A DNA stretch of 64,000 nt from positions 1,362,501 to 1,426,500 of the forward strand of contig NZ_CP039451.1 in the NCBI RefSeq assembly GCF_004843725.1. Reading direction: 5' to 3'. Of the stretch, positions 1 through 64,000 are shown one piece after another (position 1 is the stretch's first letter; every line of letters begins with the position of its first letter). The stretch comes from Psychroserpens sp. NJDZ02. Lineage in GTDB: Bacteria; Bacteroidota; Bacteroidia; Flavobacteriales; Flavobacteriaceae. The notes below the pieces were generated by a model. That model saw nothing but the letters and a program-made list of their open reading frames with translations. It had not been told where the DNA came from and made no database searches. Both the position numbers and the translations under genes were made by a program.

Positions 1-307
1 CAATAGACACTGTTACCTGTGTTGCTTCCGCATTCATGGCGTACACATCAGACAAATTAACAATTACTGCTTTATAACCCAAATGCTTTAATGGCATGTA
101 GGCCAAATCAAAATGTACACCTTCTACTAAAAAGTCAGTACTAACAACCACTCTATTCTCTCCAAATTCTAAAACAGCAGCATCATCACCCATAGCTTTA
201 ATGGTAGATTGTTGTGTTATCTTAAAGTTTTTTGCTAAATGATCTATTAACCCAAATTCTCCTAATTGGCTTAAGTCTGTACGTTGTTGATTTTTGTCTT
301 CTATCAT
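1..307 (-). CDS. thiL: Thiamine-monophosphate kinase, N-terminal part (cut by window edge)
   Basis: The minus strand reads open from an ATG at 305-307 to the left edge, giving 102 residues that begin MIEDKNQQRTDLSQLGEFGL. The segment has the hallmarks of the ThiL N-terminus: the start motif LGEFGLIDHL, then a GDDAAVLE loop at about residues 40-47 and STDFLVEGVHFD at about 57-68, the aspartates that bind Mg-ATP. ThiL phosphorylates thiamine monophosphate to thiamine diphosphate in the cytosol, the last step of vitamin B1 cofactor synthesis. It is transcribed away from the suf locus, with 552 bp between them. The C-terminal two thirds lie outside the window, so intactness cannot be judged. Identification rests on the motifs and is quite secure. 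Confidence 0.88.
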   Translation of the reverse strand, partial: MIEDKNQQRTDLSQLGEFGLIDHLAKNFKITQQSTIKAMGDDAAVLEFGENRVVVSTDFLVEGVHFDLAYMPLKHLGYKAVIVNLSDVYAMNAEATQVTVSI

Positions 308-634
308 TCTGCAAAAATACTAAGCATTATTTAATAGTCAGTCTAAAAGACTTTAAATTGTTTATTTTTCAACAAAACAATTGAGATTAGTTACAAACCC
401 AGCCACTTAACACACCTAAAGCATGGTATGTAAGTCTTATCAGTCAGCCTATCAAGTACAATCAAGAATATCTATAGTCCATCAGTCCGTATAAAAACAC
501 TTATCCTCTTTATATTAAATTAGTTATCAATTAATATTAATACAAACCCTATATATCGATAGATTTGAAATACTCAGTAAATAGCGCAGAGACCAATTCC
601 CCCTATAACGACAAGGATTTCTCGATTATTTAAT
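308..634. other. Gene-free stretch upstream of the suf locus
   Basis: No convincing reading frame, RNA gene or terminator was found here. The sequence is AT-rich with stops in all frames. The thiL promoter should lie at its left end. The right part may contain further decayed sequence of the peroxidase-like remnant that follows, but I could not align it by eye. Confidence 0.4.
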
Positions 635-751
635 AAAAAAAAAGTCTGCAAAGGCGTCCAATTAACCGCCCAAGATAAGGCCGATTTAAAAGCCTTTTTA
701 CTGACACTTTCTGACCCCACTTTTATTACCAATCCTGCTTTTATTCAATAA
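635..751 (+). pseudogene. Remnant: C-terminal tail of a di-haem cytochrome c peroxidase-like protein
   Basis: The plus-strand frame ending at the TAA at 749-751 reads LTAQDKADLKAFLLTLSDPT and then FITNPAFIQ. The pattern LTxxxKxDLxAFLxTLxDPxFxTNPxF is the usual C-terminal helix of bacterial cytochrome c peroxidase (MauG/CcpA-type) proteins, which are 300-plus residues long. Only about 30 recognisable codons remain. There is no start codon in frame, and nothing upstream resembles the haem-binding CxxCH motifs. I read it as the tail of a gene whose body was deleted. The alternative is a chance match in a short frame, but the residue pattern is very specific. Confidence 0.5.
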
Positions 752-819
752 TAAGAAAAACCTATAAAACCATATACTAATATAATGTTAGTTGCTATGG
801 AAAAAAGCGACTGTTGTTG

Positions 820-827
820 TATCTTTG
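820..827 (+). promoter_or_regulatory. Bacteroidota -7 promoter box for the suf operon
   Basis: TATCTTTG matches the Bacteroidota sigma-A -7 consensus TAnnTTTG and lies 32 bases before the sufA start codon. A clean -33 TTTG at standard spacing is not obvious (the nearest TTG is at 792-794, somewhat far), so the site is likely but not certain. Confidence 0.5.
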
Positions 828-859
828 TAATCTATTTAGATAAAATCTAATTAACAGGT

Positions 860-1189
860 ATGATAAAAGTTTCTGATACAGCTAAAAAGAAAGTCATTGA
901 ACTAATGACTGATGATGGCTTTAACCCAAGCATAGACTACGTTCGCGTAGGTGTAAAAAGTGGTGGTTGTTCTGGTTTGTCTTATGATTTAAAATTTGAC
1001 AAAACAAAAGAAGACGAAGACAAGGTCTTTGAAGATAATAATGTAAAAATTATTGTAGACAAAAAAAGTTTTTTATACCTAATAGGGACAACTTTAGAAT
1101 ATTCAGGTGGATTAAACGGAACCGGTTTTGTGTTTAATAATCCTAATGCCAACCGAACTTGCGGGTGTGGCGAATCATTTTCATTATAA
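860..1189 (+). CDS. sufA: A-type iron-sulfur carrier SufA (HesB/IscA family)
   Basis: This 109-residue protein has the normal length for A-type carriers, which take nascent Fe-S clusters from the SufBCD scaffold to apo-proteins in the cytosol. The three cluster-ligand cysteines are present: C37 in SGGCSGLSY, and C101 and C103 in the tail motif TCGCGESF. It opens the suf operon; sufB follows after 19 bases. A -7 promoter box lies 32 bases upstream of the ATG. Having an A-type carrier first is the normal flavobacterial order. IscA and SufA cannot be told apart by sequence alone, so the name rests on the suf context. Confidence 0.93.
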   Translation: MIKVSDTAKKKVIELMTDDGFNPSIDYVRVGVKSGGCSGLSYDLKFDKTKEDEDKVFEDNNVKIIVDKKSFLYLIGTTLEYSGGLNGTGFVFNNPNANRTCGCGESFSL

Positions 1190-1208
1190 TTAAACTTAAA
1201 GACAAAAT

Positions 1209-2657
1209 ATGTCAAAGTATACAGAGGACGACCTTAGAGAAGAATTAAAAACCAAAGAATATGAATATGGTTTTTTTACAGACATAGAATCTGAAACATT
1301 CCCTATTGGTCTAAACGAAGATATCGTTCGTGCTATTTCTATGAAAAAAGAAGAGCCAGAATGGATGACAGAATGGCGATTAGAAGCTTTCAAGGTTTGG
1401 AAAACTATGGAAGAACCAGAATGGGCCAATGTACGTTATACTAAACCAGATTTTCAAGCGATTGCTTACTACTCTGCTCCCGTAGCTGTAGACCCTAACA
1501 AAACATTAGACGATGTAGATCCAGATCTATTAGCGATGTATAAAAAATTAGGAATCTCTGTTGACGAGCAAAAGAAAATGAATAACGTCGCAATGGATAT
1601 TGTGGTCGATTCAGTGTCTGTTGCTACCACTTTCAAAAAAACATTAGCAGAAAAAGGGATTATTTTTATGCCTATTTCTGAAGCGATAAAAGAACACCCT
1701 GAATTAGTAAGAAAATATATCGGGACTATTGTTCCAACCACAGATAATTTTTATGCCGCTCTAAATTCAGCTGTATTTAGTGATGGTTCATTTTGTTATA
1801 TTCCTAAAGGTGTTAAATGCCCAATGGAATTATCAACCTATTTTAGAATCAATCAAGGTGGAACAGGTCAATTTGAGCGCACATTATTAGTTGCTGACGA
1901 AGGAAGCTATGTCTCTTACCTAGAAGGTTGTACCGCACCAAGTCGTGACGAAAACCAATTACACGCTGCAGTTGTAGAGCTTATTGCTTTAGATGATGCT
2001 GAAATTAAATATAGTACCGTTCAAAACTGGTACCCAGGAAATGCTGAAGGTAAAGGTGGTGTTTACAACTTTGTAACTAAACGTGGTTTATGCGAGAAAA
2101 ACGCAAAAATCTCATGGACACAAGTAGAAACAGGTAGTGCCGTAACTTGGAAATACCCGTCTTGTATCTTAAAAGGAGATAACTCTGTAGGCGAATTTTA
2201 TTCTATAGCAGTAACCAATAACTACCAACAAGCAGATACTGGAACAAAAATGATTCATTTGGGTAAAAACACCAAGTCAACCATTATTTCTAAAGGAATT
2301 TCTGCTGGACATTCTCAAAACTCATATCGTGGTTTAGTACACATTGGCGGTCGCGCAGATAATGCAAGAAACTTCTCCCAATGTGATAGTTTACTAATGG
2401 GTAACGAATGTGGCGCACATACCTTCCCTTACATTGAAGCTAAAAACAAAACGGCTCAGGTAGAACACGAAGCAACAACAAGTAAAATTGGTGAAGACCA
2501 AATTTTTTACTGCAACCAACGTGGTATAGACACAGAAAAAGCCATTGCTTTAATTGTAAATGGTTTTAGTAAAGACGTCTTAAATAAGTTACCAATGGAA
2601 TTTGCTGTAGAGGCACAAAAATTATTGGAAATTTCTTTAGAAGGCTCTGTAGGTTAA
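1209..2657 (+). CDS. sufB: Fe-S cluster assembly scaffold subunit SufB
   Basis: The 482-residue product is full length for SufB, the core scaffold subunit of the SufBC2D complex on which clusters are built from SufS/SufE sulfur and iron. Family signatures are visible: [20 protein letters not shown] N-terminal segment, [18 protein letters not shown] in the middle, [20 protein letters not shown], and near the C-terminus the motif beginning [17 protein letters not shown] followed by CDSLL and the tail [14 protein letters not shown]. These segments belong to the right-handed beta-helix core that pairs with SufD. It lies between sufA and a small lipoprotein gene (15-base gap) and is clearly co-transcribed with sufC and sufD. 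Confidence 0.96.
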
Positions 2658-2671
2658 AAACACTATTCAAT

Positions 2672-3019
2672 ATGAAAAAACTAGTCACTCTATTATTATT
2701 TATCGCTTTTGTGAGTTGCAAAACTGACCAAGGAAAACCATTTACAGGAGACTTTGTGTATTATGCAGATGCTGCTGTGTTTCAGGTTGACAATGACATT
2801 CATGGTGTTGTTTTAAATGATAAGGTTACCGAAATCGCAAATCAAGCTAAAGCTTTTCAAAAAGAACCAACAGATATGGTAAAAGTTGAGGTTTTAGGCG
2901 AATTGATTCCGAAAGAAGACAATGAAGAAGGCTGGCCATACAAACTAAAAATAAATAAAGTTATAAGCGTAACTGCTTTAGCTCAGAATAAAAACGACGT
3001 TATCAAACTAGGAAAATAA
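2672..3019 (+). CDS. Small lipoprotein of unknown function within the suf operon
   Basis: This 115-residue protein starts with a lipoprotein signal peptide, MKKLVTLLLFIAFVSCKT, with the lipobox cysteine at about residue 16. The mature part is polar, has no further cysteine and shows a segment (GELIPKEDNEEGWPYKLKIN) suggestive of a small beta-rich domain. It sits 14 bases after sufB and 5 bases before sufC, so it must be co-transcribed. I do not recognise a family and no Fe-S role can be inferred from its residues. As a lipoprotein it should act in the periplasm or outer membrane, apart from the cytosolic SUF machinery, so its place in the operon may reflect shared expression rather than shared function. 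Confidence 0.8.
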   Translation: MKKLVTLLLFIAFVSCKTDQGKPFTGDFVYYADAAVFQVDNDIHGVVLNDKVTEIANQAKAFQKEPTDMVKVEVLGELIPKEDNEEGWPYKLKINKVISVTALAQNKNDVIKLGK

Positions 3020-3024
3020 GTAAT

Positions 3025-3777
3025 ATGTTAAAGATAAACAACCTACACGCAAACATTGAAGATAAATCCATTTTAAGAGGAATTAATCTTGAAGTAAAAG
3101 CAGGAGAAGTACATGCTATAATGGGACCAAACGGTTCTGGAAAAAGTACGTTAGCTTCTGTAATTGCAGGAAAAGAAGAATACGAAGTCACAGAAGGTAC
3201 TATTGTTTTAGAAGGAGAAGATCTTGAAGATTTAGCAGCTGAAGAACGCGCACATAAAGGGGTGTTCTTATCATTCCAATATCCAGTAGAAATACCTGGA
3301 GTTAGCGTTACTAATTTTATTAAAACAGCGATTAACGAAACTAGAAAAGCAAAAGGCTTAGAAGATATGCCTGCAAAAGAAATGCTTAAACTAATTCGTG
3401 AAAAAGCAGAACTTTTAGAAATTGACCGTAAGTTTTTATCACGTTCTTTAAACGAAGGATTTTCTGGAGGAGAAAAGAAACGTAATGAAATTTTTCAAAT
3501 GGCGATGTTAGAGCCTAAATTAGCTATTCTTGACGAAACTGATTCTGGATTAGATATTGATGCTTTACGTATCGTTGCTAATGGTGTCAACAAACTAAAA
3601 AGCAAAGACAATGCTGTTATAGTAATTACGCACTACCAACGTTTATTAGATTATATCGTACCGGATTTTGTACACGTTTTATATAACGGAAAAATTGTTA
3701 AATCTGGAGGAAAAGAATTAGCACACGAGTTAGAAGAAAAAGGTTACGACTGGATTAAAGAAGAAGTAGACGCTTAA
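3025..3777 (+). CDS. sufC: SUF system ATPase SufC
   Basis: The 250-residue product is an ABC-type ATPase that powers shape changes of the SufBCD scaffold. Walker A is GPNGSGKST at residues 34-42, the ABC signature is FSGGEKKR at 146-153, and Walker B is LAILDETDSGLD at about 166-177, with the catalytic glutamate at 171. The ETDSGLD form is characteristic of SufC, where transporter ATPases usually have EPTSALD. There are no membrane segments. It follows the lipoprotein gene by 5 bases. About 150 bases of non-coding sequence separate it from sufD, a larger gap than elsewhere in the operon. Confidence 0.96.
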   Translation: MLKINNLHANIEDKSILRGINLEVKAGEVHAIMGPNGSGKSTLASVIAGKEEYEVTEGTIVLEGEDLEDLAAEERAHKGVFLSFQYPVEIPGVSVTNFIKTAINETRKAKGLEDMPAKEMLKLIREKAELLEIDRKFLSRSLNEGFSGGEKKRNEIFQMAMLEPKLAILDETDSGLDIDALRIVANGVNKLKSKDNAVIVITHYQRLLDYIVPDFVHVLYNGKIVKSGGKELAHELEEKGYDWIKEEVDA

Positions 3778-3858
3778 AAAAGGCCATGATCAATCACTGT
3801 TTACCTTGGTTTACACTAACTGATCCGTCCAAAATTTAAAGCTTTCAAAATAAACACA

Positions 3859-3914
3859 CAGTAATCATTACACGACACGGTTAGCCCTTGTGCCAAACCG
3901 AAGACTGATTACTG
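3859..3914 (+). repeat. Inverted repeat between sufC and sufD
   Basis: CAGTAATCA at 3859-3867 is the exact reverse complement of TGATTACTG at 3906-3914, with 38 bases between. It lies in the only long gap inside the suf operon. There is no T-run after the right arm, so it is not a plain terminator. It could be an mRNA processing or stability hairpin, or chance. Functional reading is inference. Confidence 0.4.
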
Positions 3915-3929
3915 AAGACTTAAAAGAAT

Positions 3930-5243
3930 ATGAGTTTAAAAGAAAAATTAGTATCGTCCTTTTTAGCATTCGAAAATCATGTTGATATCGATTCTAAAAT
4001 TCACGATATTAGAAGTGAAGCAATAAAAACGTTTGAAGCAGAAGGCTTTCCTACCAAAAAGGACGAAGCTTGGAAATACACGTCTTTAAACAGTGTTTTA
4101 AAACAAGACTACAGTCTGTTTCCTAAACAAGATAATGCTTTAGAATATAGTGATGTTAAAAAATACTTTCTAGATGATATAGACACTTACAAAATTGTGT
4201 TTATTGATGGAAAATATTCGTCTAACTTATCAGAAACAACACACGATGGTATTGATGTGTGTTTAATGTCTGCTGCATTACACAAATCAAAATATCAACT
4301 AATTATTGAGAATTACTTTAACAAAATAGCGTCTAAAGATGGTTTATCCTCTTTAAACACAGCCTTTTCAAAAGAGGGTGCTTACATACACATCCCTAAA
4401 AATAAAGTGGTTGCAAAACCAATAGAAATCGTACATTTCTCTACAGGAAGTGAAGCAGCCTTAATGGTACAGCCTCGTAACTTAATTGTCGTAGACGAAA
4501 ACTCTCATGTTCAGATTATCGAACGCCACCAAAGTCTTACAGACAATCCTGTATTAACAAATTCGGTGACTGAGATTATTGCCGATAAACGTGCCATTGT
4601 AGATTACTACAAAGTACAAAATGACAATAAAAACGCGTCTTTAATTGACAGTACATTTGTAGATCAAAAAAGAGAAAGTCATGTCTCCGTGCATACCTTT
4701 ACTTTTGGAGGAAAGTTGACACGTAACAATCTTAACTTTTACCAAAATGGAGAATATATGGACTCTACATTAAATGGAGTAACCATTATTGGGGATAAGC
4801 AACATGTTGATCATAATACACTAGTCCATCATATCGAACCAAATTGCGAAAGTCACCAAGATTACAAGGGAATTTTTAACGATAGTGCGACAGGTGTATT
4901 TAATGGAAAAGTAGTTGTTAATAAAGAAGCGCAAAAAACAAATGCGTTTCAATCCAACAACAATATTTTACTAAGTGATAAAGCCACTATTAACTCTAAA
5001 CCACAACTTGAAATTTTTGCAGATGATGTAAAATGCTCTCATGGTTGTACTATAGGACAATTAGACGAAAGTGCTTTGTTTTACATGAAATCTAGAGGTA
5101 TTCCTGAAAAAGAAGCTAAAGGGTTATTAATGTATGCGTTTAGTAATAACGTTTTAAAATCTGTAAAAATTCCAGAATTAAAACAACGTATCACCAAAAT
5201 TATAGCAAACAAACTAGGCGTTAATATTGGTTTTGACTTGTAA
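3930..5243 (+). CDS. sufD: Fe-S cluster assembly protein SufD
   Basis: The product has 437 residues, the usual SufD length. It is the SufB paralogue that completes the SufBC2D scaffold and helps with iron entry. The N-terminal helical part contains the family motif KKDEAWKYTSLN. The beta-helix part includes VHHIEPNCESHQDYKGI and NNILLSDKATINSKPQLEIF. The C-terminal signature is CSHGCTIGQLDESALFYMKS, with the conserved cysteine and histidine pair used at the SufB-SufD interface. It follows sufC after about 150 bases and precedes a small membrane protein gene by 5 bases. Confidence 0.95.
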   Translation: MSLKEKLVSSFLAFENHVDIDSKIHDIRSEAIKTFEAEGFPTKKDEAWKYTSLNSVLKQDYSLFPKQDNALEYSDVKKYFLDDIDTYKIVFIDGKYSSNLSETTHDGIDVCLMSAALHKSKYQLIIENYFNKIASKDGLSSLNTAFSKEGAYIHIPKNKVVAKPIEIVHFSTGSEAALMVQPRNLIVVDENSHVQIIERHQSLTDNPVLTNSVTEIIADKRAIVDYYKVQNDNKNASLIDSTFVDQKRESHVSVHTFTFGGKLTRNNLNFYQNGEYMDSTLNGVTIIGDKQHVDHNTLVHHIEPNCESHQDYKGIFNDSATGVFNGKVVVNKEAQKTNAFQSNNNILLSDKATINSKPQLEIFADDVKCSHGCTIGQLDESALFYMKSRGIPEKEAKGLLMYAFSNNVLKSVKIPELKQRITKIIANKLGVNIGFDL

Positions 5244-5248
5244 AAAAT

Positions 5249-5563
5249 ATGGATGTTTTAAAGATTTCAACTAAAACTTTTCTAAAGTTAATAGCTATTT
5301 GTTTTTCTATTGCTCTAGTTACAGGTACCATATTTTATTTTACAAAAGGTGGTTTTTTTGACGGGATACTAATGACGTTTGTAGGTTTATCACTAACCTA
5401 TTTAACACTTATTGTATCCTTATTGATTTATAGATTTTTGATTAATTTTTTAGCAAAAAAAACAATCAAAGTATCCCATGTCGTTATCGCCTTTATGGCA
5501 GCCGCCGCTTTTGCAGCAACCGTTTTTATCTCACTTTTTAGATTTATAGCTAACACGTTTTAA
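5249..5563 (+). CDS. Small integral membrane protein inside the suf operon
   Basis: This 104-residue protein is almost entirely hydrophobic, with about three predicted membrane segments (roughly residues 11-31, 38-66 and 75-103) and short lysine-rich loops, for example FLAKKTIKVSH. No catalytic motif is visible and I do not recognise a family. It begins 5 bases after the sufD stop and ends 13 bases before sufS, so it is certainly part of the transcript. It may be a lineage-specific passenger. Confidence 0.75.
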   Translation: MDVLKISTKTFLKLIAICFSIALVTGTIFYFTKGGFFDGILMTFVGLSLTYLTLIVSLLIYRFLINFLAKKTIKVSHVVIAFMAAAAFAATVFISLFRFIANTF

Positions 5564-5576
5564 ATTACACCTAATC

Positions 5577-6791
5577 ATGCTAGATATTACCAAAATACGT
5601 AAAGATTTCCCAATACTTAATAGACAAGTAAATGGTAAACCCTTGGTATATTTTGATAATGCAGCAACCTCACAAACGCCACAACAAGTTATTGATGTTA
5701 TAGTAGATTACTACAGTAACTATAATGCTAATATCCATAGAGGTGTACATGCCTTAAGTCAAGAAGCTACAGATAAGTATGAAGCTGCAAGACACACTAT
5801 TCAGAAGCATTTTAATGCTAAAAAAGCGCATGAAATCATTTTTACCGCTGGTACGACACACAGTATAAACTTAGTTGCCAATGGTTTTGCTTCCATAATA
5901 AAAAAAGGTGACGAGCTAATTGTTTCTGCTTTAGAGCATCACAGTAATATTGTGCCTTGGCAAATGCTATGTGAAAAAACTGGTGCTATTCTTAAAGTCA
6001 TTCCAATGACCCTGGAAGGCGAGTTAGATATGACTGCTTATGCTGATTTACTTTCAGAAAACACAAAACTAGTTTTTGTCAATCATATATCTAATGCTTT
6101 AGGAACTATCAATCCTATCGAAAATATTATCAAACAAGCCCATCAGGTTGGCGCTGCTGTTTTAATTGACGGTGCCCAAGCTTGCCCACACATCAAGCCA
6201 GATGTACAAGCTCTAGATGTTGATTTTTATGTCACTTCTGCACATAAAATATGCGGACCAACAGGTGTTGGAATGTTATATGGTAAAGAAGAATGGCTTA
6301 ATAAAATGCAACCATACCAAGGCGGTGGGGAAATGATTGATCAAGTTACTTTTGAAAAAACAACCTACGCTGGATTACCACATAAATTTGAAGCAGGAAC
6401 CCCTAACATTTGTGGAGGTATCGCTTTTGCTGCTGCTTTAGATTACATGAACGCCATTGGATTTGATGCTATTGCAGATTACGAACATGATTTACTAGAC
6501 TACGGCACAAAAAAACTACTAGAAATAGAAGGTTTAAAAATTTACGGAACATCCAAAAACAAAACATCAGTAATTTCATTTAATTTAGAGGGTATTCATC
6601 CTTATGATGTTGGTACACTACTAGACAAAATGGGAATCGCTGTTCGTACAGGCCATCATTGCGCGCAACCTATTATGGCATTTTTTAAAATACCAGGAAC
6701 TATTAGAGCGTCCTTTGCTTTTTATAACACAAAAGCCGAAATTGATGCTTTAGTATCAGGTATTAAAAAAGCAAAAATGATGTTATCGTAA
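5577..6791 (+). CDS. sufS: Cysteine desulfurase SufS
   Basis: The 404-residue product is a pyridoxal-phosphate enzyme that takes sulfur from cysteine as a persulfide for Fe-S cluster assembly. The PLP-binding lysine is K224 in TSAHKICGPTG. The aspartate that contacts the cofactor is in VLIDGAQACPH at about residues 195-205. The persulfide cysteine is C362 in RTGHHCAQP, the short-loop form typical of group II (SufS/CsdA) enzymes that need SufE or SufU to accept sulfur. The substrate-binding segment NIHRGVHALS is also present. It lies in the suf operon upstream of a META-domain gene and sufE. Confidence 0.96.
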   Translation: MLDITKIRKDFPILNRQVNGKPLVYFDNAATSQTPQQVIDVIVDYYSNYNANIHRGVHALSQEATDKYEAARHTIQKHFNAKKAHEIIFTAGTTHSINLVANGFASIIKKGDELIVSALEHHSNIVPWQMLCEKTGAILKVIPMTLEGELDMTAYADLLSENTKLVFVNHISNALGTINPIENIIKQAHQVGAAVLIDGAQACPHIKPDVQALDVDFYVTSAHKICGPTGVGMLYGKEEWLNKMQPYQGGGEMIDQVTFEKTTYAGLPHKFEAGTPNICGGIAFAAALDYMNAIGFDAIADYEHDLLDYGTKKLLEIEGLKIYGTSKNKTSVISFNLEGIHPYDVGTLLDKMGIAVRTGHHCAQPIMAFFKIPGTIRASFAFYNTKAEIDALVSGIKKAKMMLS

Positions 6792-6843
6792 AACTTTGGC
6801 TTCTTTTTTGTAATATTATAATTAAATACCAAATATTACTAAC

Positions 6844-7641
6844 ATGAAAACAATTACTATTTTACTTTTTTCTATCCTTCTTAATAGTTGTGGTTCCACT
6901 CAAGATGCAAAAAGCAGCTTAAATCCCGATATGTCAACAGCACCACTTAACGGAACTTACAGTATAACCACCCTAGATAGCAAAGCAACAACTAATACTA
7001 AATTATCATTGAGTTTTGACAGTGCTACAAATCGTATTTATGGTTTTTCTGGTTGTAATAATTTTTTTGGTACGTATACTATGACTGCTGACAAGTTAAC
7101 TTTTAGTCAAATAGGCTCTACAAAAAAAATGTGCCCAGAAGCAGAAAATGCAATCGAAAGTACCTTTTTAGAAACACTACAAGAAACCACTAATTATAAA
7201 GTTTCTGGTAACGCCATTACATTATTAAATAATAAAAGAGAAGTACTTAGCGGTATGCAAGCATCAGATACCGAGGAGTCACAAAAACAAGATAACGGGA
7301 TGACTTTTAGATATTCAGCTGCAACTAGAGGTTCGTATACTTTAATAGAAATTGATCAAAATACTATAAAATCTCAATTTAACAGAGCAGACAAACCAAA
7401 TATTAAAACCTGTACTAAAGCAGATTGGTCAACATTAAAAGAGTTAACAGAAGCTATAAACATAGCATCGCTTGACAAACTCGAACCACCAAGTAAAGCA
7501 CATCAATATGATGGTGCTGCAGCAGCTAGTTTAACCATAATAGTAAATGGCACGCAACATAGTACGCCATCTTTTGATGCAGGAAATCCTCCTAAAACTA
7601 TCGCTGTTCTTGTAAACAAACTAATTGCTTTAACTAAATAA
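6844..7641 (+). CDS. META-domain (HslJ-like) lipoprotein
   Basis: The protein has 265 residues. A lipoprotein signal ends at LLNSCGSTQ. The first half (about residues 33-140) fits the META/HslJ fold: a NGTYSI start, the GFSGCNNFFGTYTMT motif that defines the family, and the conserved KMCPEAENAIESTFLETL helix. The second half (about 150-265) has no family I recognise; it resembles a small alpha/beta domain with two cysteines far apart. META proteins are periplasmic or outer-membrane lipoproteins linked in some bacteria to heat or novobiocin resistance, so a cell-envelope stress role is possible. It is placed between sufS and sufE, with its own short upstream gap of 52 bases. Confidence 0.82.
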   Translation: MKTITILLFSILLNSCGSTQDAKSSLNPDMSTAPLNGTYSITTLDSKATTNTKLSLSFDSATNRIYGFSGCNNFFGTYTMTADKLTFSQIGSTKKMCPEAENAIESTFLETLQETTNYKVSGNAITLLNNKREVLSGMQASDTEESQKQDNGMTFRYSAATRGSYTLIEIDQNTIKSQFNRADKPNIKTCTKADWSTLKELTEAINIASLDKLEPPSKAHQYDGAAAASLTIIVNGTQHSTPSFDAGNPPKTIAVLVNKLIALTK

Positions 7642-7716
7642 CACAACACACAAGAAGACTATAATATTCAAAAATATCTTTAAGACTTCTTTAGTAATAA
7701 ATCAACGGATATTGAT

Positions 7717-7724
7717 TAATTTTG
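7717..7724 (+). promoter_or_regulatory. Bacteroidota -7 promoter box upstream of sufE
   Basis: TAATTTTG fits TAnnTTTG and lies 22 bases upstream of the sufE start codon. It suggests that sufE, the DUF59 gene and perhaps the ABC transporter gene can be transcribed separately from the main suf operon. No clear -33 TTTG was found. Confidence 0.4.
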
Positions 7725-7746
7725 TATCCGAAATTATATTGAAACA

Positions 7747-8172
7747 ATGCAGACTATTAAAGAAATACAAGACGAGATTGTTGATGAATTTTCCATGTTT
7801 GAAGACTGGGAAGAACGTTACCAATACATGATAGATTTAGGAAAATCACTTCCGCTAATAGCACCGGAATATAAAACAGATTCCAATATAATTAAAGGCT
7901 GTCAGAGTAAAGTATGGGTTCATGCAGAACTTAACGACGATCAAATTGCATTTACTGCAGATAGTGATGCTATTATAACTAAAGGAATTATCGCAATTTT
8001 AATACGCGTGTTTTCTAATCAACATCCAAAGGCTATTATAGAGGCCAATACCGATTTTATTGATGCTATTGGACTAAAGGAACATTTATCACCAACTAGA
8101 GCCAATGGTTTAGTAAGTATGATAAAGCAGATTAAGTTATATGCCATCGCCTACCAAACACAATTAAAATAA
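7747..8172 (+). CDS. sufE: Sulfur acceptor protein SufE
   Basis: The 141-residue product takes persulfide sulfur from SufS and passes it to SufB. The acceptor cysteine is C52 in the signature IIKGCQSKVWV, and the preceding WEERYQYMIDLGKSLP helix is typical of the family. A further conserved segment, FIDAIGLKEHLSPTRANGL, supports the assignment. It lies about 100 bases after the META-domain gene, with its own putative -7 box, and is followed by the DUF59 gene after 63 bases. Confidence 0.95.
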   Translation: MQTIKEIQDEIVDEFSMFEDWEERYQYMIDLGKSLPLIAPEYKTDSNIIKGCQSKVWVHAELNDDQIAFTADSDAIITKGIIAILIRVFSNQHPKAIIEANTDFIDAIGLKEHLSPTRANGLVSMIKQIKLYAIAYQTQLK

Positions 8173-8235
8173 TTCGCTAAAGCGGAATTTAAAAAAACAG
8201 ATTTCCTTGATAAAAGGAAGTGAAAAAGAAAAGAA

Positions 8236-8562
8236 ATGAGCGATACAACTATAGATACAGCAGAATTAGGAGAAAAAATAGTAAATGTTTTAAAAACTAT
8301 TTACGATCCAGAAATACCAGTAGACATATACGAACTAGGATTAATTTACGACGTTTTTGTAAATGAAGATTATGATGTAAAAATCTTAATGACCTTAACG
8401 ACTCCAAACTGTCCAGTAGCTGAAACGTTACCATTAGAGGTTGAAGAGAAAGTAAAATCTTTAAATGACGTTAATGATGCTGAAGTAGAAATTACTTTTG
8501 ATCCACCATGGACACAAGACTTAATGAGCGAAGAAGCTAAATTAGAGCTTGGTATGCTTTAA
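8236..8562 (+). CDS. SUF-associated DUF59/MIP18 family protein (SufT-like)
   Basis: This 108-residue protein has the MIP18/DUF59 fold found at the end of many SUF clusters. Visible signatures are the N-terminal YDPEIPVDIYELGLIYDV, the reactive cysteine in TLTTPNCPVAETLP at about residue 55, and the C-terminal FDPPWTQDLMSEEAKLELGM. Family members help mature Fe-S proteins, probably as carriers or targeting factors in the cytosol. The close position after sufE matches this role. It ends 12 bases before an ABC transporter gene that is probably on the same transcript. Confidence 0.9.
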   Translation: MSDTTIDTAELGEKIVNVLKTIYDPEIPVDIYELGLIYDVFVNEDYDVKILMTLTTPNCPVAETLPLEVEEKVKSLNDVNDAEVEITFDPPWTQDLMSEEAKLELGML

Positions 8563-8574
8563 TGACAAAACAAC

Positions 8575-10410
8575 ATGGCTAGACAAGCACCAAAATCGTT
8601 AAAAGAAGGCAACAAAACCAATCTTAAAAAGTCTTTTAGCGCTTTAATTTTTATTCCGAGATTTTTTAAAGAAATCTGGAACACCAACAAAAAGCTATTT
8701 TTAGCCTCTGCTTTCTGTAGACTTATCGGTGCTGTTTTACCAGTCATTATTTTATGGATTGGTAAAATAATTATTGATGAAATCATACTACAAACTAAGT
8801 TAGAGGTCTCCGACTTAACACAGCTTTGGACCTACGTTGGTATTGAATTTGGTTTAATAGTGCTTTCTGATCTAATCAGTCGTGCCATACAACTCACCGA
8901 TAGTTTATTAGGTGATGCCTACTCTATCGACTCGTCTGTCAGAATCATCAAAAAAACGAATCAAATAGATATTAGTTTACTTGAAGATTCTGAGTTTTAC
9001 GACAAACTAGAGCGTGCCAGAACACAAACCACTAGTCGTGTCGGACTTATGTCCAATGCTTTAGGAGAGGTGCAAAGCTTAATTTCTATTGCAACTTTAG
9101 TTGCCAGTTTAATATACTTTGAACCGTACCTTATTATACTATTAGTATTAAGTATCATCCCCTCTTTTATAAACGAAATTTGGTTTAGCCAAAAACAATA
9201 CTCTTTAGCTAGAGGTTGGACTGCCGAACGTAGAGAACTAGACTACCTTAGGTTTATTGGAGCTAACGATAAAACAGCAAAAGAAATTAAACTATTTGGT
9301 TTAACAGATTTTGTAGTCGATCGTTTTAAAAACTTATCACAAGAATATTACGACCTCAACAAGACATTAGCTATTAAACGGTCCGCTTTAGGCTTTGTTT
9401 TTAATGTTTTAGGAACCTTAAGTTACTATGGTGCCTATGTCTTTATAATTTATCGTGTCATATCCGGTGTCATTACCTTAGGTGAATTAACTTTTTTATC
9501 TGGTGCTTTTAATAGATTGACTCGAAACTTACAAGATTTCTTTTCCAAGTTTACACGTATATCAGAAAGTGCTTTATATCTAAAAGATTATTTTGATTTT
9601 ATTGATATTTCAATCCAACCAAAACATAGTGAGGACCTGCCGATTCCGGAAACTATCGCGCAAGGTTTCGAATTTAGAGATGTTACGTTTTCCTACCCCG
9701 AATCCGATAACAAAATATTAAAAGGGATTAGCTTTAAAATTAAAGCAGGAGAAAAATTAGCATTTGTTGGCCAAAATGGGGCAGGAAAAACAACCTTAAC
9801 CAAATTGCTATTACGATTTTACGAACCTACTTCAGGACAAATATTATTAGACGGTGTTAACATTAACCGATTTAACAAGGCTAAATACCAAGCGTTTTTT
9901 GGTGTTATTTTTCAAGACTTTTTTAAGTACGAGTTTACCGTTAGAGAAAATATAGCTATTGGTGATATTAGTCAAATAGACAATCAAGCTAAAATTGAAA
10001 ACGCTGCCGAACTAAGTCTGGCCAATCAAGTCGTATCCGAACTTAAAAAAGGCTACGATCAACAACTTGGTAAGCGTTTTGCTAAAGGACAGGAATTATC
10101 TGGTGGACAATGGCAAAAAGTAGCGTTAGCGCGTGCTTATATGAAAGATGCCAAGGTCATGATTTTAGACGAACCGACATCCGCATTAGATGCAAAAGCA
10201 GAAAGCGAAGTCTTTGATCGTTTTATTGGCTTAACAAAAGACAAGACCAGTATTATTATTTCTCACAGATTTAGCACCGTAAGGCAAGCAGATAAAATTT
10301 TAGTACTAGAGGAAGGTCGCGTACTAGAAATGGGCACACACGATGCATTAATGGCTAATCAGTCCTTATATGCCGACTTATTTAAATTACAAGCAGAAGG
10401 TTACCAATAA
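8575..10410 (+). CDS. ABC transporter, fused permease and ATPase
   Basis: The 611-residue protein is a half-transporter with an N-terminal membrane domain (about residues 1-330, several hydrophobic helices) and a C-terminal ATPase. In the ATPase Walker A is GQNGAGKTT, the signature is ELSGGQWQKVALARA, and Walker B is VMILDEPTSALD, followed by the SHRFSTV switch histidine. It should work as a homodimeric exporter in the inner membrane. Substrate cannot be told from sequence; relatives are often annotated as lipid or multidrug exporters. It follows the DUF59 gene by 12 bases and precedes the DUF2480 gene by 19, so it is probably co-transcribed with the suf tail. Confidence 0.9.
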   Translation: MARQAPKSLKEGNKTNLKKSFSALIFIPRFFKEIWNTNKKLFLASAFCRLIGAVLPVIILWIGKIIIDEIILQTKLEVSDLTQLWTYVGIEFGLIVLSDLISRAIQLTDSLLGDAYSIDSSVRIIKKTNQIDISLLEDSEFYDKLERARTQTTSRVGLMSNALGEVQSLISIATLVASLIYFEPYLIILLVLSIIPSFINEIWFSQKQYSLARGWTAERRELDYLRFIGANDKTAKEIKLFGLTDFVVDRFKNLSQEYYDLNKTLAIKRSALGFVFNVLGTLSYYGAYVFIIYRVISGVITLGELTFLSGAFNRLTRNLQDFFSKFTRISESALYLKDYFDFIDISIQPKHSEDLPIPETIAQGFEFRDVTFSYPESDNKILKGISFKIKAGEKLAFVGQNGAGKTTLTKLLLRFYEPTSGQILLDGVNINRFNKAKYQAFFGVIFQDFFKYEFTVRENIAIGDISQIDNQAKIENAAELSLANQVVSELKKGYDQQLGKRFAKGQELSGGQWQKVALARAYMKDAKVMILDEPTSALDAKAESEVFDRFIGLTKDKTSIIISHRFSTVRQADKILVLEEGRVLEMGTHDALMANQSLYADLFKLQAEGYQ

Positions 10411-10429
10411 TATTACTTATTTTTAAATT

Positions 10430-10933
10430 ATGGCTGAAGACATTATTAATCGCGTTGCGAACAGTAAACTAGTAACTATTGATCTTGAGGATTACTATCC
10501 AAAAGGCATGCGTGTGCTTTTTGATATTAAAGATTGGTTATTCCAAGAACTGGTTTTAAAAGAGAAAGATTTTAGAGACTACATTAAAAATCATGACTGG
10601 AGTCAGTACAAAAATCAATATGTAGCTATCACTTGCAGTGCCGATGCCATCATACCCGATTGGGCTTTTATGTTGTTGACCGTTAATTTAGAACCGTTCG
10701 TCGAAAAGAGCCATATTGGAACTCTTGAGGATTTAGAGACTGCGATATATCAAGATGTAATTACAGCAATTGATGGTACAATATACCAGGATAAACCTGT
10801 AATTATAAAAGGTTGCAGTAACCTGCCAGTACCTATAAACGCTTATGTTATGATGACTAACAAGCTAAAACCATATGCTAAATCCATCATGTATGGAGAG
10901 GCCTGTTCCTTTGTGCCATTATTCAAAAGATAA
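10430..10933 (+). CDS. DUF2480 family protein
   Basis: The 167-residue cytosolic protein matches the DUF2480 family, common in Bacteroidota near SUF genes. Typical segments are IDLEDYYPKGMRVLFDIKDWLFQ (residues about 17-39), QYVAITCSADAIIPDWAFMLL and the C-terminal MYGEACSFVPLFKR. No enzymatic motif is known for the family. A conserved position just after suf genes suggests a metabolic link to Fe-S proteins, but this is inference from context only. It ends the transcript; a strong new promoter follows. Confidence 0.82.
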   Translation: MAEDIINRVANSKLVTIDLEDYYPKGMRVLFDIKDWLFQELVLKEKDFRDYIKNHDWSQYKNQYVAITCSADAIIPDWAFMLLTVNLEPFVEKSHIGTLEDLETAIYQDVITAIDGTIYQDKPVIIKGCSNLPVPINAYVMMTNKLKPYAKSIMYGEACSFVPLFKR

Positions 10934-10989
10934 TCAGTTTAAATAAAATTCAACTCACTGACTATTAAATGTTTATCTTATTTTGTATT

Positions 10990-11021
10990 TTGCTGAAAAT
11001 TAGAACTAAACCGTATATTTG
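10990..11021 (+). promoter_or_regulatory. Bacteroidota -33/-7 promoter of the DUF3078 gene
   Basis: TTG at 10990-10992 and TATATTTG at 11014-11021 match the Bacteroidota -33 and -7 elements with 21 bases between. This decides the gene start: a TTG at 11019 that opens the longest frame lies inside the -7 box and cannot be a start codon. The ATG at 11049 is the real one. Confidence 0.75.
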
Positions 11022-11048
11022 CAACCGATTGATTTTAAACATAAACTT

Positions 11049-11954
11049 ATGAAAAAAATATTAGTAGCAGGTGCATTTTTAATTGGAATGATTTCAATGC
11101 AAGCCCAAACGAAAGAAGAGTTACATACTCAGAAAGCAGAAAAACAAGCTGCAGCCGATGCCTTACAAGGAGAAGCTAATGCATTACAAGCACAAATAGA
11201 TGCCCTTCCAGGATGGAGAAAAGGTGCTTTTGGTACTATTGGTGGTAGTCTTTCAGAATTTAGCAACTGGTACTCTCAAGATGCCTCAGATAACTCATCT
11301 GGTAGTATTGGTATTACAGTAAATGCTTTTGCTAACTTAATTGAAGACGATTTTTTCTGGAGAAACAATCTTAATGTAAACTTAGGATGGGTAAAATTAG
11401 ACGATAAAAACGACCCAACAGATAGCGAAGATTTTAATGCTACAACTGACGTTTTTAACATCTCTTCTTTATACGGAAGAAACATTGCTAAAAACTTAGC
11501 GGTATCTGGTTTAGCGGAATACAGAACGACAATCTTAGATAACTTTAACGACCCAGGATATTTAGATGTTGGGGTTGGTTTAACTTGGACACCTATTGAA
11601 AACTTAATAGTTGTTGCACACCCATTAAACTACAACTTTGTATTTGCTAAAAATGATGCTGTTTTTGAATCGTCTTTAGGTGCTAAAATAGTAGCTGACT
11701 ATACACGTCAAATTGGAGCAATTAGCTTTAAGTCTAACTTTTCTACGTTCCAATCTTATAAAGATGGCGACTTATCTAACTTTACTTGGATAAACAGTTT
11801 TGGTTACAACTTATGGAAAATGATTGGTGTTGGTTTTGACTTTGGTTTAAGAAGCAACAAACAAGAAGCTGCTAATGCACAAAATGTTTTATTACCAGCT
11901 GCAGATAACAAATTACAATCTTACTGGTTAGTTGGTTTAAACTACAAAATATAA
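11049..11954 (+). CDS. DUF3078 family secreted/outer-membrane protein
   Basis: The 301-residue protein starts with a signal peptide, MKKILVAGAFLIGMISMQAQ, followed by a short predicted coiled coil rich in K, E, A and Q (about residues 20-48). The rest alternates hydrophobic and polar residues with many aromatic residues, as in a beta-barrel. Family features include GWRKGAFGT-like and WYSQDASDNSSGSIG segments and an aromatic, non-charged end LVGLNYKI. DUF3078 proteins are Bacteroidota-specific outer-membrane proteins with no assigned substrate. The gene stands alone with its own promoter and a strong terminator, consistent with high expression. Confidence 0.82.
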   Translation: MKKILVAGAFLIGMISMQAQTKEELHTQKAEKQAAADALQGEANALQAQIDALPGWRKGAFGTIGGSLSEFSNWYSQDASDNSSGSIGITVNAFANLIEDDFFWRNNLNVNLGWVKLDDKNDPTDSEDFNATTDVFNISSLYGRNIAKNLAVSGLAEYRTTILDNFNDPGYLDVGVGLTWTPIENLIVVAHPLNYNFVFAKNDAVFESSLGAKIVADYTRQIGAISFKSNFSTFQSYKDGDLSNFTWINSFGYNLWKMIGVGFDFGLRSNKQEAANAQNVLLPAADNKLQSYWLVGLNYKI

Positions 11955-11980
11955 TAAGACCTACAATACATAATAAAAAA

Positions 11981-12008
11981 AAGCACCTTTTTCAAGGTGC
12001 TTTTTTTT
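11981..12008 (+). terminator. Rho-independent terminator after the DUF3078 gene
   Basis: A 9-bp perfect stem AAGCACCTT/AAGGTGCTT with a TTTC loop is followed by a run of eight T. On the minus strand the A-run before the stem also gives a T-run, so it may serve both directions. Confidence 0.88.
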
Positions 12009-12168
12009 ATGCGTTAAGGATAGTAGTGGCATCCTTTTTTGTGATCTTTACTATACTAAGAGCAACTTAATGACCTTAGATTACTTAAATACAAATGCTG
12101 TTATTAGTCACTTGCAAAAAAGATAAAACGGATAGCCTGACCCTTTTTAGGGTAACGCCACAACGATA

Positions 12169-13398
12169 CTACTCTTCTTCCTCTAAGTTGTCGTAATCGT
12201 AATCTGGATACAAGAAACTATTATACGGGAAACGTGTCACATGTATATCTCTTACCTCATCATAGATACGTTTTTTAAAGTCTTCTAAATTTTGTTTGTT
12301 TAAGGCTGATATAAACAATGCATTATCCTTCCCTACTCTGTTCATCCAGGTTTTCTCCCATTCTGCAAGGCTATAATACTCACCTGTACGTTCTGTAATT
12401 AAATCGGTATCATCAAATGGTTTTGCTTGATAAGCATCAATTTTATTAAAGACCATTATTACCGGTTTGTCGGCGCTATTAATTTCGCCTAAAACTTTAT
12501 TTACAGACTCGATATGATCTTCAAAATTAGGATGAGAAATATCAACCACGTGCAATAATAAATCTGCTTCTCTAACCTCGTCTAATGTACTTTTAAAACT
12601 ATCTACCAATTGCGTTGGTAACTTGCGGATGAACCCAACGGTATCGGTTAATAAAAATGGTAAATTTTGAATAACCACTTTTCTAACCGTAGTATCCAAG
12701 GTGGCAAATAATTTGTTTTCTGCAAACACTTCTGACTTACTAACGGTATTCATTAAAGTTGATTTACCAACATTGGTATATCCAACTAAAGCAACTCTAA
12801 CCATTTTACCGCGATTACCACGTTGCACTGACATTTGCTTATCAATAGTCTTAATCTTATCTTTAAGTAAAGATATTCTGTCCCGTACGATACGTCTATC
12901 GGTTTCAATTTCTGTCTCTCCAGGTCCGCGCATACCAATACCCCCTTTTTGACGCTCTAGGTGCGTCCACATCCCTCTAAGTCTTGGTAATAGATATTCG
13001 CATTGGGCCAACTCTACCTGTGTTCTAGCATAGCTCGTTTGTGCACGTTGCGCAAAGATGTCTAAAATTAAATTGGTACGGTCTAAAACTTTTACGTTTA
13101 GAATTTTACTAATGTTACGCTCTTGCGACGACGATAACTCGTCATCAAAAATTGCAGTCCCAATATGATTGTCTTCTATATACTGTCTTACCTCTTCCAT
13201 TTTACCAGTCCCTATGTATGTTTTAGGGTTAGGCATTTCCATTTTTTGTGTGAAGCGTTTTTTGACCTCACCACCTGCTGTAAACGTCAAAAACTCGAGT
13301 TCGTCTAAATATTCTTTAGATTTTTCTTCGTTTTGCGCCTTAGTTACAACACCTATTAAAACTGCTTTTTCAAGCGATATATCTTTTTTTTCTAACAT
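12169..13398 (-). CDS. hflX: Ribosome-associated GTPase HflX
   Basis: The 409-residue protein has the HflX layout. An N-terminal nucleotide-binding domain contains NPKTYIGTGKMEE and AIFDDELSSSQERNI. A helical linker holds RTQVELAQCEYLLPRLRGMW and the glycine-rich GGIGMRGPGETEIE. The GTPase domain has G1 VGYTNVGKST, G3 DTVGFIRKLPT and G4 VFNKID. HflX binds the 50S subunit and splits stalled ribosomes, for example after heat or antibiotic stress. It is divergent from the EEP gene; a TAACTTTG box lies 17 bases upstream of its start. The acidic tail DYDYDNLEEEE is common in flavobacterial versions. Confidence 0.94.
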   Translation of the reverse strand: MLEKKDISLEKAVLIGVVTKAQNEEKSKEYLDELEFLTFTAGGEVKKRFTQKMEMPNPKTYIGTGKMEEVRQYIEDNHIGTAIFDDELSSSQERNISKILNVKVLDRTNLILDIFAQRAQTSYARTQVELAQCEYLLPRLRGMWTHLERQKGGIGMRGPGETEIETDRRIVRDRISLLKDKIKTIDKQMSVQRGNRGKMVRVALVGYTNVGKSTLMNTVSKSEVFAENKLFATLDTTVRKVVIQNLPFLLTDTVGFIRKLPTQLVDSFKSTLDEVREADLLLHVVDISHPNFEDHIESVNKVLGEINSADKPVIMVFNKIDAYQAKPFDDTDLITERTGEYYSLAEWEKTWMNRVGKDNALFISALNKQNLEDFKKRIYDEVRDIHVTRFPYNSFLYPDYDYDNLEEEE

Positions 13399-13414
13399 AT
13401 AAATAATTATACTA

Positions 13415-13422
13415 CAAAGTTA
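13415..13422 (-). promoter_or_regulatory. Minus-strand -7 promoter box for hflX
   Basis: On the minus strand the sequence reads TAACTTTG, an exact TAnnTTTG match, ending 17 bases before the hflX start codon. No clear -33 TTTG at standard spacing was identified. Confidence 0.5.
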
Positions 13423-13475
13423 CACAATTGTATCCATAATAAATTCGCTATTTTTAGCCTTCTAAATTTATACTA

Positions 13476-14441
13476 TTGAATTTCAACCCCTTTAGGCCAA
13501 AAACCAAAAAACATACGTTTGCCTTTTATAATATTGAAAATCTTTTTGATATCTATAAAGATGATTTAACACGTGATAAAGATTTTAATCCAACATCGAA
13601 AAAACGTTGGACTATTAAACGTTATAATAATAAGCTACGTAACATTGGTTATGCTATTTCCAACATTGGTAGAAAGGAAACGAATGCACATCCCGCGATT
13701 ATTGGTTTAGCAGAAGTAGAAAACGAAGCTGTTTTAAACGACTTAATTACGTCTAAGCATCTTAAAGAATACCCTTATAAATTTGTGCATTACGATAGTA
13801 AAGACGAACGCGGTATTGATGTCGCTTTTATTTACGATAGTAAAAAGTTTACGGTAACAAGTTCTGATGTGTTTACTTTTAGTTTTAAAGACCATGATGG
13901 ATCAGCAGACTATACCAGAGATATTTTATTAGTCTCGGGATTATTTTTAGGGGAATCTATTCATTTTTTAATTAACCATTGGCCCTCACGACGCACTGGT
14001 AATAATGAAACCGAGCATAAGCGTATTACTGCATCCAATAACTTACAATCCATTATTGCGACACTAAAAGACAACATACCCAATGCTAGGATAGTTGTTA
14101 TGGGTGATTTTAATGATAATCCGTCCAATAAAAGTATTGAATTACTAATGGCTAACCAAGGTTTGTTTAATCCAATGGAAACCTTATTGTCTATTGACAG
14201 AGGCACCACTAGTCATAATGATGAATGGGATTTGTTTGACCAAATATTATTTACACCTAACTTTTTTGAAAGCAAATCCAAGACTCTTAGATATGTAAAA
14301 GCAGACATTTACGATGCTGAGTTTTTAAAGCAAGCCGAAGGACGCTATAAAGGCACACCTTACAGAACCTATGTTGGTAAAACCTATAAAGGAGGCTACA
14401 GCGATCATTTTCCTGTGTATATGATTTTGAAGAAAAAGTAA
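13476..14441 (+). CDS. Endonuclease/exonuclease/phosphatase (EEP) family protein
   Basis: This 321-residue cytosolic protein has the full EEP metal-dependent phosphodiesterase motifs: the start NIENLFDIYKD, the catalytic glutamate in GLAEVENEAVL, NHWPSRRTGNNETEHKR, MGDFNDNPSNKS with the catalytic Asp-Asn pair, and the C-terminal YSDHFPVYMIL with the active-site histidine. The substrate (DNA, phospholipid or phosphoester) cannot be told. The frame has no ATG near its start and opens with TTG at 13476; an in-frame stop at 13455 limits the alternatives, so TTG is probably used. The 3' end of this gene is present a second time as a diverged fragment at 18831-18942. Confidence 0.85.
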   Translation: MNFNPFRPKTKKHTFAFYNIENLFDIYKDDLTRDKDFNPTSKKRWTIKRYNNKLRNIGYAISNIGRKETNAHPAIIGLAEVENEAVLNDLITSKHLKEYPYKFVHYDSKDERGIDVAFIYDSKKFTVTSSDVFTFSFKDHDGSADYTRDILLVSGLFLGESIHFLINHWPSRRTGNNETEHKRITASNNLQSIIATLKDNIPNARIVVMGDFNDNPSNKSIELLMANQGLFNPMETLLSIDRGTTSHNDEWDLFDQILFTPNFFESKSKTLRYVKADIYDAEFLKQAEGRYKGTPYRTYVGKTYKGGYSDHFPVYMILKKK

Positions 14442-14470
14442 AATTGTGTAACACTTATTAAAAATATTGG
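14333..14470 (+). repeat. Direct repeat, copy 1: 3' end of the EEP gene plus downstream bases
   Basis: This segment matches 18833-18970 without gaps, with about 11 differences over about 135 bases by hand count. It covers the last 36 or so codons, the stop and about 30 bases beyond. The two copies flank the segment with the receptor and GLPGLI genes. Confidence 0.85.
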
Positions 14471-14489
14471 CTCTAGTTTATATCACCTT

Positions 14490-14585
14490 TTATTGGTATT
14501 TAAGCATCATCACCAGACTTTCCTTTAAATGAAACCCTTGTCTAAATTGCCTAAGGGCTTCTTTATCTGCAAAAAATATCCAGAC
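14490..14585 (-). pseudogene. Possible gene remnant (about 32 codons, minus strand)
   Basis: Between an in-frame stop at about 14584-14586 and the terminal stop at 14490-14492 the minus strand reads WIFFADKEALRQFRQGFHLK followed by ESLVMMLKYQ. The composition is that of a real protein C-terminus (amphipathic helix with balanced charge), unlike the AT-rich stretches around it, but there is no start codon and I do not recognise the family. It lies just inside the left boundary of the inserted segment. Confidence 0.3.
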
Positions 14586-14663
14586 CTATTATTAAGCTTA
14601 AATAAAAGACCTATTAAAGACTAGTAGAAAGAAAAAATAAGAATTTAAATATAACTAGACTAT

Positions 14664-17339
14664 TTAAAAAGTATAGCTCAAAGCTAAAAAGGTATAAGAA
14701 GGAAGTAAGCTTGTTCTTTGAATATTAGTTCCAAAATCAGACACTTGAACTTGCTCAAAATTAACCTCGTTGAGTATATTATTAGACACTAATTCAAGAC
14801 TATATTTTTTACCTTTTGGAGTATATCTAACAGAGAAATCTATGAAATTATAAAACGCATTATCATTAGAAAAAGAAGGTAAAAAAACATCTGATGTTAG
14901 TTTAAAAAAAAACGCATCGTTACATTTAAATAAAGTGCTAAACGAGTTGCGAAGGGATCTATTAATAAATAAACTTCCATCACTAGTTTTTGTATCTGAG
15001 TACTGAAATTTAAAATTATTTCTAAAATTTAGAGACGATAAAAAAGCGGTTCTAAGATTTACGCCTAGACTTCCAATCTTACTCACATTATTCCTTAATA
15101 AGGAATTATTTACTAAGTTTTTATAATTAAAAACAGAGGCATTACTATTAAACTCTACAAAAGTATCTGCAAACGGAACGAATAGCTCCCCATTAACAGT
15201 TGCACTAAAATCATCTTGACTTTCTGGTAAGAAAATATAATTGATACGCGTTGTGTTTTCGTCTATAAAAGAGTTAACAAAAAAACTATTCTTACTTCTA
15301 TTATAATTAAGAGTAACATTTAAAGAATTTTCTGTTTCTAAATTGTAAAAATAATATAGTAAACCTGCACTTAAGGTCTCTTGCACGTCTAGATCTGGCG
15401 TATTAGTAACTAAGGTTCTATTATTAATTAAAATAGTGTTTGAAAAAAGATAACTTTCTATTTTATTATCTGTTTCGTAAGATACAGAGCTTTGCAAAAA
15501 ACTTATCCTATTAATTTTATATCTTAATTTTAATGCGTTTTTTAGCACTAAATTAGTTTGATTTTGATCATTTAAAGGAGCTCTGTTGTCTATATTATTT
15601 TGTAGAATACCTACCGAATATTCTGGAATGACTCGGAATCTTTTAAAATTAAAATTATAATAGCCGCTCTGTTCTATTTTCTTTTTTGAATAATTTAGAT
15701 CATTTTGACTTAAATTATTACTATCGTCTTGATTACTATCTAATAGATCAGAGGTTAGGTTGTGCCCGACACTTTTAGCTTTGACAAACAACGCGTAATT
15801 ACTCCCCTTTTTTGAACTTCCTAAAAATGATACTTCTCCCCCTAAGCGATTTTTATCAAGAGTTACATTTTGTAAATTAAAATCACTATTAGATAAAAAA
15901 GAAGGCGTAATCCTATACCCTTGATCGATTTTATTACTAGACTGATATACAATAAATTGAACTGCTTTTTTACCCGTCAGGCGCTTTGTATAATTCAATT
16001 CATTGAGAATAAAAAAGTCATCTGAATCTAATATGGTTTCAAAAGAATTATCATTATTATTATTATTATTAGACTTTATATCTGAGGTACTACTAATATC
16101 TTCTTGTCTCGCTCTAAAATTATAGGTTAACAACACTGTATTGGATATTTTGTATTTTAATTCTACATCACCCCTATATTGCCTTGGTTTATTAGAATAA
16201 GAGATGTCATCTACTGTAGTAAAAATTTCGTTTTCTAAATTAAATGTATTCTCTATAAATTGATCGTTTTTTAAATGATCTTTTAAATAATATAGATTTG
16301 TTTTTAAATCAATCTTTTTATTTACTTTGAAAATAGCATTATAGTTTCCAAATAACTGGTTATTAATATTTACTCTATTATCACTTAAAAAATTAGAAAA
16401 TCGGGTGGTAGGTATTACTTTTTCTGCAAAGTAATCTACTTCTCTTAGTTGTTCTGTGTTTTTTTGAGAACTAAAATGGTCAAACGGAGAATTATTAGTT
16501 CCTAGATTATTAGACCCTATGGTTGCAAAAGATTTATAGCCTTTAGTAACCCCTAACAAGGTTGCACTTGTATAATGAGCTAGATCTAAATCTTCAAAAA
16601 AACCTAATCCTGTGTCGACATTTCCAGAAAAGTCAAATTTACCTTTTTTAAGTACTAGGTTAATAGCAACTTTCTCCCCATCTTCTATCCCTTTAAGAAG
16701 GGGATTTTCAGAATAATTTTCGATAGCTTGTACTTGTGCTATTACACTTGCATTAATATTTTTAGAGCCTAACACATAATTATGTCCAAATAGGTCATCA
16801 CCCCCTAATAAAAGAGATTCTATAGCCTTACCCTTAAATTTAATAGCTCCAGAATCTTCATTTACCGTGATGCCTGGCAATTTTTTTAATATATCTTCAA
16901 CCTTCACCTCTTCTCCAGACAGATAAGACGCCAGATTATAACTTATCGTATCTTTTTTTATGACCACTGCTTTTCTAGGAGCTGTAATAACCACCTCTTC
17001 TAGACTTTCTTCATAATCTTCAAGTTTAAAGTTTACAGTATAAAATTTTGATTTTTCTGGATTAGTAATTGTTTTCTGTTGCTTTTTATAACCGTAAGCA
17101 TCTACTTCTATGATAATCTTATCAAGATAATCTTTTTTCAAGCTAATCTCATAGATCCCATCAGAAGGCAACGTATATTCCGAAATAGTTAAAGAATCCT
17201 TCTTTATAAGTATGTTTGCAACATTTATTAGTGTATTATTTTTATCTGTAATCGTTCCTTTTACAGTCTGACTGCATAAAGTTGAAACCTTAATCAGAAA
17301 AAAAATAATTAAGAGTACGTAGTTATTTTTTTTAGCCAT
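14664..17339 (-). CDS. TonB-dependent receptor-like outer-membrane protein (partner of GLPGLI protein)
   Basis: The 891-residue protein has a signal peptide (about residues 1-24), then a CarboxypepD regulatory-like beta domain (about 25-110). A plug-like domain (about 115-230) includes VVITAPRKAVVIKKDTISYN and ILKKLPGITVNEDSG. A long beta-barrel region follows and ends with LALSYTF, whose terminal aromatic residue is typical of outer-membrane barrels. This CarboxypepD-plug-barrel type is found next to GLPGLI genes in flavobacteria. Here it starts directly at the stop of the GLPGLI gene, so the two are translationally coupled. No TonB box was confirmed. The ligand is unknown; a peptide or protein ligand is only a guess. 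Confidence 0.83.
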   Translation of the reverse strand: MAKKNNYVLLIIFFLIKVSTLCSQTVKGTITDKNNTLINVANILIKKDSLTISEYTLPSDGIYEISLKKDYLDKIIIEVDAYGYKKQQKTITNPEKSKFYTVNFKLEDYEESLEEVVITAPRKAVVIKKDTISYNLASYLSGEEVKVEDILKKLPGITVNEDSGAIKFKGKAIESLLLGGDDLFGHNYVLGSKNINASVIAQVQAIENYSENPLLKGIEDGEKVAINLVLKKGKFDFSGNVDTGLGFFEDLDLAHYTSATLLGVTKGYKSFATIGSNNLGTNNSPFDHFSSQKNTEQLREVDYFAEKVIPTTRFSNFLSDNRVNINNQLFGNYNAIFKVNKKIDLKTNLYYLKDHLKNDQFIENTFNLENEIFTTVDDISYSNKPRQYRGDVELKYKISNTVLLTYNFRARQEDISSTSDIKSNNNNNNDNSFETILDSDDFFILNELNYTKRLTGKKAVQFIVYQSSNKIDQGYRITPSFLSNSDFNLQNVTLDKNRLGGEVSFLGSSKKGSNYALFVKAKSVGHNLTSDLLDSNQDDSNNLSQNDLNYSKKKIEQSGYYNFNFKRFRVIPEYSVGILQNNIDNRAPLNDQNQTNLVLKNALKLRYKINRISFLQSSVSYETDNKIESYLFSNTILINNRTLVTNTPDLDVQETLSAGLLYYFYNLETENSLNVTLNYNRSKNSFFVNSFIDENTTRINYIFLPESQDDFSATVNGELFVPFADTFVEFNSNASVFNYKNLVNNSLLRNNVSKIGSLGVNLRTAFLSSLNFRNNFKFQYSDTKTSDGSLFINRSLRNSFSTLFKCNDAFFFKLTSDVFLPSFSNDNAFYNFIDFSVRYTPKGKKYSLELVSNNILNEVNFEQVQVSDFGTNIQRTSLLPSYTFLALSYTF

Positions 17340-18137
17340 TTAAAAAGATAACTTACCTATCCCTAAATCTTCGATTCTATCTGTAATTTCAATAGATCCA
17401 TTCTCTCCAGCCGATGATCGAGACTTTAATTTTTTTAACTGTTTGACCATCCATTTCTTAAAATCAATTTTATAAGTATCCCAACTAATGATTTTCTCGT
17501 CGTTATAAACATTTGATATTTCACTATTTTCAGTACTATTTTTAGCAATCTCAAGAGGTTCTATTGTATAATACCCATCTAAACTTTTTACAGAAAGTAT
17601 CACGCCTGGCAGCCCATCAAACTTCCAAGGCCCACCACGTTGCGATAATTCCGGAGCAAAATATGCCTCATATTCCCTACCTCTAAAGGTTCCTGTGGCC
17701 TTTATACACTCATATTCTAAAATATTCTTTTTTGAGTCAGAATGTATGGTCCAATCTATAAGGTTAATATCCTCTTTTATAATTACTTTTTTTGTTCCTA
17801 TTAACGCATTATAAATAAGGGTGTTCTCTTTATAATCTTTGTAAAATAAATATTGAACTAAATATGCTGTGTAATTGTCTGCTATGTTAACCTCTTTAAA
17901 TTCACCTATTTGGTCTGTATTTATAATGAATGATTGATCTTGATATGGCTTTGAATCGTCATTATTACTATAGTAAGCAGATGTAGTTCCGTTAATGTAT
18001 AAGTTGTATTCTGATGAGAGAGCAAGAATCTCATCACTTGCATTTTTTGTTGCATTATAAGTAATTGATAGATTTTGAGCGTACAAATTACTCATTAAAA
18101 AAAAGAACGTTACAAATAAAATTTTAAAATATTTCAT
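17340..18137 (-). CDS. GLPGLI family protein
   Basis: The 265-residue protein has a signal peptide, MKYFKILFVTFFFLMSNLYA, then a soluble domain with the features of the GLPGLI family (named after a conserved six-residue motif). Here the motif reads DGLPGVILSV, at about residues 174-183, preceded by YFAPELSQRGGPWKF. The family is Bacteroidota-specific, exported and of unknown function, commonly encoded just before a CarboxypepD/TonB-like receptor, as here. It is the first gene of the two-gene operon; the receptor ATG follows its stop with no gap. Periplasmic or surface location is expected. Confidence 0.87.
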   Translation of the reverse strand: MKYFKILFVTFFFLMSNLYAQNLSITYNATKNASDEILALSSEYNLYINGTTSAYYSNNDDSKPYQDQSFIINTDQIGEFKEVNIADNYTAYLVQYLFYKDYKENTLIYNALIGTKKVIIKEDINLIDWTIHSDSKKNILEYECIKATGTFRGREYEAYFAPELSQRGGPWKFDGLPGVILSVKSLDGYYTIEPLEIAKNSTENSEISNVYNDEKIISWDTYKIDFKKWMVKQLKKLKSRSSAGENGSIEITDRIEDLGIGKLSF

Positions 18138-18712
18138 AGTATTATATATTTATAAAGAAAAAAACTTAGACAATGATAAGGCTTTCCAGCAAACGCCTTA
18201 AGATTTTAAAAGTAGTCGTTCTTTTTTTATTATGACAATCTTTACTTAAAAAACAATTACCAATCAAGAAAGAACTCCTGACCCCAGACACTCATATTTG
18301 TGTTACCAAGTGACAAACTGACCTTTTATAATGGCAGGTTGAAGATTATCAAAAAGGACATATAAACCACCTTCTACTTGATAAAGCACTACTTTTTTAA
18401 TATCTATCTATATCTTATTCTCGCTTCTACTTGAAGTGTTTAATCTAATTGTATTAATATTAAATCCTTAAGCATCCCGCAAATCTTATCTCACACACCA
18501 AAAGAGGTTTTAAAACACCTCTCTCACAGCAAGACCTTTTCGTTACCAAATTGTAATATGAAAAGCTCCTTGAGCTTTACCTACTAATTTCCCAGTGCTT
18601 TGTGTCTAGTCATCATTTTTGAGCTAGCTTAGATTTCAGGTTTTAACTGATACTACAAAAAAAACCATGTCTTGGTTAGTTACTCTTACTATAACTGGCA
18701 TAAAAAATAGGA
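18138..18712. other. Gene-poor, decayed stretch upstream of the GLPGLI operon
   Basis: No intact gene is present. The promoter of the GLPGLI operon should lie in the first 80 bases on the minus strand. At about 18548-18608 the minus strand has a short protein-like tail, TQSTGKLVGKAQGAFHITIW, ending in a stop and preceded by a stop, which looks like another decayed gene end. The rest has stops in all frames and no clear RNA gene. Confidence 0.4.
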
Positions 18713-18832
18713 TTACTCTTTATTATCATCTGCTTCTGCGCGAAGTTGGAATATCTCTGTTCCGGATTTAATGACAGAAGCCTTTTGATAATAATGACCT
18801 GTTGCAAAATAATCTGCCCCAACGAAAGCATA
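18713..18832 (-). pseudogene. Possible gene remnant (about 39 codons, minus strand)
   Basis: The minus strand reads YAFVGADYFATGHYYQKASV followed by IKSGTEIFQLRAEADDNKE and a stop at 18713-18715. The residue mix resembles a genuine C-terminus, but there is no start codon, and upstream the frame runs straight into the antisense of the EEP fragment. I do not recognise the family. It probably marks debris at the right boundary of the inserted segment. Confidence 0.3.
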
Positions 18833-18942
18833 AGCCGAAGGTCGTTATAAAGGCACGCCTTACAGAACCTATGTTGGTAAAACCTATAAAGGTGGCTACA
18901 GCGATCTTTTTCCTGTGTATATGGTTTTGAAGAAAAAATAAT
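18831..18942 (+). pseudogene. Truncated second copy of the EEP gene 3' end
   Basis: The frame reads AEGRYKGTPYRTYVGKTYKG and continues to a stop at 18940-18942, matching the last 36 or so codons of the EEP gene at 13476-14441. By hand, five of seven coding differences are silent third-position changes. One replaces the active-site histidine of SDHFPV by leucine (SDLFPV) and one is Ile to Val. The silent bias suggests that the fragment descends from a once functional, diverged copy and is not a fresh duplication of the neighbour. The match continues about 30 bases past the stop. There is no start and no catalytic core. Confidence 0.85.
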
Positions 18943-18994
18943 ATTATATAACACTTATTAAAAATGTTATAAAATTCTAGGCATGCTATTTGCA

Positions 18995-19002
18995 TAACTT
19001 TG
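18995..19002 (+). promoter_or_regulatory. Bacteroidota -7 promoter box
   Basis: TAACTTTG fits TAnnTTTG and lies 20 bases before the ATG at 19023. It shows that the TTG at 18990 which opens the longest frame is upstream of the transcription start and is not the start codon. Confidence 0.6.
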
Positions 19003-19022
19003 ACTCAAATAAACGCATTAAG

Positions 19023-19481
19023 ATGGATAATATAATAAAGTACGACGTAGGTAGTAATGCTATAAAGCATTTACTTACGGTTAGTAACACTATAGAATTA
19101 TCTTATGTTTATTTACAATCTAAGACCACAAATGACGATATAAAATCCTGGATTGAAGACCATTTAAGCTATACACTATCCTTTAAACAACAATCGATAT
19201 CCATTTTAAAAACGTTAAATAGCACACAAAAAGAGCTGAGTAACTCTGCAATCAAATTAAAATATAGTTTTCTAAAAGTTAAAAGCCTTTTTTATAAAAT
19301 TGAAGATGATGTTATAATTAACGAATGCTTAAAACTTAACGCCTATTTTTTGAACGAACTTAATAAAGAGATGAAATCTGGGATACTATCTAAATCGTCT
19401 TACAACTTGTTAAACACATTAAAAAACAACCTTTTAACTACCAAGCAAGACTTTTACTTTTCAAGATTACGGGTTAGCTAA
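19023..19481 (+). CDS. Hypothetical helical protein
   Basis: From the ATG at 19023 the product has 152 residues beginning MDNIIKYDVGSNAIKHLLTV. It has no signal peptide or membrane segment and is rich in leucine, lysine and serine in patterns expected of long amphipathic helices, so a helical bundle is likely. It carries one cysteine. I do not recognise the family. Its stop lies inside the 3' end of the convergent DUF3095 gene (15-base overlap). It begins the stress/signalling cluster and its -7 box is 20 bases upstream. Confidence 0.65.
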   Translation: MDNIIKYDVGSNAIKHLLTVSNTIELSYVYLQSKTTNDDIKSWIEDHLSYTLSFKQQSISILKTLNSTQKELSNSAIKLKYSFLKVKSLFYKIEDDVIINECLKLNAYFLNELNKEMKSGILSKSSYNLLNTLKNNLLTTKQDFYFSRLRVS

Positions 19482-20669
19482 TCTTTTTCTTTTCAGTTTT
19501 TCTTTAACCGCTATGGCTGCACTTGTGTAACCACCTTCTGTGCCATCTACAAAATGGATGTGCTTTTCTTTTCTATCTTCGATATAACAAGACATTATAG
19601 AGGCATGCGTGATATGTAATCCGTAAATAATCTTGTCACTAGACTCTAAATCATCTAATAGAATTTGTAATCGATTAACCTGTTTGTCTGTACCACTTAT
19701 TACTGTATTGATAGAGCCATCTAACATAATAGTATCTGAGAGTTGACTAACTTTAAAAACATAATATTTACCTGCTTTAAACAGTTTAAAGTAATACTTT
19801 CCAAATAGCGTTACAAGCCAATTATTGATTAGATAGCCTTTACTATTTTTTCCTTTTTTGACATACATCTCTTTTCTTATTTTTTGTAAAGAGGTGTTTA
19901 GCTTTAACTTTAAAGCACTAATTGGATTCCGTTTTTCAAGATTACCAAAAATGTAATTAATCTCATTCATTATAGTGCCAAAAATTTCGGCTTGCTTTTT
20001 TTCATCCTCACAATTTACTAGAAGACATATAACTTTTTTGTCAGATTGATTTGGAGATATTTCATCCCATCGACACTCCATTCCTTCTAGATTTAATTCT
20101 ATCTTGTTATTACTTATAGTTTCAGAAGCTATAAATTGCGCTTTTATAATGGTCTCAGCATATTTAATACCATTACCTAACACAACAGGAGTTGTCAGGT
20201 ATTTATTATGTCTTAATTTTGTTATTCTTAGCGTCACATTATTTGCATAAAGTTTCTCAACGTCTACATGTCCAACTCTTAAATTAAGCTTCAAAGTGTT
20301 TTTTATATGTTGACTATAATTGTTTAAAGCCAATAAGACAGGTTCCAATAACGTGTTGGGAATAATAAAAGTGGACCCATCGCCTCCAAAAAAATAAGGA
20401 ATTGTTACTTTTTTATTAATACTTTTTAAAGTATTCAAAACGGTTATTATACTTCCCGTAGCACATAAATTAACATCATTATGAAATCCTTGTGATACAG
20501 CCACGGTAGAGTTTTCAATATCAGTCACTACTACAGACCAGTTTTTAGGCACACTAGAAAACAGACTTTCATCCTTTAATAGGTCTGTTAATGGCAAACT
20601 GTTTTTCTTAATATTTTTATAAAAATCTAAATCTGCTGTCATCATTACATTAAGGATCTTAAAGACCAT
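19467..20669 (-). CDS. DUF3095 family protein (class III nucleotidyl cyclase-like domain)
   Basis: The 400-residue protein fits DUF3095, an adenylate cyclase-related family. The N-terminal half has the two metal-binding cyclase motifs, WSVVVTDIENSTVAVSQGFH and IPYFFGGDGSTFIIP (about residues 45-63 and 91-105). The C-terminal half is a helical and basic region of unknown role. Whether it makes cyclic nucleotide cannot be seen; the key Asp residues are present. The start may be the ATG at 20669 or one of two ATGs 24-27 bases downstream. It is divergent from the 20895 gene, and a TATCTTTG box lies upstream at 20680-20687. Being next to an AraC/response-regulator/kinase set suggests a signalling function. 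Confidence 0.8.
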   Translation of the reverse strand: MVFKILNVMMTADLDFYKNIKKNSLPLTDLLKDESLFSSVPKNWSVVVTDIENSTVAVSQGFHNDVNLCATGSIITVLNTLKSINKKVTIPYFFGGDGSTFIIPNTLLEPVLLALNNYSQHIKNTLKLNLRVGHVDVEKLYANNVTLRITKLRHNKYLTTPVVLGNGIKYAETIIKAQFIASETISNNKIELNLEGMECRWDEISPNQSDKKVICLLVNCEDEKKQAEIFGTIMNEINYIFGNLEKRNPISALKLKLNTSLQKIRKEMYVKKGKNSKGYLINNWLVTLFGKYYFKLFKAGKYYVFKVSQLSDTIMLDGSINTVISGTDKQVNRLQILLDDLESSDKIIYGLHITHASIMSCYIEDRKEKHIHFVDGTEGGYTSAAIAVKEKLKRKRLANP

Positions 20670-20679
20670 ACTTAGCTAG

Positions 20680-20687
20680 CAAAGATA
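20680..20687 (-). promoter_or_regulatory. Minus-strand -7 promoter box for the DUF3095 gene
   Basis: The minus strand reads TATCTTTG, an exact TAnnTTTG match, ending 10 bases before the ATG at 20669. This is close for a leader, which slightly favours the downstream ATGs at about 20642-20645 as the true start. Confidence 0.45.
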
Positions 20688-20721
20688 CTACTAAAGTAAT
20701 TGTTCTCTTAATTACAAAATC

Positions 20722-20750
20722 ATGTAACATCCCTATAAAATTATGTAACA
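20722..20750. promoter_or_regulatory. Two ATGTAACA boxes in the divergent control region
   Basis: ATGTAACA occurs at 20722-20729 and again at 20743-20750, 21 bases apart (two helix turns), between the DUF3095 gene and the 20895 gene. The same box recurs three times upstream of the 24371 gene. The spacing and location suggest an operator or an alternative sigma factor -35 element. The regulator is unknown. Confidence 0.45.
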
Positions 20751-20894
20751 CCTTAAATAGGTTCTCTTATTAATTTTACAACACAATAATAATTAATACA
20801 ATACTACTCGAAATTTAGGTTTAAGGATTTTAGTATCCTGATCGTGGTTGGTTGTTAATATAGATAGTAGAGTAGTATTTTTAAAACCGAAGAC

Positions 20895-21245
20895 ATGAAA
20901 CCTAATAAACTGCTTTTAATTATAGTCCTGATTTGTATAACCCCTATGTTAATCCTATCGACTAATAATGATGTCACAATAGTTAGTCAACTACCGGCAA
21001 TAAAAACAACAGTTAAAATGGAGAAAACCAATGTTACATCAGCATTAGGACTCGCTATTGATGATGACTATTTTGATATCAAAATAAAAATCCCAAACTA
21101 TAAAGTATCAATAGATTCTAATCAAAATATTATTATAACATCAGAGAACACTTCATTTATTCTAGATAAAAAGGGTACCAAAAACACGACTAAATATACT
21201 GTTTCCAACACTGCAAAAATCATTAATATTATCACTAGACTTTAA
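20895..21245 (+). CDS. Hypothetical exported protein
   Basis: The 116-residue product has an N-terminal hydrophobic signal (MKPNKLLLIIVLICITPMLI, with possible cleavage near residue 22). The mature part is short and polar with alternating residues suggesting beta strands (YFDIKIKIPNYKVSIDSNQN). It has no cysteine and no family I recognise. It stands alone behind a region with two ATGTAACA boxes, 59 bases ahead of the AraC-type regulator gene. Confidence 0.6.
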   Translation: MKPNKLLLIIVLICITPMLILSTNNDVTIVSQLPAIKTTVKMEKTNVTSALGLAIDDDYFDIKIKIPNYKVSIDSNQNIIITSENTSFILDKKGTKNTTKYTVSNTAKIINIITRL

Positions 21246-21303
21246 TAATATAGACTTTTAATATATTTTTATATTATCTTTATTTTGTAACTAAATATAT
21301 AAT

Positions 21304-21870
21304 ATGACCCTGTTTTTTAAATTCGATTTTAATGCTATTTGCCAAATAGTTTTAGAGCAAACACTAAACGCTAATGACGTCAAATATAAAACGATTGGAT
21401 TTGGAGAAATCGAAGTTTTAGAAAAACTAAGCAAAGATAGACACGCCAAACTAGAAGAAGCTTTAAGCAAGTATCAAATAGACATTGTCGAAAATCAAAA
21501 AAGCATTTTAGTCCAAAAAATTAAAGACACTATTATCGATATGGTTTTTAATGAGGATACAGTGGTTAATGTAAAAAGTTCAGTCTATTTAGCGGAAACT
21601 TTGGAGCATAGCTACGGGTATCTTTCTAACTTATTTTCTGAAGTAACGTATACGTCTATTGAGCATTTTATTATTATTCAGAAAATAGAATTTGCTAAAC
21701 AATTAATTAATAAACAAGAGTTTAGTTTAACCGAAATTGCATTTAGGCTAAACTACTCTAGCGTTGCCCATTTAAGCACGCAATTTAAAAACACGACAGG
21801 TATTACACCTTCGGCGTTTCAACGAATCATTGCAAAAAGAAGAGCATTAAATCAACAAAACAACCAGTAA
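21304..21870 (+). CDS. Short AraC-family transcriptional regulator
   Basis: The 188-residue protein has a C-terminal AraC double helix-turn-helix (about residues 85-180), with ETLEHSYGYLSNLFSEVTYT for the first helix pair and FSLTEIAFRLNYSSVAHLST plus FKNTTGITPSAFQ for the second. The N-terminal 80 residues look like a small alpha/beta (ferredoxin-like) domain with GEIEVLEKLSKDRHAKLEEAL, as seen in the short Bacteroidota AraC proteins often found beside stress genes. The response regulator gene begins 5 bases after its stop, so it forms an operon with the two-component genes. It may control the small envelope-stress genes downstream (inference). Confidence 0.85.
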   Translation: MTLFFKFDFNAICQIVLEQTLNANDVKYKTIGFGEIEVLEKLSKDRHAKLEEALSKYQIDIVENQKSILVQKIKDTIIDMVFNEDTVVNVKSSVYLAETLEHSYGYLSNLFSEVTYTSIEHFIIIQKIEFAKQLINKQEFSLTEIAFRLNYSSVAHLSTQFKNTTGITPSAFQRIIAKRRALNQQNNQ

Positions 21871-21875
21871 AAGAC

Positions 21876-22322
21876 ATGCAAGAAGACTATATAAACATAA
21901 CGTTGGCAGACGATGACGAAGATGACAGATTATTTTTTACAGATGCTTTTGACGACATAAAAATAACCACCAGAGTTAAAACATATAACGATGGTGTTTA
22001 CTTGATGGATTATTTAAATAGTGATGACGCCTTACTGCCTAACGTGTTATTTTTAGATTTAAATATGCCTAGAAAGTCAGGTTTAGAATGCTTGAAAGAA
22101 ATCAAACAAAATCCAAAATTTAAGGATATTGCAATAGCGATTTACTCCACCTCAGCTTCCGAAGAAGATATTGAAAACACCTTTATACAAGGAGCCAATA
22201 TTTATATTAAAAAGCCTAGCGATTTTAAAACGCTTAAAAAAGTATTAGCAGAAGTCGTGACAATCAATTGGCAATACCATACCAATAGCATGAACAAAGA
22301 AAACTTCCTATTACGTTTTTAA
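21876..22322 (+). CDS. Single-domain response regulator
   Basis: The 148-residue protein consists of a receiver domain only. The acidic pocket is DDDEDD at residues 12-17, the phosphorylated aspartate is D61 in VLFLDLNMPRKSG, the switch Ser/Thr is in IYSTSA at about 89-94, and the conserved lysine is K113 in YIKKPSDF. There is no DNA-binding output, so it likely acts by protein interaction, as in Rcp1-type or CheY-like regulators. It is flanked by the AraC gene (5 bases) and the histidine kinase gene (3 bases), indicating tight co-expression and likely pairing with that kinase. Confidence 0.92.
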   Translation: MQEDYINITLADDDEDDRLFFTDAFDDIKITTRVKTYNDGVYLMDYLNSDDALLPNVLFLDLNMPRKSGLECLKEIKQNPKFKDIAIAIYSTSASEEDIENTFIQGANIYIKKPSDFKTLKKVLAEVVTINWQYHTNSMNKENFLLRF

Positions 22323-22325
22323 ACT

Positions 22326-24110
22326 ATGATCAAAACATTATCAAATAATATTTCTTTCTTAAGATCAATGCTTTACATAAGCGCATTGGTTATTCTCGTT
22401 GTTGGCGCCTTAACTTATAGAAGCATCACGGAAGTCACTAAGTCTTCCGAAATGATAACACACACCTATAAAGTCAATGTCGAATTAGAGCAAATACTAT
22501 CCAATCTTAAAGATGCAGAAACAGGACAACGTGGTTATATCATTACAAATGACTCTATTTTTTTAGAGCCTTATATTGTCGGTAGAAGTAAAATAAACAA
22601 CAGTTTTGCAGAACTTAAAGCATTAACCACAGATAACAGTGTATTAAAAGATAATTTAATAGATTTAAATGTCTTAATTAACAAAAGGTTATTGGCCTTT
22701 CAGACCTCTTACCGATCACTTCCAAAAAATGATATTGACGATCCTAATTTTATTTCTAATTTCAGGAACGGCAAAGTGTTAATGGATAGCATTAGAGATA
22801 AAATTAAAGGCGTTATCACATTACAAAACAATTTATTAGACAAACGGAACGATGCCTATAAAAGCGACTTGATGGCAACACCTTTGTTATTATTTTCTCT
22901 TTTATTATGTTCGCTATTACTGATGTATGCAGCTTATAATAATATTTACAAAAACATAAAACGATTAAAAGCATCAAACGAAGAATTAGAAATTTTTAAA
23001 GAATCTACCAATCAGTCGGAAATTGTAAGTAAACATGGTAGCTGGACTTGGAATGCTCAAACCAATACGTTTACCTACTCTGACAATTTATATAGATTGT
23101 TAGGAGAACAACCACAATCTTTTGAATCTACCATAGACAACTTTATGAAGTACGTGCATCCCGAAGATGTCGACCAACTAAAGGAACAAGTAGAACAAAT
23201 GCGCGAAGACGCCGAACTCCCTTATATCTATTACAGGGTGGTGCACAAAAACGGGAATATAAAGCATCTTAAAGCTTATGGTAAATCTTTAGTTAACGAC
23301 GATGATGAAACCGTATTACTAGGGACAACCGCGGATATTACAGACGAGATTACAAGCTTTAGAGTCTTAGAAGAACGTAACGCAGAGCTAGAACGAAACA
23401 ATAAAGAATTATCTTCTTTTAATTATGTAGCCAGTCATGATTTACAGGAACCATTACGAAAAATTCAAACGTTTTTATCACGTCTAGAAGATGAAGAAGC
23501 AGAAAAATTATCAGAAAAAGGATTAAAATATATTAACAGAATACAAAATGCAGCGACTAGAATGCGCTCGTTAATTGACGATTTGCTTCAGTTTTCTAGA
23601 TCAAATAAAGCTGACAAAGTTTTTGAAGACTCTAATGTCAATCTTTTACTAGAAGCAGCAAAACAAGATTTAGCAGAGATTATCTCATCAGAACATGCAG
23701 AAATCACATCGGATGCATTTCCTACAATGACCGTCATACCTTTTCAAATACAACAGTTGTTTGTCAATTTATTAGGGAATTCAATTAAATATAAAATTGA
23801 AGGACAAACACCTAAAATAACGATTACACATCAGATTATTGAAGCAGAAAAAGAAGATCCTATCATAAAACCTAAAAAACCTTTTTACCATAAAATAGTC
23901 TTTACAGATAATGGTATTGGTTTTGACAATCAATATGCAGAACAAATTTTTACACTGTTTAGCAGATTACATAATAAAGACGAATATTCTGGAACAGGTA
24001 TAGGCTTATCGATATGTAAAAAAATCGTAGAAAACCATAAAGGCTATATTACCGCTAGTGGACAACCTGGTAAAGGCGCCATATTTACAGTCTATTTACC
24101 TATCGACTAA
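22326..24110 (+). CDS. CHASE3/PAS sensor histidine kinase
   Basis: The 594-residue membrane kinase has a first membrane helix (about residues 12-32), a CHASE3 sensor loop in the periplasm (about 33-180, with the typical LKDAETGQRGYIIT motif), a second membrane helix (about 184-205), and a PAS domain of PAS_3 type (about 235-340). HisKA follows with the phosphorylated H371 in NYVASHDLQEPLRKIQ, and then HATPase_c with NLLGNSIKY, FTDNGIGFD and GTGIGLSICKKI. This architecture resembles phytochrome-like and CHASE3 kinases paired with single-domain regulators. The CHASE3 ligand is unknown. A strong terminator at 24134-24161 ends the operon. Confidence 0.93.
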   Translation: MIKTLSNNISFLRSMLYISALVILVVGALTYRSITEVTKSSEMITHTYKVNVELEQILSNLKDAETGQRGYIITNDSIFLEPYIVGRSKINNSFAELKALTTDNSVLKDNLIDLNVLINKRLLAFQTSYRSLPKNDIDDPNFISNFRNGKVLMDSIRDKIKGVITLQNNLLDKRNDAYKSDLMATPLLLFSLLLCSLLLMYAAYNNIYKNIKRLKASNEELEIFKESTNQSEIVSKHGSWTWNAQTNTFTYSDNLYRLLGEQPQSFESTIDNFMKYVHPEDVDQLKEQVEQMREDAELPYIYYRVVHKNGNIKHLKAYGKSLVNDDDETVLLGTTADITDEITSFRVLEERNAELERNNKELSSFNYVASHDLQEPLRKIQTFLSRLEDEEAEKLSEKGLKYINRIQNAATRMRSLIDDLLQFSRSNKADKVFEDSNVNLLLEAAKQDLAEIISSEHAEITSDAFPTMTVIPFQIQQLFVNLLGNSIKYKIEGQTPKITITHQIIEAEKEDPIIKPKKPFYHKIVFTDNGIGFDNQYAEQIFTLFSRLHNKDEYSGTGIGLSICKKIVENHKGYITASGQPGKGAIFTVYLPID

Positions 24111-24133
24111 AGACACCAACACTTTTTATCTCC

Positions 24134-24161
24134 AGCCTTACTTTTTAGTAAGGCTTTTTTT
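24134..24161 (+). terminator. Rho-independent terminator after the histidine kinase gene
   Basis: AGCCTTACT and AGTAAGGCT form a 9-bp perfect stem with a TTTT loop, followed by six T. Confidence 0.9.
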
Positions 24162-24212
24162 ATGCAAAAAATGTAAATCAATATTGAAATTTTATAACGC
24201 TCTATGAAAATG

Positions 24213-24348
24213 ATGTAACACAAAAATTGCTCTTAAGTGTCACCTTTGCAGTGTAATTAGTAACGAATGAAACAGAAATGAGAATTCTATAACTAATACA
24301 AAAAATGATGTAACATCAAAACAAGACATCGGTTGCATCTTTGTAACA
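24213..24348. promoter_or_regulatory. Three TGTAACA boxes upstream of the small envelope-protein operon
   Basis: ATGTAACA is present at 24213-24220 and 24308-24315, and TTGTAACA at 24341-24348. The middle one is part of a near-perfect palindrome TGATGTAACATCA (24306-24318), and the last overlaps the likely -7 box CATCTTTG (24336-24343). The arrangement suggests control by a dimeric repressor/activator or an ECF-type sigma factor. Which one is unknown. Confidence 0.5.
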
Positions 24349-24370
24349 TCATAAAATTATAAGTAAGACA

Positions 24371-24949
24371 ATGAAATATTTTAAAAATAGAAGAGTAACC
24401 GTTTTAGTCTTCTGTACTGTATTACTGATTGCTTTAAGCTTTATTTCTTGTGATGAGTTAATCACAAACAAACATCGAGAAAAGAAAAAAACAGAACAAA
24501 CCAATCAAACCATAAGTACCAACAAAAATGAAGCTAAGCTATTACTAATGTTATCTAAAGACAACCAAGATGTCATTAAACTGAGTAAAGTATTACAAGA
24601 TGTAATTATTAAAGATCAAAATGTTGCTTTGGCAAAAAAAATTGAACTAACACATTTAGAGATTGCAGAAGATTTTCATGAAGTAGCCTCGGACAAATTA
24701 ATATCAATACCTAACTATTCAGAAATAACAATTAAGCCACCTTTAGATAGCAACCAACAAGATTATAAAATTAAAACCTTAAAAAAGCTAGAATCTAAAA
24801 TAGACAATCAATTGTTTTTATTAGATAAACTATCAAAAACAACCAATAGTCCAGACTTTAAAACATTGATTGGTAAAGCGGACTCTAAAATAGAGGATAG
24901 CCTAAAAAAAACAAAGAACATTATAAATAATATAATTACAAACAGTTAA
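24371..24949 (+). CDS. Hypothetical lipoprotein, helical
   Basis: The 192-residue protein has a signal with the lipobox ISCDEL (cysteine about residue 27). The mature part is mainly polar and predicted helical (for example LLMLSKDNQDVIKLSKVLQ and KKIELTHLEIAEDFHEVASD), recalling DUF4142-type four-helix bundles, but I could not confirm the family. It opens a run of seven small genes encoding exported or membrane proteins and has the TGTAACA boxes directly upstream. Envelope location is expected. Confidence 0.7.
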   Translation: MKYFKNRRVTVLVFCTVLLIALSFISCDELITNKHREKKKTEQTNQTISTNKNEAKLLLMLSKDNQDVIKLSKVLQDVIIKDQNVALAKKIELTHLEIAEDFHEVASDKLISIPNYSEITIKPPLDSNQQDYKIKTLKKLESKIDNQLFLLDKLSKTTNSPDFKTLIGKADSKIEDSLKKTKNIINNIITNS

Positions 24950-24956
24950 AATAATT

Positions 24957-25409
24957 ATGAAAACAATTACTATGAAAACAACAATATTCACCTTAATATT
25001 TTTAGTTACAAGCACATTTTTTGTTTCGGCAGCAGAATTAGACTTATTAGACAGTGACTTGTTAAATAATACTCCCAAAGTCAAAGTGGACAAACCACAA
25101 ATTTATCAATGGACTGTAAAAACTTCTACTGGTGTATTTACAGGTACAGCAGATAATTTAAAGGAGGCTAACAGTCAAATCTCAGAGCTTTCTAAAACAT
25201 CAAAAATCATTAATAAAAACATTACTAGCATTAATTTAAATCACCCTCAAAATGCCGATCGTATTTATACTTGGGGTGTTATTACAGATCGAGGATATGC
25301 AACAGGTGTTGCTACATCTATAAGTCAAGCCACAACCATGGTGAAATTAATGGGGGATTTAGAAGTCCAAAAAACCAAAATTATTGAATCTTTTAAATCA
25401 AACAAATAA
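24957..25409 (+). CDS. Hypothetical exported protein with an internal duplication
   Basis: The 150-residue protein has a signal peptide ending near FFVSAAELD. The mature part holds two related units: YQWTVKTSTGVFTGTADNLK at about residues 49-68 and IYTWGVITDRGYATGVATSI at about 99-118. Both have the pattern Y-x-W-x-V-x-T-x-x-G-x-x-T/A-G-x-A followed by a helix (KEANSQISEL / SQATTMVKLM). I do not recognise the family. The duplicated strand-strand-helix unit is unusual for such a short protein. Translation may start at 24957 or at a second MKT 15 bases later. It is co-transcribed with its neighbours. Confidence 0.68.
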   Translation: MKTITMKTTIFTLIFLVTSTFFVSAAELDLLDSDLLNNTPKVKVDKPQIYQWTVKTSTGVFTGTADNLKEANSQISELSKTSKIINKNITSINLNHPQNADRIYTWGVITDRGYATGVATSISQATTMVKLMGDLEVQKTKIIESFKSNK

Positions 25410-25437
25410 AAATATTAACCTAAAACCATAAAATATC

Positions 25438-25590
25438 ATGAGAGGACTACTTTATATTATCGCAGTAATACTTGTAATAGGTTGGGCACTAGGATTTTTT
25501 GTGTACAGCGCAAGTGGATTAATTCACATCCTTCTAGTCATTGCAGTAATAGCAATATTACTAAGACTAATAGGCGGAAAAGGCGTCTAA
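25438..25590 (+). CDS. Small two-helix membrane protein (lmo0937 family)
   Basis: An open frame of 50 residues starts MRGLLYIIAVILVIGWALGF and contains two hydrophobic helices separated by VYSASGLIH, ending LLRLIGGKGV. This matches the short lmo0937-type stress-associated membrane proteins that are common in Bacteroidota near DUF2383 genes. It is predicted to sit in the inner membrane; its function is not known. It lies 28 bases downstream of the preceding gene and 43 bases before the next. Confidence 0.8.
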   Translation: MRGLLYIIAVILVIGWALGFFVYSASGLIHILLVIAVIAILLRLIGGKGV

Positions 25591-25633
25591 CTACTATAAA
25601 ATTTTTAATACAAATAATAAACAAAAAATACAT

Positions 25634-26104
25634 ATGAAAAAAATAATATTCTCAATACTAGCCATAACAATCACAGCATTTACAGTAAATGCACAAGATA
25701 TTTCTAAAAACGCACTAGGTTTAAGATTAGGTGATAACGATGGACTAGGTGGAGAAATATCATACCAAAGGCATTTAAACGACAACAACAGATTAGAGTT
25801 GGATTTAGGTTGGAGAGACTCCGATAACTTAGACGTATTTAAACTAGTTGGGTTATACCAATGGGTTATGCCGATAGATGACAGCTTTAACTGGTATGTT
25901 GGTGCAGGTGCCGGATTTGGATCTTACGATTCAGGAAATGATGATGGCACTTTTGCTTTAGTCGCTGGAGACATTGGTATCGAGTACAATTTTGATATTC
26001 CATTACAATTATCATTAGATTTTAGACCAGAATTAGGATTTGATGATGCTTATAGTGACGATGTTGACTTTGATATAGCCTTAGGGATACGCTATAGATT
26101 CTAA
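25634..26104 (+). CDS. Small outer-membrane beta-barrel protein
   Basis: The 156-residue protein has a signal peptide ending AFTVNAQDISK. The rest has alternating hydrophobic strands and glycine-rich turns (for example LGLRLGDNDGLGGEISYQRH and WYVGAGAGFGSYDSG). It ends in a typical barrel C-terminus, FDIALGIRYRF, with a terminal phenylalanine. It is likely an OmpW/OmpX-like eight-stranded barrel, with no specific ligand evident. It is in the same run of small stress/envelope genes. Confidence 0.8.
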   Translation: MKKIIFSILAITITAFTVNAQDISKNALGLRLGDNDGLGGEISYQRHLNDNNRLELDLGWRDSDNLDVFKLVGLYQWVMPIDDSFNWYVGAGAGFGSYDSGNDDGTFALVAGDIGIEYNFDIPLQLSLDFRPELGFDDAYSDDVDFDIALGIRYRF

Positions 26105-26146
26105 AACAATCCCAATTAATTATTAACACATCAAAAACTAAAAATT

Positions 26147-26605
26147 ATGAAAACGACAAAAGACAATAACGCATTAGTAAATACATTACAAGACTTACTT
26201 CAAAAAAACTACGATGCAGAAGCTGGTTATAAACAAGTAATGCAAAAAACAGAAAATGCACCTTTAAAAAACTGGATGCAACAAAAGGCATTACAACGTA
26301 ATACGTTTGCAACCGAGTTAGATTTTCAAATAAGAAAGCACAATGCAGAGCCTAAAACATCTGGAACCATTGCAGCTGATTTACACAGAGGATGGATTAA
26401 TGTAAAATCTACTTTATCTTCTGAAACAGATGAAGCGCTATTAGAAGAATGCATTAGAGGAGAAAAAGCAAGTCTTAGTGAATACGAAGAAAAGCTAGAA
26501 CAATTTAATGAAGACTCTGAAATCAAGACTATTATTGAATCTCAGTTAACCACTGTAAGATCGGCATTAAATACCGTAAAAAGACTTGAGGATATTATAG
26601 GATAA
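26147..26605 (+). CDS. DUF2383 / PA2169 family four-helix-bundle protein
   Basis: The 152-residue cytosolic protein fits the PA2169/DUF2383 ferritin-like family: the start NTLQDLLQKNYDAEAGYKQV, TFATELDFQIRKHNAEP, then SGTIAADLHRGWINVKSTL, LLEECIRGEKASLSEYEEKL and the closing TVRSALNTVKRLEDI. The conserved Glu and His side chains are positioned like metal or oxidation sites, but activity is unproven. In Bacteroidota it usually co-occurs with small stress lipoproteins and lmo0937 proteins, as here. Confidence 0.88.
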   Translation: MKTTKDNNALVNTLQDLLQKNYDAEAGYKQVMQKTENAPLKNWMQQKALQRNTFATELDFQIRKHNAEPKTSGTIAADLHRGWINVKSTLSSETDEALLEECIRGEKASLSEYEEKLEQFNEDSEIKTIIESQLTTVRSALNTVKRLEDIIG

Positions 26606-26630
26606 TCTAACCTTTTAAAAACCAAAAATC

Positions 26631-26846
26631 ATGAAAAAGATACTATATACCATATTGACACTAGTGCTTTTATCCACTTCCTTCGTGGCGTGCAGAGAGC
26701 AAACAGAAAAAGAAGAAGTTATTCAGGAAATGAAAGATGATGATGGTACAGATATAAAAATAAAAGATGACAAAATCAAGATGGAAACCGAGGATAAAAA
26801 GGTAAAAATCAATGAGGACGGCATTAAAGTAAAAGACAAATCTTAA
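26631..26846 (+). CDS. Small lipoprotein with lysine/aspartate repeats
   Basis: The 71-residue protein has a lipobox VACREQTEKE (cysteine about residue 21). The remainder is a highly charged tail with repeated K-x-K/D-D units (DIKIKDDKIK, KVKINEDGIKVKD). It has no catalytic features, a likely outer-membrane anchor and an extended conformation. It precedes a second small lipoprotein gene by 12 bases. Confidence 0.7.
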   Translation: MKKILYTILTLVLLSTSFVACREQTEKEEVIQEMKDDDGTDIKIKDDKIKMETEDKKVKINEDGIKVKDKS

Positions 26847-26858
26847 AACACGACCAAC

Positions 26859-27002
26859 ATGAAAAAATTAGCATATACTTTTCTAGTTATGTTTAGTTTA
26901 GCGATTACGCTAACAGGATGTAGAGAAGAAAAATCAACAGGAGAAAAAGTAGGAGACGCAGTAGAAAATGTCGCAGATGATGTAGAAGATGCCGTAGATT
27001 AA
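26859..27002 (+). CDS. Very small lipoprotein (47 residues)
   Basis: The open frame starts MKKLAYTFLVMFSLAITLTG and ends with a lipobox TGCREEK and a mature tail of only about 27 residues, GEKVGDAVENVADDVEDAVD. The tail resembles a short amphipathic helix with a repeated V/A-D-D/N pattern. It directly follows the previous lipoprotein and is followed by a strong terminator, so it is the last gene of the operon. Confidence 0.72.
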   Translation: MKKLAYTFLVMFSLAITLTGCREEKSTGEKVGDAVENVADDVEDAVD

Positions 27003-27018
27003 CATCTTGTAAATCAAC

Positions 27019-27051
27019 ACAAAAGGCCCGCAATAATTGCGAGCCTTTTGT
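27019..27051 (+). terminator. Terminator of the stress/envelope gene run
   Basis: A long stem ACAAAAGGC(C)CGCAAT / ATTGCG(A)GCCTTTTGT with one internal mismatch and a very short loop, ending in a T-rich tail. It closes the run of small genes starting at 24371. Confidence 0.8.
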
Positions 27052-27076
27052 ATGTTTAAAACAATATTATAAACTA

Positions 27077-27175
27077 CTACTTCCTCAGCAGTAATAACTC
27101 TTTACAGAGGACTTCAGTCGTATACCGTTTCATGGTTATTGCTACTTCTTTTCATTTATTTCCAAAATAATTACT
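27077..27175 (-). pseudogene. Decayed 3' end of an ssb gene
   Basis: The minus strand reads KEVAIT followed by MKRYTTEVLCKELLLLRK and a stop at 27077-27079. This matches the C-terminus of the intact ssb at 30995-31327 (MKRYTTEVLCNELLLLGK) except for an in-frame loss of about 13 residues (between KEVAI and MKRY) and a GGA-to-TGA nonsense change just before KEVAI. A weaker match (ADSISKK versus ADIIEKY) may continue at about 27250-27275. No start remains. It is clearly a dead fragment that belongs to the ssb family. Confidence 0.8.
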
Positions 27176-27284
27176 TCTTATGTTGTTATTAAGCACCATA
27201 TTCAGGTTAAAAAAATGACTAGATCTTACAAATGATTAATTAGTTTGTTTTATTTTTTGGAAATACTATCCGCCATAATTAAAG

Positions 27285-27398
27285 CGTGGAACTAATTCAG
27301 GAGGTGGTCATACTTATACTTATAGGTATGATTCAGACAGAGATAATCGTATTACTTACCATGCCAAAACATACCAGGTAATTACTCCAGCTCAGTAA
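27285..27398 (+). pseudogene. Possible C-terminal remnant of an unknown gene
   Basis: The frame reads RGTNSGGGHTYTYRYDSDRD and continues NRITYHAKTYQVITPAQ to a stop at 27396-27398; the frame is closed upstream by a stop and has no start. The Tyr/Asp/Arg pattern is protein-like, perhaps from a surface or toxin-like protein, but I do not recognise a family. Confidence 0.3.
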
Positions 27399-27412
27399 GT
27401 TAAAAAAAAAAA

Positions 27413-27456
27413 AAAAAGAGTTGATTAATAGTTTTAAACAATAATCAACTCTTTTT
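27413..27456 (+). terminator. Strong terminator-like hairpin upstream of the 27485 gene
   Basis: AAAAAGAGTTGATTA at 27413-27427 pairs with TAATCAACTCTTTTT at 27442-27456, a 15-bp perfect stem with a 14-base loop. The A-run before and T-run after would work in both directions. It ends the unit with the remnant at 27285-27398. Confidence 0.75.
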
Positions 27457-27484
27457 AAGAGTTAAAAAGGCAAACATAAAATAA

Positions 27485-29269
27485 ATGAAAATTAAACTAA
27501 CTCTAATAATTAGTTTCACTTTTTTAATAACTAATATTACTTTTTCCCAAAAAGGAATAATGAGTTTTAATCAAAAAGATATAGAAGCTTACAAAGTAGA
27601 TTCTGGTGTTTACAATTTTTGGTTTTACAAAAATAATTGGAACAAACAACGCACGTTATCTAAAGGAGACACCTTACCTTATTTTGTAAATGAGAGCGAG
27701 TATAAAGGGATTTTAAATTATGGAATAAAGTACTCAATGTTAGATAAAACTAACATACATTTTAATGAATACTTCAAGATGTACTACATGAAAGTGGTCT
27801 TGGAAAAATTTAGTTTTAATCCCAAAGATAGCTTAGTTAGCATTCAAGGTGTTGTAAAAAAAGGATGGTCTGCAAAAGACGATATATACAAACAATCTGG
27901 AACTAAGGTGGAAAAAAATAATGTTAATATATATATTGGGGGGAAAAAAGACACCATAAGTAAATTATACTATGTTCCAGACTTAATGATTAATTATCCC
28001 GATAAATACAAAATAACACATAAAGACAAGAATATTAACAAAAAGACAATTCTAGATACCTTCTCCTCCTTTTACATAAATAATTATCATCATTTTGAGA
28101 CACAAAAAGGAACTAATAGAATATTTAGTATTAAAGCCAAGATTAATCCTCATTCTATATTAACTTTTGGATTAACAAACTGTTATACTGAAATTTTTGA
28201 AATAGGACAATTAGTTTTTAATACTAAAGATAAAAGACGTAAAAAAGTAAAGGCAAATAAGAAAAAAGAAAAAAAACATGATAATAAAAAATTTAAAGTC
28301 ATAATACGTAACAATATACAAGAATTGTATAAAGACACTATTCCTAAACCAAAACAACCTTGGTATTATGAAATAGTTAAAACTGCAGAAGGTTATATAG
28401 CAAATAACCAATACGCCAAAGCTAGAGATGAATACAACAAATTATTAGAAAAAGAGCACTATATATTCGCAAGAGATTTACACAATGCAGTTCGCGTAGC
28501 AATTACAACTAGAGATGATAAAACAGCAATATTACTGTGTGAAAAATTGGCATTAAAAGGAGTCTCTCTTAACTATTATAATGCTAATATATTTAAAAGA
28601 CTAAAAGGTAAAAAATTATGGAATTCCTTTTTATTAAAATATTCTAAACTTAATGACCAGTATCAAAAAGGATTAAATCTAGTTTTAAAAACTAGATTGT
28701 TTGAGTTAATCGCCATGGATCAAAAGGATTATGTAGCACATTCCAAAGGCAAATTCGAGCGGTCCAAGCTAAATGAAACAACCCAAATAGTTGATGGAGA
28801 ATTAATAAAATTGATTACAAAAGAAGGTTTCCCTACAGAAGAAAAAATAGGTATTGAAATAACAAATGATACAATTATAGATATAAATCCAGATTATTAT
28901 GTTTTAATAAATCACAGCCACCAAGTTAATAGCAATAGACTCACAGAAATAAAAGATATCTTAAAAGAAAATGCCAAAAAATTTGAGTACGACAATGTTC
29001 GCAATAACTTAACTGGGTTTATAAATGCAAGCACTTGTTTTATGTTATATAAAGGGAATTTGTATAGCGAAAAGAACTGTTTAGTAGATAAATTAAAACT
29101 ACAAAAAATAAAATATCTTTTTAAAAACACTTACGGGTTTATTATAGATCAAACCGATCTATCCGAACTTGGATTTAGCAAGAAAAACGAGAAAGAGGAT
29201 GAGGAATTTATGAAGACTAATTTTAATTTTATAGAAAAAGTGGAAGACAACTGGCTACAAGAAGACTAA
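27485..29269 (+). CDS. Hypothetical large exported protein with helical repeat region
   Basis: The 594-residue protein has a signal peptide (MKIKLTLIISFTFLITNITF, cleaved near SQ). An N-terminal mostly beta domain (about 23-240) follows, then a strongly basic linker (about 250-280, KDKRRKKVKANKKKEKKHDN). A helical part (about 305-400) starts YYEIVKTAEGYIANNQYAKA and resembles a TPR-like repeat. A final alpha/beta part (about 400-594) has DYVAHSKGKFERSKL and INHSHQVNSNRL, whose pattern recalls DUF6624-type proteins found in Bacteroidota. I could not assign a function. The gene is alone, next to an IS and a beheaded HlyD gene, and its AT-richness suggests an accessory origin. Confidence 0.65.
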   Translation: MKIKLTLIISFTFLITNITFSQKGIMSFNQKDIEAYKVDSGVYNFWFYKNNWNKQRTLSKGDTLPYFVNESEYKGILNYGIKYSMLDKTNIHFNEYFKMYYMKVVLEKFSFNPKDSLVSIQGVVKKGWSAKDDIYKQSGTKVEKNNVNIYIGGKKDTISKLYYVPDLMINYPDKYKITHKDKNINKKTILDTFSSFYINNYHHFETQKGTNRIFSIKAKINPHSILTFGLTNCYTEIFEIGQLVFNTKDKRRKKVKANKKKEKKHDNKKFKVIIRNNIQELYKDTIPKPKQPWYYEIVKTAEGYIANNQYAKARDEYNKLLEKEHYIFARDLHNAVRVAITTRDDKTAILLCEKLALKGVSLNYYNANIFKRLKGKKLWNSFLLKYSKLNDQYQKGLNLVLKTRLFELIAMDQKDYVAHSKGKFERSKLNETTQIVDGELIKLITKEGFPTEEKIGIEITNDTIIDINPDYYVLINHSHQVNSNRLTEIKDILKENAKKFEYDNVRNNLTGFINASTCFMLYKGNLYSEKNCLVDKLKLQKIKYLFKNTYGFIIDQTDLSELGFSKKNEKEDEEFMKTNFNFIEKVEDNWLQED

Positions 29270-29284
29270 AATAATATGATTTTA

Positions 29285-30240
29285 TAGAGGTCAGTAGTTA
29301 ATTGCTTATTAATTGAGATTGATACATTTTATTTCCTTTTACCATTTTAGTGATTAGATTATTGAATATTGTAGTCTTACTTTGTGATCGGTTTATTCTA
29401 AAACAGAATTCGTTAAAGTATCTATTTAAGTTGTCATCGCTTACCCAAGAATACGTTGTTCTTATCCAAGACTTAACTTGATGTGTCATGGTATGAGTGC
29501 CTTAAAGTTTAATCCTTTGTTACTCTCTATTTGTGTGATATCGTGAGCTTTTGCTATAGGCCTATAACCTCTCGACTTATCTGTCGTTACGTTAGCCTCT
29601 CGACTTATATGATTAATAAAAATATATTGCAGTGATTGGTCGGAGAAGTCTTCTATTTTTATAGCATACATTCTCTTAACCTTTCCTTCTTTGGTGAACT
29701 GGATAGCGGTGATTGCTTTCTTTTTCTTACCATCGTAGCTTCTACCAGTTTTACCTTTATCGCGACCACCTAAAACGAACTCATCAACGAAAACCTCTCC
29801 ATCCATAGGGTTAACCACTTGAAGACATTGCCTCTCTTACCTTGAGTATAAATAGTCTAGCTGTCTTTTCGGTTACACCGTAACGAACTCTCATGTAACT
29901 AGCTGATAAACTTTTAGTCGATGCAGCCATCTCAAAGCAGATAAAAAATGCTTTTCTAACACCAAACTTAACTTTATGCAAAAGCGTATCCGCAGTAGCT
30001 GACTCGGTATGCCTACAAATATTACATTGTCTAGAAAAATCACCTCCTGATTGACAGGCAGTATGGTTACATCTTGAACATTTAAATATTATTTTAGACT
30101 TGATTGAAGCTAGGTATTCTTTACAATCATCGTCTGTTTTAAAGTGATCAGAGAACTCTAGAAGATTTTGACCTTTAAAGATGTCCATAATATCATATAT
30201 TTATTGATAGTTAAGATACGAATTTAGCTACTGACCTCTA
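29285..30240. mobile_element. Frameshifted IS1595-family insertion sequence
   Basis: A 956-bp element has inverted ends TAGAGGTCAGTAGTTAA (29285-29301) and, as the reverse complement at 30224-30240, TAGAGGTCAGTAGCTAA (one mismatch). Inside is a minus-strand transposase in three frames (see next entry). IS1595 elements usually make an 8-bp target duplication, but none is visible: the left flank ends in ATGATTTTA and the right flank begins AAACCCTAT. That suggests a later rearrangement or deletion on one side. The right flank continues directly into an HlyD gene fragment. Confidence 0.8.
29298..30188 (-). pseudogene. IS1595-type transposase broken by two frameshifts
   Basis: Three minus-strand frames make up one transposase. 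First, 29811-30188 (125 residues) has the N-terminal zinc ribbon: FKCSRCNHTACQSGG and CNICRHTESATADT, with four cysteines. Second, 29486-29818 (110 residues) has VFVDEFVLGGRDKGKTGRSY, and later the DKSRGYRP segment of the DDE domain. Third, 29298-29489 has HQVKSWIRTTYSWVS and FCFRINRSQSKTTIF. Both frame breaks (near 29818-29830 and near 29495-29505) can each be repaired by one base. IS1595 members normally use one frame, so this copy is probably inactive. The signature order is that of IS1595/IS1016-type transposases. Confidence 0.85.
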
Positions 30241-30923
30241 AAACCCTATTCAAAAAAGGTGTCATTTCTGCTCAAGATTATGAAAATAAACAGATAGAAT
30301 TTGCCCAAGCAGAACGCAATTACAAGAATTTCGAATCATCTATTTCACAAATAAGAGAGGGTATTAGTAATGCAAAAAAAACATCTAAAGGCACAGAAAT
30401 AAATAGAGTAAAAGAAGAAATGAGTTTGCTTAAAAACGTCATTCAGACTTTTAATCAATTAAAAAAAGCCATTAAAGATTGGGAGTCTCAATATCTTTTA
30501 CAATCTAATATGGACGGTAAAGTCGCATTTCTAAATTATTGGGATATCAACCAAACGGTAAATCAGGGCGATTTAATCTTTACAATTATTCCAAGTGAAA
30601 ACTCTTCATTTATTGCTAAACTAAAAACACCTGCTCAAAATTCTGGAAAAATAAAAAAAGGGCAACGGGTAAATATAAAAATAGAAAACTATCCTGATAC
30701 TGAATTTGGAGTCCTAAAAGGAACAATAAACAATATCTCTTTAATCCCAGATGCCGAAGGCTTATATCTTGTTAAAGTCAACCTACCAAAAACCCTAATC
30801 ACATCTTACAATAAGACATTGGATTTTAGACAAGAAATGAGGGGTTCGGCTGAAATCATAACAGAAGATTTAAGACTGATAGAACGTTTCTTTTATCAAT
30901 TTAGAGGAGTTTTAAAACAATAA
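30241..30923 (+). pseudogene. Beheaded HlyD-family secretion adaptor (C-terminal part)
   Basis: A continuous frame starts at once after the right IS end, with LFKKGVISAQDYENKQIEFA, then a coiled-coil-like part (to about 30460), then the lipoyl/beta-barrel part of HlyD family proteins: SNMDGKVAFLNYWDINQTVN, GDLIFTIIPSENSSFIAKLK, KKGQRVNIKIENYPDTEFG. It ends VNLPKTLITSYNKTLDFRQE plus the usual RLIERFFYQFRGVL tail. No signal anchor or first helix hairpin is present, so about 150-200 residues of the N-terminus have been lost at the IS junction. Such adaptors pair with peptidase-type ABC exporters of bacteriocins or peptides. An internal ATG at 30420 is unlikely to be a start. Confidence 0.8.
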
Positions 30924-30949
30924 AAACACTCAAATTAATGAGTGCTTTT
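30922..30949. terminator. Terminator-like hairpin after the HlyD remnant
   Basis: CACTCA and TGAGTG (30927-30932 and 30939-30944) form the stem with a 6-base loop; the flanking AAAA and TTTT can extend it. It may work in both directions, also ending the convergent ssb transcript. Confidence 0.6.
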
Positions 30950-30994
30950 AAAGTCATTCCAAAATAATTTATAATTGTAATAGGCCTATAAATA

Positions 30995-31327
30995 TTATTT
31001 CCCGAGCAGCAACAATTCATTACAAAGCACCTCAGTCGTATACCGTTTCATACCATCTTTATCTTCCCAACTTCTGGTGGTTAGCTTTCCGTCTATAGCC
31101 ACTTCTTTTCCTTTAATAACATATTTTTCTATAATGTCCGCCGTTTTGCCCCATGCCACTATTTGATGCCATTGTGTATCTGTAATTTTCTCTCCTTTTG
31201 CGTTTTTATAACTTTCGTTTGTGGCTAATGTAAATCTTGCTAACTTTTTACCAGATTCTAAATTAATAATTTCAGGATCTTGTCCAAGGTTTCCAATTAA
31301 CTGTACTTTGTTTCTTAACGTATTCAT
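30995..31327 (-). CDS. ssb: Single-stranded DNA-binding protein, short form
   Basis: The 110-residue protein is an OB-fold SSB: MNTLRNKVQLIGNLGQDPEI, KLARFTLATNESYKNAKGEK, TQWHQIVAWGKTADIIEKYV, KEVAIDGKLTTRSWEDKDG, and the end KRYTTEVLCNELLLLGK. It lacks the acidic, glycine-rich C-terminal tail (DDDIPF-type) used for partner binding, as is common in the short extra SSBs of flavobacteria. Such proteins are often linked to transformation or mobile DNA. A diverged decayed copy of its 3' end lies at 27077-27175. Paired repeats upstream (31425-31458) may control it. Confidence 0.9.
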   Translation of the reverse strand: MNTLRNKVQLIGNLGQDPEIINLESGKKLARFTLATNESYKNAKGEKITDTQWHQIVAWGKTADIIEKYVIKGKEVAIDGKLTTRSWEDKDGMKRYTTEVLCNELLLLGK

Positions 31328-31424
31328 AAGATAAGGTTTTAATAGTATTGAATTTCATTAGTTCCATTCAACACTGCAAAGATGATTCAGTAACCAAATA
31401 GTAATCGGTAGTTACGCATTTAAT

Positions 31425-31458
31425 GTCGGTTGTAAACGTTTGTTGTCGTTTGTAAACG
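31425..31458. promoter_or_regulatory. Paired direct repeat GTCGnTTGTAAACG upstream of ssb
   Basis: GTCGGTTGTAAACG at 31425-31438 and GTCGTTTGTAAACG at 31445-31458 match in 13 of 14 bases and are 20 bases apart (two helix turns). They lie about 100 bases upstream of ssb (minus) and about 140 upstream of the acetyltransferase gene (plus). This is likely an operator. The regulator is unknown. Confidence 0.5.
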
Positions 31459-31594
31459 GAAATTATGTATCTTTCCTTTTCAATTTAACTATTTACGACA
31501 CAATTATTTACACCATTATTTTCTATCACTCAGAAACTAGAATATATTTTGAAATAATAATTGAGAACATAAAATTCAACTATAAAAAATAAGT

Positions 31595-32131
31595 ATGCGT
31601 ATTTATATAGAAACAGAACGCTTAATACTTCGCGAGTTTGAAGACCAAGATATTGATGGGTTGTTTGCATTAGATTCCGATCCACTAGTCCACAAATATT
31701 TAGGAAACAAACCCGTAACCAATAAAGCCCAATGTTTAGAATACATTGCCACATGCAAGCAAAAATATAAAGCACATGGCATTTGTAGATTAGCACTTAT
31801 AGAAAAAGAGTCTGGCGATTTTATTGGCTGGTCTGGCTTAAGACTTATTGACGATTACACGTTTAACAATCGGACTAATTTTTACGATGTTGGCTACCGA
31901 CTTATACCCAAATATTGGAATAAAGGCTATGCCACAGAATCTGGAAAAGCAGCTGTTAATTACGGCTTTGAAACCCTGAAGTTAGATACTATTTTCGGTT
32001 TAACCGAAATAAATAATCAAGCGTCACATAATGCCCTATTAAAAATTGGTTTAGATTACATTGAAGATTTTTACTATCCCGAAGACGCTGTACAATTACG
32101 TTGGTATGCCATTACAAACCCTAATTTATAA
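31595..32131 (+). CDS. GNAT-family N-acetyltransferase (RimJ/RimL-like)
   Basis: The 178-residue cytosolic protein shows the RimJ/RimL-type GNAT layout: ETERLILREFEDQDIDGLFA at the start, FIGWSGLRLIDDYTFNNRTN, the acetyl-CoA-binding DVGYRLIPKYWNKGYATESG with the glycine-rich loop, and IFGLTEINNQASHNALLKIG near the end. Members acetylate ribosomal protein N-termini or small molecules; the substrate is not clear. It begins a likely operon with the zinc-ribbon (6-base gap) and DUF2891 (4-base gap) genes. Confidence 0.88.
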   Translation: MRIYIETERLILREFEDQDIDGLFALDSDPLVHKYLGNKPVTNKAQCLEYIATCKQKYKAHGICRLALIEKESGDFIGWSGLRLIDDYTFNNRTNFYDVGYRLIPKYWNKGYATESGKAAVNYGFETLKLDTIFGLTEINNQASHNALLKIGLDYIEDFYYPEDAVQLRWYAITNPNL

Positions 32132-32137
32132 ACAATC

Positions 32138-32485
32138 ATGAATAAAGCATGTCCAGAATGTGGCGATAAAATAGTCGGTCGTATAGATAAAAAATTCTGT
32201 AGTGACGGTTGCAGAAATGCCCATAACAACAAGGTTAATAAAGATGGTAAAAACTTAATCCGCAACATTAATAACCGTTTACGTAAAAATTGGCGCATTT
32301 TAGAAAGCTTAAATCCTGATCAAAAAACAAAAACCACCAAAACTAAATTAGACGCCAAAGGTTTCGATTTTAATTATTTTACAAGTATTTACACTACAAA
32401 AGCTGGTACTATTTATTATTTTGTTTATGATCAAGGTTACTTGCCTTTAGACAACGATTTTTATGCACTTGTAAAACGCCAATAA
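32138..32485 (+). CDS. Zinc-ribbon (DUF2116-like) protein
   Basis: The 115-residue protein starts with a four-cysteine zinc ribbon, NKACPECGDKIVGRIDKKFC followed by SDGCRNAHNN (Cys at about 4, 7, 20 and 24). A basic helical and beta part follows with NNRLRKNWRILESLNPDQK, and an aromatic C-terminus FDFNYFTSIYTTKAGTIYYF. It resembles Bacteroidota proteins annotated DUF2116-type zinc ribbon. Nucleic-acid or protein binding is a guess. It sits between the acetyltransferase and DUF2891 genes on one transcript. Confidence 0.8.
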   Translation: MNKACPECGDKIVGRIDKKFCSDGCRNAHNNKVNKDGKNLIRNINNRLRKNWRILESLNPDQKTKTTKTKLDAKGFDFNYFTSIYTTKAGTIYYFVYDQGYLPLDNDFYALVKRQ

Positions 32486-32489
32486 TACT

Positions 32490-33611
32490 ATGAAAAAATT
32501 ACTTCTTTTACTGCTAGTTTTCAACTGGAGCTGCAATTCTAAAACTAACGTAGCGACCTCTACCGATCAAGAAAATAAAAATGATGTTGTCGCTAACGTA
32601 ACTCCCATTCCGCTTGACGGAAAAAAAGCAACGTATTTATATCATTTTGCATACGATTGTGTAGATCAAGAATATCCTAACAAACTAAATCAGGTTTTGG
32701 GAGATGGCACATATTTAAAAACGCCACAGCAATTACACCCTGCTTTTTATGGTTGTTTTGATTGGCACAGTTCTGTACATGGACATTGGACTTTAGTTAC
32801 TATTTTAAAAGATTTTCCAGATTTTGAATCTAGAGATGCTGTTTTAGCTAAGCTGAAAGCAACCTTAACTGAAACCAATATTTTAAAGGAAATTGACTAT
32901 TTTGATGACCAATACAACAAAACATTTGAACGTACTTACGGTTGGGCTTGGCTACTTAAATTAGCCGAAAGCTTAAAAGAATGGGACACGCCAGAAGGCC
33001 AACAACTATCAAAAAACTTAACGCCTTTAACAGCACTTATTGAAGAAAAGTGCATCGCCTTTTTTAATAAATTAAATTATCCAATCCGCGTTGGAGAACA
33101 TCCAAATACCGCTTTTGGGATGAGTTTTGCATTAGATTACGCAAAAAAATACAGTCCCGAATTAGAGCAGGTAATTATTGACAAAGCCAAAGTGTTTTAC
33201 TTAAAAGATGAAGGTTGCCCGATAACTTGGGAGCCTGGAGGTTTTGATTTTTTATCACCTTGCTTACAAGAAGCTTCACTTATGGCTAAAGTGCTTCCAA
33301 AAACAGAATATATCAAGTGGCTAGATGCGTTTTTACCTGGGTTTAGACACAATCCTTCTCAATTTATAAACACTGTAGAAGTGGTTGATAAAACAGATGG
33401 TAAAATGGCACATTTGGACGGTTTAAATTTTAGTCGCGCTTGGTGCTTGTATGAAATGGGTTTGATATTAGACAATCAAAACATGAAGGCCTTAGCTAAT
33501 ACACATTTTAATGCTAGTTATGATAAAATGGACACGGGAGAATATGCTGGTGCCCATTGGTTGGCTTCGTTTGCATTGTACGCTTTAAAATCAGGAGCAC
33601 AAAAATTGTAA
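32490..33611 (+). CDS. DUF2891 family lipoprotein
   Basis: The 373-residue protein has a lipobox NWSCNSKTN (cysteine about residue 15), so the mature domain is anchored outside the cytosol. The main body fits DUF2891 with HPAFYGCFDWHSSVHGHWTL (about residues 87-106), FERTYGWAWLLKLAESLKEW, CPITWEPGGFDFLSPCLQEA and MAHLDGLNFSRAWCLYEM. Its many W, H and E/D side chains and helical hairpins resemble an (alpha/alpha)6 toroid, as in glycan-active enzymes, so a carbohydrate substrate is possible but unproven. It lies 4 bases after the zinc-ribbon gene. Confidence 0.84.
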   Translation: MKKLLLLLLVFNWSCNSKTNVATSTDQENKNDVVANVTPIPLDGKKATYLYHFAYDCVDQEYPNKLNQVLGDGTYLKTPQQLHPAFYGCFDWHSSVHGHWTLVTILKDFPDFESRDAVLAKLKATLTETNILKEIDYFDDQYNKTFERTYGWAWLLKLAESLKEWDTPEGQQLSKNLTPLTALIEEKCIAFFNKLNYPIRVGEHPNTAFGMSFALDYAKKYSPELEQVIIDKAKVFYLKDEGCPITWEPGGFDFLSPCLQEASLMAKVLPKTEYIKWLDAFLPGFRHNPSQFINTVEVVDKTDGKMAHLDGLNFSRAWCLYEMGLILDNQNMKALANTHFNASYDKMDTGEYAGAHWLASFALYALKSGAQKL

Positions 33612-33665
33612 CTAATCCGTCCTTTTATAGACTAATAATTAACCAACCTAAATGCTTATTTTTCA

Positions 33666-34358
33666 ATGATAACTTACATTATTTTTTCACTATTTGGATT
33701 AACTGTAGCAGTTATATTTTTTCTAAACTACTATTTTAGCTCTAAAACAAAAATCTTAAGACGTTTAAAACAAGTGTCTTTTAGTCGCATTAGTAGTTTA
33801 CAAAATAACAAATTTGCAAAAATTGAAGGTCTTGCCCTGAATATTGAAGATCCTTTAATAGCGCCATTAAGCAAACGTAAATGTGTGTATTATAAAATTA
33901 AAATCGAGAAAAAGGTAAGTTCAGGTAAAAATTCGCGTTGGGAAACAATCGTTGACCAAAAGGTCATCCAAGATTTTTTTATTGAACAAACAGGAGAACG
34001 CCTTATTATATTACCGACGGTAAATAAAAACAACTATTATGACTATTTGGTTACAGATAGAAATACTAGTTCTGGAACATTTAATGATCCAACCCCAGGA
34101 TTTAAAGCCCTTTTAGAATACTATAATATCCAATCAGAAACCTTTTTTGGTTTTAACAAACAGCTACGTTATAGCGAAGCAATTTTAGAAGTTGGAGAAC
34201 CTGTAACTGTAGCTGGCCATGTTAAATGGATAAAACTAGAAGATCCTGTAAAGGATTACAATTACTCACGTATCGCCTCACTTACGGCTAAACCGAAAGA
34301 TAAAATTTTAATTACCGATAGTCCTGAAGCTTTACGACCAAAATTTGGTCGTGCTTAA
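33666..34358 (+). CDS. GIDE-domain-like membrane protein
   Basis: The 230-residue protein has one N-terminal membrane helix (about residues 4-26). The rest fits the GIDE domain first described in eukaryotic E3 ligases and also found in prokaryotes, with IEGLALNIEDPLIAPLSKRK, CVYYKIKIEKKVSSGKNSRW, FFIEQTGERLIILPT, SEAILEVGEPVTVAGHVKWI and the C-terminal KILITDSPEAL. There is no RING domain. Its function in bacteria is unknown; a membrane-surface role is possible. It stands 54 bases after DUF2891 and is convergent with the CBS gene. Confidence 0.75.
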   Translation: MITYIIFSLFGLTVAVIFFLNYYFSSKTKILRRLKQVSFSRISSLQNNKFAKIEGLALNIEDPLIAPLSKRKCVYYKIKIEKKVSSGKNSRWETIVDQKVIQDFFIEQTGERLIILPTVNKNNYYDYLVTDRNTSSGTFNDPTPGFKALLEYYNIQSETFFGFNKQLRYSEAILEVGEPVTVAGHVKWIKLEDPVKDYNYSRIASLTAKPKDKILITDSPEALRPKFGRA

Positions 34359-34364
34359 TACATC

Positions 34365-34832
34365 TTATTTCCAGTTATGTCCTTTTAATTGCATAGCGGC
34401 TTTTAGTATGTCTTTTTGACTAATTTGCCCCACTAATTTTCCGTCTTCTACTATTGGAAAACGCCTACGTTTAGATTCCAAAAAGCGGTTAGCAGCATCA
34501 AAAACATTAAGATTACCATCTATAGTTTCTACATTTTTAGCCATATGCTGCGCTACACTATTGTTTTGCGTTGGCATGTTATAATATCTGCTATCACTAA
34601 TTTGTTTGATACAATCCCCTTCAGAGATAATACCAATTAATTCATTTTTCTCGTTGACCACTGGTCCTCCAGAAATTTTATACTTTATCAGCGTATCAAT
34701 CACTTCCTCCACACTTTGTGTCGCTTTAAAAGTTATTAAATCTCTTGTCATATAATCACTAACCTTTAAAGATTGATTACTTTCTGCTTGCTGTTGCCCT
34801 TTTCTTGGTCCTTCAAAACTTTTAATTCCCAT
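34365..34832 (-). CDS. CBS-pair domain protein
   Basis: The 155-residue protein has two CBS motifs: YMTRDLITFKATQSVEEVID with PVVNEKNELIGIISEGDCIK, and MAKNVETIDGNLNVFDAANR with RRFPIVEDGKLVGQISQKDI. A tandem CBS pair binds adenine nucleotides (AMP, ATP, SAM or similar) to sense cell state. There is no fused output domain, so it may bind to partners. The N-terminal 25 residues (FEGPRKGQQQAESNQ) are unstructured. It is convergent with the GIDE-like gene with 6 bases between. Confidence 0.88.
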   Translation of the reverse strand: MGIKSFEGPRKGQQQAESNQSLKVSDYMTRDLITFKATQSVEEVIDTLIKYKISGGPVVNEKNELIGIISEGDCIKQISDSRYYNMPTQNNSVAQHMAKNVETIDGNLNVFDAANRFLESKRRRFPIVEDGKLVGQISQKDILKAAMQLKGHNWK

Positions 34833-34942
34833 ATCTATTATTTTATTTCACTTAAAGTTACTGATTTTAAAGCATTTAACCTAAACCCTTAACACACACA
34901 ATATTTGATTACTTTTATATCAACTAATTAACGCGCCTTAAA

Positions 34943-37243
34943 ATGTTAAAAAAAGCAATTGCTATACTTATAATCATTCTTGCTGTTTACGCCAGTTTTG
35001 ATGCCTTATTACCAAATAAAATTTCTGATTTAGAAACCCCTTTACATCAGTTTTCTACAGAACGTGCTTTAATTCAATTAGCCCAAATCTCTAAAAAACC
35101 ACATTATACCGGTAGCGAAGCGCACGCAAAGGTGAGACACTATATTGTTTCAGAATTAGAGAAATTAGGATTGGAGACCCAACTACAAGAAGGGTATACA
35201 ATAAGTAAATGGGGTAATTTGGCAAAACCAATAAACATACTTGCTAGAATAAAAGGAACTGCAAATACTAAAGCATTAATGCTATTAACGCATTACGATA
35301 GCAATCCACATAGTGCTATTGGTGCCAGTGACGCTGGTTCTGGAGTTGTAACAATCCTAGAAGGTGTACGTGCTTTTTTAGCAGAAGGCAAACAACCCAA
35401 AAACGATATAATCATTGGTATTACAGATGCTGAGGAATTAGGTTTAAATGGTGCCGATTTGTTTGTTAACCAACACCAATGGGCCAAAGATATTGGTTTA
35501 GTTTTAAATTTTGAAGCTAGAGGAAGTGGTGGCCCAAGTTATATGCTTATCGAAACTAATGGTGGAAATGCCAATTTGATGAAACAATTTGTAGCTGCGC
35601 ATCCTAAATTCCCTGTAGCAAATTCCTTAGCCTACAGCATATACAAGATGCTGCCAAATGATACCGACTTAACGGTTTTTAGACGTGATGGTGATATCGA
35701 AGGTTTCAATTTTGCGTTTATCGACGATCATTTTGATTATCATACCAAAATGGATAATTACGAACGGTTGGACAAAAACACTTTAGAACATCAAGGCAGT
35801 TACATCATGCCTTTATTGCATCATTTTAGCCAAGCCAATTTAAACCAAGTAAAAAGCACAGAAGACTATATTTACTTTAACGTCCCATTTTTTAATACTG
35901 TAATCTATCCTTTTAGCTGGATATATCCCATGTTACTAGTAGCTAGTATCCTTTTTATTGGGCTAATTATTTATGGTTTTAGACATAAAAAACTCCAACC
36001 TAAAGCAGTTGGTAAAGGATTTTTAGCTTTTATACTAAGTCTCGCTTTTAGTGGCATCATTACCTTTTTTGGATGGCAATTTATAAATATGCTATATCCT
36101 AAATATGGAGAACTACTGCACGGTTTTACTTATAATGGTCACACTTATATTTGGTTTTTTGTATTACTAAGTTTAGGTATTAGCTTTTTATTTTACAGTA
36201 AGATTTATAAAATAAATAATACTGCCAGTTTAATAATTGCCCCTTTAACCTTTTGGTTACTAATCTGCACAGCAGTAGCATTACAATTGGAAGGAGCTAG
36301 CTTTTTTATAATTCCTGTTTATTTTGGGGTACTAGCACTTTATGTTTTAATTAGACAACAGCAACCCAACTTAATAGGAATGGCATTATTATGCATTCCT
36401 GCCTTATTTATCCTATCCCCTTTTATTAAAATGTTTCCTGTTGGCTTAGGTTTAAAAATGGTAGTGGTCAGTGCTATTTTTACGGTGCTCCTTTTTGGAT
36501 TATGCTTACCTGTTTTTGGATTTTTAAAGCATAAAAAGAGATGGAGTTACTTGTTCTTTTTCTTCGGAATGATTGCCTTTTTTATAGCACATCTTAATTC
36601 GGCATTTACACCGGACACTCCAAAACCAAATAGTTTAGTTTATACCCTTAATACGGATGACAATACCGCACTTTGGGCCACTTACGATACCGTGTTGGAT
36701 AACTATACTAAAAACTTTATCGGAGAAGCGCCTACAGAAGCCTCTGCTTTAAACAGCAATACATTTGGCAGTAAGTATGCCACAGGTTTTACTTATGCTT
36801 CTAATGCGCCTGTAAAAGCTATTCCTAGGCCAAAAATTGAAGTCTCTAACGATACAATCATTGGTGACACCCGTTATTTTGATATTTGCATCATGCCACA
36901 ACGTAATGTACAACGCATGGAGCTATTTTCAGATTCGACAAACCACTATAAATCTTTCAAAATTAATGGTATTGACGCTTATCGATCTGAAGGTGATTCT
37001 TTAGTCTTTAAAAACCGAAAGCATAATAGACTGTTTAGCTTTTTTGTGAGTAAAGATGAAACATTAGACATGCAGATTAGCGTTCCTAAAAACCAAACGA
37101 CTCAATTACAATTATTTGAAGCGTCTTTTGACTTGTTAAATAATGACTTGTTTAGTATCCCAAAAAGAAGTGAGAATATGATTCCAAAACCCTTTGTTTT
37201 AAATGATGCGGTCGTGATAAAAAAGACGATTATAATCAAATAA
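34943..37243 (+). CDS. M28-family membrane-anchored peptidase
   Basis: The 766-residue protein has an N-terminal membrane helix (about 4-20) and a zinc peptidase domain. Motifs are PHYTGSEAHAKVRHYIVSEL, LLTHYDSNPHSAIGASDAGS with zinc His and Asp, GITDAEELGLNGADLF with the catalytic glutamate pair, and EARGSGGPSYM and DDHFDYHTKMDN with further ligands. Then about eight to nine membrane helices (about 325-545) and a C-terminal soluble domain (about 560-766) follow. This fits the M28 family of ER/periplasm-type aminopeptidases with multi-pass tails (FXNA-like). It probably cleaves peptides outside the cytosol. The TPR-like gene follows 79 bases later. Confidence 0.88.
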   Translation: MLKKAIAILIIILAVYASFDALLPNKISDLETPLHQFSTERALIQLAQISKKPHYTGSEAHAKVRHYIVSELEKLGLETQLQEGYTISKWGNLAKPINILARIKGTANTKALMLLTHYDSNPHSAIGASDAGSGVVTILEGVRAFLAEGKQPKNDIIIGITDAEELGLNGADLFVNQHQWAKDIGLVLNFEARGSGGPSYMLIETNGGNANLMKQFVAAHPKFPVANSLAYSIYKMLPNDTDLTVFRRDGDIEGFNFAFIDDHFDYHTKMDNYERLDKNTLEHQGSYIMPLLHHFSQANLNQVKSTEDYIYFNVPFFNTVIYPFSWIYPMLLVASILFIGLIIYGFRHKKLQPKAVGKGFLAFILSLAFSGIITFFGWQFINMLYPKYGELLHGFTYNGHTYIWFFVLLSLGISFLFYSKIYKINNTASLIIAPLTFWLLICTAVALQLEGASFFIIPVYFGVLALYVLIRQQQPNLIGMALLCIPALFILSPFIKMFPVGLGLKMVVVSAIFTVLLFGLCLPVFGFLKHKKRWSYLFFFFGMIAFFIAHLNSAFTPDTPKPNSLVYTLNTDDNTALWATYDTVLDNYTKNFIGEAPTEASALNSNTFGSKYATGFTYASNAPVKAIPRPKIEVSNDTIIGDTRYFDICIMPQRNVQRMELFSDSTNHYKSFKINGIDAYRSEGDSLVFKNRKHNRLFSFFVSKDETLDMQISVPKNQTTQLQLFEASFDLLNNDLFSIPKRSENMIPKPFVLNDAVVIKKTIIIK

Positions 37244-37322
37244 AATCAACGCATTAATTAATAACCCTTTAAGACAAAACATGAAATATTTTCATAATTT
37301 TGACATAATTAAAAACATAACA

Positions 37323-38018
37323 ATGAAAAACATAATTTATCTAGCTATTTTCAGCTTTAGTTTTGGAGCTACTGCCCAATCCAATGATGCGTTGGCTAAA
37401 CATTACGAAGCCTATTACAAACAAATGAAGACTCAAGGAGATGTTCAAGGTATTATTAACGCAATAACACATCTTAATGTTTTAAAGCCATCTGAAGCTA
37501 GAAAAGATACTCTAGCTTATGTTTATTTAAACGAAGGAAAGTTTAATCAAGCGTTAAATACTATTGGTATAGAACAAAAATCTACAGATTCTGACATGGC
37601 TCTGGAAGTAAAAGCTGTATCATTAAAATCTTTAGGAAATATAAAAGCGTCTCTGCCATTTTTTGAAACCATTTATACTAAGTATCAAAATCCGCAAGTC
37701 GCTTATGAATTAGCTGAAATAAACTTAAATCTAAACAACCTTACTGATGCTAAAAAATACATAGATTTAGGTTTTGTTGATGTAAAAGACAGCCAAGGTA
37801 AAAGTTTTTACGAAACCCAGCAACCTTACAAGGTTCCCTTAAAATCTGCTTTTTACTATCTAGATGCCTTAGTAAAATTTAATGAAAACAAAGACACTAA
37901 TAAACCTGCAGCTTTATTACTTCTAGACAAAGCTCTAGCTATTGAGCCAGGTTTTAATATGGCTCAACTTGCTAAAAATGCTTTATCACCTCAAGAGGCA
38001 ACAAAGACAGAAAACTAA
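37323..38018 (+). CDS. Exported TPR-like protein
   Basis: From the ATG at 37323 the product has 231 residues with a signal peptide MKNIIYLAIFSFSFGATAQS. A longer frame from 37281 adds 14 non-signal residues (MKYFHNFDIIKNIT) that would spoil the signal, so the inner ATG is preferred. The mature protein has helix pairs as in TPRs (ALAKHYEAYYKQMKTQGDVQ, LAYVYLNEGKFNQALNTIG, VAYELAEINLNLNNLTDAKK, LLLLDKALAIEPGFNMAQLA). It may serve as a protein-binding factor in the periplasm. A strong terminator follows. Confidence 0.75.
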   Translation: MKNIIYLAIFSFSFGATAQSNDALAKHYEAYYKQMKTQGDVQGIINAITHLNVLKPSEARKDTLAYVYLNEGKFNQALNTIGIEQKSTDSDMALEVKAVSLKSLGNIKASLPFFETIYTKYQNPQVAYELAEINLNLNNLTDAKKYIDLGFVDVKDSQGKSFYETQQPYKVPLKSAFYYLDALVKFNENKDTNKPAALLLLDKALAIEPGFNMAQLAKNALSPQEATKTEN

Positions 38019-38034
38019 TTTAATACTAACTCAT

Positions 38035-38068
38035 AAAAAAAGCCTTCCAATTGGAAGGCTTTTTTTAT
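38035..38068. terminator. Bidirectional terminator
   Basis: AGCCTTCCAATTGGAAGGCT (38041-38060) is a perfect palindrome with an A-run before and a T-run after it. It can end both the plus-strand TPR-like gene and the minus-strand cassette of adhesin, PorP and PorE-like genes. Confidence 0.88.
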
Positions 38069-38083
38069 TACTAAATAGGTGAT

Positions 38084-40030
38084 TTATTTTACTATAATAA
38101 ATTCACTTCTTCTGTTTAATTGATGTTCAGACTCACTACAAGGCGTACCGTCACTACATCTATTTCGCAGTTGTGTTTCTCCATACCCTTGACCTGTTAG
38201 TCTTGCGCTATTAATACCTCCAACATTAACTAAATAGTCTATTGTAGATTTAGCTCTTCTATTAGATAAATCAAGATTATACGCACTTGTATTACGACTA
38301 TCCGTATGCGATCTCACATCAATATTAACATTAGAATACACATTTAAGAAATCAATGATTTTACGTAATTCTACTTCTGCGTCTTGTCTTATATAAGCTT
38401 TATCTAAATCAAAGTAAATAATATTTATACCTAATAAAGGTGCAATATCCGTTCCTAATGGCGCAGGAAGCACATCTTGTTTTTTCATAAATAAAGTACG
38501 CTCTACAACACCTGTCCTATTTGGTGTATTAAACACTTTTTCGGCTGGGCTATACGCTTCTTTAGTAGACCTAATAGAATAGGTTTGAGAACAATCTAAA
38601 GTAAAATTAAAACTACCATCTATTCTAGACGTCTTTTCATCTATAACTTTATTGTTTTCATTCAACAGATACACCACAGCTTTGGCTATTGGTTGGTCAT
38701 CTTTAACATCTAATACAATTCCATTGATAGATTGTTCGCACTTGGTAATTAATGGTTTTATACTTTTAAAACTATAAATATCATCATCTCCAACACCTCC
38801 AGTTCTATTTGAAGCAAAATACCCAATCCCAGTTATATTATTAATAATAAAAGTAAAATCATCATCTGGTCCGTTTACAGGTCTTCCTAAATTAAAAACA
38901 TCGCCTACTTTATTATCGTTTAAATCTGAAACAAAAATATCCAATCCTCCTAAACCGACATGCCCATCTGATGCAAAATACAGTTTATTATCTTTACTAA
39001 TAAATGGAAACGTTTCTCTTCCTTCAGTATTAATTTTATCTCCAAGATTTTTAATTTCTCCAAATACACCATTGTTTACTTCCACTTTATATAAATCTGA
39101 TAATCCTTTTGTTCCAGGCATATCACTAGCAAAATACAATGTTTTTTCGTCAGGACTCAGGGCTGGATGTGCTACAGAATATTGATTGCTATTAAATGGC
39201 AACTCTTCCACATCCCAATGTGTACTCCCTTTATCAATTCTTTTTCCTCTGTATAATTTTAGTCTATTTGTACCCTCTTCATCCTGTTTATAATCTTCAT
39301 CAGTATAATTGTTTCTTGTAAAATATAGCGTTAAACCATCTTTAGTAAAAACAGCAGTAGACTCATGATAAATAGAATTTATATCACTACTAAACTTAGA
39401 ACTACTAGGTTTTGAAACCTCTGTATTATTTAATTTATATAGGTCTAAAAAAGGTTGTTCATTCCAATCATGAACTCTTTTAGAAAACCCTCTAGTATCT
39501 CTATTAGAAGCATAAATCAAAGCGCCTTGATAAAACGACGGAGCAAAATCTGATAATTTAGAATTAAAGTTTACGTTTATAAGTTCAAAACGTCCCGATT
39601 GGAGTTCTATTTCTTCTAAATAATTTCTTTCATTTACAAATAAATTAGCACGGTAATCCTCTCCTTTAGTTTCATGGAATTTCTCCATTACGACATCTGA
39701 AGCAAAATATTTTTCATCACTCTTTAAAGACAGCGCATAACGATAGATATATTCTGGTTCTATATTATCCGATGAATCAAATAATTGACCATACCATTTA
39801 GCTGCATTTTTATAATCCGCATTAAAATAATAAGAATCCCCTAAGTTTTTTAATAGTTGATCGGAATTAACGCCATCGCTAGCTGCTTTTAAGTAAGACT
39901 CTCTTGCCTCTATATAGGCTAATTTATCAAACTCTTTATTTCCTTCTGTGACTTCTTTTTTCTCTTGCGCCAATAAAACATTTATTGACAGAAAAAATAA
40001 GGTTATATATATTGTAATTTTATTTCTCAT
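38084..40030 (-). CDS. PorE-like OmpA-family protein, cassette 1
   Basis: The 648-residue exported protein has a signal peptide (1-22), a TPR-like helical region (about 25-110), a beta-propeller of PD40/WD40 type (about 160-430) with SPDEKTLYFASDMPGTKGLS and DNKLYFASDGHVGLGGLDIF, and a CarboxypepD regulatory-like domain (about 437-510). The C-terminal OmpA peptidoglycan-binding domain (about 525-648) has YFDLDKAYIRQDAEVELRK and DVRSHTDSRNTSAYNLDLSN. This order matches PorE of the type IX secretion system, which links outer-membrane parts to peptidoglycan. It comes 18 bases after PorP/SprF and ends the operon. The paralogue at 52877-54820 is very similar. Confidence 0.9.
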   Translation of the reverse strand: MRNKITIYITLFFLSINVLLAQEKKEVTEGNKEFDKLAYIEARESYLKAASDGVNSDQLLKNLGDSYYFNADYKNAAKWYGQLFDSSDNIEPEYIYRYALSLKSDEKYFASDVVMEKFHETKGEDYRANLFVNERNYLEEIELQSGRFELINVNFNSKLSDFAPSFYQGALIYASNRDTRGFSKRVHDWNEQPFLDLYKLNNTEVSKPSSSKFSSDINSIYHESTAVFTKDGLTLYFTRNNYTDEDYKQDEEGTNRLKLYRGKRIDKGSTHWDVEELPFNSNQYSVAHPALSPDEKTLYFASDMPGTKGLSDLYKVEVNNGVFGEIKNLGDKINTEGRETFPFISKDNKLYFASDGHVGLGGLDIFVSDLNDNKVGDVFNLGRPVNGPDDDFTFIINNITGIGYFASNRTGGVGDDDIYSFKSIKPLITKCEQSINGIVLDVKDDQPIAKAVVYLLNENNKVIDEKTSRIDGSFNFTLDCSQTYSIRSTKEAYSPAEKVFNTPNRTGVVERTLFMKKQDVLPAPLGTDIAPLLGINIIYFDLDKAYIRQDAEVELRKIIDFLNVYSNVNIDVRSHTDSRNTSAYNLDLSNRRAKSTIDYLVNVGGINSARLTGQGYGETQLRNRCSDGTPCSESEHQLNRRSEFIIVK

Positions 40031-40048
40031 AGTAATTGTTTTTGGGGG

Positions 40049-40993
40049 TTAGAAGAATCTTGGAGAAATCATACGGTTATTTCTTTTGAATAATTCAAAT
40101 CTTAAAAATACTTCATAAGATCCGTCATTAAATTGCTGCAATTCTGTCGTTTCTCTATCATACGCAATACCAAGCATAATCTGATCTGAAACTTGAAAAC
40201 CAGCCATAGCACTCATTGCGGCATCCCACCTATAAGCAAGACCTAATGTTAACTTTTCTTTTAATAAAACACTAGCAGATAAATCTACTTGTAATGGTGC
40301 TCCATCAACAACTTTAAATAGTGTAGATGGTTTAAATTTGATATCCGGAGTTAAGTCAAATATTTTTCCTGCCATAACATAAAAATTAACCTTTTCCTTT
40401 GCTGTTGCGAAAGAGTTGTTATTTGCTGCGTTTTCATCAAAATGTTCTGTCTCTAAAATGTTGGGAGCACTTAATCCTAAATAAAACGTGTCTGTATAAT
40501 AGTAAAGCCCTAATCCAAATTGTGGCGAAAATTTATTATCCACATTTATTTCCGTATCAGAATCACCCTGGTTGAAAGCCCCTGTATTTAACTTATTGGT
40601 ATCTATATTTAAAAAATGACCACCAGCCTTAAGTCCTAATGCTAACTTAGCATCATTTGCCAAGTCTAAGGTGTAACTAAAAGATAAGTCAATATAGGTT
40701 TCACTAGTAATAAATATTTCATCTTGTGTAATGTTAAGACCTACTCCAACCTTGTCCCCTACAGGCGAGTGTAATGACGCTGTAAAGGTATCTGGTGCAC
40801 CGTCTAAACCAACCCATTGTGTTCTATACAAGCCTACAAAACTTAATACATCTCTAGAACCTGCATACGCAGGATTAACACTAAGCGTGTTATACATGTA
40901 TTGAGTGTATTGCGCATCTTGTTGCGCATAACTTTGGTTAGAATAAAACCCTAGTCCTATTAAGGCTAAAACAATTATGTAATAATTTTTCAT
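40049..40993 (-). CDS. PorP/SprF-family type IX secretion membrane protein, cassette 1
   Basis: The 314-residue product has a signal peptide with SYAQQDAQYTQYMYNTLSVN just after it. PAYAGSRDVLSFVGLYRTQW is the family signature for PorP/SprF, outer-membrane beta-barrels of the type IX secretion system. The end is EVFLRFELFKRNNRMISPRFF, another hallmark. In Flavobacterium johnsoniae SprF is needed to export the giant adhesin SprB, and the gene order here (adhesin, then PorP/SprF) suggests a dedicated export or anchoring role. It is preceded by a conserved hairpin (41010-41035) and is nearly the same as the copy at 54839-55783. Confidence 0.93.
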   Translation of the reverse strand: MKNYYIIVLALIGLGFYSNQSYAQQDAQYTQYMYNTLSVNPAYAGSRDVLSFVGLYRTQWVGLDGAPDTFTASLHSPVGDKVGVGLNITQDEIFITSETYIDLSFSYTLDLANDAKLALGLKAGGHFLNIDTNKLNTGAFNQGDSDTEINVDNKFSPQFGLGLYYYTDTFYLGLSAPNILETEHFDENAANNNSFATAKEKVNFYVMAGKIFDLTPDIKFKPSTLFKVVDGAPLQVDLSASVLLKEKLTLGLAYRWDAAMSAMAGFQVSDQIMLGIAYDRETTELQQFNDGSYEVFLRFELFKRNNRMISPRFF

Positions 40994-41009
40994 TTTGTAT
41001 ATGTTTAAA

Positions 41010-41035
41010 CCAGTAACTCAGAAATGAGTTACTGG
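41010..41035. repeat. Hairpin between adhesin 1 and porP 1
   Basis: CCAGTAACTC pairs exactly with GAGTTACTGG around a 6-base loop. In the direction of transcription (minus) only a short TTT follows, so termination would be partial. An equivalent hairpin is at 55803-55826 in cassette 2, indicating selection. It may set adhesin/PorP stoichiometry or protect a processed mRNA end (inference). Confidence 0.6.
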
Positions 41036-41046
41036 GATTTGATAAT

Positions 41047-44000
41047 TTATTTTCTATTAATATATAATGGTCCAGCTTTTTGCTCAGATTTACCATCATT
41101 GTTGAAATAAGTTAATACATAATAGTACGTTCCTATAGGAAGTTTTTCATCCCTTTTAACAGTAACTCGACCTTCAGAAACACCTCTAAAGAATTTACCA
41201 CCTATACCATAACCATCTACATTGTATACTTCAACACCCCAACGGTTATAAATCTGTAGTGTATTATTTGGATAGTTTTCAATACCACTAATTACAAATA
41301 CATCATTATTTCCATCTCCATTAGGCGTCATAATATCAAATATATTTAAACCGTCTTCAGCTTCAGGATTACCATTATTACACTCTGCATAATCAGGAAT
41401 TCCATTATCATTATTATCAGCTAATTCTTCTCCATTTGTAAAGCCATCTCCATCACCATCACAATCGCAGTCTGCATTTAACCAAGCATCACTAACTATT
41501 GTAATATCCTGACTTTCGAAGTCAAAATCACAAGCATCATTTGGATCAGTCTCATCAATAACTTCAGTTCCATTATCAACACCATCACCATCACAATCGG
41601 CAAGGTTCCATCCTTCTGAAGTAGCAACTGTTTGACTAGTTACAAGGAAATCACAACTATCAAAAGGGTTTGTATCATCTAATATTTCATCTTCATTTGT
41701 AACACCATCGCCATCACAATCTCCATTATTAAAGAATGAATCTGTTACAAGTGTTTGACTGGTTATTACTAGACTACAATTATCTAATGGGTCAGTAGCA
41801 TCTAACACTTCATCTTCATTTGCAACACCATCGCCATCACAATCTCCATTATTCCATTCGCCTGAAGGTGCAACTGTCTGACTTATTAGCACAAAGTCAC
41901 ACGGATCATTAGCATTGGTCCCATCTTCAAATTCATTTCCATTAGTCACTCCATCACCATCACAATCTAAATCATCAAAATTCATTGTTATAATAGTAAT
42001 ATCTACACTATTGACATCAAAATCACAAGGATTTTGCGGATCTGTACCGTCTAATAATTCTTGTCCATTAATAACACCATCACCATCACAATCAGTACCG
42101 TTCCATTCCACTGACGGTGTAATTGTTTGACTTGCTGTTAAGAAATCACAAAGATCATTTGGATTTGTACCATCAGCGATCTCTGTTAAATTAGTTACTC
42201 CATCACCATCACAATCAGCGATTATAAAGTCCCCTGATGTTTCCAAGGTCTGGTTTGCTACAATAAAATCACATGGATCTAATGGGTCAGTACCATCTAT
42301 AACTTCTGTACCATTTATAACACCATCTCCATCACAATCTCCAGCGTTCCAAACATCTGCAGGTGTAGTATCAATACTAGTGTAGTCTAAATCACATTGG
42401 TCTAGAGGATCTGTTCCATCCATAATTTCTGTTCCATTTGAAACACCATCTCCATCACAATCTAATGCTTCCCAAATAGGCGTTTGCGGCATTGATATGC
42501 TAGCTAACATAAACTCACATGGATTTTGTGGATCTGTTCCATCAATAACTTCATCTCCATTTGTTACTCCGTCACCATCACAGTCTAAACTATTCCAAAC
42601 GGTTGTTGGTGTAGTATCTTGACTTGTCACATTAAAATCACATGGATCTAAAGGATTTGTCCCATCTATTATTTCTGTACCATTAGTAACTCCATCGCCA
42701 TCACAATCTGAAGTAGTAAAATCTTCTGAAACTGTTAATGTTTGACTTGACACTACAAAATCACATGGATCTTGAGGATCGGTTCCATCAATTAATTCTG
42801 TACCATTTGATACACCATCACCATCGCAATCTAATGCTTCCCACATAGCAGTAACAACTGTTACATCTTGTGACATTAACAGATAACTACATGGATCTTG
42901 TGGATTAGTGCCATCATTAATTTCTGTACCATTACTAACACCATCTCCATCACAATCGGCTGTTAACCATTCAAAAGAAACTATATTAATATTTTGTCCT
43001 GAAGCATCATAATCACAAGGATCGATAGGGTCAGTACCTGTAAGTATTTCATTACCATTACTAACACCATCTCCATCACAATCGGCGTTTAAGTACACAT
43101 CACTTTGAACAACAGTTACACTAGATGCTATGAAATCACAAGAGTCATTTGGATCAGTACCATCTGCAATCTCATCACTATTAATAACTCCGTCACTATC
43201 ACAATCTGCTGCTAAATAAGCGCCACTCTGAGTAAGAGTTACATCTTCAACATTAAAATCACATGGATCATTTGGATCTGTTGCATTTGGACCAGCTGTA
43301 CCACTCGTATCAGGATCTACCTCTGTTCCGTTTGAAACGCCATCTCCATCACAATCTGCCATGTACCATGCACTAGTTGTATCTGTTAAGTCAACACTTG
43401 TTAGATTTCCACCGATACAAGGATCATTTAGATCTGTCCCATTTGCAATCTCGTTACAATCAGTTACACCATCTCCATCCGTATCTGTTAATGCGAATTC
43501 CGTATCAACAGGATCACAAGCATTAGTCGGGTCACTTGTTCCAGAAGGAACTTCTGAAGTTAATGGATTATCCAACCCTGTTGTTTCCTCACAATCTGTT
43601 AAACCATCGCCATCACTATCTACTAATGATGATCCTTCTATTGGGTCACAAGCATCATTTGGATCAGTTGTTCCAACAGGTATTAATGCTGTATTTGGAT
43701 TATCAACTCCTGTTGTTTCTTCACAATCTGTTAAGCCATCGCCATCACTATCCACTACACTTGATGTTGAGATAGGATCACAAGCATCAAATGGATTTGA
43801 TGTTGGTCCATCGGAATCTACTGGTGGTACTAATAACGTGTTTGGATTATCAATTCCTGTTGTTTCCTCACAGTCCGTTAAGCCATCACCATCACTATCT
43901 AATAATGACGAACCATCTATTGGGTCACAGGCATTATTTGGGTCTGTTGTCCCCACTGGTATTAATGGTGTGTTTGGATTATCAACTCCTGTTGTTTCTT

Positions 44001-47000
44001 CACAATCCGTTAAGCCATCGCCATCACTATCTAATAATGACGAACCATCTATTGGGTCACAGGCATTATTTGGATCTGTTGTTCCAACTGGTATTAATGG
44101 TGTGTTTGGATTATCGACTCCTGTTGTTTCTTCACAATCCGTTAAGCCATCACCATCACTATCCACTAATGACGAACCGTCTATTGGGTCACAGGCATTA
44201 TTTGGATCAGTAGTTCCTACTGGTATTAATACTGTGTTTGGATTATCAACTCCTGTTGTTTCTTCACAATCCGTTAAGCCATCACCATCACTATCTAATA
44301 ATGACGAACCTGATATTGGGTCACAAGCATTATTTGGATCTGTTGTCCCAACTGGTATTAATGGTGTATTTGGATTATCGTTTCCTGTTGTTTCTTCACA
44401 ATCTGTTAAGCCATCGCCATCACTATCTACTAAACTTGATGTTGAGATAGGGTCACAAGCATCTAGCGGATCACTTGTTACGCCTCCTGGACTAAGTGGT
44501 GTTCCTGGATTATCTAATCCTGTTGTTTCTTCACAATCCGTAAGACCATCACCATCACTATCTACTAGTGCAGAGGTTTCAATTGGGTCACACGCATCAT
44601 TTGGATCACTTATTCCTGTTGGAATTGTTGATGTATTTGGATTATCTTCTCCTGTTGTTTCCTCACAATCTGTTAAACCATCGCCATCACTATCTACTAA
44701 TGATGATCCTTCTATTGGATCACAAGCATCATTTGGATCAGTTGTTCCAACTGGTATTAATGCTGTATTTGGATTATCAACTCCTGTTGTTTCTTCACAA
44801 TCTGTTAAGCCATCGCCATCACTATCTACTACACTTGATGTTGAGATAGGATCACAAGCATCAAATGGATTTGATGTTGGTCCATCGGAATCTACTGGTG
44901 GTACTAATAACGTGTTTGGATTATCAATTCCTGTTGTTTCTTCACAGTCTGTTAAACCATCACCATCACTATCTAATAATGACGAACCATCTATTGGGTC
45001 ACAGGCATTATTTGGGTCTGTTATCCCCACTGGTATTAATAGTGTGTTTGGGTTATCAACCCCTGTAGTTTCTTCACAATCCGTTAAGCCATCGCCATCA
45101 CTATCTAATAATGACGAACCATCTATTGGGTCACAGGCATTATTTGGATCTGTTGTTCCAACTGGTATTAATGGTGTGTTTGGATTATCGACTCCTGTCG
45201 TTTCTTCACAATCCGTTAAGCCATCACCATCACTATCCACTAATGACGAACCGTCTATTGGGTCACAGGCATTATTTGGATCAGTAGTTCCTACTGGTAT
45301 TAATACTGTGTTTGGATTATCAACTCCTGTTGTTTCTTCACAATCCGTTAAGCCATCACCATCACTATCTAATAATGACGAACCTGATATTGGGTCACAA
45401 GCATTATTTGGGTCTGTTGTCCCAACTGGTATTAATGGTGTGTTTGGATTATCGTTTCCTGTTGTTTCTTCACAATCTGTTAAGCCATCGCCATCACTAT
45501 CTACTAAACTTGATGTTGAGATAGGGTCACAAGCATCTAGTGGATCACTTGTTACGCCTCCTGGACTAAGTGGTGTTCCTGGATTATCTAATCCTGTTGT
45601 TTCTTCACAATCCGTAAGACCATCACCATCACTATCTACTAGTGCAGAGGTTTCAATTGGGTCACACGCATCATTTGGATCACTTATTCCTGTTGGAATT
45701 GTTGATGTATTTGGATTATCTTCTCCTGTTGTTTCCTCACAATCTGTTAAACCATCGCCATCACTATCTACTAATGATGATCCTTCTATTGGATCACAAG
45801 CATCATTTGGATCAGTTGTTCCAACTGGTATTAATGCTGTATTTGGATTATCAACTCCTGTTGTTTCTTCACAATCTGTTAAGCCATCGCCATCACTATC
45901 TACTACACTTGATGTTGAGATAGGATCACAAGCATCAAATGGATTTGATGTTGGTCCATCGGAATCTACTGGTGGTACTAATAACGTGTTTGGATTATCA
46001 ATTCCTGTTGTTTCTTCACAGTCTGTTAAACCATCACCATCACTATCTAATAATGACGAACCATCTATTGGGTCACAGGCATTATTTGGGTCTGTTATCC
46101 CCACTGGTATTAATAGTGTGTTTGGGTTATCAACCCCTGTAGTTTCTTCACAATCCGTTAAGCCATCGCCATCACTATCTAATAATGACGAACCATCTAT
46201 TGGGTCACAGGCATTATTTGGATCTGTTGTTCCAACTGGTATTAATGGTGTGTTTGGATTATCGACTCCTGTTGTTTCTTCACAATCCGTTAAGCCATCA
46301 CCATCACTATCCACTAATGACGAACCGTCTATTGGGTCACAGGCATTATTTGGATCAGTAGTTCCTACTGGTATTAATACTGTGTTTGGATTATCAACTC
46401 CTGTTGTTTCTTCACAATCCGTTAAGCCATCACCATCACTATCTAATAATGACGAACCTGATATTGGGTCACAAGCATTATTTGGATCTGTTGTCCCAAC
46501 TGGTATTAATGGTGTATTTGGATTATCGTTTCCTGTTGTTTCTTCACAATCTGTTAAGCCATCGCCATCACTATCTACTAAACTTGATGTTGAGATAGGG
46601 TCACAAGCATCTAGCGGATCACTTGTTACGCCTCCTGGACTAAGTGGTGTTCCTGGATTATCTAATCCTGTTGTTTCTTCACAATCCGTAAGACCATCAC
46701 CATCACTATCTACTAGTGCAGAGGTTTCAATTGGGTCACACGCATCATTTGGATCACTTATTCCTGTTGGAATTGTTGATGTATTTGGATTATCTTCTCC
46801 TGTTGTTTCCTCACAATCTGTTAAACCATCGCCATCACTATCTACTAATGATGATCCTTCTATTGGATCACAAGCATCATTTGGATCAGTTGTTCCAACT
46901 GGTATTAATGCTGTATTTGGATTATCAACTCCTGTTGTTTCTTCACAATCTGTTAAGCCATCGCCATCACTATCTACTACACTTGATGTTGAGATAGGAT

Positions 47001-50000
47001 CACAAGCATCAAATGGATTTGATGTTGGTCCATCGGAATCTACTGGTGGTACTAATAACGTGTTTGGATTATCAATTCCTGTTGTTTCTTCACAGTCTGT
47101 AAGACCATCACCATCACTATCTATTAATGCTAAAGCTGTAGACCCTGGGTTACATGGATCTGCTGGATCACTAGTCACACCTGCTGGATCTTCGGTTGTT
47201 GCAGGATTATCTATCCCTGTTGTTTCTTCACAATCTGTAAGACCATCGCCATCCGTATCTGTTAATGCAAATGTCGTATCCATAGGATCACATGCATCTG
47301 TTGGATTACTTGTTCCTGTTGGAACTTCTGTTGTTGCAGGATTATCTATTCCTGTAGTTTCTTCACAATCTGTAAGACCATCTCCATCTGTATCTGTTAA
47401 CGCTAGAGCTGTTGTCATTGGAACACATGGATCAAATGGACTTGGATCTGTACCATTACTCTCCCCGTCTCCATCACAATCTGCTGCTGCCCATACGTTG
47501 TAAGCTGCTTGCTCCTCCGTACCTAACATCATAGGGTCTGTCTGGGTCGAAGCTGTTGTATTACTACAAGGGTCTGCTGGATCTGTGTTATTTGCACATT
47601 CTGTCGCATTATCTTCACCGTCACCATCACAATCTAATAAACCAATTGGATTGCTTGGTTCCGCAAGAAGAATAGCACAAACGTCTATACTTTCATCTAA
47701 AACCTGTGAACAATTATAACTGACTACCGTTAAAATTGCACACTCAGTTTGCGTAAAACAAACAGTGTTAGGATGTGTAATTATGACACAATATTGAGCT
47801 CCATCATTGGTCTCATCTACAGCAGTTATTGTTAGTGAAGCATTTGTTTCACCAACTAAAAGTGTCCCCGTAGTTTCAGGATTCCCTAAATACCATTGGT
47901 AAGTTGTTGACCCCGAAACATCCATTGCACTTCCTCCTGTATAATTTGGCATTGTACTAGGAGCAAAACCTGAATAATCTGTCGTGCTTATTGCTGTAAC
48001 CCCTACTGTAAAAGTAGCATCTAAACCATTATTTACCGTTTGATTTGCTGGTGGACTATCTACTTTTACTTGTACAGCTACTGTTTCATTTCCATTTGCA
48101 CCATTATAACCCCCTGTTGTATCTCCACTTCCTGGTGTTATTACTAATCCATCCGCATTTACAACTGTGGCTGTATCTCCTAATATACCATCATTATCAT
48201 TATCTGTTCCTCCAGATTCTAAAACATCATTACAACCATCATTATCACTATCCAAATCGAATGTATCAAAAATACCATCATTGTCACTATCTAAAGTTCC
48301 ATTACCTTCATTAGTATCCAAAATACCATCATTATCATCATCTAAATCACAAATATCACTGACACCATCACCATCATTATCAGGATTCCCAGAAGCTATT
48401 GCATCACAAGGATCTGGAATAGCACCATCTACAATTACACTTTCTGTTAAATCATCTCCAGTTGTGGTTGGATCTATTTGATCTGGTGTTGTAGCTGCTG
48501 TAGTAGTATTAGTAATGGTATTTCCATCTTCTCCTGCATTAACGACACCCTCAATAGTTAAAGTTACAAATTGTCCACTTCCAATAAATGGAATTGTCCA
48601 ATTTGGAGCTGTATAAGAAGACGATTGATCCCCTCCTGTATTTCCATTATTAACAGTCGCTGTTAATTGATTAGGAATAACATCTGCTAATGAAACATTT
48701 GTAGCATCATTAGGCCCGCTATTTGAAACCGTAATAGTAAATGTAACAATATCACCTTCTGCAGGTGTAGTATCACTACTAGCTAACGTTTTAACAGTAA
48801 CTAAACCTGCTGTTCCTGTTGCAATACCATCATTATTTCCATCTGTACCATCATCTATATTATTTGCTGGTGTAGGGTCATCTTCCGCTGCACTAACCGA
48901 TGCTATATTTGTGAACGCCCCTGGATTATCTATTGTAGCTGTAACTATTATAGTCACATCATTTGCAGGAGAACCCGCAGCGATACTTGATATTGTACAA
49001 GGTAAGGTTGTACAACCTCCAGCGACATTAGTTATGGTTAAATTAGAAGGCGAATCTGTAACAGAAACATTTGTTGCTGTGTCCGTCCCTAAATTACTAA
49101 TCACTATTGTATAAGACACTGTATCCCCTGAAATAAAAGGACCACTTTCATTTAATGTTTTAGTAATACTTAAATCTGCAACAGGTATACTACATGACGC
49201 CGGCGCTACTCCTGCATCTGCTTCCGTAAACGCACAAGAACCTGTTGTAAATAATGCTGTTAAAGCTATTGAACCACCATCTGATGACATCACCACATCT
49301 TGAAAGGTATAAGAAGAGGCTCCTGCCGTTATTAAAGACACAGGAACTGTAGCAATCCCATCTCCTGATAATTCTAAATTTCCAGAACCAGGAACATTAT
49401 CAAACTGCACCGTAATGTCTGCAGTAAACGTATCGTCTAAAGAGTCTCCACTTGTACCATTACTGTCGCAAGTGCTAACATCTGACGTATTTATAGCTGT
49501 TATTATACAAGGTAAAATAGTAACAAATACATTAGCTGTATCTTGGTTACCTTGTGTGTCTTGTATAGTATAAGGAAATGAAACAGGCGTTGTACTTCCC
49601 GATGGAGGCGTAATTACTAGCTCTCCAGAAACAACTTGAACTATTGTACCGTCCGAAAGAACGATAGCAACACCGCCATCCGAAATCGACATCCCATCCA
49701 CTTCAGTAATTACAATTGGATCTAAATCTGGATCCGAATCGTTATCAACAACATCTATTGTAATTGTAGTATCAACAGCAGTAGAACCTGAATCATCAGT
49801 CGCTTCTGGCGGATTATTAACCCTAGCTGATGATGACACTGCTGGAATAGTATCTCCATTAGGATTAGTTGATGTAAAAGTCGCTACATTATCACCTGCA
49901 CAAGGTAATGTAACTTCAACTTCAATCTGAACAATTACTCTTTCTCCAGGAGCTAATGTCCCTGTATTATTTAAAAAAATATCATTTAATCCTTGACCTG

Positions 50001-52605
50001 TATATGCCCCATCCAATACTGGAGCAACTGTAGCAGTAGATGAAATAATTACTGGAGCGTTAATACTCACGATATTTCCAGGACACATTGCACCAATATC
50101 ATCTGTAATCTGTAAATTAATCAAATCTACAGGAGACAATGGATCATTTTCTATTTCAATTTGAAATGTCAAATCTCTATTCCCAAATGTTCCTGCTGGG
50201 TCATCATTTACAAGTGTTTTGGTAATAACAGGTATTGGAGTATAACTTAATCTTACTGGAGTTTCCTCACATGCACATTGCTCGTCATCATGATTTGCCG
50301 TAAGATTTCGTCTTGATATATCAGAGACCGCCTTACCAGTACTATCTTCACCTGAAAAGACGCCTTGAGTATTTCTAGTTGACTGATTTGAAGTTGGACC
50401 TACATTTAAATCCACTCTATAACTTGCACTTGTACCCGCAGCCATACTTTGTCCCGGATCTAATAAATTTGCAGACGTTCCGACAACACCTGAACCACCA
50501 TCAAATCCTGAATTTAAATTTAATGCCCCTGACAATTGTGTAACGACAAAACTATTAATTGGAACACCGTTACTAAATAAATGATCAAAAGAATCTACAT
50601 ATTGCACATTTGATGCTATACCTGATCCTGAATTTCTTAATGTTATCGTGTAAAAGAAATCACTTGTTCCATCAGTATTAACAACAGGCGCAGCATTACT
50701 TATTTCTAAACCTGCACTTAATATTGATAAGTTTTCTTCAAACTGCTCTGTATCTGTTGCACTAGTTTCGTACGCCGATCCAGAAACTGCATCATTAGCT
50801 GTCACAAAAATTTCGTTTACAACGGTCGCTCCATCAAGACCTGGAATAGCATCGACTTCAATACAGAAACCATAAGTAATACTTTCTCCTGGAGCCAATT
50901 CACTTGACTCAGGAATAATAATTACATCCTCCACTGAAGTTCCATTAAAAGCACCATTAGGCCCTACTCCTAATCCAAGTGGACCATTAGCTGAACGCGA
51001 AATAATATTCACTATGTTAGCATCTCCTAAAAAAGGAGTCCCTAAATCATCCGATAAATTTATATTATAAATGGGATTAATTCCATTATTTGTTAATGTT
51101 CCTGTATATCTTATTCTATATCTATCATTCGTGGTATATCCCCAATCACAATGACTTTTTGAGATAACTAAACCACCATCTCCAACAGGAACACTACATT
51201 CTGATTGCGCCGTAAATGCATCCGAAACATTAAGCAAACATGATGTAAATGCATCCGAAAAACTTGCCGATAAATCCACAGGACCTCCATCTGAAGGAAA
51301 AACTACGCCAATAAAAGTATGACTTGTTGCAGTATCTAAACCTCCTACTCCGACTGAGGCCGAACCATCACCTGTCAAATCTAATGTTCCAGAAGCTGGA
51401 GCAAAATCAAAAGTTACCGTAATATCTGCTGTAAATGTATCGTCTGCTTCTTGACCAGGACCTTGTGTACCTCCATCATTACATATAGATAAATTATCTC
51501 CTGTAATATTTGTGATTAAACATTCTGGACTGCAAGAATCTGGTGCTGTACCAGGTGAACTAGACAAAGTACAAGAAGATGATCCACCAGAAAAAGTAGC
51601 AACTAAATCTATAGGGCCACCATCTGCAGACATAACCATACCTGTAAAAGTATAATTAGTTGCTCCAATAGCACCAACTCCAACTGAATTTACTCCATCT
51701 CCAGATAAAACAAGATCACCACCTATTGGTGGATTAGCATAAGTAATTGTAATATCTGCTGTAAATGTATCATCACTTGGGTCTCCTTGAGTCCCTCCAT
51801 CGTTACATCCAGAAATAGCACTTACTGATATACTAGAAATTTCGCAATTTGTACTACATGATGCTGGAGCTATTCCAGCCATAGGTACATTTAATACACA
51901 TGATGCTCCTGACCCTACAAAAGACGCTGTTAAATCGATAGCACCTCCATCCGCAGACATTAATATTGCAGAAAAAGTATAAGAAGTTGCTCCAATAGCA
52001 CCTACTCCAACTGAATTTGTTCCATCCCCTATTAATTGTAATGTCCCTGAACTAGGAGGATTACTATAGTTAATAGTCACATCTGCAGTAAAAGTATCAT
52101 CACTAGGATCTGCTGGTGTTCCGTTATCACTACATCCACTAATATTAGAAGTCGTTATTGTATCGATCTGACAATCGGGACTACATGATGCCGGAGCAAA
52201 TCCTGCAGCTGGTTCGTTTAATGTAGAAACACATGTTGGATCGCCTACAAAAGAAGCTGTTATATCAATAGCTGTTCCATCTGCAAGCATAGATACGCCC
52301 ATAAATGTATGTGAAGTAGCAGTAGTAAGTCCTGTTACAGGAACAGATAAAACACCACTATCTCCTGAAATATCTAAAGTTCCAGTTGCTGGAGCAGCAT
52401 CAAAAGTAACAGTAATATTTGCAGTAAAAGTATCGTCACTTGGATCTGGTGTTGTACCACCATCACTACAAGCTGAAACCATTGATGTAGAAATTATTGT
52501 AATATCACATTGCGCGTGCAAACTAAACGATGATATTAGAAAAACAAAAAGTCCTAATAAATAGGATATTCTTGATTTTGGATTGGGCAAAGTAATTTTC
52601 TTCAT
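41047..52605 (-). CDS. Giant type IX-secreted adhesin 1 (SprB-like), 3852 residues
   Basis: The protein starts with a signal peptide (1-31). N-terminal part: four tandem Cys-bearing modules of about 105-110 residues, with a fifth at about residue 1030, each with DDTFTADITV-like and GDG motifs. Then come DUF11-like domains (about 1140-1330; VADLSITKTLNESGPF, VTFTITVSNSGPNDATN) and an Ig-like section. A long series of calcium-binding thrombospondin type 3-like units (DSDGDGLTDCEETTGIDNPN and variants) follows, and then 37-42-residue DCDGDGVTNG units. The C-terminus (about 3760-3852) is a T9SS type B sorting domain: DIMTPNGDGNNDVFVISGIE, IYNRWGVEVYNV, GTYYYVLTYFN, GPLYINRK. It should be exported by T9SS to the cell surface and probably works in adhesion or gliding. 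Confidence 0.92.
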   Translation of the reverse strand: MKKITLPNPKSRISYLLGLFVFLISSFSLHAQCDITIISTSMVSACSDGGTTPDPSDDTFTANITVTFDAAPATGTLDISGDSGVLSVPVTGLTTATSHTFMGVSMLADGTAIDITASFVGDPTCVSTLNEPAAGFAPASCSPDCQIDTITTSNISGCSDNGTPADPSDDTFTADVTINYSNPPSSGTLQLIGDGTNSVGVGAIGATSYTFSAILMSADGGAIDLTASFVGSGASCVLNVPMAGIAPASCSTNCEISSISVSAISGCNDGGTQGDPSDDTFTADITITYANPPIGGDLVLSGDGVNSVGVGAIGATNYTFTGMVMSADGGPIDLVATFSGGSSSCTLSSSPGTAPDSCSPECLITNITGDNLSICNDGGTQGPGQEADDTFTADITVTFDFAPASGTLDLTGDGSASVGVGGLDTATSHTFIGVVFPSDGGPVDLSASFSDAFTSCLLNVSDAFTAQSECSVPVGDGGLVISKSHCDWGYTTNDRYRIRYTGTLTNNGINPIYNINLSDDLGTPFLGDANIVNIISRSANGPLGLGVGPNGAFNGTSVEDVIIIPESSELAPGESITYGFCIEVDAIPGLDGATVVNEIFVTANDAVSGSAYETSATDTEQFEENLSILSAGLEISNAAPVVNTDGTSDFFYTITLRNSGSGIASNVQYVDSFDHLFSNGVPINSFVVTQLSGALNLNSGFDGGSGVVGTSANLLDPGQSMAAGTSASYRVDLNVGPTSNQSTRNTQGVFSGEDSTGKAVSDISRRNLTANHDDEQCACEETPVRLSYTPIPVITKTLVNDDPAGTFGNRDLTFQIEIENDPLSPVDLINLQITDDIGAMCPGNIVSINAPVIISSTATVAPVLDGAYTGQGLNDIFLNNTGTLAPGERVIVQIEVEVTLPCAGDNVATFTSTNPNGDTIPAVSSSARVNNPPEATDDSGSTAVDTTITIDVVDNDSDPDLDPIVITEVDGMSISDGGVAIVLSDGTIVQVVSGELVITPPSGSTTPVSFPYTIQDTQGNQDTANVFVTILPCIITAINTSDVSTCDSNGTSGDSLDDTFTADITVQFDNVPGSGNLELSGDGIATVPVSLITAGASSYTFQDVVMSSDGGSIALTALFTTGSCAFTEADAGVAPASCSIPVADLSITKTLNESGPFISGDTVSYTIVISNLGTDTATNVSVTDSPSNLTITNVAGGCTTLPCTISSIAAGSPANDVTIIVTATIDNPGAFTNIASVSAAEDDPTPANNIDDGTDGNNDGIATGTAGLVTVKTLASSDTTPAEGDIVTFTITVSNSGPNDATNVSLADVIPNQLTATVNNGNTGGDQSSSYTAPNWTIPFIGSGQFVTLTIEGVVNAGEDGNTITNTTTAATTPDQIDPTTTGDDLTESVIVDGAIPDPCDAIASGNPDNDGDGVSDICDLDDDNDGILDTNEGNGTLDSDNDGIFDTFDLDSDNDGCNDVLESGGTDNDNDGILGDTATVVNADGLVITPGSGDTTGGYNGANGNETVAVQVKVDSPPANQTVNNGLDATFTVGVTAISTTDYSGFAPSTMPNYTGGSAMDVSGSTTYQWYLGNPETTGTLLVGETNASLTITAVDETNDGAQYCVIITHPNTVCFTQTECAILTVVSYNCSQVLDESIDVCAILLAEPSNPIGLLDCDGDGEDNATECANNTDPADPCSNTTASTQTDPMMLGTEEQAAYNVWAAADCDGDGESNGTDPSPFDPCVPMTTALALTDTDGDGLTDCEETTGIDNPATTEVPTGTSNPTDACDPMDTTFALTDTDGDGLTDCEETTGIDNPATTEDPAGVTSDPADPCNPGSTALALIDSDGDGLTDCEETTGIDNPNTLLVPPVDSDGPTSNPFDACDPISTSSVVDSDGDGLTDCEETTGVDNPNTALIPVGTTDPNDACDPIEGSSLVDSDGDGLTDCEETTGEDNPNTSTIPTGISDPNDACDPIETSALVDSDGDGLTDCEETTGLDNPGTPLSPGGVTSDPLDACDPISTSSLVDSDGDGLTDCEETTGNDNPNTPLIPVGTTDPNNACDPISGSSLLDSDGDGLTDCEETTGVDNPNTVLIPVGTTDPNNACDPIDGSSLVDSDGDGLTDCEETTGVDNPNTPLIPVGTTDPNNACDPIDGSSLLDSDGDGLTDCEETTGVDNPNTLLIPVGITDPNNACDPIDGSSLLDSDGDGLTDCEETTGIDNPNTLLVPPVDSDGPTSNPFDACDPISTSSVVDSDGDGLTDCEETTGVDNPNTALIPVGTTDPNDACDPIEGSSLVDSDGDGLTDCEETTGEDNPNTSTIPTGISDPNDACDPIETSALVDSDGDGLTDCEETTGLDNPGTPLSPGGVTSDPLDACDPISTSSLVDSDGDGLTDCEETTGNDNPNTPLIPVGTTDPNNACDPISGSSLLDSDGDGLTDCEETTGVDNPNTVLIPVGTTDPNNACDPIDGSSLVDSDGDGLTDCEETTGVDNPNTPLIPVGTTDPNNACDPIDGSSLLDSDGDGLTDCEETTGVDNPNTLLIPVGITDPNNACDPIDGSSLLDSDGDGLTDCEETTGIDNPNTLLVPPVDSDGPTSNPFDACDPISTSSVVDSDGDGLTDCEETTGVDNPNTALIPVGTTDPNDACDPIEGSSLVDSDGDGLTDCEETTGEDNPNTSTIPTGISDPNDACDPIETSALVDSDGDGLTDCEETTGLDNPGTPLSPGGVTSDPLDACDPISTSSLVDSDGDGLTDCEETTGNDNPNTPLIPVGTTDPNNACDPISGSSLLDSDGDGLTDCEETTGVDNPNTVLIPVGTTDPNNACDPIDGSSLVDSDGDGLTDCEETTGVDNPNTPLIPVGTTDPNNACDPIDGSSLLDSDGDGLTDCEETTGVDNPNTPLIPVGTTDPNNACDPIDGSSLLDSDGDGLTDCEETTGIDNPNTLLVPPVDSDGPTSNPFDACDPISTSSVVDSDGDGLTDCEETTGVDNPNTALIPVGTTDPNDACDPIEGSSLVDSDGDGLTDCEETTGLDNPLTSEVPSGTSDPTNACDPVDTEFALTDTDGDGVTDCNEIANGTDLNDPCIGGNLTSVDLTDTTSAWYMADCDGDGVSNGTEVDPDTSGTAGPNATDPNDPCDFNVEDVTLTQSGAYLAADCDSDGVINSDEIADGTDPNDSCDFIASSVTVVQSDVYLNADCDGDGVSNGNEILTGTDPIDPCDYDASGQNINIVSFEWLTADCDGDGVSNGTEINDGTNPQDPCSYLLMSQDVTVVTAMWEALDCDGDGVSNGTELIDGTDPQDPCDFVVSSQTLTVSEDFTTSDCDGDGVTNGTEIIDGTNPLDPCDFNVTSQDTTPTTVWNSLDCDGDGVTNGDEVIDGTDPQNPCEFMLASISMPQTPIWEALDCDGDGVSNGTEIMDGTDPLDQCDLDYTSIDTTPADVWNAGDCDGDGVINGTEVIDGTDPLDPCDFIVANQTLETSGDFIIADCDGDGVTNLTEIADGTNPNDLCDFLTASQTITPSVEWNGTDCDGDGVINGQELLDGTDPQNPCDFDVNSVDITIITMNFDDLDCDGDGVTNGNEFEDGTNANDPCDFVLISQTVAPSGEWNNGDCDGDGVANEDEVLDATDPLDNCSLVITSQTLVTDSFFNNGDCDGDGVTNEDEILDDTNPFDSCDFLVTSQTVATSEGWNLADCDGDGVDNGTEVIDETDPNDACDFDFESQDITIVSDAWLNADCDCDGDGDGFTNGEELADNNDNGIPDYAECNNGNPEAEDGLNIFDIMTPNGDGNNDVFVISGIENYPNNTLQIYNRWGVEVYNVDGYGIGGKFFRGVSEGRVTVKRDEKLPIGTYYYVLTYFNNDGKSEQKAGPLYINRK
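43567..47115 (-). repeat. Higher-order tandem repeat, 1074-bp period, in adhesin 1
   Basis: Identical landmark sequence (TCCATCGGAATCTACTGG) recurs at 43807, 44881, 45955 and 47029, that is every 1074 bp (358 residues). Each period holds eight units of 49, 44, 44, 45, 44, 44, 44 and 44 residues, which add to exactly 358. About 3.3 copies are present; copies 2 and 3 differ at few bases by eye. This points to recent unequal exchange or homogenisation of whole eight-unit blocks. Confidence 0.92.
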
Positions 52606-52823
52606 AAGCGATAACTAAAATAAAATACGATTTGTTTAACTTTTTATAGATTTTGGCATAAAAAGTGTTATTCGATGCAATAATCTTAAAAAATAAAAGA
52701 GTAAAGTCTTATTTAGCCTAACCATTCGACGAAACACTCTGTTTCTCAGACAAAGAGCGTTTGATTTGTTGTCCAAAACGCAAAAACAACACTGCAACTA
52801 GAATACAATGCCTTACAAACAAA

Positions 52824-52848
52824 AAAGAGCAGCCTACGGCTGCTCTTT
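52824..52848 (-). terminator. Terminator of cassette 2
   Basis: AAAGAGCAGCC pairs with GGCTGCTCTTT (11 bp) around a 3-base loop. On the minus strand it is followed by TTT and a T-rich tail. It lies after the cassette 2 PorE-like gene and before the adhesin 1 start, so the two cassettes are separate transcripts. Confidence 0.88.
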
Positions 52849-52876
52849 AAACTTTGCAAAAAGAATATTACTACAT

Positions 52877-54820
52877 TTATTTTACTATAATAAATTCACT
52901 TCTTCTATTTAACTGATGTTGAGATTCGCTACACTTAACATCATTACTACACTTATTTCTTAATTGACTTTCTCCATAACCATGCCCAGTTAACCTAGCT
53001 TTACTAATTCCTCCAACAGTCACTAAATAATCTACTGTAGACTTAGCCCTTCTATCAGATAAGTCCATATTGTACTGATCCGTATTACGACTATCGGTAT
53101 GAGATCTTACGTCTATATTAACATTAGGATATACATACATAAGATCGATAACCTTACGCAATTCTACTTCAGCATTCTTAGTTATAAAAGATTTATCTAA
53201 ATCAAAGTAAATAATATTTATTCCTAACAAAGGTGCGATATCCGTGCCTAATGGCGCAGGAAGTTCTTCTTGTTTTTTCATAAACAATGTACGCTCAATT
53301 ACCCCTGTTTTATTAGGAGTATTAAATATCTTTTCTGCTGTAACGTATGTTTCTTTTGTAGATCTAATAGAATACCCTTGTGCACAATCTAATGTAAAGT
53401 CGAAACTACCATCAACAAGAGATTTTTTTTCGTCTAGAACTTTATTATTTTCATCTAACAAATACACTATTGCATTTGCAATAGGTTGGTCGTTTTCTTT
53501 ATTTAAGACCACACCGTTTATAGACTGTTGACATCTAGATATTAATGGTTTATACATTTTAAAGCTATAGATATCATCAAACCCAAGTCCTCCTTCTCTA
53601 TTAGACGCAAAATAACCTAACCCTTTACTATCTATAATAAACGTAAAATCATCTTCTGGTCCGTTAACAGGTCTTCCTAAGTTAAAAACATCACCAATTT
53701 TGTTGTCATTTAATTCTGAGACAAAAACATCTAAACCTCCTAAACCGATATGCCCATCCGAAGCAAAGTATAATTTATTATCTTCACTAATAAAAGGAAA
53801 CGTTTCTCTTCCTTCTGTATTAATCTTATCTCCAAGATTTATTATTTCGCCAAAAACACTATCTTTAATCGCTACTTTATATAGATCAGATAGTCCCTTT
53901 GACCCAGGCATATCACTTGCAAAATACAATGTTTTCTCATCGGGACTTAAAGCAGGATGCGCCACTGAATACTGATCACTATTAAATGGTAATTCTTTAA
54001 CATTCCAATCTGTATTACCTGTATCATTTCGTGTTCCCCTATATAGTTTTAATCTATTTGTGCCATCCTCGTCTTCTTTATAATCTTTATCAGTATAATT
54101 GTTTCTTGTAAAATACATGGTTAATCCATCTTTTGTAAAAACCGCTGTAGACTCGTGATAAATAGAATTAATTGTACTACTAAATTTAGAACTACTAGTT
54201 TTTAATACTTCTGTACTATTTAATTTGTACAAGTCTAAAAAAGGTTGATCATTCCAATCGTGGACTCTTTTAGACGCGTGTCTTTGCTTTCTGTTTGAAG
54301 AATAAATTAAACTTCCTTGATAAAATGAAGGTGCAAAATCCGATAATTTAGAATTAAAATCTACATTAATAAGTTCAAAACGTCCCGATTGCAGTTCAAT
54401 TTCCTCTAAATAATTTCTTTCATTTATAAACAGATTAGCACGATAGTCTTCTCCTTTCGTTTTGTGAAATTTTTCCATCATATTATCGGAAGCCAAATAT
54501 CTTTCATCACTTTTTAAGGATAATGCATAACGATAAATATACTCAGATGGTATGCTATCCGATGTCTGTAAAAGTTGCCCATACCATTTAGCTGCATTTT
54601 TATAATCCGCATTAAAGTAATATGAATCCCCTAAGTTTTTTAATAAATTATCTGACAAAACACCATTATTAGAAGCTCTCAAATAAGATTGCCTTGCCTC
54701 TATATATGCCAAATTTTCAAACTCTTTATTCCCTTCTTTTACAGCTTTTTTATCTTGAGCCGATAAAACATTTATTGAAAGAAAAAATAAGCTAATATAA
54801 ATTGTAATTATTTTTTTCAT
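52877..54820 (-). CDS. PorE-like OmpA-family protein, cassette 2
   Basis: The 647-residue protein is a close paralogue of the product of 38084-40030. It has the same signal, TPR-like part, beta-propeller (SPDEKTLYFASDMPGSKGLS, DNKLYFASDGHIGLGGLDVF), CarboxypepD-like domain and OmpA domain (YFDLDKSFITKNAEVELRK; DVRSHTDSRNTDQYNMDLSD). Differences are concentrated in the propeller loops and the OmpA flank. Duplication before divergence is clear. It should connect its adhesin export machinery to peptidoglycan in the same manner. Confidence 0.9.
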   Translation of the reverse strand: MKKIITIYISLFFLSINVLSAQDKKAVKEGNKEFENLAYIEARQSYLRASNNGVLSDNLLKNLGDSYYFNADYKNAAKWYGQLLQTSDSIPSEYIYRYALSLKSDERYLASDNMMEKFHKTKGEDYRANLFINERNYLEEIELQSGRFELINVDFNSKLSDFAPSFYQGSLIYSSNRKQRHASKRVHDWNDQPFLDLYKLNSTEVLKTSSSKFSSTINSIYHESTAVFTKDGLTMYFTRNNYTDKDYKEDEDGTNRLKLYRGTRNDTGNTDWNVKELPFNSDQYSVAHPALSPDEKTLYFASDMPGSKGLSDLYKVAIKDSVFGEIINLGDKINTEGRETFPFISEDNKLYFASDGHIGLGGLDVFVSELNDNKIGDVFNLGRPVNGPEDDFTFIIDSKGLGYFASNREGGLGFDDIYSFKMYKPLISRCQQSINGVVLNKENDQPIANAIVYLLDENNKVLDEKKSLVDGSFDFTLDCAQGYSIRSTKETYVTAEKIFNTPNKTGVIERTLFMKKQEELPAPLGTDIAPLLGINIIYFDLDKSFITKNAEVELRKVIDLMYVYPNVNIDVRSHTDSRNTDQYNMDLSDRRAKSTVDYLVTVGGISKARLTGHGYGESQLRNKCSNDVKCSESQHQLNRRSEFIIVK

Positions 54821-54838
54821 GTTAATTAGTTTTTGGAA

Positions 54839-55783
54839 TTAGAAGAATCTTGGAGAGATCATACGGTTACTTCTTTTAAACAATTCAAATCTTAAAAATA
54901 TTTCAAAAGACCCATCATTATATTGTTTTAATTCTGTAGTCTCTCTATCATAAGCAACACCTAACATCAATTGATCAGAAATTTGAAAACCAGCCATAGC
55001 ACTCATAGCTGCACTCCATCGATAAGCTAATCCTAGAGTCAGTTTCTCTTTTATTAGAAAATTGGCAGATAAATCTACTTGAAAAGGCGCGCCATCCACG
55101 AATTTAAATAAAGTTGAAGGCTTAAATTTCAGGTCATCATTAATATCAAATGTTTTACCAGCCATTACATAAAAATTAACCTTTTCTTTAGCTGTTGCAA
55201 AAGAATCATTATTTGCAGCATTTTCATCAAAATGCTCTGTCTCTAGAATATTTGGAGCACTTAAACCTAAGTAAAATTTATCGGTGTAATAATAAAGACC
55301 TAAACCAAATTGAGGTGAAAACTTGTTATCAATGTTAATTTCAGTATTAGCATCACCTGGATTAAAAGCACCTGTGTTTAACTTATTAGTATCAATATTT
55401 AATAAGTGAGCACCCGCTTTAATTCCTAAAGCCAATTTGGCATCATTATCTAAATCAAGCGTATAACTAAAAGATAGGTCTATGTAAGTTTCACTTGTAA
55501 TAAATATATCATCCTGAGTAATATTAAGTCCTAATCCAACTTTTTCTCCAACGGGAGAATGCAATGATGCCGTAAACGTATCTGGCGCACCATCCAAGCC
55601 TACCCACTGCGTCCTATATAAACCAATAAAACTTAAGACATCTCTAGATCCTGCATAAGCGGGGTTAACACTTAGCGTGTTATACATGTACTGAGTGTAT
55701 TGAGCATCTTGCTGCGCATAACTTTGGTTAGAATAAAATCCTAATCCCATTAAGGCTAAAATAACTATGCAATAATTTTTCAT
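54839..55783 (-). CDS. PorP/SprF-family type IX secretion membrane protein, cassette 2
   Basis: The 314-residue product has exactly the same length as its cassette 1 paralogue and shares PAYAGSRDVLSFIGLYRTQW and the end LRFELFKRSNRMISPRFF. Differences such as FDINDDLKFKPSTLF versus FDLTPDIKFKPSTLF lie mostly in external loops. It precedes the PorE-like gene by 18 bases and follows the adhesin 2 gene by 55, with the conserved hairpin in between. It probably forms part of an adhesin-specific T9SS exit. Confidence 0.92.
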   Translation of the reverse strand: MKNYCIVILALMGLGFYSNQSYAQQDAQYTQYMYNTLSVNPAYAGSRDVLSFIGLYRTQWVGLDGAPDTFTASLHSPVGEKVGLGLNITQDDIFITSETYIDLSFSYTLDLDNDAKLALGIKAGAHLLNIDTNKLNTGAFNPGDANTEINIDNKFSPQFGLGLYYYTDKFYLGLSAPNILETEHFDENAANNDSFATAKEKVNFYVMAGKTFDINDDLKFKPSTLFKFVDGAPFQVDLSANFLIKEKLTLGLAYRWSAAMSAMAGFQISDQLMLGVAYDRETTELKQYNDGSFEIFLRFELFKRSNRMISPRFF

Positions 55784-55802
55784 GTTTTTTATAAGTTTAA
55801 AA

Positions 55803-55826
55803 CCAGTAACTCTTTTGAATTACTGG
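55803..55826. repeat. Hairpin between adhesin 2 and porP 2
   Basis: CCAGTAACTC and GAATTACTGG pair with one mismatch (C.A) and a TTTT loop, matching in position and most bases the hairpin at 41010-41035. The downstream sequence GGTTTTAAAC is shared as well. Confidence 0.55.
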
Positions 55827-55837
55827 TATTTGATAAT

Positions 55838-58800
55838 TTATTTTCTATTAATATATAATGGACCCGCTTTCTGTACAGACTTACCATCACTAGTAATATA
55901 AGTCAACACATAATAATAAGTACCGACAGGTAGTTTATCATCTTTTTTAACTGTAACTCTACCTTCAGAAAAACCTCTAAAGAAATTATTACCTTGACCA
56001 TACCCATCTACATCATAAACTTTAACTCCCCAACGGTTGTAAATTTTCAAAGTGTTTTCTGGGTATTGTTGTATACCACTAATAACAAACACATCATTAT
56101 TTCCATCTCCATCAGGTGTCATAATATCAAAAACTACTAAACCATCTGATGCATCAGCATCTCCATTATCAGCTTCTTCATAATCAGGAACCCCATTATT
56201 ATCATTATCTGAGATTTCATCACCGTTTAAAGTAGAATCTCCATCACAATCTAAAAGCAACCAATCTGCACTAACACCTTCAACTGTTTGCGTCTCGTAA
56301 TCGATTGTTTGACTTGTAAACTCATAATCACAAGGATCTAAAAGATCTGTTCCATCGATACTCTCAATTTCGTTAGAAACGCCATCTCCATCACAATCTG
56401 AATTATTAAATGCATCCGAACTTGTAACCGTTTGGCTAGACACCAAGAAACTACAAGGATCTGCTGGATCTGTACCGTCAGCAATTTCTTGACCGTTAGT
56501 AACACCATCTCCATCACAATCTAAATCTGAAAAGTTATTACTGATTGGTTCTGTCTGACTAGTATATTCAAAGTCACAACCATCTAGAGGGTCCGTACCG
56601 TCATTTAACTCCGTTCCATTTGTAACACCATCTCCATCACAATCTTCATCATACCATTCTGTACTAGGCGTTACATTTTGACTTGTTAAATTTAATTCAC
56701 ATAAATCGTTAGGGTCAGTTCCATCCTCCATTTCTTGACCATTAGTTACACCGTCACCATCACAATCTAAATCATCATAATTCATCGTGATAATTGCGAT
56801 GTTTTGACTATCTGGATCAAAATCACATGGATTTTGCGGATCAGTTCCATCTAACAATTCCTGTCCATTTACTACTCCATCACCATCACAATCAATTGCA
56901 CCCCATTCTTCTGAAGTTGTTACTGTTTGACTAATTACTAAGAAGTCACAAGGATCCATAAAATCTGTTCCGTCAGAAACTTCTTGACCGTTAGTTACGC
57001 CATCACCATCACAATCGAGAGTAGAAAAATCAAGATCTATAGGCAACGTCACACTACTTATTAAGAAATCACAAGGATTATTAGGGTCTGTACCATCAAG
57101 CGCTTCTTGACCATCTATAACACCATCACCATCACTATCATTATCTAGTGGATCTGTTGTATTACCATTTGGATCTGCAGGTGTTGTTGGATCATCTATT
57201 CCCGTAAGTTCCTCTCCGTTATTTAATCCGTCCATATCACAATCAAGATCATTCCATGCGGTAGCAACAGCCACTGTCTGGCTTGACACCTCAAATGCGC
57301 AAGGATCATTTGGATCTGTCATATCTCCAGCTTCATCTCCATCGGTTACACCATCTCCATCCGTATCAGGATTTTGTGGATCTGTTGTATTACCGTTTGG
57401 ATCATTTGGTGTTGATGGATCATCTATTCCTGTAGCCTCCTCATTATTAGTAAGACCATCCATATCACAATCTGCAGTGTCATAAGCCGCATCTGGCGTT
57501 TCCGTCTGATTTGCGACAATTAAACTACAATTATCATTAGGATCTGTACCATCAAGTGCTTCTTGACCATCTGTAACACCATCACCATCACTATCATTAT
57601 CTAGTGGATCTGTTGTATTACCATTTGGATCTGCAGGTGTTGTTGGATCATCTATTCCTGTAAGTTCCTCTCCGTTATTTAATCCATCCATATCACAATC
57701 AAGATCATTCCATGCGGTAGCAACAGCCACTGTCTGGCTTGACACCTCAAATGCGCAAGGATCATTTGGATCTGTCATATCTCCAGCTTCATCTCCATCG
57801 GTTACACCATCGCCATCCGTATCAGGATTTTGTGGATCTGTTGTATTACCGTTTGGATCATTTGGTGTTGATGGATCATCTATTCCTGTAGCCTCCTCAT
57901 TATTAGTAAGACCATCCATATCACAATCTGCAGTGTCATAAGCTGTATCTGGCGTTTCCGTCTGATTTGCGACAATTAAACTACAATGATCATTAGGATC
58001 TGTACCATCAAGTGCTTCTTGACCATCTGTAACACCATCACCATCACTATCATTATCTAGTGGATCTGTTGTATTACCATTTGGATCTGCAGGTGTTGTT
58101 GGATCATCTATCCCTGTAAGTTCCTCTCCGTTATTTAATCCGTCCATATCACAATCAAGATCATTCCATGCCATTGTAGCTATTACCGTCTGGCTCGCAA
58201 TCTCAAGAGCACAAGGATCATTTGGATCTGTCATATCTCCAGCCTCATCTCCATCGGTTACACCATCGCCATCCGTATCAGGATTTTGTGGATCTGTTGT
58301 ATTACCGTTTGGATCATTTGGTGTTGATGGATCATCTATTCCTGTAGTCTCCTCAATATTAGTAAGACCATCCATATCACAATCTGCAGTGTCATAAGCC
58401 GTATCTGGCGTTTCCGTCTGATTTGCGACAATTAAACTACAATTATCATTAGGATCTGTACCATCAAGTGCTTCTTGACCATCTGTAACACCATCACCAT
58501 CACTATCATTATCTAGTGGATCTGTTGTATTACCATTTGGATCTGCAGGTGTTGTTGGATCATCTATTCCAGTAAGTTCCTCTCCGTTATTTAATCCGTC
58601 CATATCACAATCAAGATCATTCCATGCCATTGTAGCTGTTACCGTCTGGCTCGCAATCTCAAGAGCACAAGGATCATTTGGATCTGTCATATCTCCAGCT
58701 TCATCTCCATCGGTTACACCATCGCCATCCGTATCAGGATTTTGTGGGTCTGTTGTATTACCGTTTGGATCATTTGGTGTTGACGGATCATCTATTCCTG

Positions 58801-61800
58801 TAGCTTCCTCACTATTACTAAGACCATCCATATCACAATCAAGACTATTCCATTCTCCTGTAACAATAGTCAAATCCTGATCTATATCATTATAAGAACA
58901 AGGGTCATTAGGGTTACTACCACCATTTACTTCATCCTCATTTGAAACACCATCACCATCACAATCTCCAAGTCCCTGTCCATTACATTCGTCAAAAGAA
59001 ACAACGACTTCTGCTGGTTCGCTTGTATTTCCATCATTATCCATTACAGTATAAGAGATAACTGCTGGATCTTCTACAGACAATCCTGTACAGGTCGCAT
59101 CTGGTATACCTGCACCAGTACAAGGCGTAAAAGTAATTGCTCCACTAACTGGATCAACACTCCAAACCCCAACTCCTGGATCAACTAAGTCATCTCCAGG
59201 ATTGGTTGTACCTACAATCTGTACCGTTGCTGGATCTACAACATCGCCATCAACATCATTCCCTAGCACATCAACAATTACTGGAACTCCAGTATCATTA
59301 CCTGCACTTATATCTGCAGTTGCAACAGGGACGTAATCTATAGTTACTGTTGCTGCATTTGATGGATTACCATCATTATCATCTATCGTATAACTAGCTG
59401 CGCCTGTTGGATCATCATTAAAACCAGCCAATGGTGCAAAACTAATCTCACCATTTACAGGATTTACTTCCCAAACTCCTTCTCCAGGCACCGTATAACC
59501 TATAATATCTCCAGCTGCATCGGTCTGTACCATTGTAGCTCCTGCTGGAACTACTAAGCTCACACTAGTTACATCCAATGTACCATCAGGATCTGCATCT
59601 ACTCCATTACCGTTATCGGCAGTAGGATCTATACTTACCGTAGCACCAGGTGTATTGGCTAAACTAATATCATCTTGAGCAACTGGTGGCTCTGCATCAT
59701 ACATCACAGATACTGTCGCTGCATTTGATACATTACCATCATTATCATTTATTGTATAACTAATATCTTGTGGATCTTGAGTAGATACTCCAACACAACT
59801 AGCATCAGGAACTCCTGCAGCACTACAAGGTGTAAATGTAATTGCTCCAGTAACTGGATCAACACTCCAAACCCCTACTCCTGGCTCCACTAAATCATCA
59901 CCAGGATTTGCTGTACCTACAATTTGAACACTAGTCAAATCTAATGTCCCGTCAGGATCCATATCATTCCCAGCAACAGCAATCAATACTGGATCTCCAG
60001 TCGTATTATTATTACTAGAATCATCCATTGCAATAGGCGATTCTGGATCGAAACTAACACTAACACTTACAGCGTCTGTAATATTACCTTCATCATCAGA
60101 AACCACGTACTCAATATCAGTAGGATTAGCTGTAAATACTACTGGACAATCAGGTAAAGAAACTACTGCACAAGGACTAAATGTAATTGCTCCACTAACT
60201 GGATCAACACTCCAAGTCCCCTCTCCTGTAACAACTAAGTCATCTCCAGGACTGGTTGTACCTACAATCTGTACCGTTGTTGGATCTACAACATCGCCAT
60301 CAACATCATTCCCTAGCACATCAACAATTACTGGAACTCCTGTGTCATTACCTGCACTTATATCTGCAGTTGCAACAGGTACGTAATCTATAGTTACTGT
60401 TGCTGCATTTGATGGATTACCATCATTATCATCTATCGTATAACTAGCTGCGTCTGTTGGATCATCATTAAAACCAGCCAATGGCGCAAAACTAATCTCA
60501 CCATTTACAGGATTTACTTCCCAAACTCCTTCGCCAGGTACCGTATAACCTATAATATCTCCAACTGCATCAGTCTGTACCATTGTAGCTCCTGCTGGAA
60601 CTACTAAACTCACACTTGTTACATCCAATGTACCATCAGGATCTGCATCTACTCCATTACCGTTATCGGCAGTAGGATCTATACTTACCGTAGCACCTGG
60701 TGTATTAGCTAAACTAATATCATCTTGAGCAACTGGTGGCTCTGCATCATACATCACAGATACTGTCGCTGCATTTGATACATTACCATCATTATCATTT
60801 ATTGTATAACTAATATCTTGTGGATCTTGAGTAGATACTCCAACACAACTAGCATCAGGAACTCCTGCGGCACTACAAGGTGTAAATGTAATTACTCCAC
60901 TAACTGGATCAACACTCCAAACCCCTACTCCTGGCTCCACTAAATCATCACCAGGATTTGCTGTACCTACAATTTGAACACTAGTCAAATCTAACGTCCC
61001 ATCAGGATCCATATCATTCCCAGCAACAGCAATCAACACTGGATCTCCAGTCGTATTATTATTACTAGAATCATCCATTGCAATAGGCGATTCTGGATCG
61101 AAACTAACACTAACACTTACAGCGTCTGTAATATTACCTTCATCATCAGAAACCACATATTCAATATCAGTTGGATTAGCTGTAAATACTACTGGACAAT
61201 CAGGTAAAGAAACTACTGTACAAGGACTAAATGTAATTGCTCCACTAACTGGATCAACACTCCAAGTCCCCTCTCCTGTAACAACTAAGTCATCTCCAGG
61301 ATTGGTTGTACCTACAATCTGTACCGTTGCTGGATCTACAACATCGCCATCAACATCATTCCCTAGCACATCAACAATTACTGGAACTCCAGTATCATTA
61401 CCTGCACTTATATCTGCAGTTGCAACAGGGACGTAATCTATAGTTACTGTTGCTGCATTTGATGGATTACCATCATTATCATCTATCGTATAACTAGCTG
61501 CGCCTGTTGGATCATCATTAAAACCAGCCAATGGTGCAAAACTAATCTCACCATTTACAGGATTTACTTCCCAAACTCCTTCTCCAGGCACCGTATAACC
61601 TATAATATCTCCAGCTGCATCGGTCTGTACCATTGTAGCTCCTGCTGGAACTACTAAGCTCACACTAGTTACATCCAATGTACCATCAGGATCTGCATCT
61701 ACTCCATTACCGTTATCGGCAGTAGGATCTATACTTACCGTAGCACCAGGTGTATTGGCTAAACTAATATCATCTTGAGCAACTGGTGGCTCTGCATCAT

Positions 61801-64000
61801 ACATCACAGATACTGTCGCTGCATTTGATACATTACCATCATTATCATTTATTGTATAACTAATATCTTGTGGATCTTGAGTAGATACTCCAACACAACT
61901 AGCATCAGGAACTCCTGCAGCACTACAAGGTGTAAATGTAATTGCTCCAGTAACTGGATCAACACTCCAAACCCCTACTCCTGGCTCCACTAAATCATCA
62001 CCAGGATTTGCTGTACCTACAATTTGAACACTAGTCAAATCTAATGTCCCGTCAGGATCCATATCATTCCCAGCAACAGCAATCAATACTGGATCTCCAG
62101 TCGTATTATTATTACTAGAATCATCCATTGCAATAGGCGATTCTGGATCGAAACTAACACTAACACTTACAGCGTCTGTAATATTACCTTCATCATCAGA
62201 AACCACGTACTCAATATCAGTAGGATTAGCTGTAAATACTACTGGACAATCAGGTAAAGAAACTACTGCACAAGGACTAAATGTAATTGCTCCACTAACT
62301 GGATCAACACTCCAAGTCCCCTCTCCTGTAACAACTAAGTCATCTCCAGGACTGGTTGTACCTACAATCTGTACCGTTGTTGGATCTACAACATCGCCAT
62401 CAACATCATTCCCTAGCACATCAACAATTACTGGAACCCCTGTGTCATTACCTGCACTTATATCTGCAGTTGCAACAGGTACGTAATCTATAGTTACTGT
62501 TGCTGCATTTGATGGATTACCATCATTATCATCTATCGTATAACTAGCTGCGTCTGTTGGATCATCATTAAAACCAGCCAATGGCGCAAAACTAATCTCA
62601 CCATTTACAGGATTTACTTCCCAAACTCCTTCGCCAGGTACCGTATAACCTATAATATCTCCAACTGCATCAGTCTGTACCATTGTAGCTCCTGCTGGAA
62701 CTACTAAACTCACACTTGTTACATCCAATGTACCATCAGGATCTGCATCTACTCCATTACCGTTATCGGCAGTAGGATCTATACTTACCGTAGCACCTGG
62801 TGTATTAGCTAAACTAATATCATCTTGAGCAACTGGTGGCTCTGCATCATACATCACAGATACTGTCGCTGCATTTGATACATTACCATCATTATCATTT
62901 ATTGTATAACTAATATCTTGTGGATCTTGAGTAGATACTCCAACACAACTAGCATCAGGAACTCCTGCGGCACTACAAGGTGTAAATGTAATTACTCCAC
63001 TAACTGGATCAACACTCCAAACCCCTACTCCTGGCTCTACTAAATCATCACCAGGATTTGCTGTACCTACAATTTGAACACTAGTCAAATCTAACGTCCC
63101 ATCAGGATCCATATCATTCCCAGCAACAGCAATCAACACTGGATCTCCAGTCGTATTATTATTACTAGAATCATCCATTGCAATAGGCGATTCTGGATCG
63201 AAACTAACACTAACACTTACAGCGTCTGTAATATTACCTTCATCATCAGAAACCACGTACTCAATATCAGTTGGATTTGCAGTAAATACTACTGGACAAT
63301 CAGGTAAAGAAACTACTGTACAAGGACTAAATGTAATTGCTCCACTAACTGGATCAACACTCCAAGTCCCCTCTCCTGTAACAACTAAGTCATCTCCAGG
63401 ATTGGTTGTACCTACAATCTGTACCGTTGTTGGATCTACAATATCCCCATCAACATCATTCCCTAGCACATCAACAATTACTGGAACTCCTGTGTCATTA
63501 CCCGCACTTATATCTGCAGTTGCAACAGGTACGTAATCTATAGTTACTGTTGCTGCATTTGATGGATTACCATCATTATCATCTATCGTATAACTAGCTG
63601 CGTTTGTAGGATCATCATTAAAACCAGCCAATGGCGCAAAACTAATCTCACCATTTACAGGATTTACTTCCCAAACTCCTTCGCCAGGCACTGTATAACC
63701 TATAATATCTCCAGCTGCATCGGTCTGGACCATTGTAGCTCCTGCTGGAACTACTAAACTCACACTTGTTACATCCAATGTACCATCAGGATCTGCATCT
63801 ACTCCATTACCGTTATCGGCAGTAGGATCTATACTTACCGTAGCACCTGGTGTATTAGCTAAACTAATATCATCTTGAGCAACTGGTGGCTCTGCATCAT
63901 ACATCACAGATACTGTCGCTGCATTTGATACATTACCATCATTATCATTTATTGTATAACTAATGTCTTGTGGATCTTGAGTAGATACTCCAACACAACT
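55838..64000 (-). CDS. Giant type IX-secreted adhesin 2, C-terminal 2720 residues (N-terminus outside window)
   Basis: The frame is open to the right edge with no start, so the N-terminus and signal are missing here. Visible parts, in N-to-C order: tandem 350-residue blocks made of three cadherin/VCBS-like beta domains (starting VMYDAEPPVAQDDISLANTP, IDYVPVATADISAGNDTGVP and VSFDPESPIAMDDSSNNNTT). Then come 152-residue blocks of TSP3-like units (DCDMDGLTNIEETTGIDDPS, DTDGDGVTDGDEAGDMTDPN), followed by DCDGDGVTNGQE units of about 40 residues. The type B sorting domain ends the protein: DIMTPDGDGNNDVFVISGIQ, IYNRWGVKVYDV, GTYYYVLTYIT, GPLYINRK. Its end is nearly the same as adhesin 1, but the mid-region modules are different in kind. 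Confidence 0.92.
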   Translation of the reverse strand, partial: SCVGVSTQDPQDISYTINDNDGNVSNAATVSVMYDAEPPVAQDDISLANTPGATVSIDPTADNGNGVDADPDGTLDVTSVSLVVPAGATMVQTDAAGDIIGYTVPGEGVWEVNPVNGEISFAPLAGFNDDPTNAASYTIDDNDGNPSNAATVTIDYVPVATADISAGNDTGVPVIVDVLGNDVDGDIVDPTTVQIVGTTNPGDDLVVTGEGTWSVDPVSGAITFSPCTVVSLPDCPVVFTANPTDIEYVVSDDEGNITDAVSVSVSFDPESPIAMDDSSNNNTTGDPVLIAVAGNDMDPDGTLDLTSVQIVGTANPGDDLVEPGVGVWSVDPVSGVITFTPCSAAGVPDASCVGVSTQDPQDISYTINDNDGNVSNAATVSVMYDAEPPVAQDDISLANTPGATVSIDPTADNGNGVDADPDGTLDVTSVSLVVPAGATMVQTDAVGDIIGYTVPGEGVWEVNPVNGEISFAPLAGFNDDPTDAASYTIDDNDGNPSNAATVTIDYVPVATADISAGNDTGVPVIVDVLGNDVDGDVVDPTTVQIVGTTSPGDDLVVTGEGTWSVDPVSGAITFSPCAVVSLPDCPVVFTANPTDIEYVVSDDEGNITDAVSVSVSFDPESPIAMDDSSNNNTTGDPVLIAVAGNDMDPDGTLDLTSVQIVGTANPGDDLVEPGVGVWSVDPVTGAITFTPCSAAGVPDASCVGVSTQDPQDISYTINDNDGNVSNAATVSVMYDAEPPVAQDDISLANTPGATVSIDPTADNGNGVDADPDGTLDVTSVSLVVPAGATMVQTDAAGDIIGYTVPGEGVWEVNPVNGEISFAPLAGFNDDPTGAASYTIDDNDGNPSNAATVTIDYVPVATADISAGNDTGVPVIVDVLGNDVDGDVVDPATVQIVGTTNPGDDLVVTGEGTWSVDPVSGAITFSPCTVVSLPDCPVVFTANPTDIEYVVSDDEGNITDAVSVSVSFDPESPIAMDDSSNNNTTGDPVLIAVAGNDMDPDGTLDLTSVQIVGTANPGDDLVEPGVGVWSVDPVSGVITFTPCSAAGVPDASCVGVSTQDPQDISYTINDNDGNVSNAATVSVMYDAEPPVAQDDISLANTPGATVSIDPTADNGNGVDADPDGTLDVTSVSLVVPAGATMVQTDAVGDIIGYTVPGEGVWEVNPVNGEISFAPLAGFNDDPTDAASYTIDDNDGNPSNAATVTIDYVPVATADISAGNDTGVPVIVDVLGNDVDGDVVDPTTVQIVGTTSPGDDLVVTGEGTWSVDPVSGAITFSPCAVVSLPDCPVVFTANPTDIEYVVSDDEGNITDAVSVSVSFDPESPIAMDDSSNNNTTGDPVLIAVAGNDMDPDGTLDLTSVQIVGTANPGDDLVEPGVGVWSVDPVTGAITFTPCSAAGVPDASCVGVSTQDPQDISYTINDNDGNVSNAATVSVMYDAEPPVAQDDISLANTPGATVSIDPTADNGNGVDADPDGTLDVTSVSLVVPAGATMVQTDAAGDIIGYTVPGEGVWEVNPVNGEISFAPLAGFNDDPTGAASYTIDDNDGNPSNAATVTIDYVPVATADISAGNDTGVPVIVDVLGNDVDGDVVDPATVQIVGTTNPGDDLVDPGVGVWSVDPVSGAITFTPCTGAGIPDATCTGLSVEDPAVISYTVMDNDGNTSEPAEVVVSFDECNGQGLGDCDGDGVSNEDEVNGGSNPNDPCSYNDIDQDLTIVTGEWNSLDCDMDGLSNSEEATGIDDPSTPNDPNGNTTDPQNPDTDGDGVTDGDEAGDMTDPNDPCALEIASQTVTATMAWNDLDCDMDGLNNGEELTGIDDPTTPADPNGNTTDPLDNDSDGDGVTDGQEALDGTDPNDNCSLIVANQTETPDTAYDTADCDMDGLTNIEETTGIDDPSTPNDPNGNTTDPQNPDTDGDGVTDGDEAGDMTDPNDPCALEIASQTVIATMAWNDLDCDMDGLNNGEELTGIDDPTTPADPNGNTTDPLDNDSDGDGVTDGQEALDGTDPNDHCSLIVANQTETPDTAYDTADCDMDGLTNNEEATGIDDPSTPNDPNGNTTDPQNPDTDGDGVTDGDEAGDMTDPNDPCAFEVSSQTVAVATAWNDLDCDMDGLNNGEELTGIDDPTTPADPNGNTTDPLDNDSDGDGVTDGQEALDGTDPNDNCSLIVANQTETPDAAYDTADCDMDGLTNNEEATGIDDPSTPNDPNGNTTDPQNPDTDGDGVTDGDEAGDMTDPNDPCAFEVSSQTVAVATAWNDLDCDMDGLNNGEELTGIDDPTTPADPNGNTTDPLDNDSDGDGVIDGQEALDGTDPNNPCDFLISSVTLPIDLDFSTLDCDGDGVTNGQEVSDGTDFMDPCDFLVISQTVTTSEEWGAIDCDGDGVVNGQELLDGTDPQNPCDFDPDSQNIAIITMNYDDLDCDGDGVTNGQEMEDGTDPNDLCELNLTSQNVTPSTEWYDEDCDGDGVTNGTELNDGTDPLDGCDFEYTSQTEPISNNFSDLDCDGDGVTNGQEIADGTDPADPCSFLVSSQTVTSSDAFNNSDCDGDGVSNEIESIDGTDLLDPCDYEFTSQTIDYETQTVEGVSADWLLLDCDGDSTLNGDEISDNDNNGVPDYEEADNGDADASDGLVVFDIMTPDGDGNNDVFVISGIQQYPENTLKIYNRWGVKVYDVDGYGQGNNFFRGFSEGRVTVKKDDKLPVGTYYYVLTYITSDGKSVQKAGPLYINRK
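57080..58835 (-). repeat. 456-bp tandem repeat in adhesin 2 (TSP3-like units)
   Basis: The sequence AAGGATCATTTGGATCTGTC recurs at 57301, 57757, 58213 and 58669, always 456 bp (152 residues) apart. Each period holds three to four DxDxDG units. Copies 1-2 and 3-4 share variants (CAFEVSSQTV versus CALEIASQTV), suggesting duplication of pairs. Confidence 0.9.
58990..64000 (-). repeat. 1050-bp tandem repeat with alternating A/B copies in adhesin 2
   Basis: The landmark TAGCACC(A/T)GGTGTATT occurs at 59641, 60691, 61741, 62791 and 63841, exactly 1050 bp (350 residues) apart. Copies at 59641 and 61741 share one set of variants (TDAAGD, DPTGAAS) and those at 60691 and 62791 another (TDAVGD, DPTDAAS), so the real unit is a 2100-bp A-B pair. 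The array continues beyond the window. Confidence 0.92.

Follow-up and report, generated by a model that had tools for sequence, protein, structure and literature searches.

Two tandem Type B protein-PorP-PorE-like cassettes with a shared chassis and different cargo in a Psychroserpens genome

In the T9SS literature, within the portions consulted here, SprA is the shared pore, and PorP serves as carrier and anchor, not as a channel. For F. johnsoniae, the available part of one study describes five Type B-PorP/SprF-PorE-like operons, for which static wall anchoring is proposed, and reports that a C-terminal domain (CTD) could leave by a non-cognate shuttle whose own CTD was 68% identical, and not where that identity was 43% or 26% (PMC12618676). 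Extracts of a second study place six porP-like genes of F. johnsoniae beside porE-like genes and describe a PorE-PorP-PG1035 complex in P. gingivalis (PMC9143113), and those of a third report that the CxC tail of F. johnsoniae SprF is needed for gliding and forms a disulfide with GldK (PMC12635249). The triad of genes and its likely static role are already in print in these sources (PMC12618676, PMC9143113). Here we establish the genes, families, synteny, colinear duplication and modularity statistics of a locus at which two such triads stand side by side. With a probability of about 0.75, we read them as duplicated static wall-anchored surface-protein modules that are most likely cross-compatible, so that two different surface proteins would sit on interchangeable anchors and would not leave by two private exits.

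The window, the whole stretch of 64,000 nucleotides that was analysed, is C1:1362501-1426500 of a single-contig 4.32-Mb genome. It holds two complete triads in tandem, each composed of a giant Type B T9SS protein, a PorP/SprF carrier and a PorE-like protein, and all on the minus strand (Table 1; T1 and T2 denote the triads of cassettes 1 and 2). From the coordinates, the adhesin and PorP genes are separated by 53 and 54 bp, and the PorP and PorE-like genes by 18 bp in each cassette. Because a strong terminator-like hairpin separates the cassettes, and others, seen by eye, follow PorE-like 1 and precede the adhesin 2 gene, the cassettes look like two separate transcription units; we infer that each is its own unit, not part of one joint operon. 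Antisense to the 44-residue array of adhesin 1, a 1,380-aa open frame at window positions 43361-47503 (+) is most likely a by-product of the repeats and no gene. Two adjacent frames of 766 and 245 aa at window positions 34943-38018 correspond to a single 1,024-aa frame in a near relative (G045).

Table 1. Features of the two cassettes, in window positions unless marked otherwise
Feature	Position	Strand	Remarks
Adhesin 1	41047..52605	-	3,852 aa; Type B T9SS protein (CHU_C / TIGR04131), DUF11, Big_9, TSP3
Adhesin 1 Type B CTD (final 100 codons)	41050..41349	-	80% identical to adhesin 2 CTD
Adhesin 1 TSP3-like array	43564..47400	-	29 units, spacing 44-49 residues
PorP 1, PorP/SprF-family carrier	40049..40993	-	314 aa; C-terminus SPRFF
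PorE-like 1	38084..40030	-	648 aa; PD40 beta-propeller, CarboxypepD_reg, OmpA
Terminator-like inverted repeat and T run, directly 3' of PorE-like 1	38034..38066	-	by eye
Adhesin 2, part within window	55838..64000	-	C-terminal 2,720 aa; window edge cuts gene
Adhesin 2, entire gene	genome 1418338-1432686	-	4,782 aa
Adhesin 2 Type B CTD (final 100 codons)	55841..56140	-	
Adhesin 2 TSP3-like repeats	57080..58853	-	spacing 76 residues
PorP 2, PorP/SprF-family carrier	54839..55783	-	314 aa; 88% identical to PorP 1; C-terminus SPRFF
PorE-like 2	52877..54820	-	647 aa; 80% identical to PorE-like 1
Terminator-like hairpin 3' of PorE-like 2, separating the cassettes	52824..52848	-	11 pairs and T tail
Duplicated chassis, copy 1 (adhesin final ~430 codons, PorP, PorE-like)	38082..42339	-	converted from blastn match
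Duplicated chassis, copy 2 (adhesin final ~430 codons, PorP, PorE-like)	52875..57139	-	converted from blastn match

Both giant proteins end in the C-terminal CHU_C sorting domain that marks Type B T9SS substrates, with Pfam scores of 86.8 and 80.8 bits against a cut-off of 27; for TIGR04131, adhesin 1 scores 36.6 against a cut-off of 35 and adhesin 2, at 30.6, falls slightly below it. We call them putative adhesins from their repeats alone. PorP 1 and PorP 2 match the carrier family models well over cut-off (PF11751, 296 and 305 bits against 22.3; TIGR03519, 262 and 274 against 90.55) and are predicted to fold as FadL-like barrels; no relative with a solved structure was found for them by sequence. 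In neither does a cysteine occur outside the signal peptide, and the CxC motif is absent from both C-terminal tails. PD40 and OmpA are over cut-off in both PorE-like proteins and CarboxypepD_reg in copy 1 only; Pfam lists no TPR family in them, and the AlphaFold model places eight helices N-terminal to the propeller. We scored the four-part PorE-like architecture (helical/TPR N-terminus, beta-propeller, carboxypeptidase-regulatory-like domain, OmpA) as present. The NCBIfam PorE model NF052230 gives 304 and 316 bits, under its curated cut-off of 600, and the top-scoring model, CHU_0125_OmpA, at 391 and 383, is also under its cut-off of 620. The first cysteine is residue 431 in PorE-like 1 and residue 430 in PorE-like 2, so that PorE-like 1 has no lipobox, and the lipobox cysteine is likewise absent from PorE-like 2. 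In both cassettes, substrate, carrier and PorE-like gene adjoin one another as in the static Type B-PorP-PorE anchor operon.

A single long colinear blastn match joins the cassettes, running for 4,289 columns at 77.6% DNA identity; it starts some 430 codons short of the adhesin stop codon and ends with the PorE-like gene, a segment of about 4.3 kb. Colinear homology of this length and identity excludes chance as the source of the likeness, and an assembly artefact can be rejected because the copies differ in about 22% of their DNA over the segment and the genome is a single contig. At the protein level the copies are 80% identical in the CTD (last 100 aa), 88% in PorP and 80% in the PorE-like protein. 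Upstream (5') of the segment colinearity is gone, and the remaining blastn matches are short or driven by repeats, the best that is not repeat-like being 116 bp at 86%. Compared with adhesin 1 in steps of 120 residues, adhesin 2 reaches only 23-33% identity, with no clear similarity, over its first ~700 residues, and 27-31% over its 350-residue blocks (about residues 1800-3700); some middle parts (39-63%) and the TSP3 stalk (39-66%) are common to both. The blocks number five at a spacing of 350 residues, and four of the five are 97.5-99.9% identical in DNA; adhesin 2 matches a CshA-type fibril repeat and VCBS (both NCBIfam) as well as Big_9. The difference in cargo thus lies in the large repeat arrays and at the N-terminus of adhesin 2 (~700 residues) and is not complete, since TSP3 repeats before the CTD and DUF11-type modules occur in both adhesins. 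The sequence-only reading had proposed two side-by-side, same-strand triads in the same order with almost unchanged export partners and clearly different passenger repeats. The six genes lie where it placed them, with matching family models, and the partners are indeed close; the repeats differ in their units (44-49 against 350 residues), but the TSP3 stalk and the DUF11-type modules are shared.

The genome encodes 10 PorP-family genes, 22 CHU_C matches (19 over cut-off) and six full triads. A protein search returned at least 8,000 relatives, and among the species-named matches listed, Olleya and Lacinutrix supply the best, which reach 86% identity to PorP 1. The triad had been expected to recur in relatives, and so it does: among the 80 closest loci in GTDB genomes, a Type B CTD lies upstream in 76, a PorE-like gene downstream in 74, and both in 72. 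Complete tandem triads also occur in two of the ten other genomes with a full PorP survey (G033 and G019), and partial tandems in G001, G008 and G020; within flanks of at most 10 kb, two PorPs lie within 8 kb of each other at a single one of those 80 loci (L174). Many contigs at these loci (L107-L186) stop a few kilobases 5' of PorP, probably inside adhesin repeats, and draft genomes therefore under-report cargo. Elsewhere in the genome analysed here (G000), C1:1334403-1343418 (L051) carries a 2,694-aa Type B protein whose PorP has no PorE-like neighbour and neither tail motif discussed below; G020 and G016 have similar carriers, which group in a small clade. At C1:3733883-3748778 a 4,626-aa Type B gene is followed by a carrier with a CxC tail, and the interval C1:3733883-3753217 (L052 3884-18779 and L053 1847-6218) is probably the SprB/SprF locus of this genome. 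Upstream in that interval, a 487-aa Type B protein has as its neighbour a PorP-family protein of 968 aa, which is extended by a long additional C-terminal region; of the 91 surveyed PorP genes, 17 are such long PorP-family frames (>450 aa), and they make up one side of a branch. The interval presumably corresponds to SprB/SprC/SprD.

How far cargo changes independently of its partners can be seen in 32 of 82 triads, those with an adhesin of at least 1,100 aa and a PorE-like protein of at least 400 aa (496 pairs), with cargo taken as adhesin residues -1100 to -500 from the C-terminus. Spearman coefficients among the chassis parts are 0.73 for PorP and PorE-like, 0.68 for PorP and CTD, and 0.64 for PorE-like and CTD, and those with cargo are 0.22 (PorP), 0.28 (PorE-like) and 0.30 (CTD); cargo evolves fast, so a low cargo correlation is by itself no proof of swapping. 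There are outright inversions: L128 and L147 share PorP at 90% and CTD at 92% with a cargo score fraction of 0.13, and L128 and L148 share PorP at 81% with a fraction of 0.81. Nor is the chassis always passed on whole, since the PorE-like protein sometimes departs from PorP, being only 48-52% identical in 6 of the 21 pairs whose PorPs share at least 80%, and 44% in the tandem pair of G019, where PorP is 84.5%. In G033, four cassettes form two tandem pairs flanking the origin of the record, with PorPs 95.7-100%, PorE-like proteins 99.2-99.7% and CTDs only 70-85% identical. Their adhesins measure 633, 1,946, 1,810 and 1,945 aa, with N-terminal score fractions from 0.02 to 0.74; two are 77% alike over their full length and the others far more different. 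Three of the PorPs are identical in protein sequence and accompany the two adhesins that are 77% alike and one that is quite different, so one carrier sequence accompanies clearly different passengers with moderately different CTDs. As the earlier reading had anticipated, then, relatives change cargo while keeping its partners, both across the 496 pairs and within G033, and the modularity of cargo, which changes while CTD, PorP and PorE-like persist, is supported.

Under our preferred reading, the Type B protein would cross the shared SprA translocon, and a FadL-like PorP carrier would pick up its CTD, leave with it and stay bound as its outer-membrane anchor. The PorE-like protein would hold PorP from its periplasmic side and, by way of an OmpA domain, connect it to peptidoglycan. 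CTD, PorP and PorE-like protein would make up a conserved chassis, N-terminal cargo and stalk turning over by recombination and repeat amplification, and the two copies would stem from a chassis duplication or from an acquired sister copy. The carrier, complex and anchoring functions of PorP and PorE-like are assigned from homologues; static behaviour and cross-compatibility are predictions.

The C-terminal tail of the carrier may bear on where a passenger ends up. We surveyed 91 PorP genes in 11 genomes, after dropping one truncated duplicate from L045 and counting the L196 PorP as PorE-positive upon inspection. A PR[FY][FY] C-terminus occurs in all 40 PorE-linked PorPs and in 9 of the 51 without a PorE-like gene immediately downstream; none of the resulting 49 has a cysteine after residue 45, and none of the 16 carriers with CxC near the end adjoins a PorE-like gene. 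At all 80 nearest loci PorP ends in PRFF. P and R are constant, and the positions that precede the tail are variable; since the 49 were selected by their last four positions, what is informative is only how these compare with the residues before them. In a tree built by a quick method without the last 14 residues, all 49 fall into one clade (SH-aLRT 89) and therefore represent one event; a test on independent pairs has only 4 pairs and no power, and branches that have no PorE-like gene next to PorP retain the tail. We therefore rejected the tail-PorE correlation as independent evidence. Outside Flavobacteriaceae, in 42 PorP rows from 40 stretches of 8 genomes that are a choice among PorP hits, the tail is found in 8 of 15 PorE-linked carriers and in none of 27 unlinked ones. 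Among these 42 carriers (L286-L325), 7 end in a single-cysteine CP-x-F and 4 more have it within 8 residues of the end; 2 of the 11 have a PorE-like neighbour, and CP-x-F is possibly a third tail class. At L057, L055, L097 and L064 an adhesin-PorP pair keeps the PRFF tail with no PorE-like gene following, and the neighbouring genes are of the same kind as at the triad at C1:521886-538669 of our genome (L047).

AlphaFold gave no confident arrangement for a fused PorP-PorE chain (pTM 0.66) and no ordering of the tail by the PorE-like protein: mean pLDDT is 68 for residues 301-310 and 56 for the block 311-320, against 75 for residues 302-311 and 62 for 312-314 in the CTD-PorP model, where the tail is free. 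The fused chain lacks a free C-terminus, so little weight attaches to the missing order in either direction. Perhaps the last residues of PorP/SprF carriers serve as a routing label, a cysteine-free PR[FY][FY] sending carrier and adhesin to a static PorE/peptidoglycan anchor and CxC to the moving GldK track, with the CTD picking the passenger and the tail the destination; we put this forward tentatively and think it unlikely. Were it true, exchanging tails should turn a static adhesin mobile and vice versa, and tandem arrays would reuse the same anchor for different passengers; with this pattern, what makes a Type B protein static or mobile becomes a question for a simple exchange of tails in a laboratory strain. 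In the open-access papers searched, we found none on the PR[FY][FY] pattern or on tandem triads with exchanged cargo.

The sequence-only reading went further than cargo modularity and gave each adhesin an exit of its own, so that each PorP, with its PorE-like partner, would serve one adhesin only by an insulated route. The distant CTDs of F. johnsoniae do, in the passages available, pair as a rule with their cognate shuttle (PMC12618676), and the T1 and T2 lineages are old and co-inherited, joining G045 and G042 respectively in both trees described below. Yet the two CTDs here are 80% identical, where 68% sufficed for cross-handling in F. johnsoniae in that same account (PMC12618676), and identical PorPs accompany different adhesins in G033. 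PorP 1 and PorP 2 differ at 37 of 314 positions. With topology assigned by hand from the strands of the predicted CTD-PorP model, the predicted extracellular loops differ at 8 of 68 positions, which is the overall rate, the strands at 16 of 159, the signal peptide at 4 of 23, the N-terminal hatch at 0 of 25 and the C-tail at 1 of 14; the predicted periplasmic turns, where a PorE-like protein could bind, differ at 8 of 25. That excess leaves room for PorP-PorE pairing preferences; the loops show no excess, and the PorP dN/dS is low at 0.038, with dS near saturation (0.9-1.7 across the dN/dS read-outs). From these sequences, either PorP is predicted to handle either CTD, and we consider private exits improbable: of the proposed modular exit with swappable cargo, the modularity of cargo holds and the adhesin-specific exit is not supported. 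It is more doubtful still that both giant proteins ride the gliding track like SprB. They do pair a Type B CTD with a PorP/SprF carrier, as SprB does with SprF, and the 4,626-aa Type B gene with its CxC-tailed carrier is in the same genome, but PorP 1 and PorP 2 lack the CxC tail that SprF, as reported in part, needs for gliding and its GldK bond (PMC12635249), and both cassettes have the PorE-like neighbour that is missing from the mobile substrates known to the cited portion of PMC12618676. We regard a gliding role as very improbable, and retain the reading of static, cross-compatible modules.

Where the second copy came from is a separate matter. In G045, a single-contig genome of the same genus, one triad lies between the same flanks (a peptidase M13 gene upstream and genes matching window 34943-38018 downstream), with a PorP 97% and a PorE-like protein 94% identical to those of T1; its adhesin, of 5,253 aa, is 79% identical to adhesin 1 over the first ~1,640 residues and has a different large repeat array. 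In the draft genome G042, whose contig ends inside its adhesin, the sole triad found at the site is of T2 type (PorP 92%, PorE-like 89% to T2). G043 and G046 have one triad each, and in the other five genomes of the genus no PorP closer than 56-57% was found at the threshold used. T1 groups with G045 in the tree of PorP plus PorE-like (support 100/100) and in that of the last 190 adhesin residues (92/88), and the partner of T2 is G042, at 100/99 in each; the adhesin tree is weak at several of its remaining forks. The two trees agree, and the chassis parts, CTD included, therefore share one line of inheritance here. These data fit both an early duplication followed by losses and an acquisition of T2. 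That cassette 2 was taken up from a G042-like relative and inserted beside cassette 1, instead of going back to an early tandem duplication with losses in G045 and G042, would explain why each relative shows a sole triad of a different type at the site and why T2 and G042 are sisters; the divergence between T2 and G042, however, matches that of the flanking genes (82.6% for the gene at 34943-37243, for example), as vertical descent predicts, and we judge the uptake possible but somewhat unlikely. This concerns only the origin of the copies.

With export and anchor parts nearly equal and the displayed proteins different, the kit looks modular and not custom-built for each protein. It amounts to a natural experiment, one chassis with two passengers here and four in a relative. 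If the carriers of such arrays are interchangeable, an exchange of cargo genes would be enough for flavobacteria to vary their surface, with no need for export to evolve anew, and the destination of a Type B protein should follow from the chassis sequence and not from the cargo.

Among known systems, the SprB/SprF module likewise joins a giant Type B adhesin to a PorP/SprF carrier, but the cited portion of its description has no PorE-like gene adjacent and gives SprF a CxC tail, where the window PorPs end in SPRFF instead (PMC12635249). The PorE-PorP-PG1035 complex of P. gingivalis, as described in part, also has a PorP-like barrel that binds a PorE-family protein and a protein with a Type B CTD; P. 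gingivalis has only one PorP and one Type B protein, and its PorE is an outer-membrane-associated lipoprotein (PMC9143113). PorE-like 1 and PorE-like 2, unlike that PorE, have no lipobox cysteine and score under the PorE model cut-off. The same order of Type B protein, PorP/SprF shuttle and PorE-like protein is found in the Fjoh_3952 / Fjoh_3951 / Fjoh_3950 operon (PMC12618676), and, compared by description in the available part of that source, the window departs from the PorE-containing operons of F. johnsoniae in its close tandem copies and its very large, repeat-rich cargo (PMC12618676).
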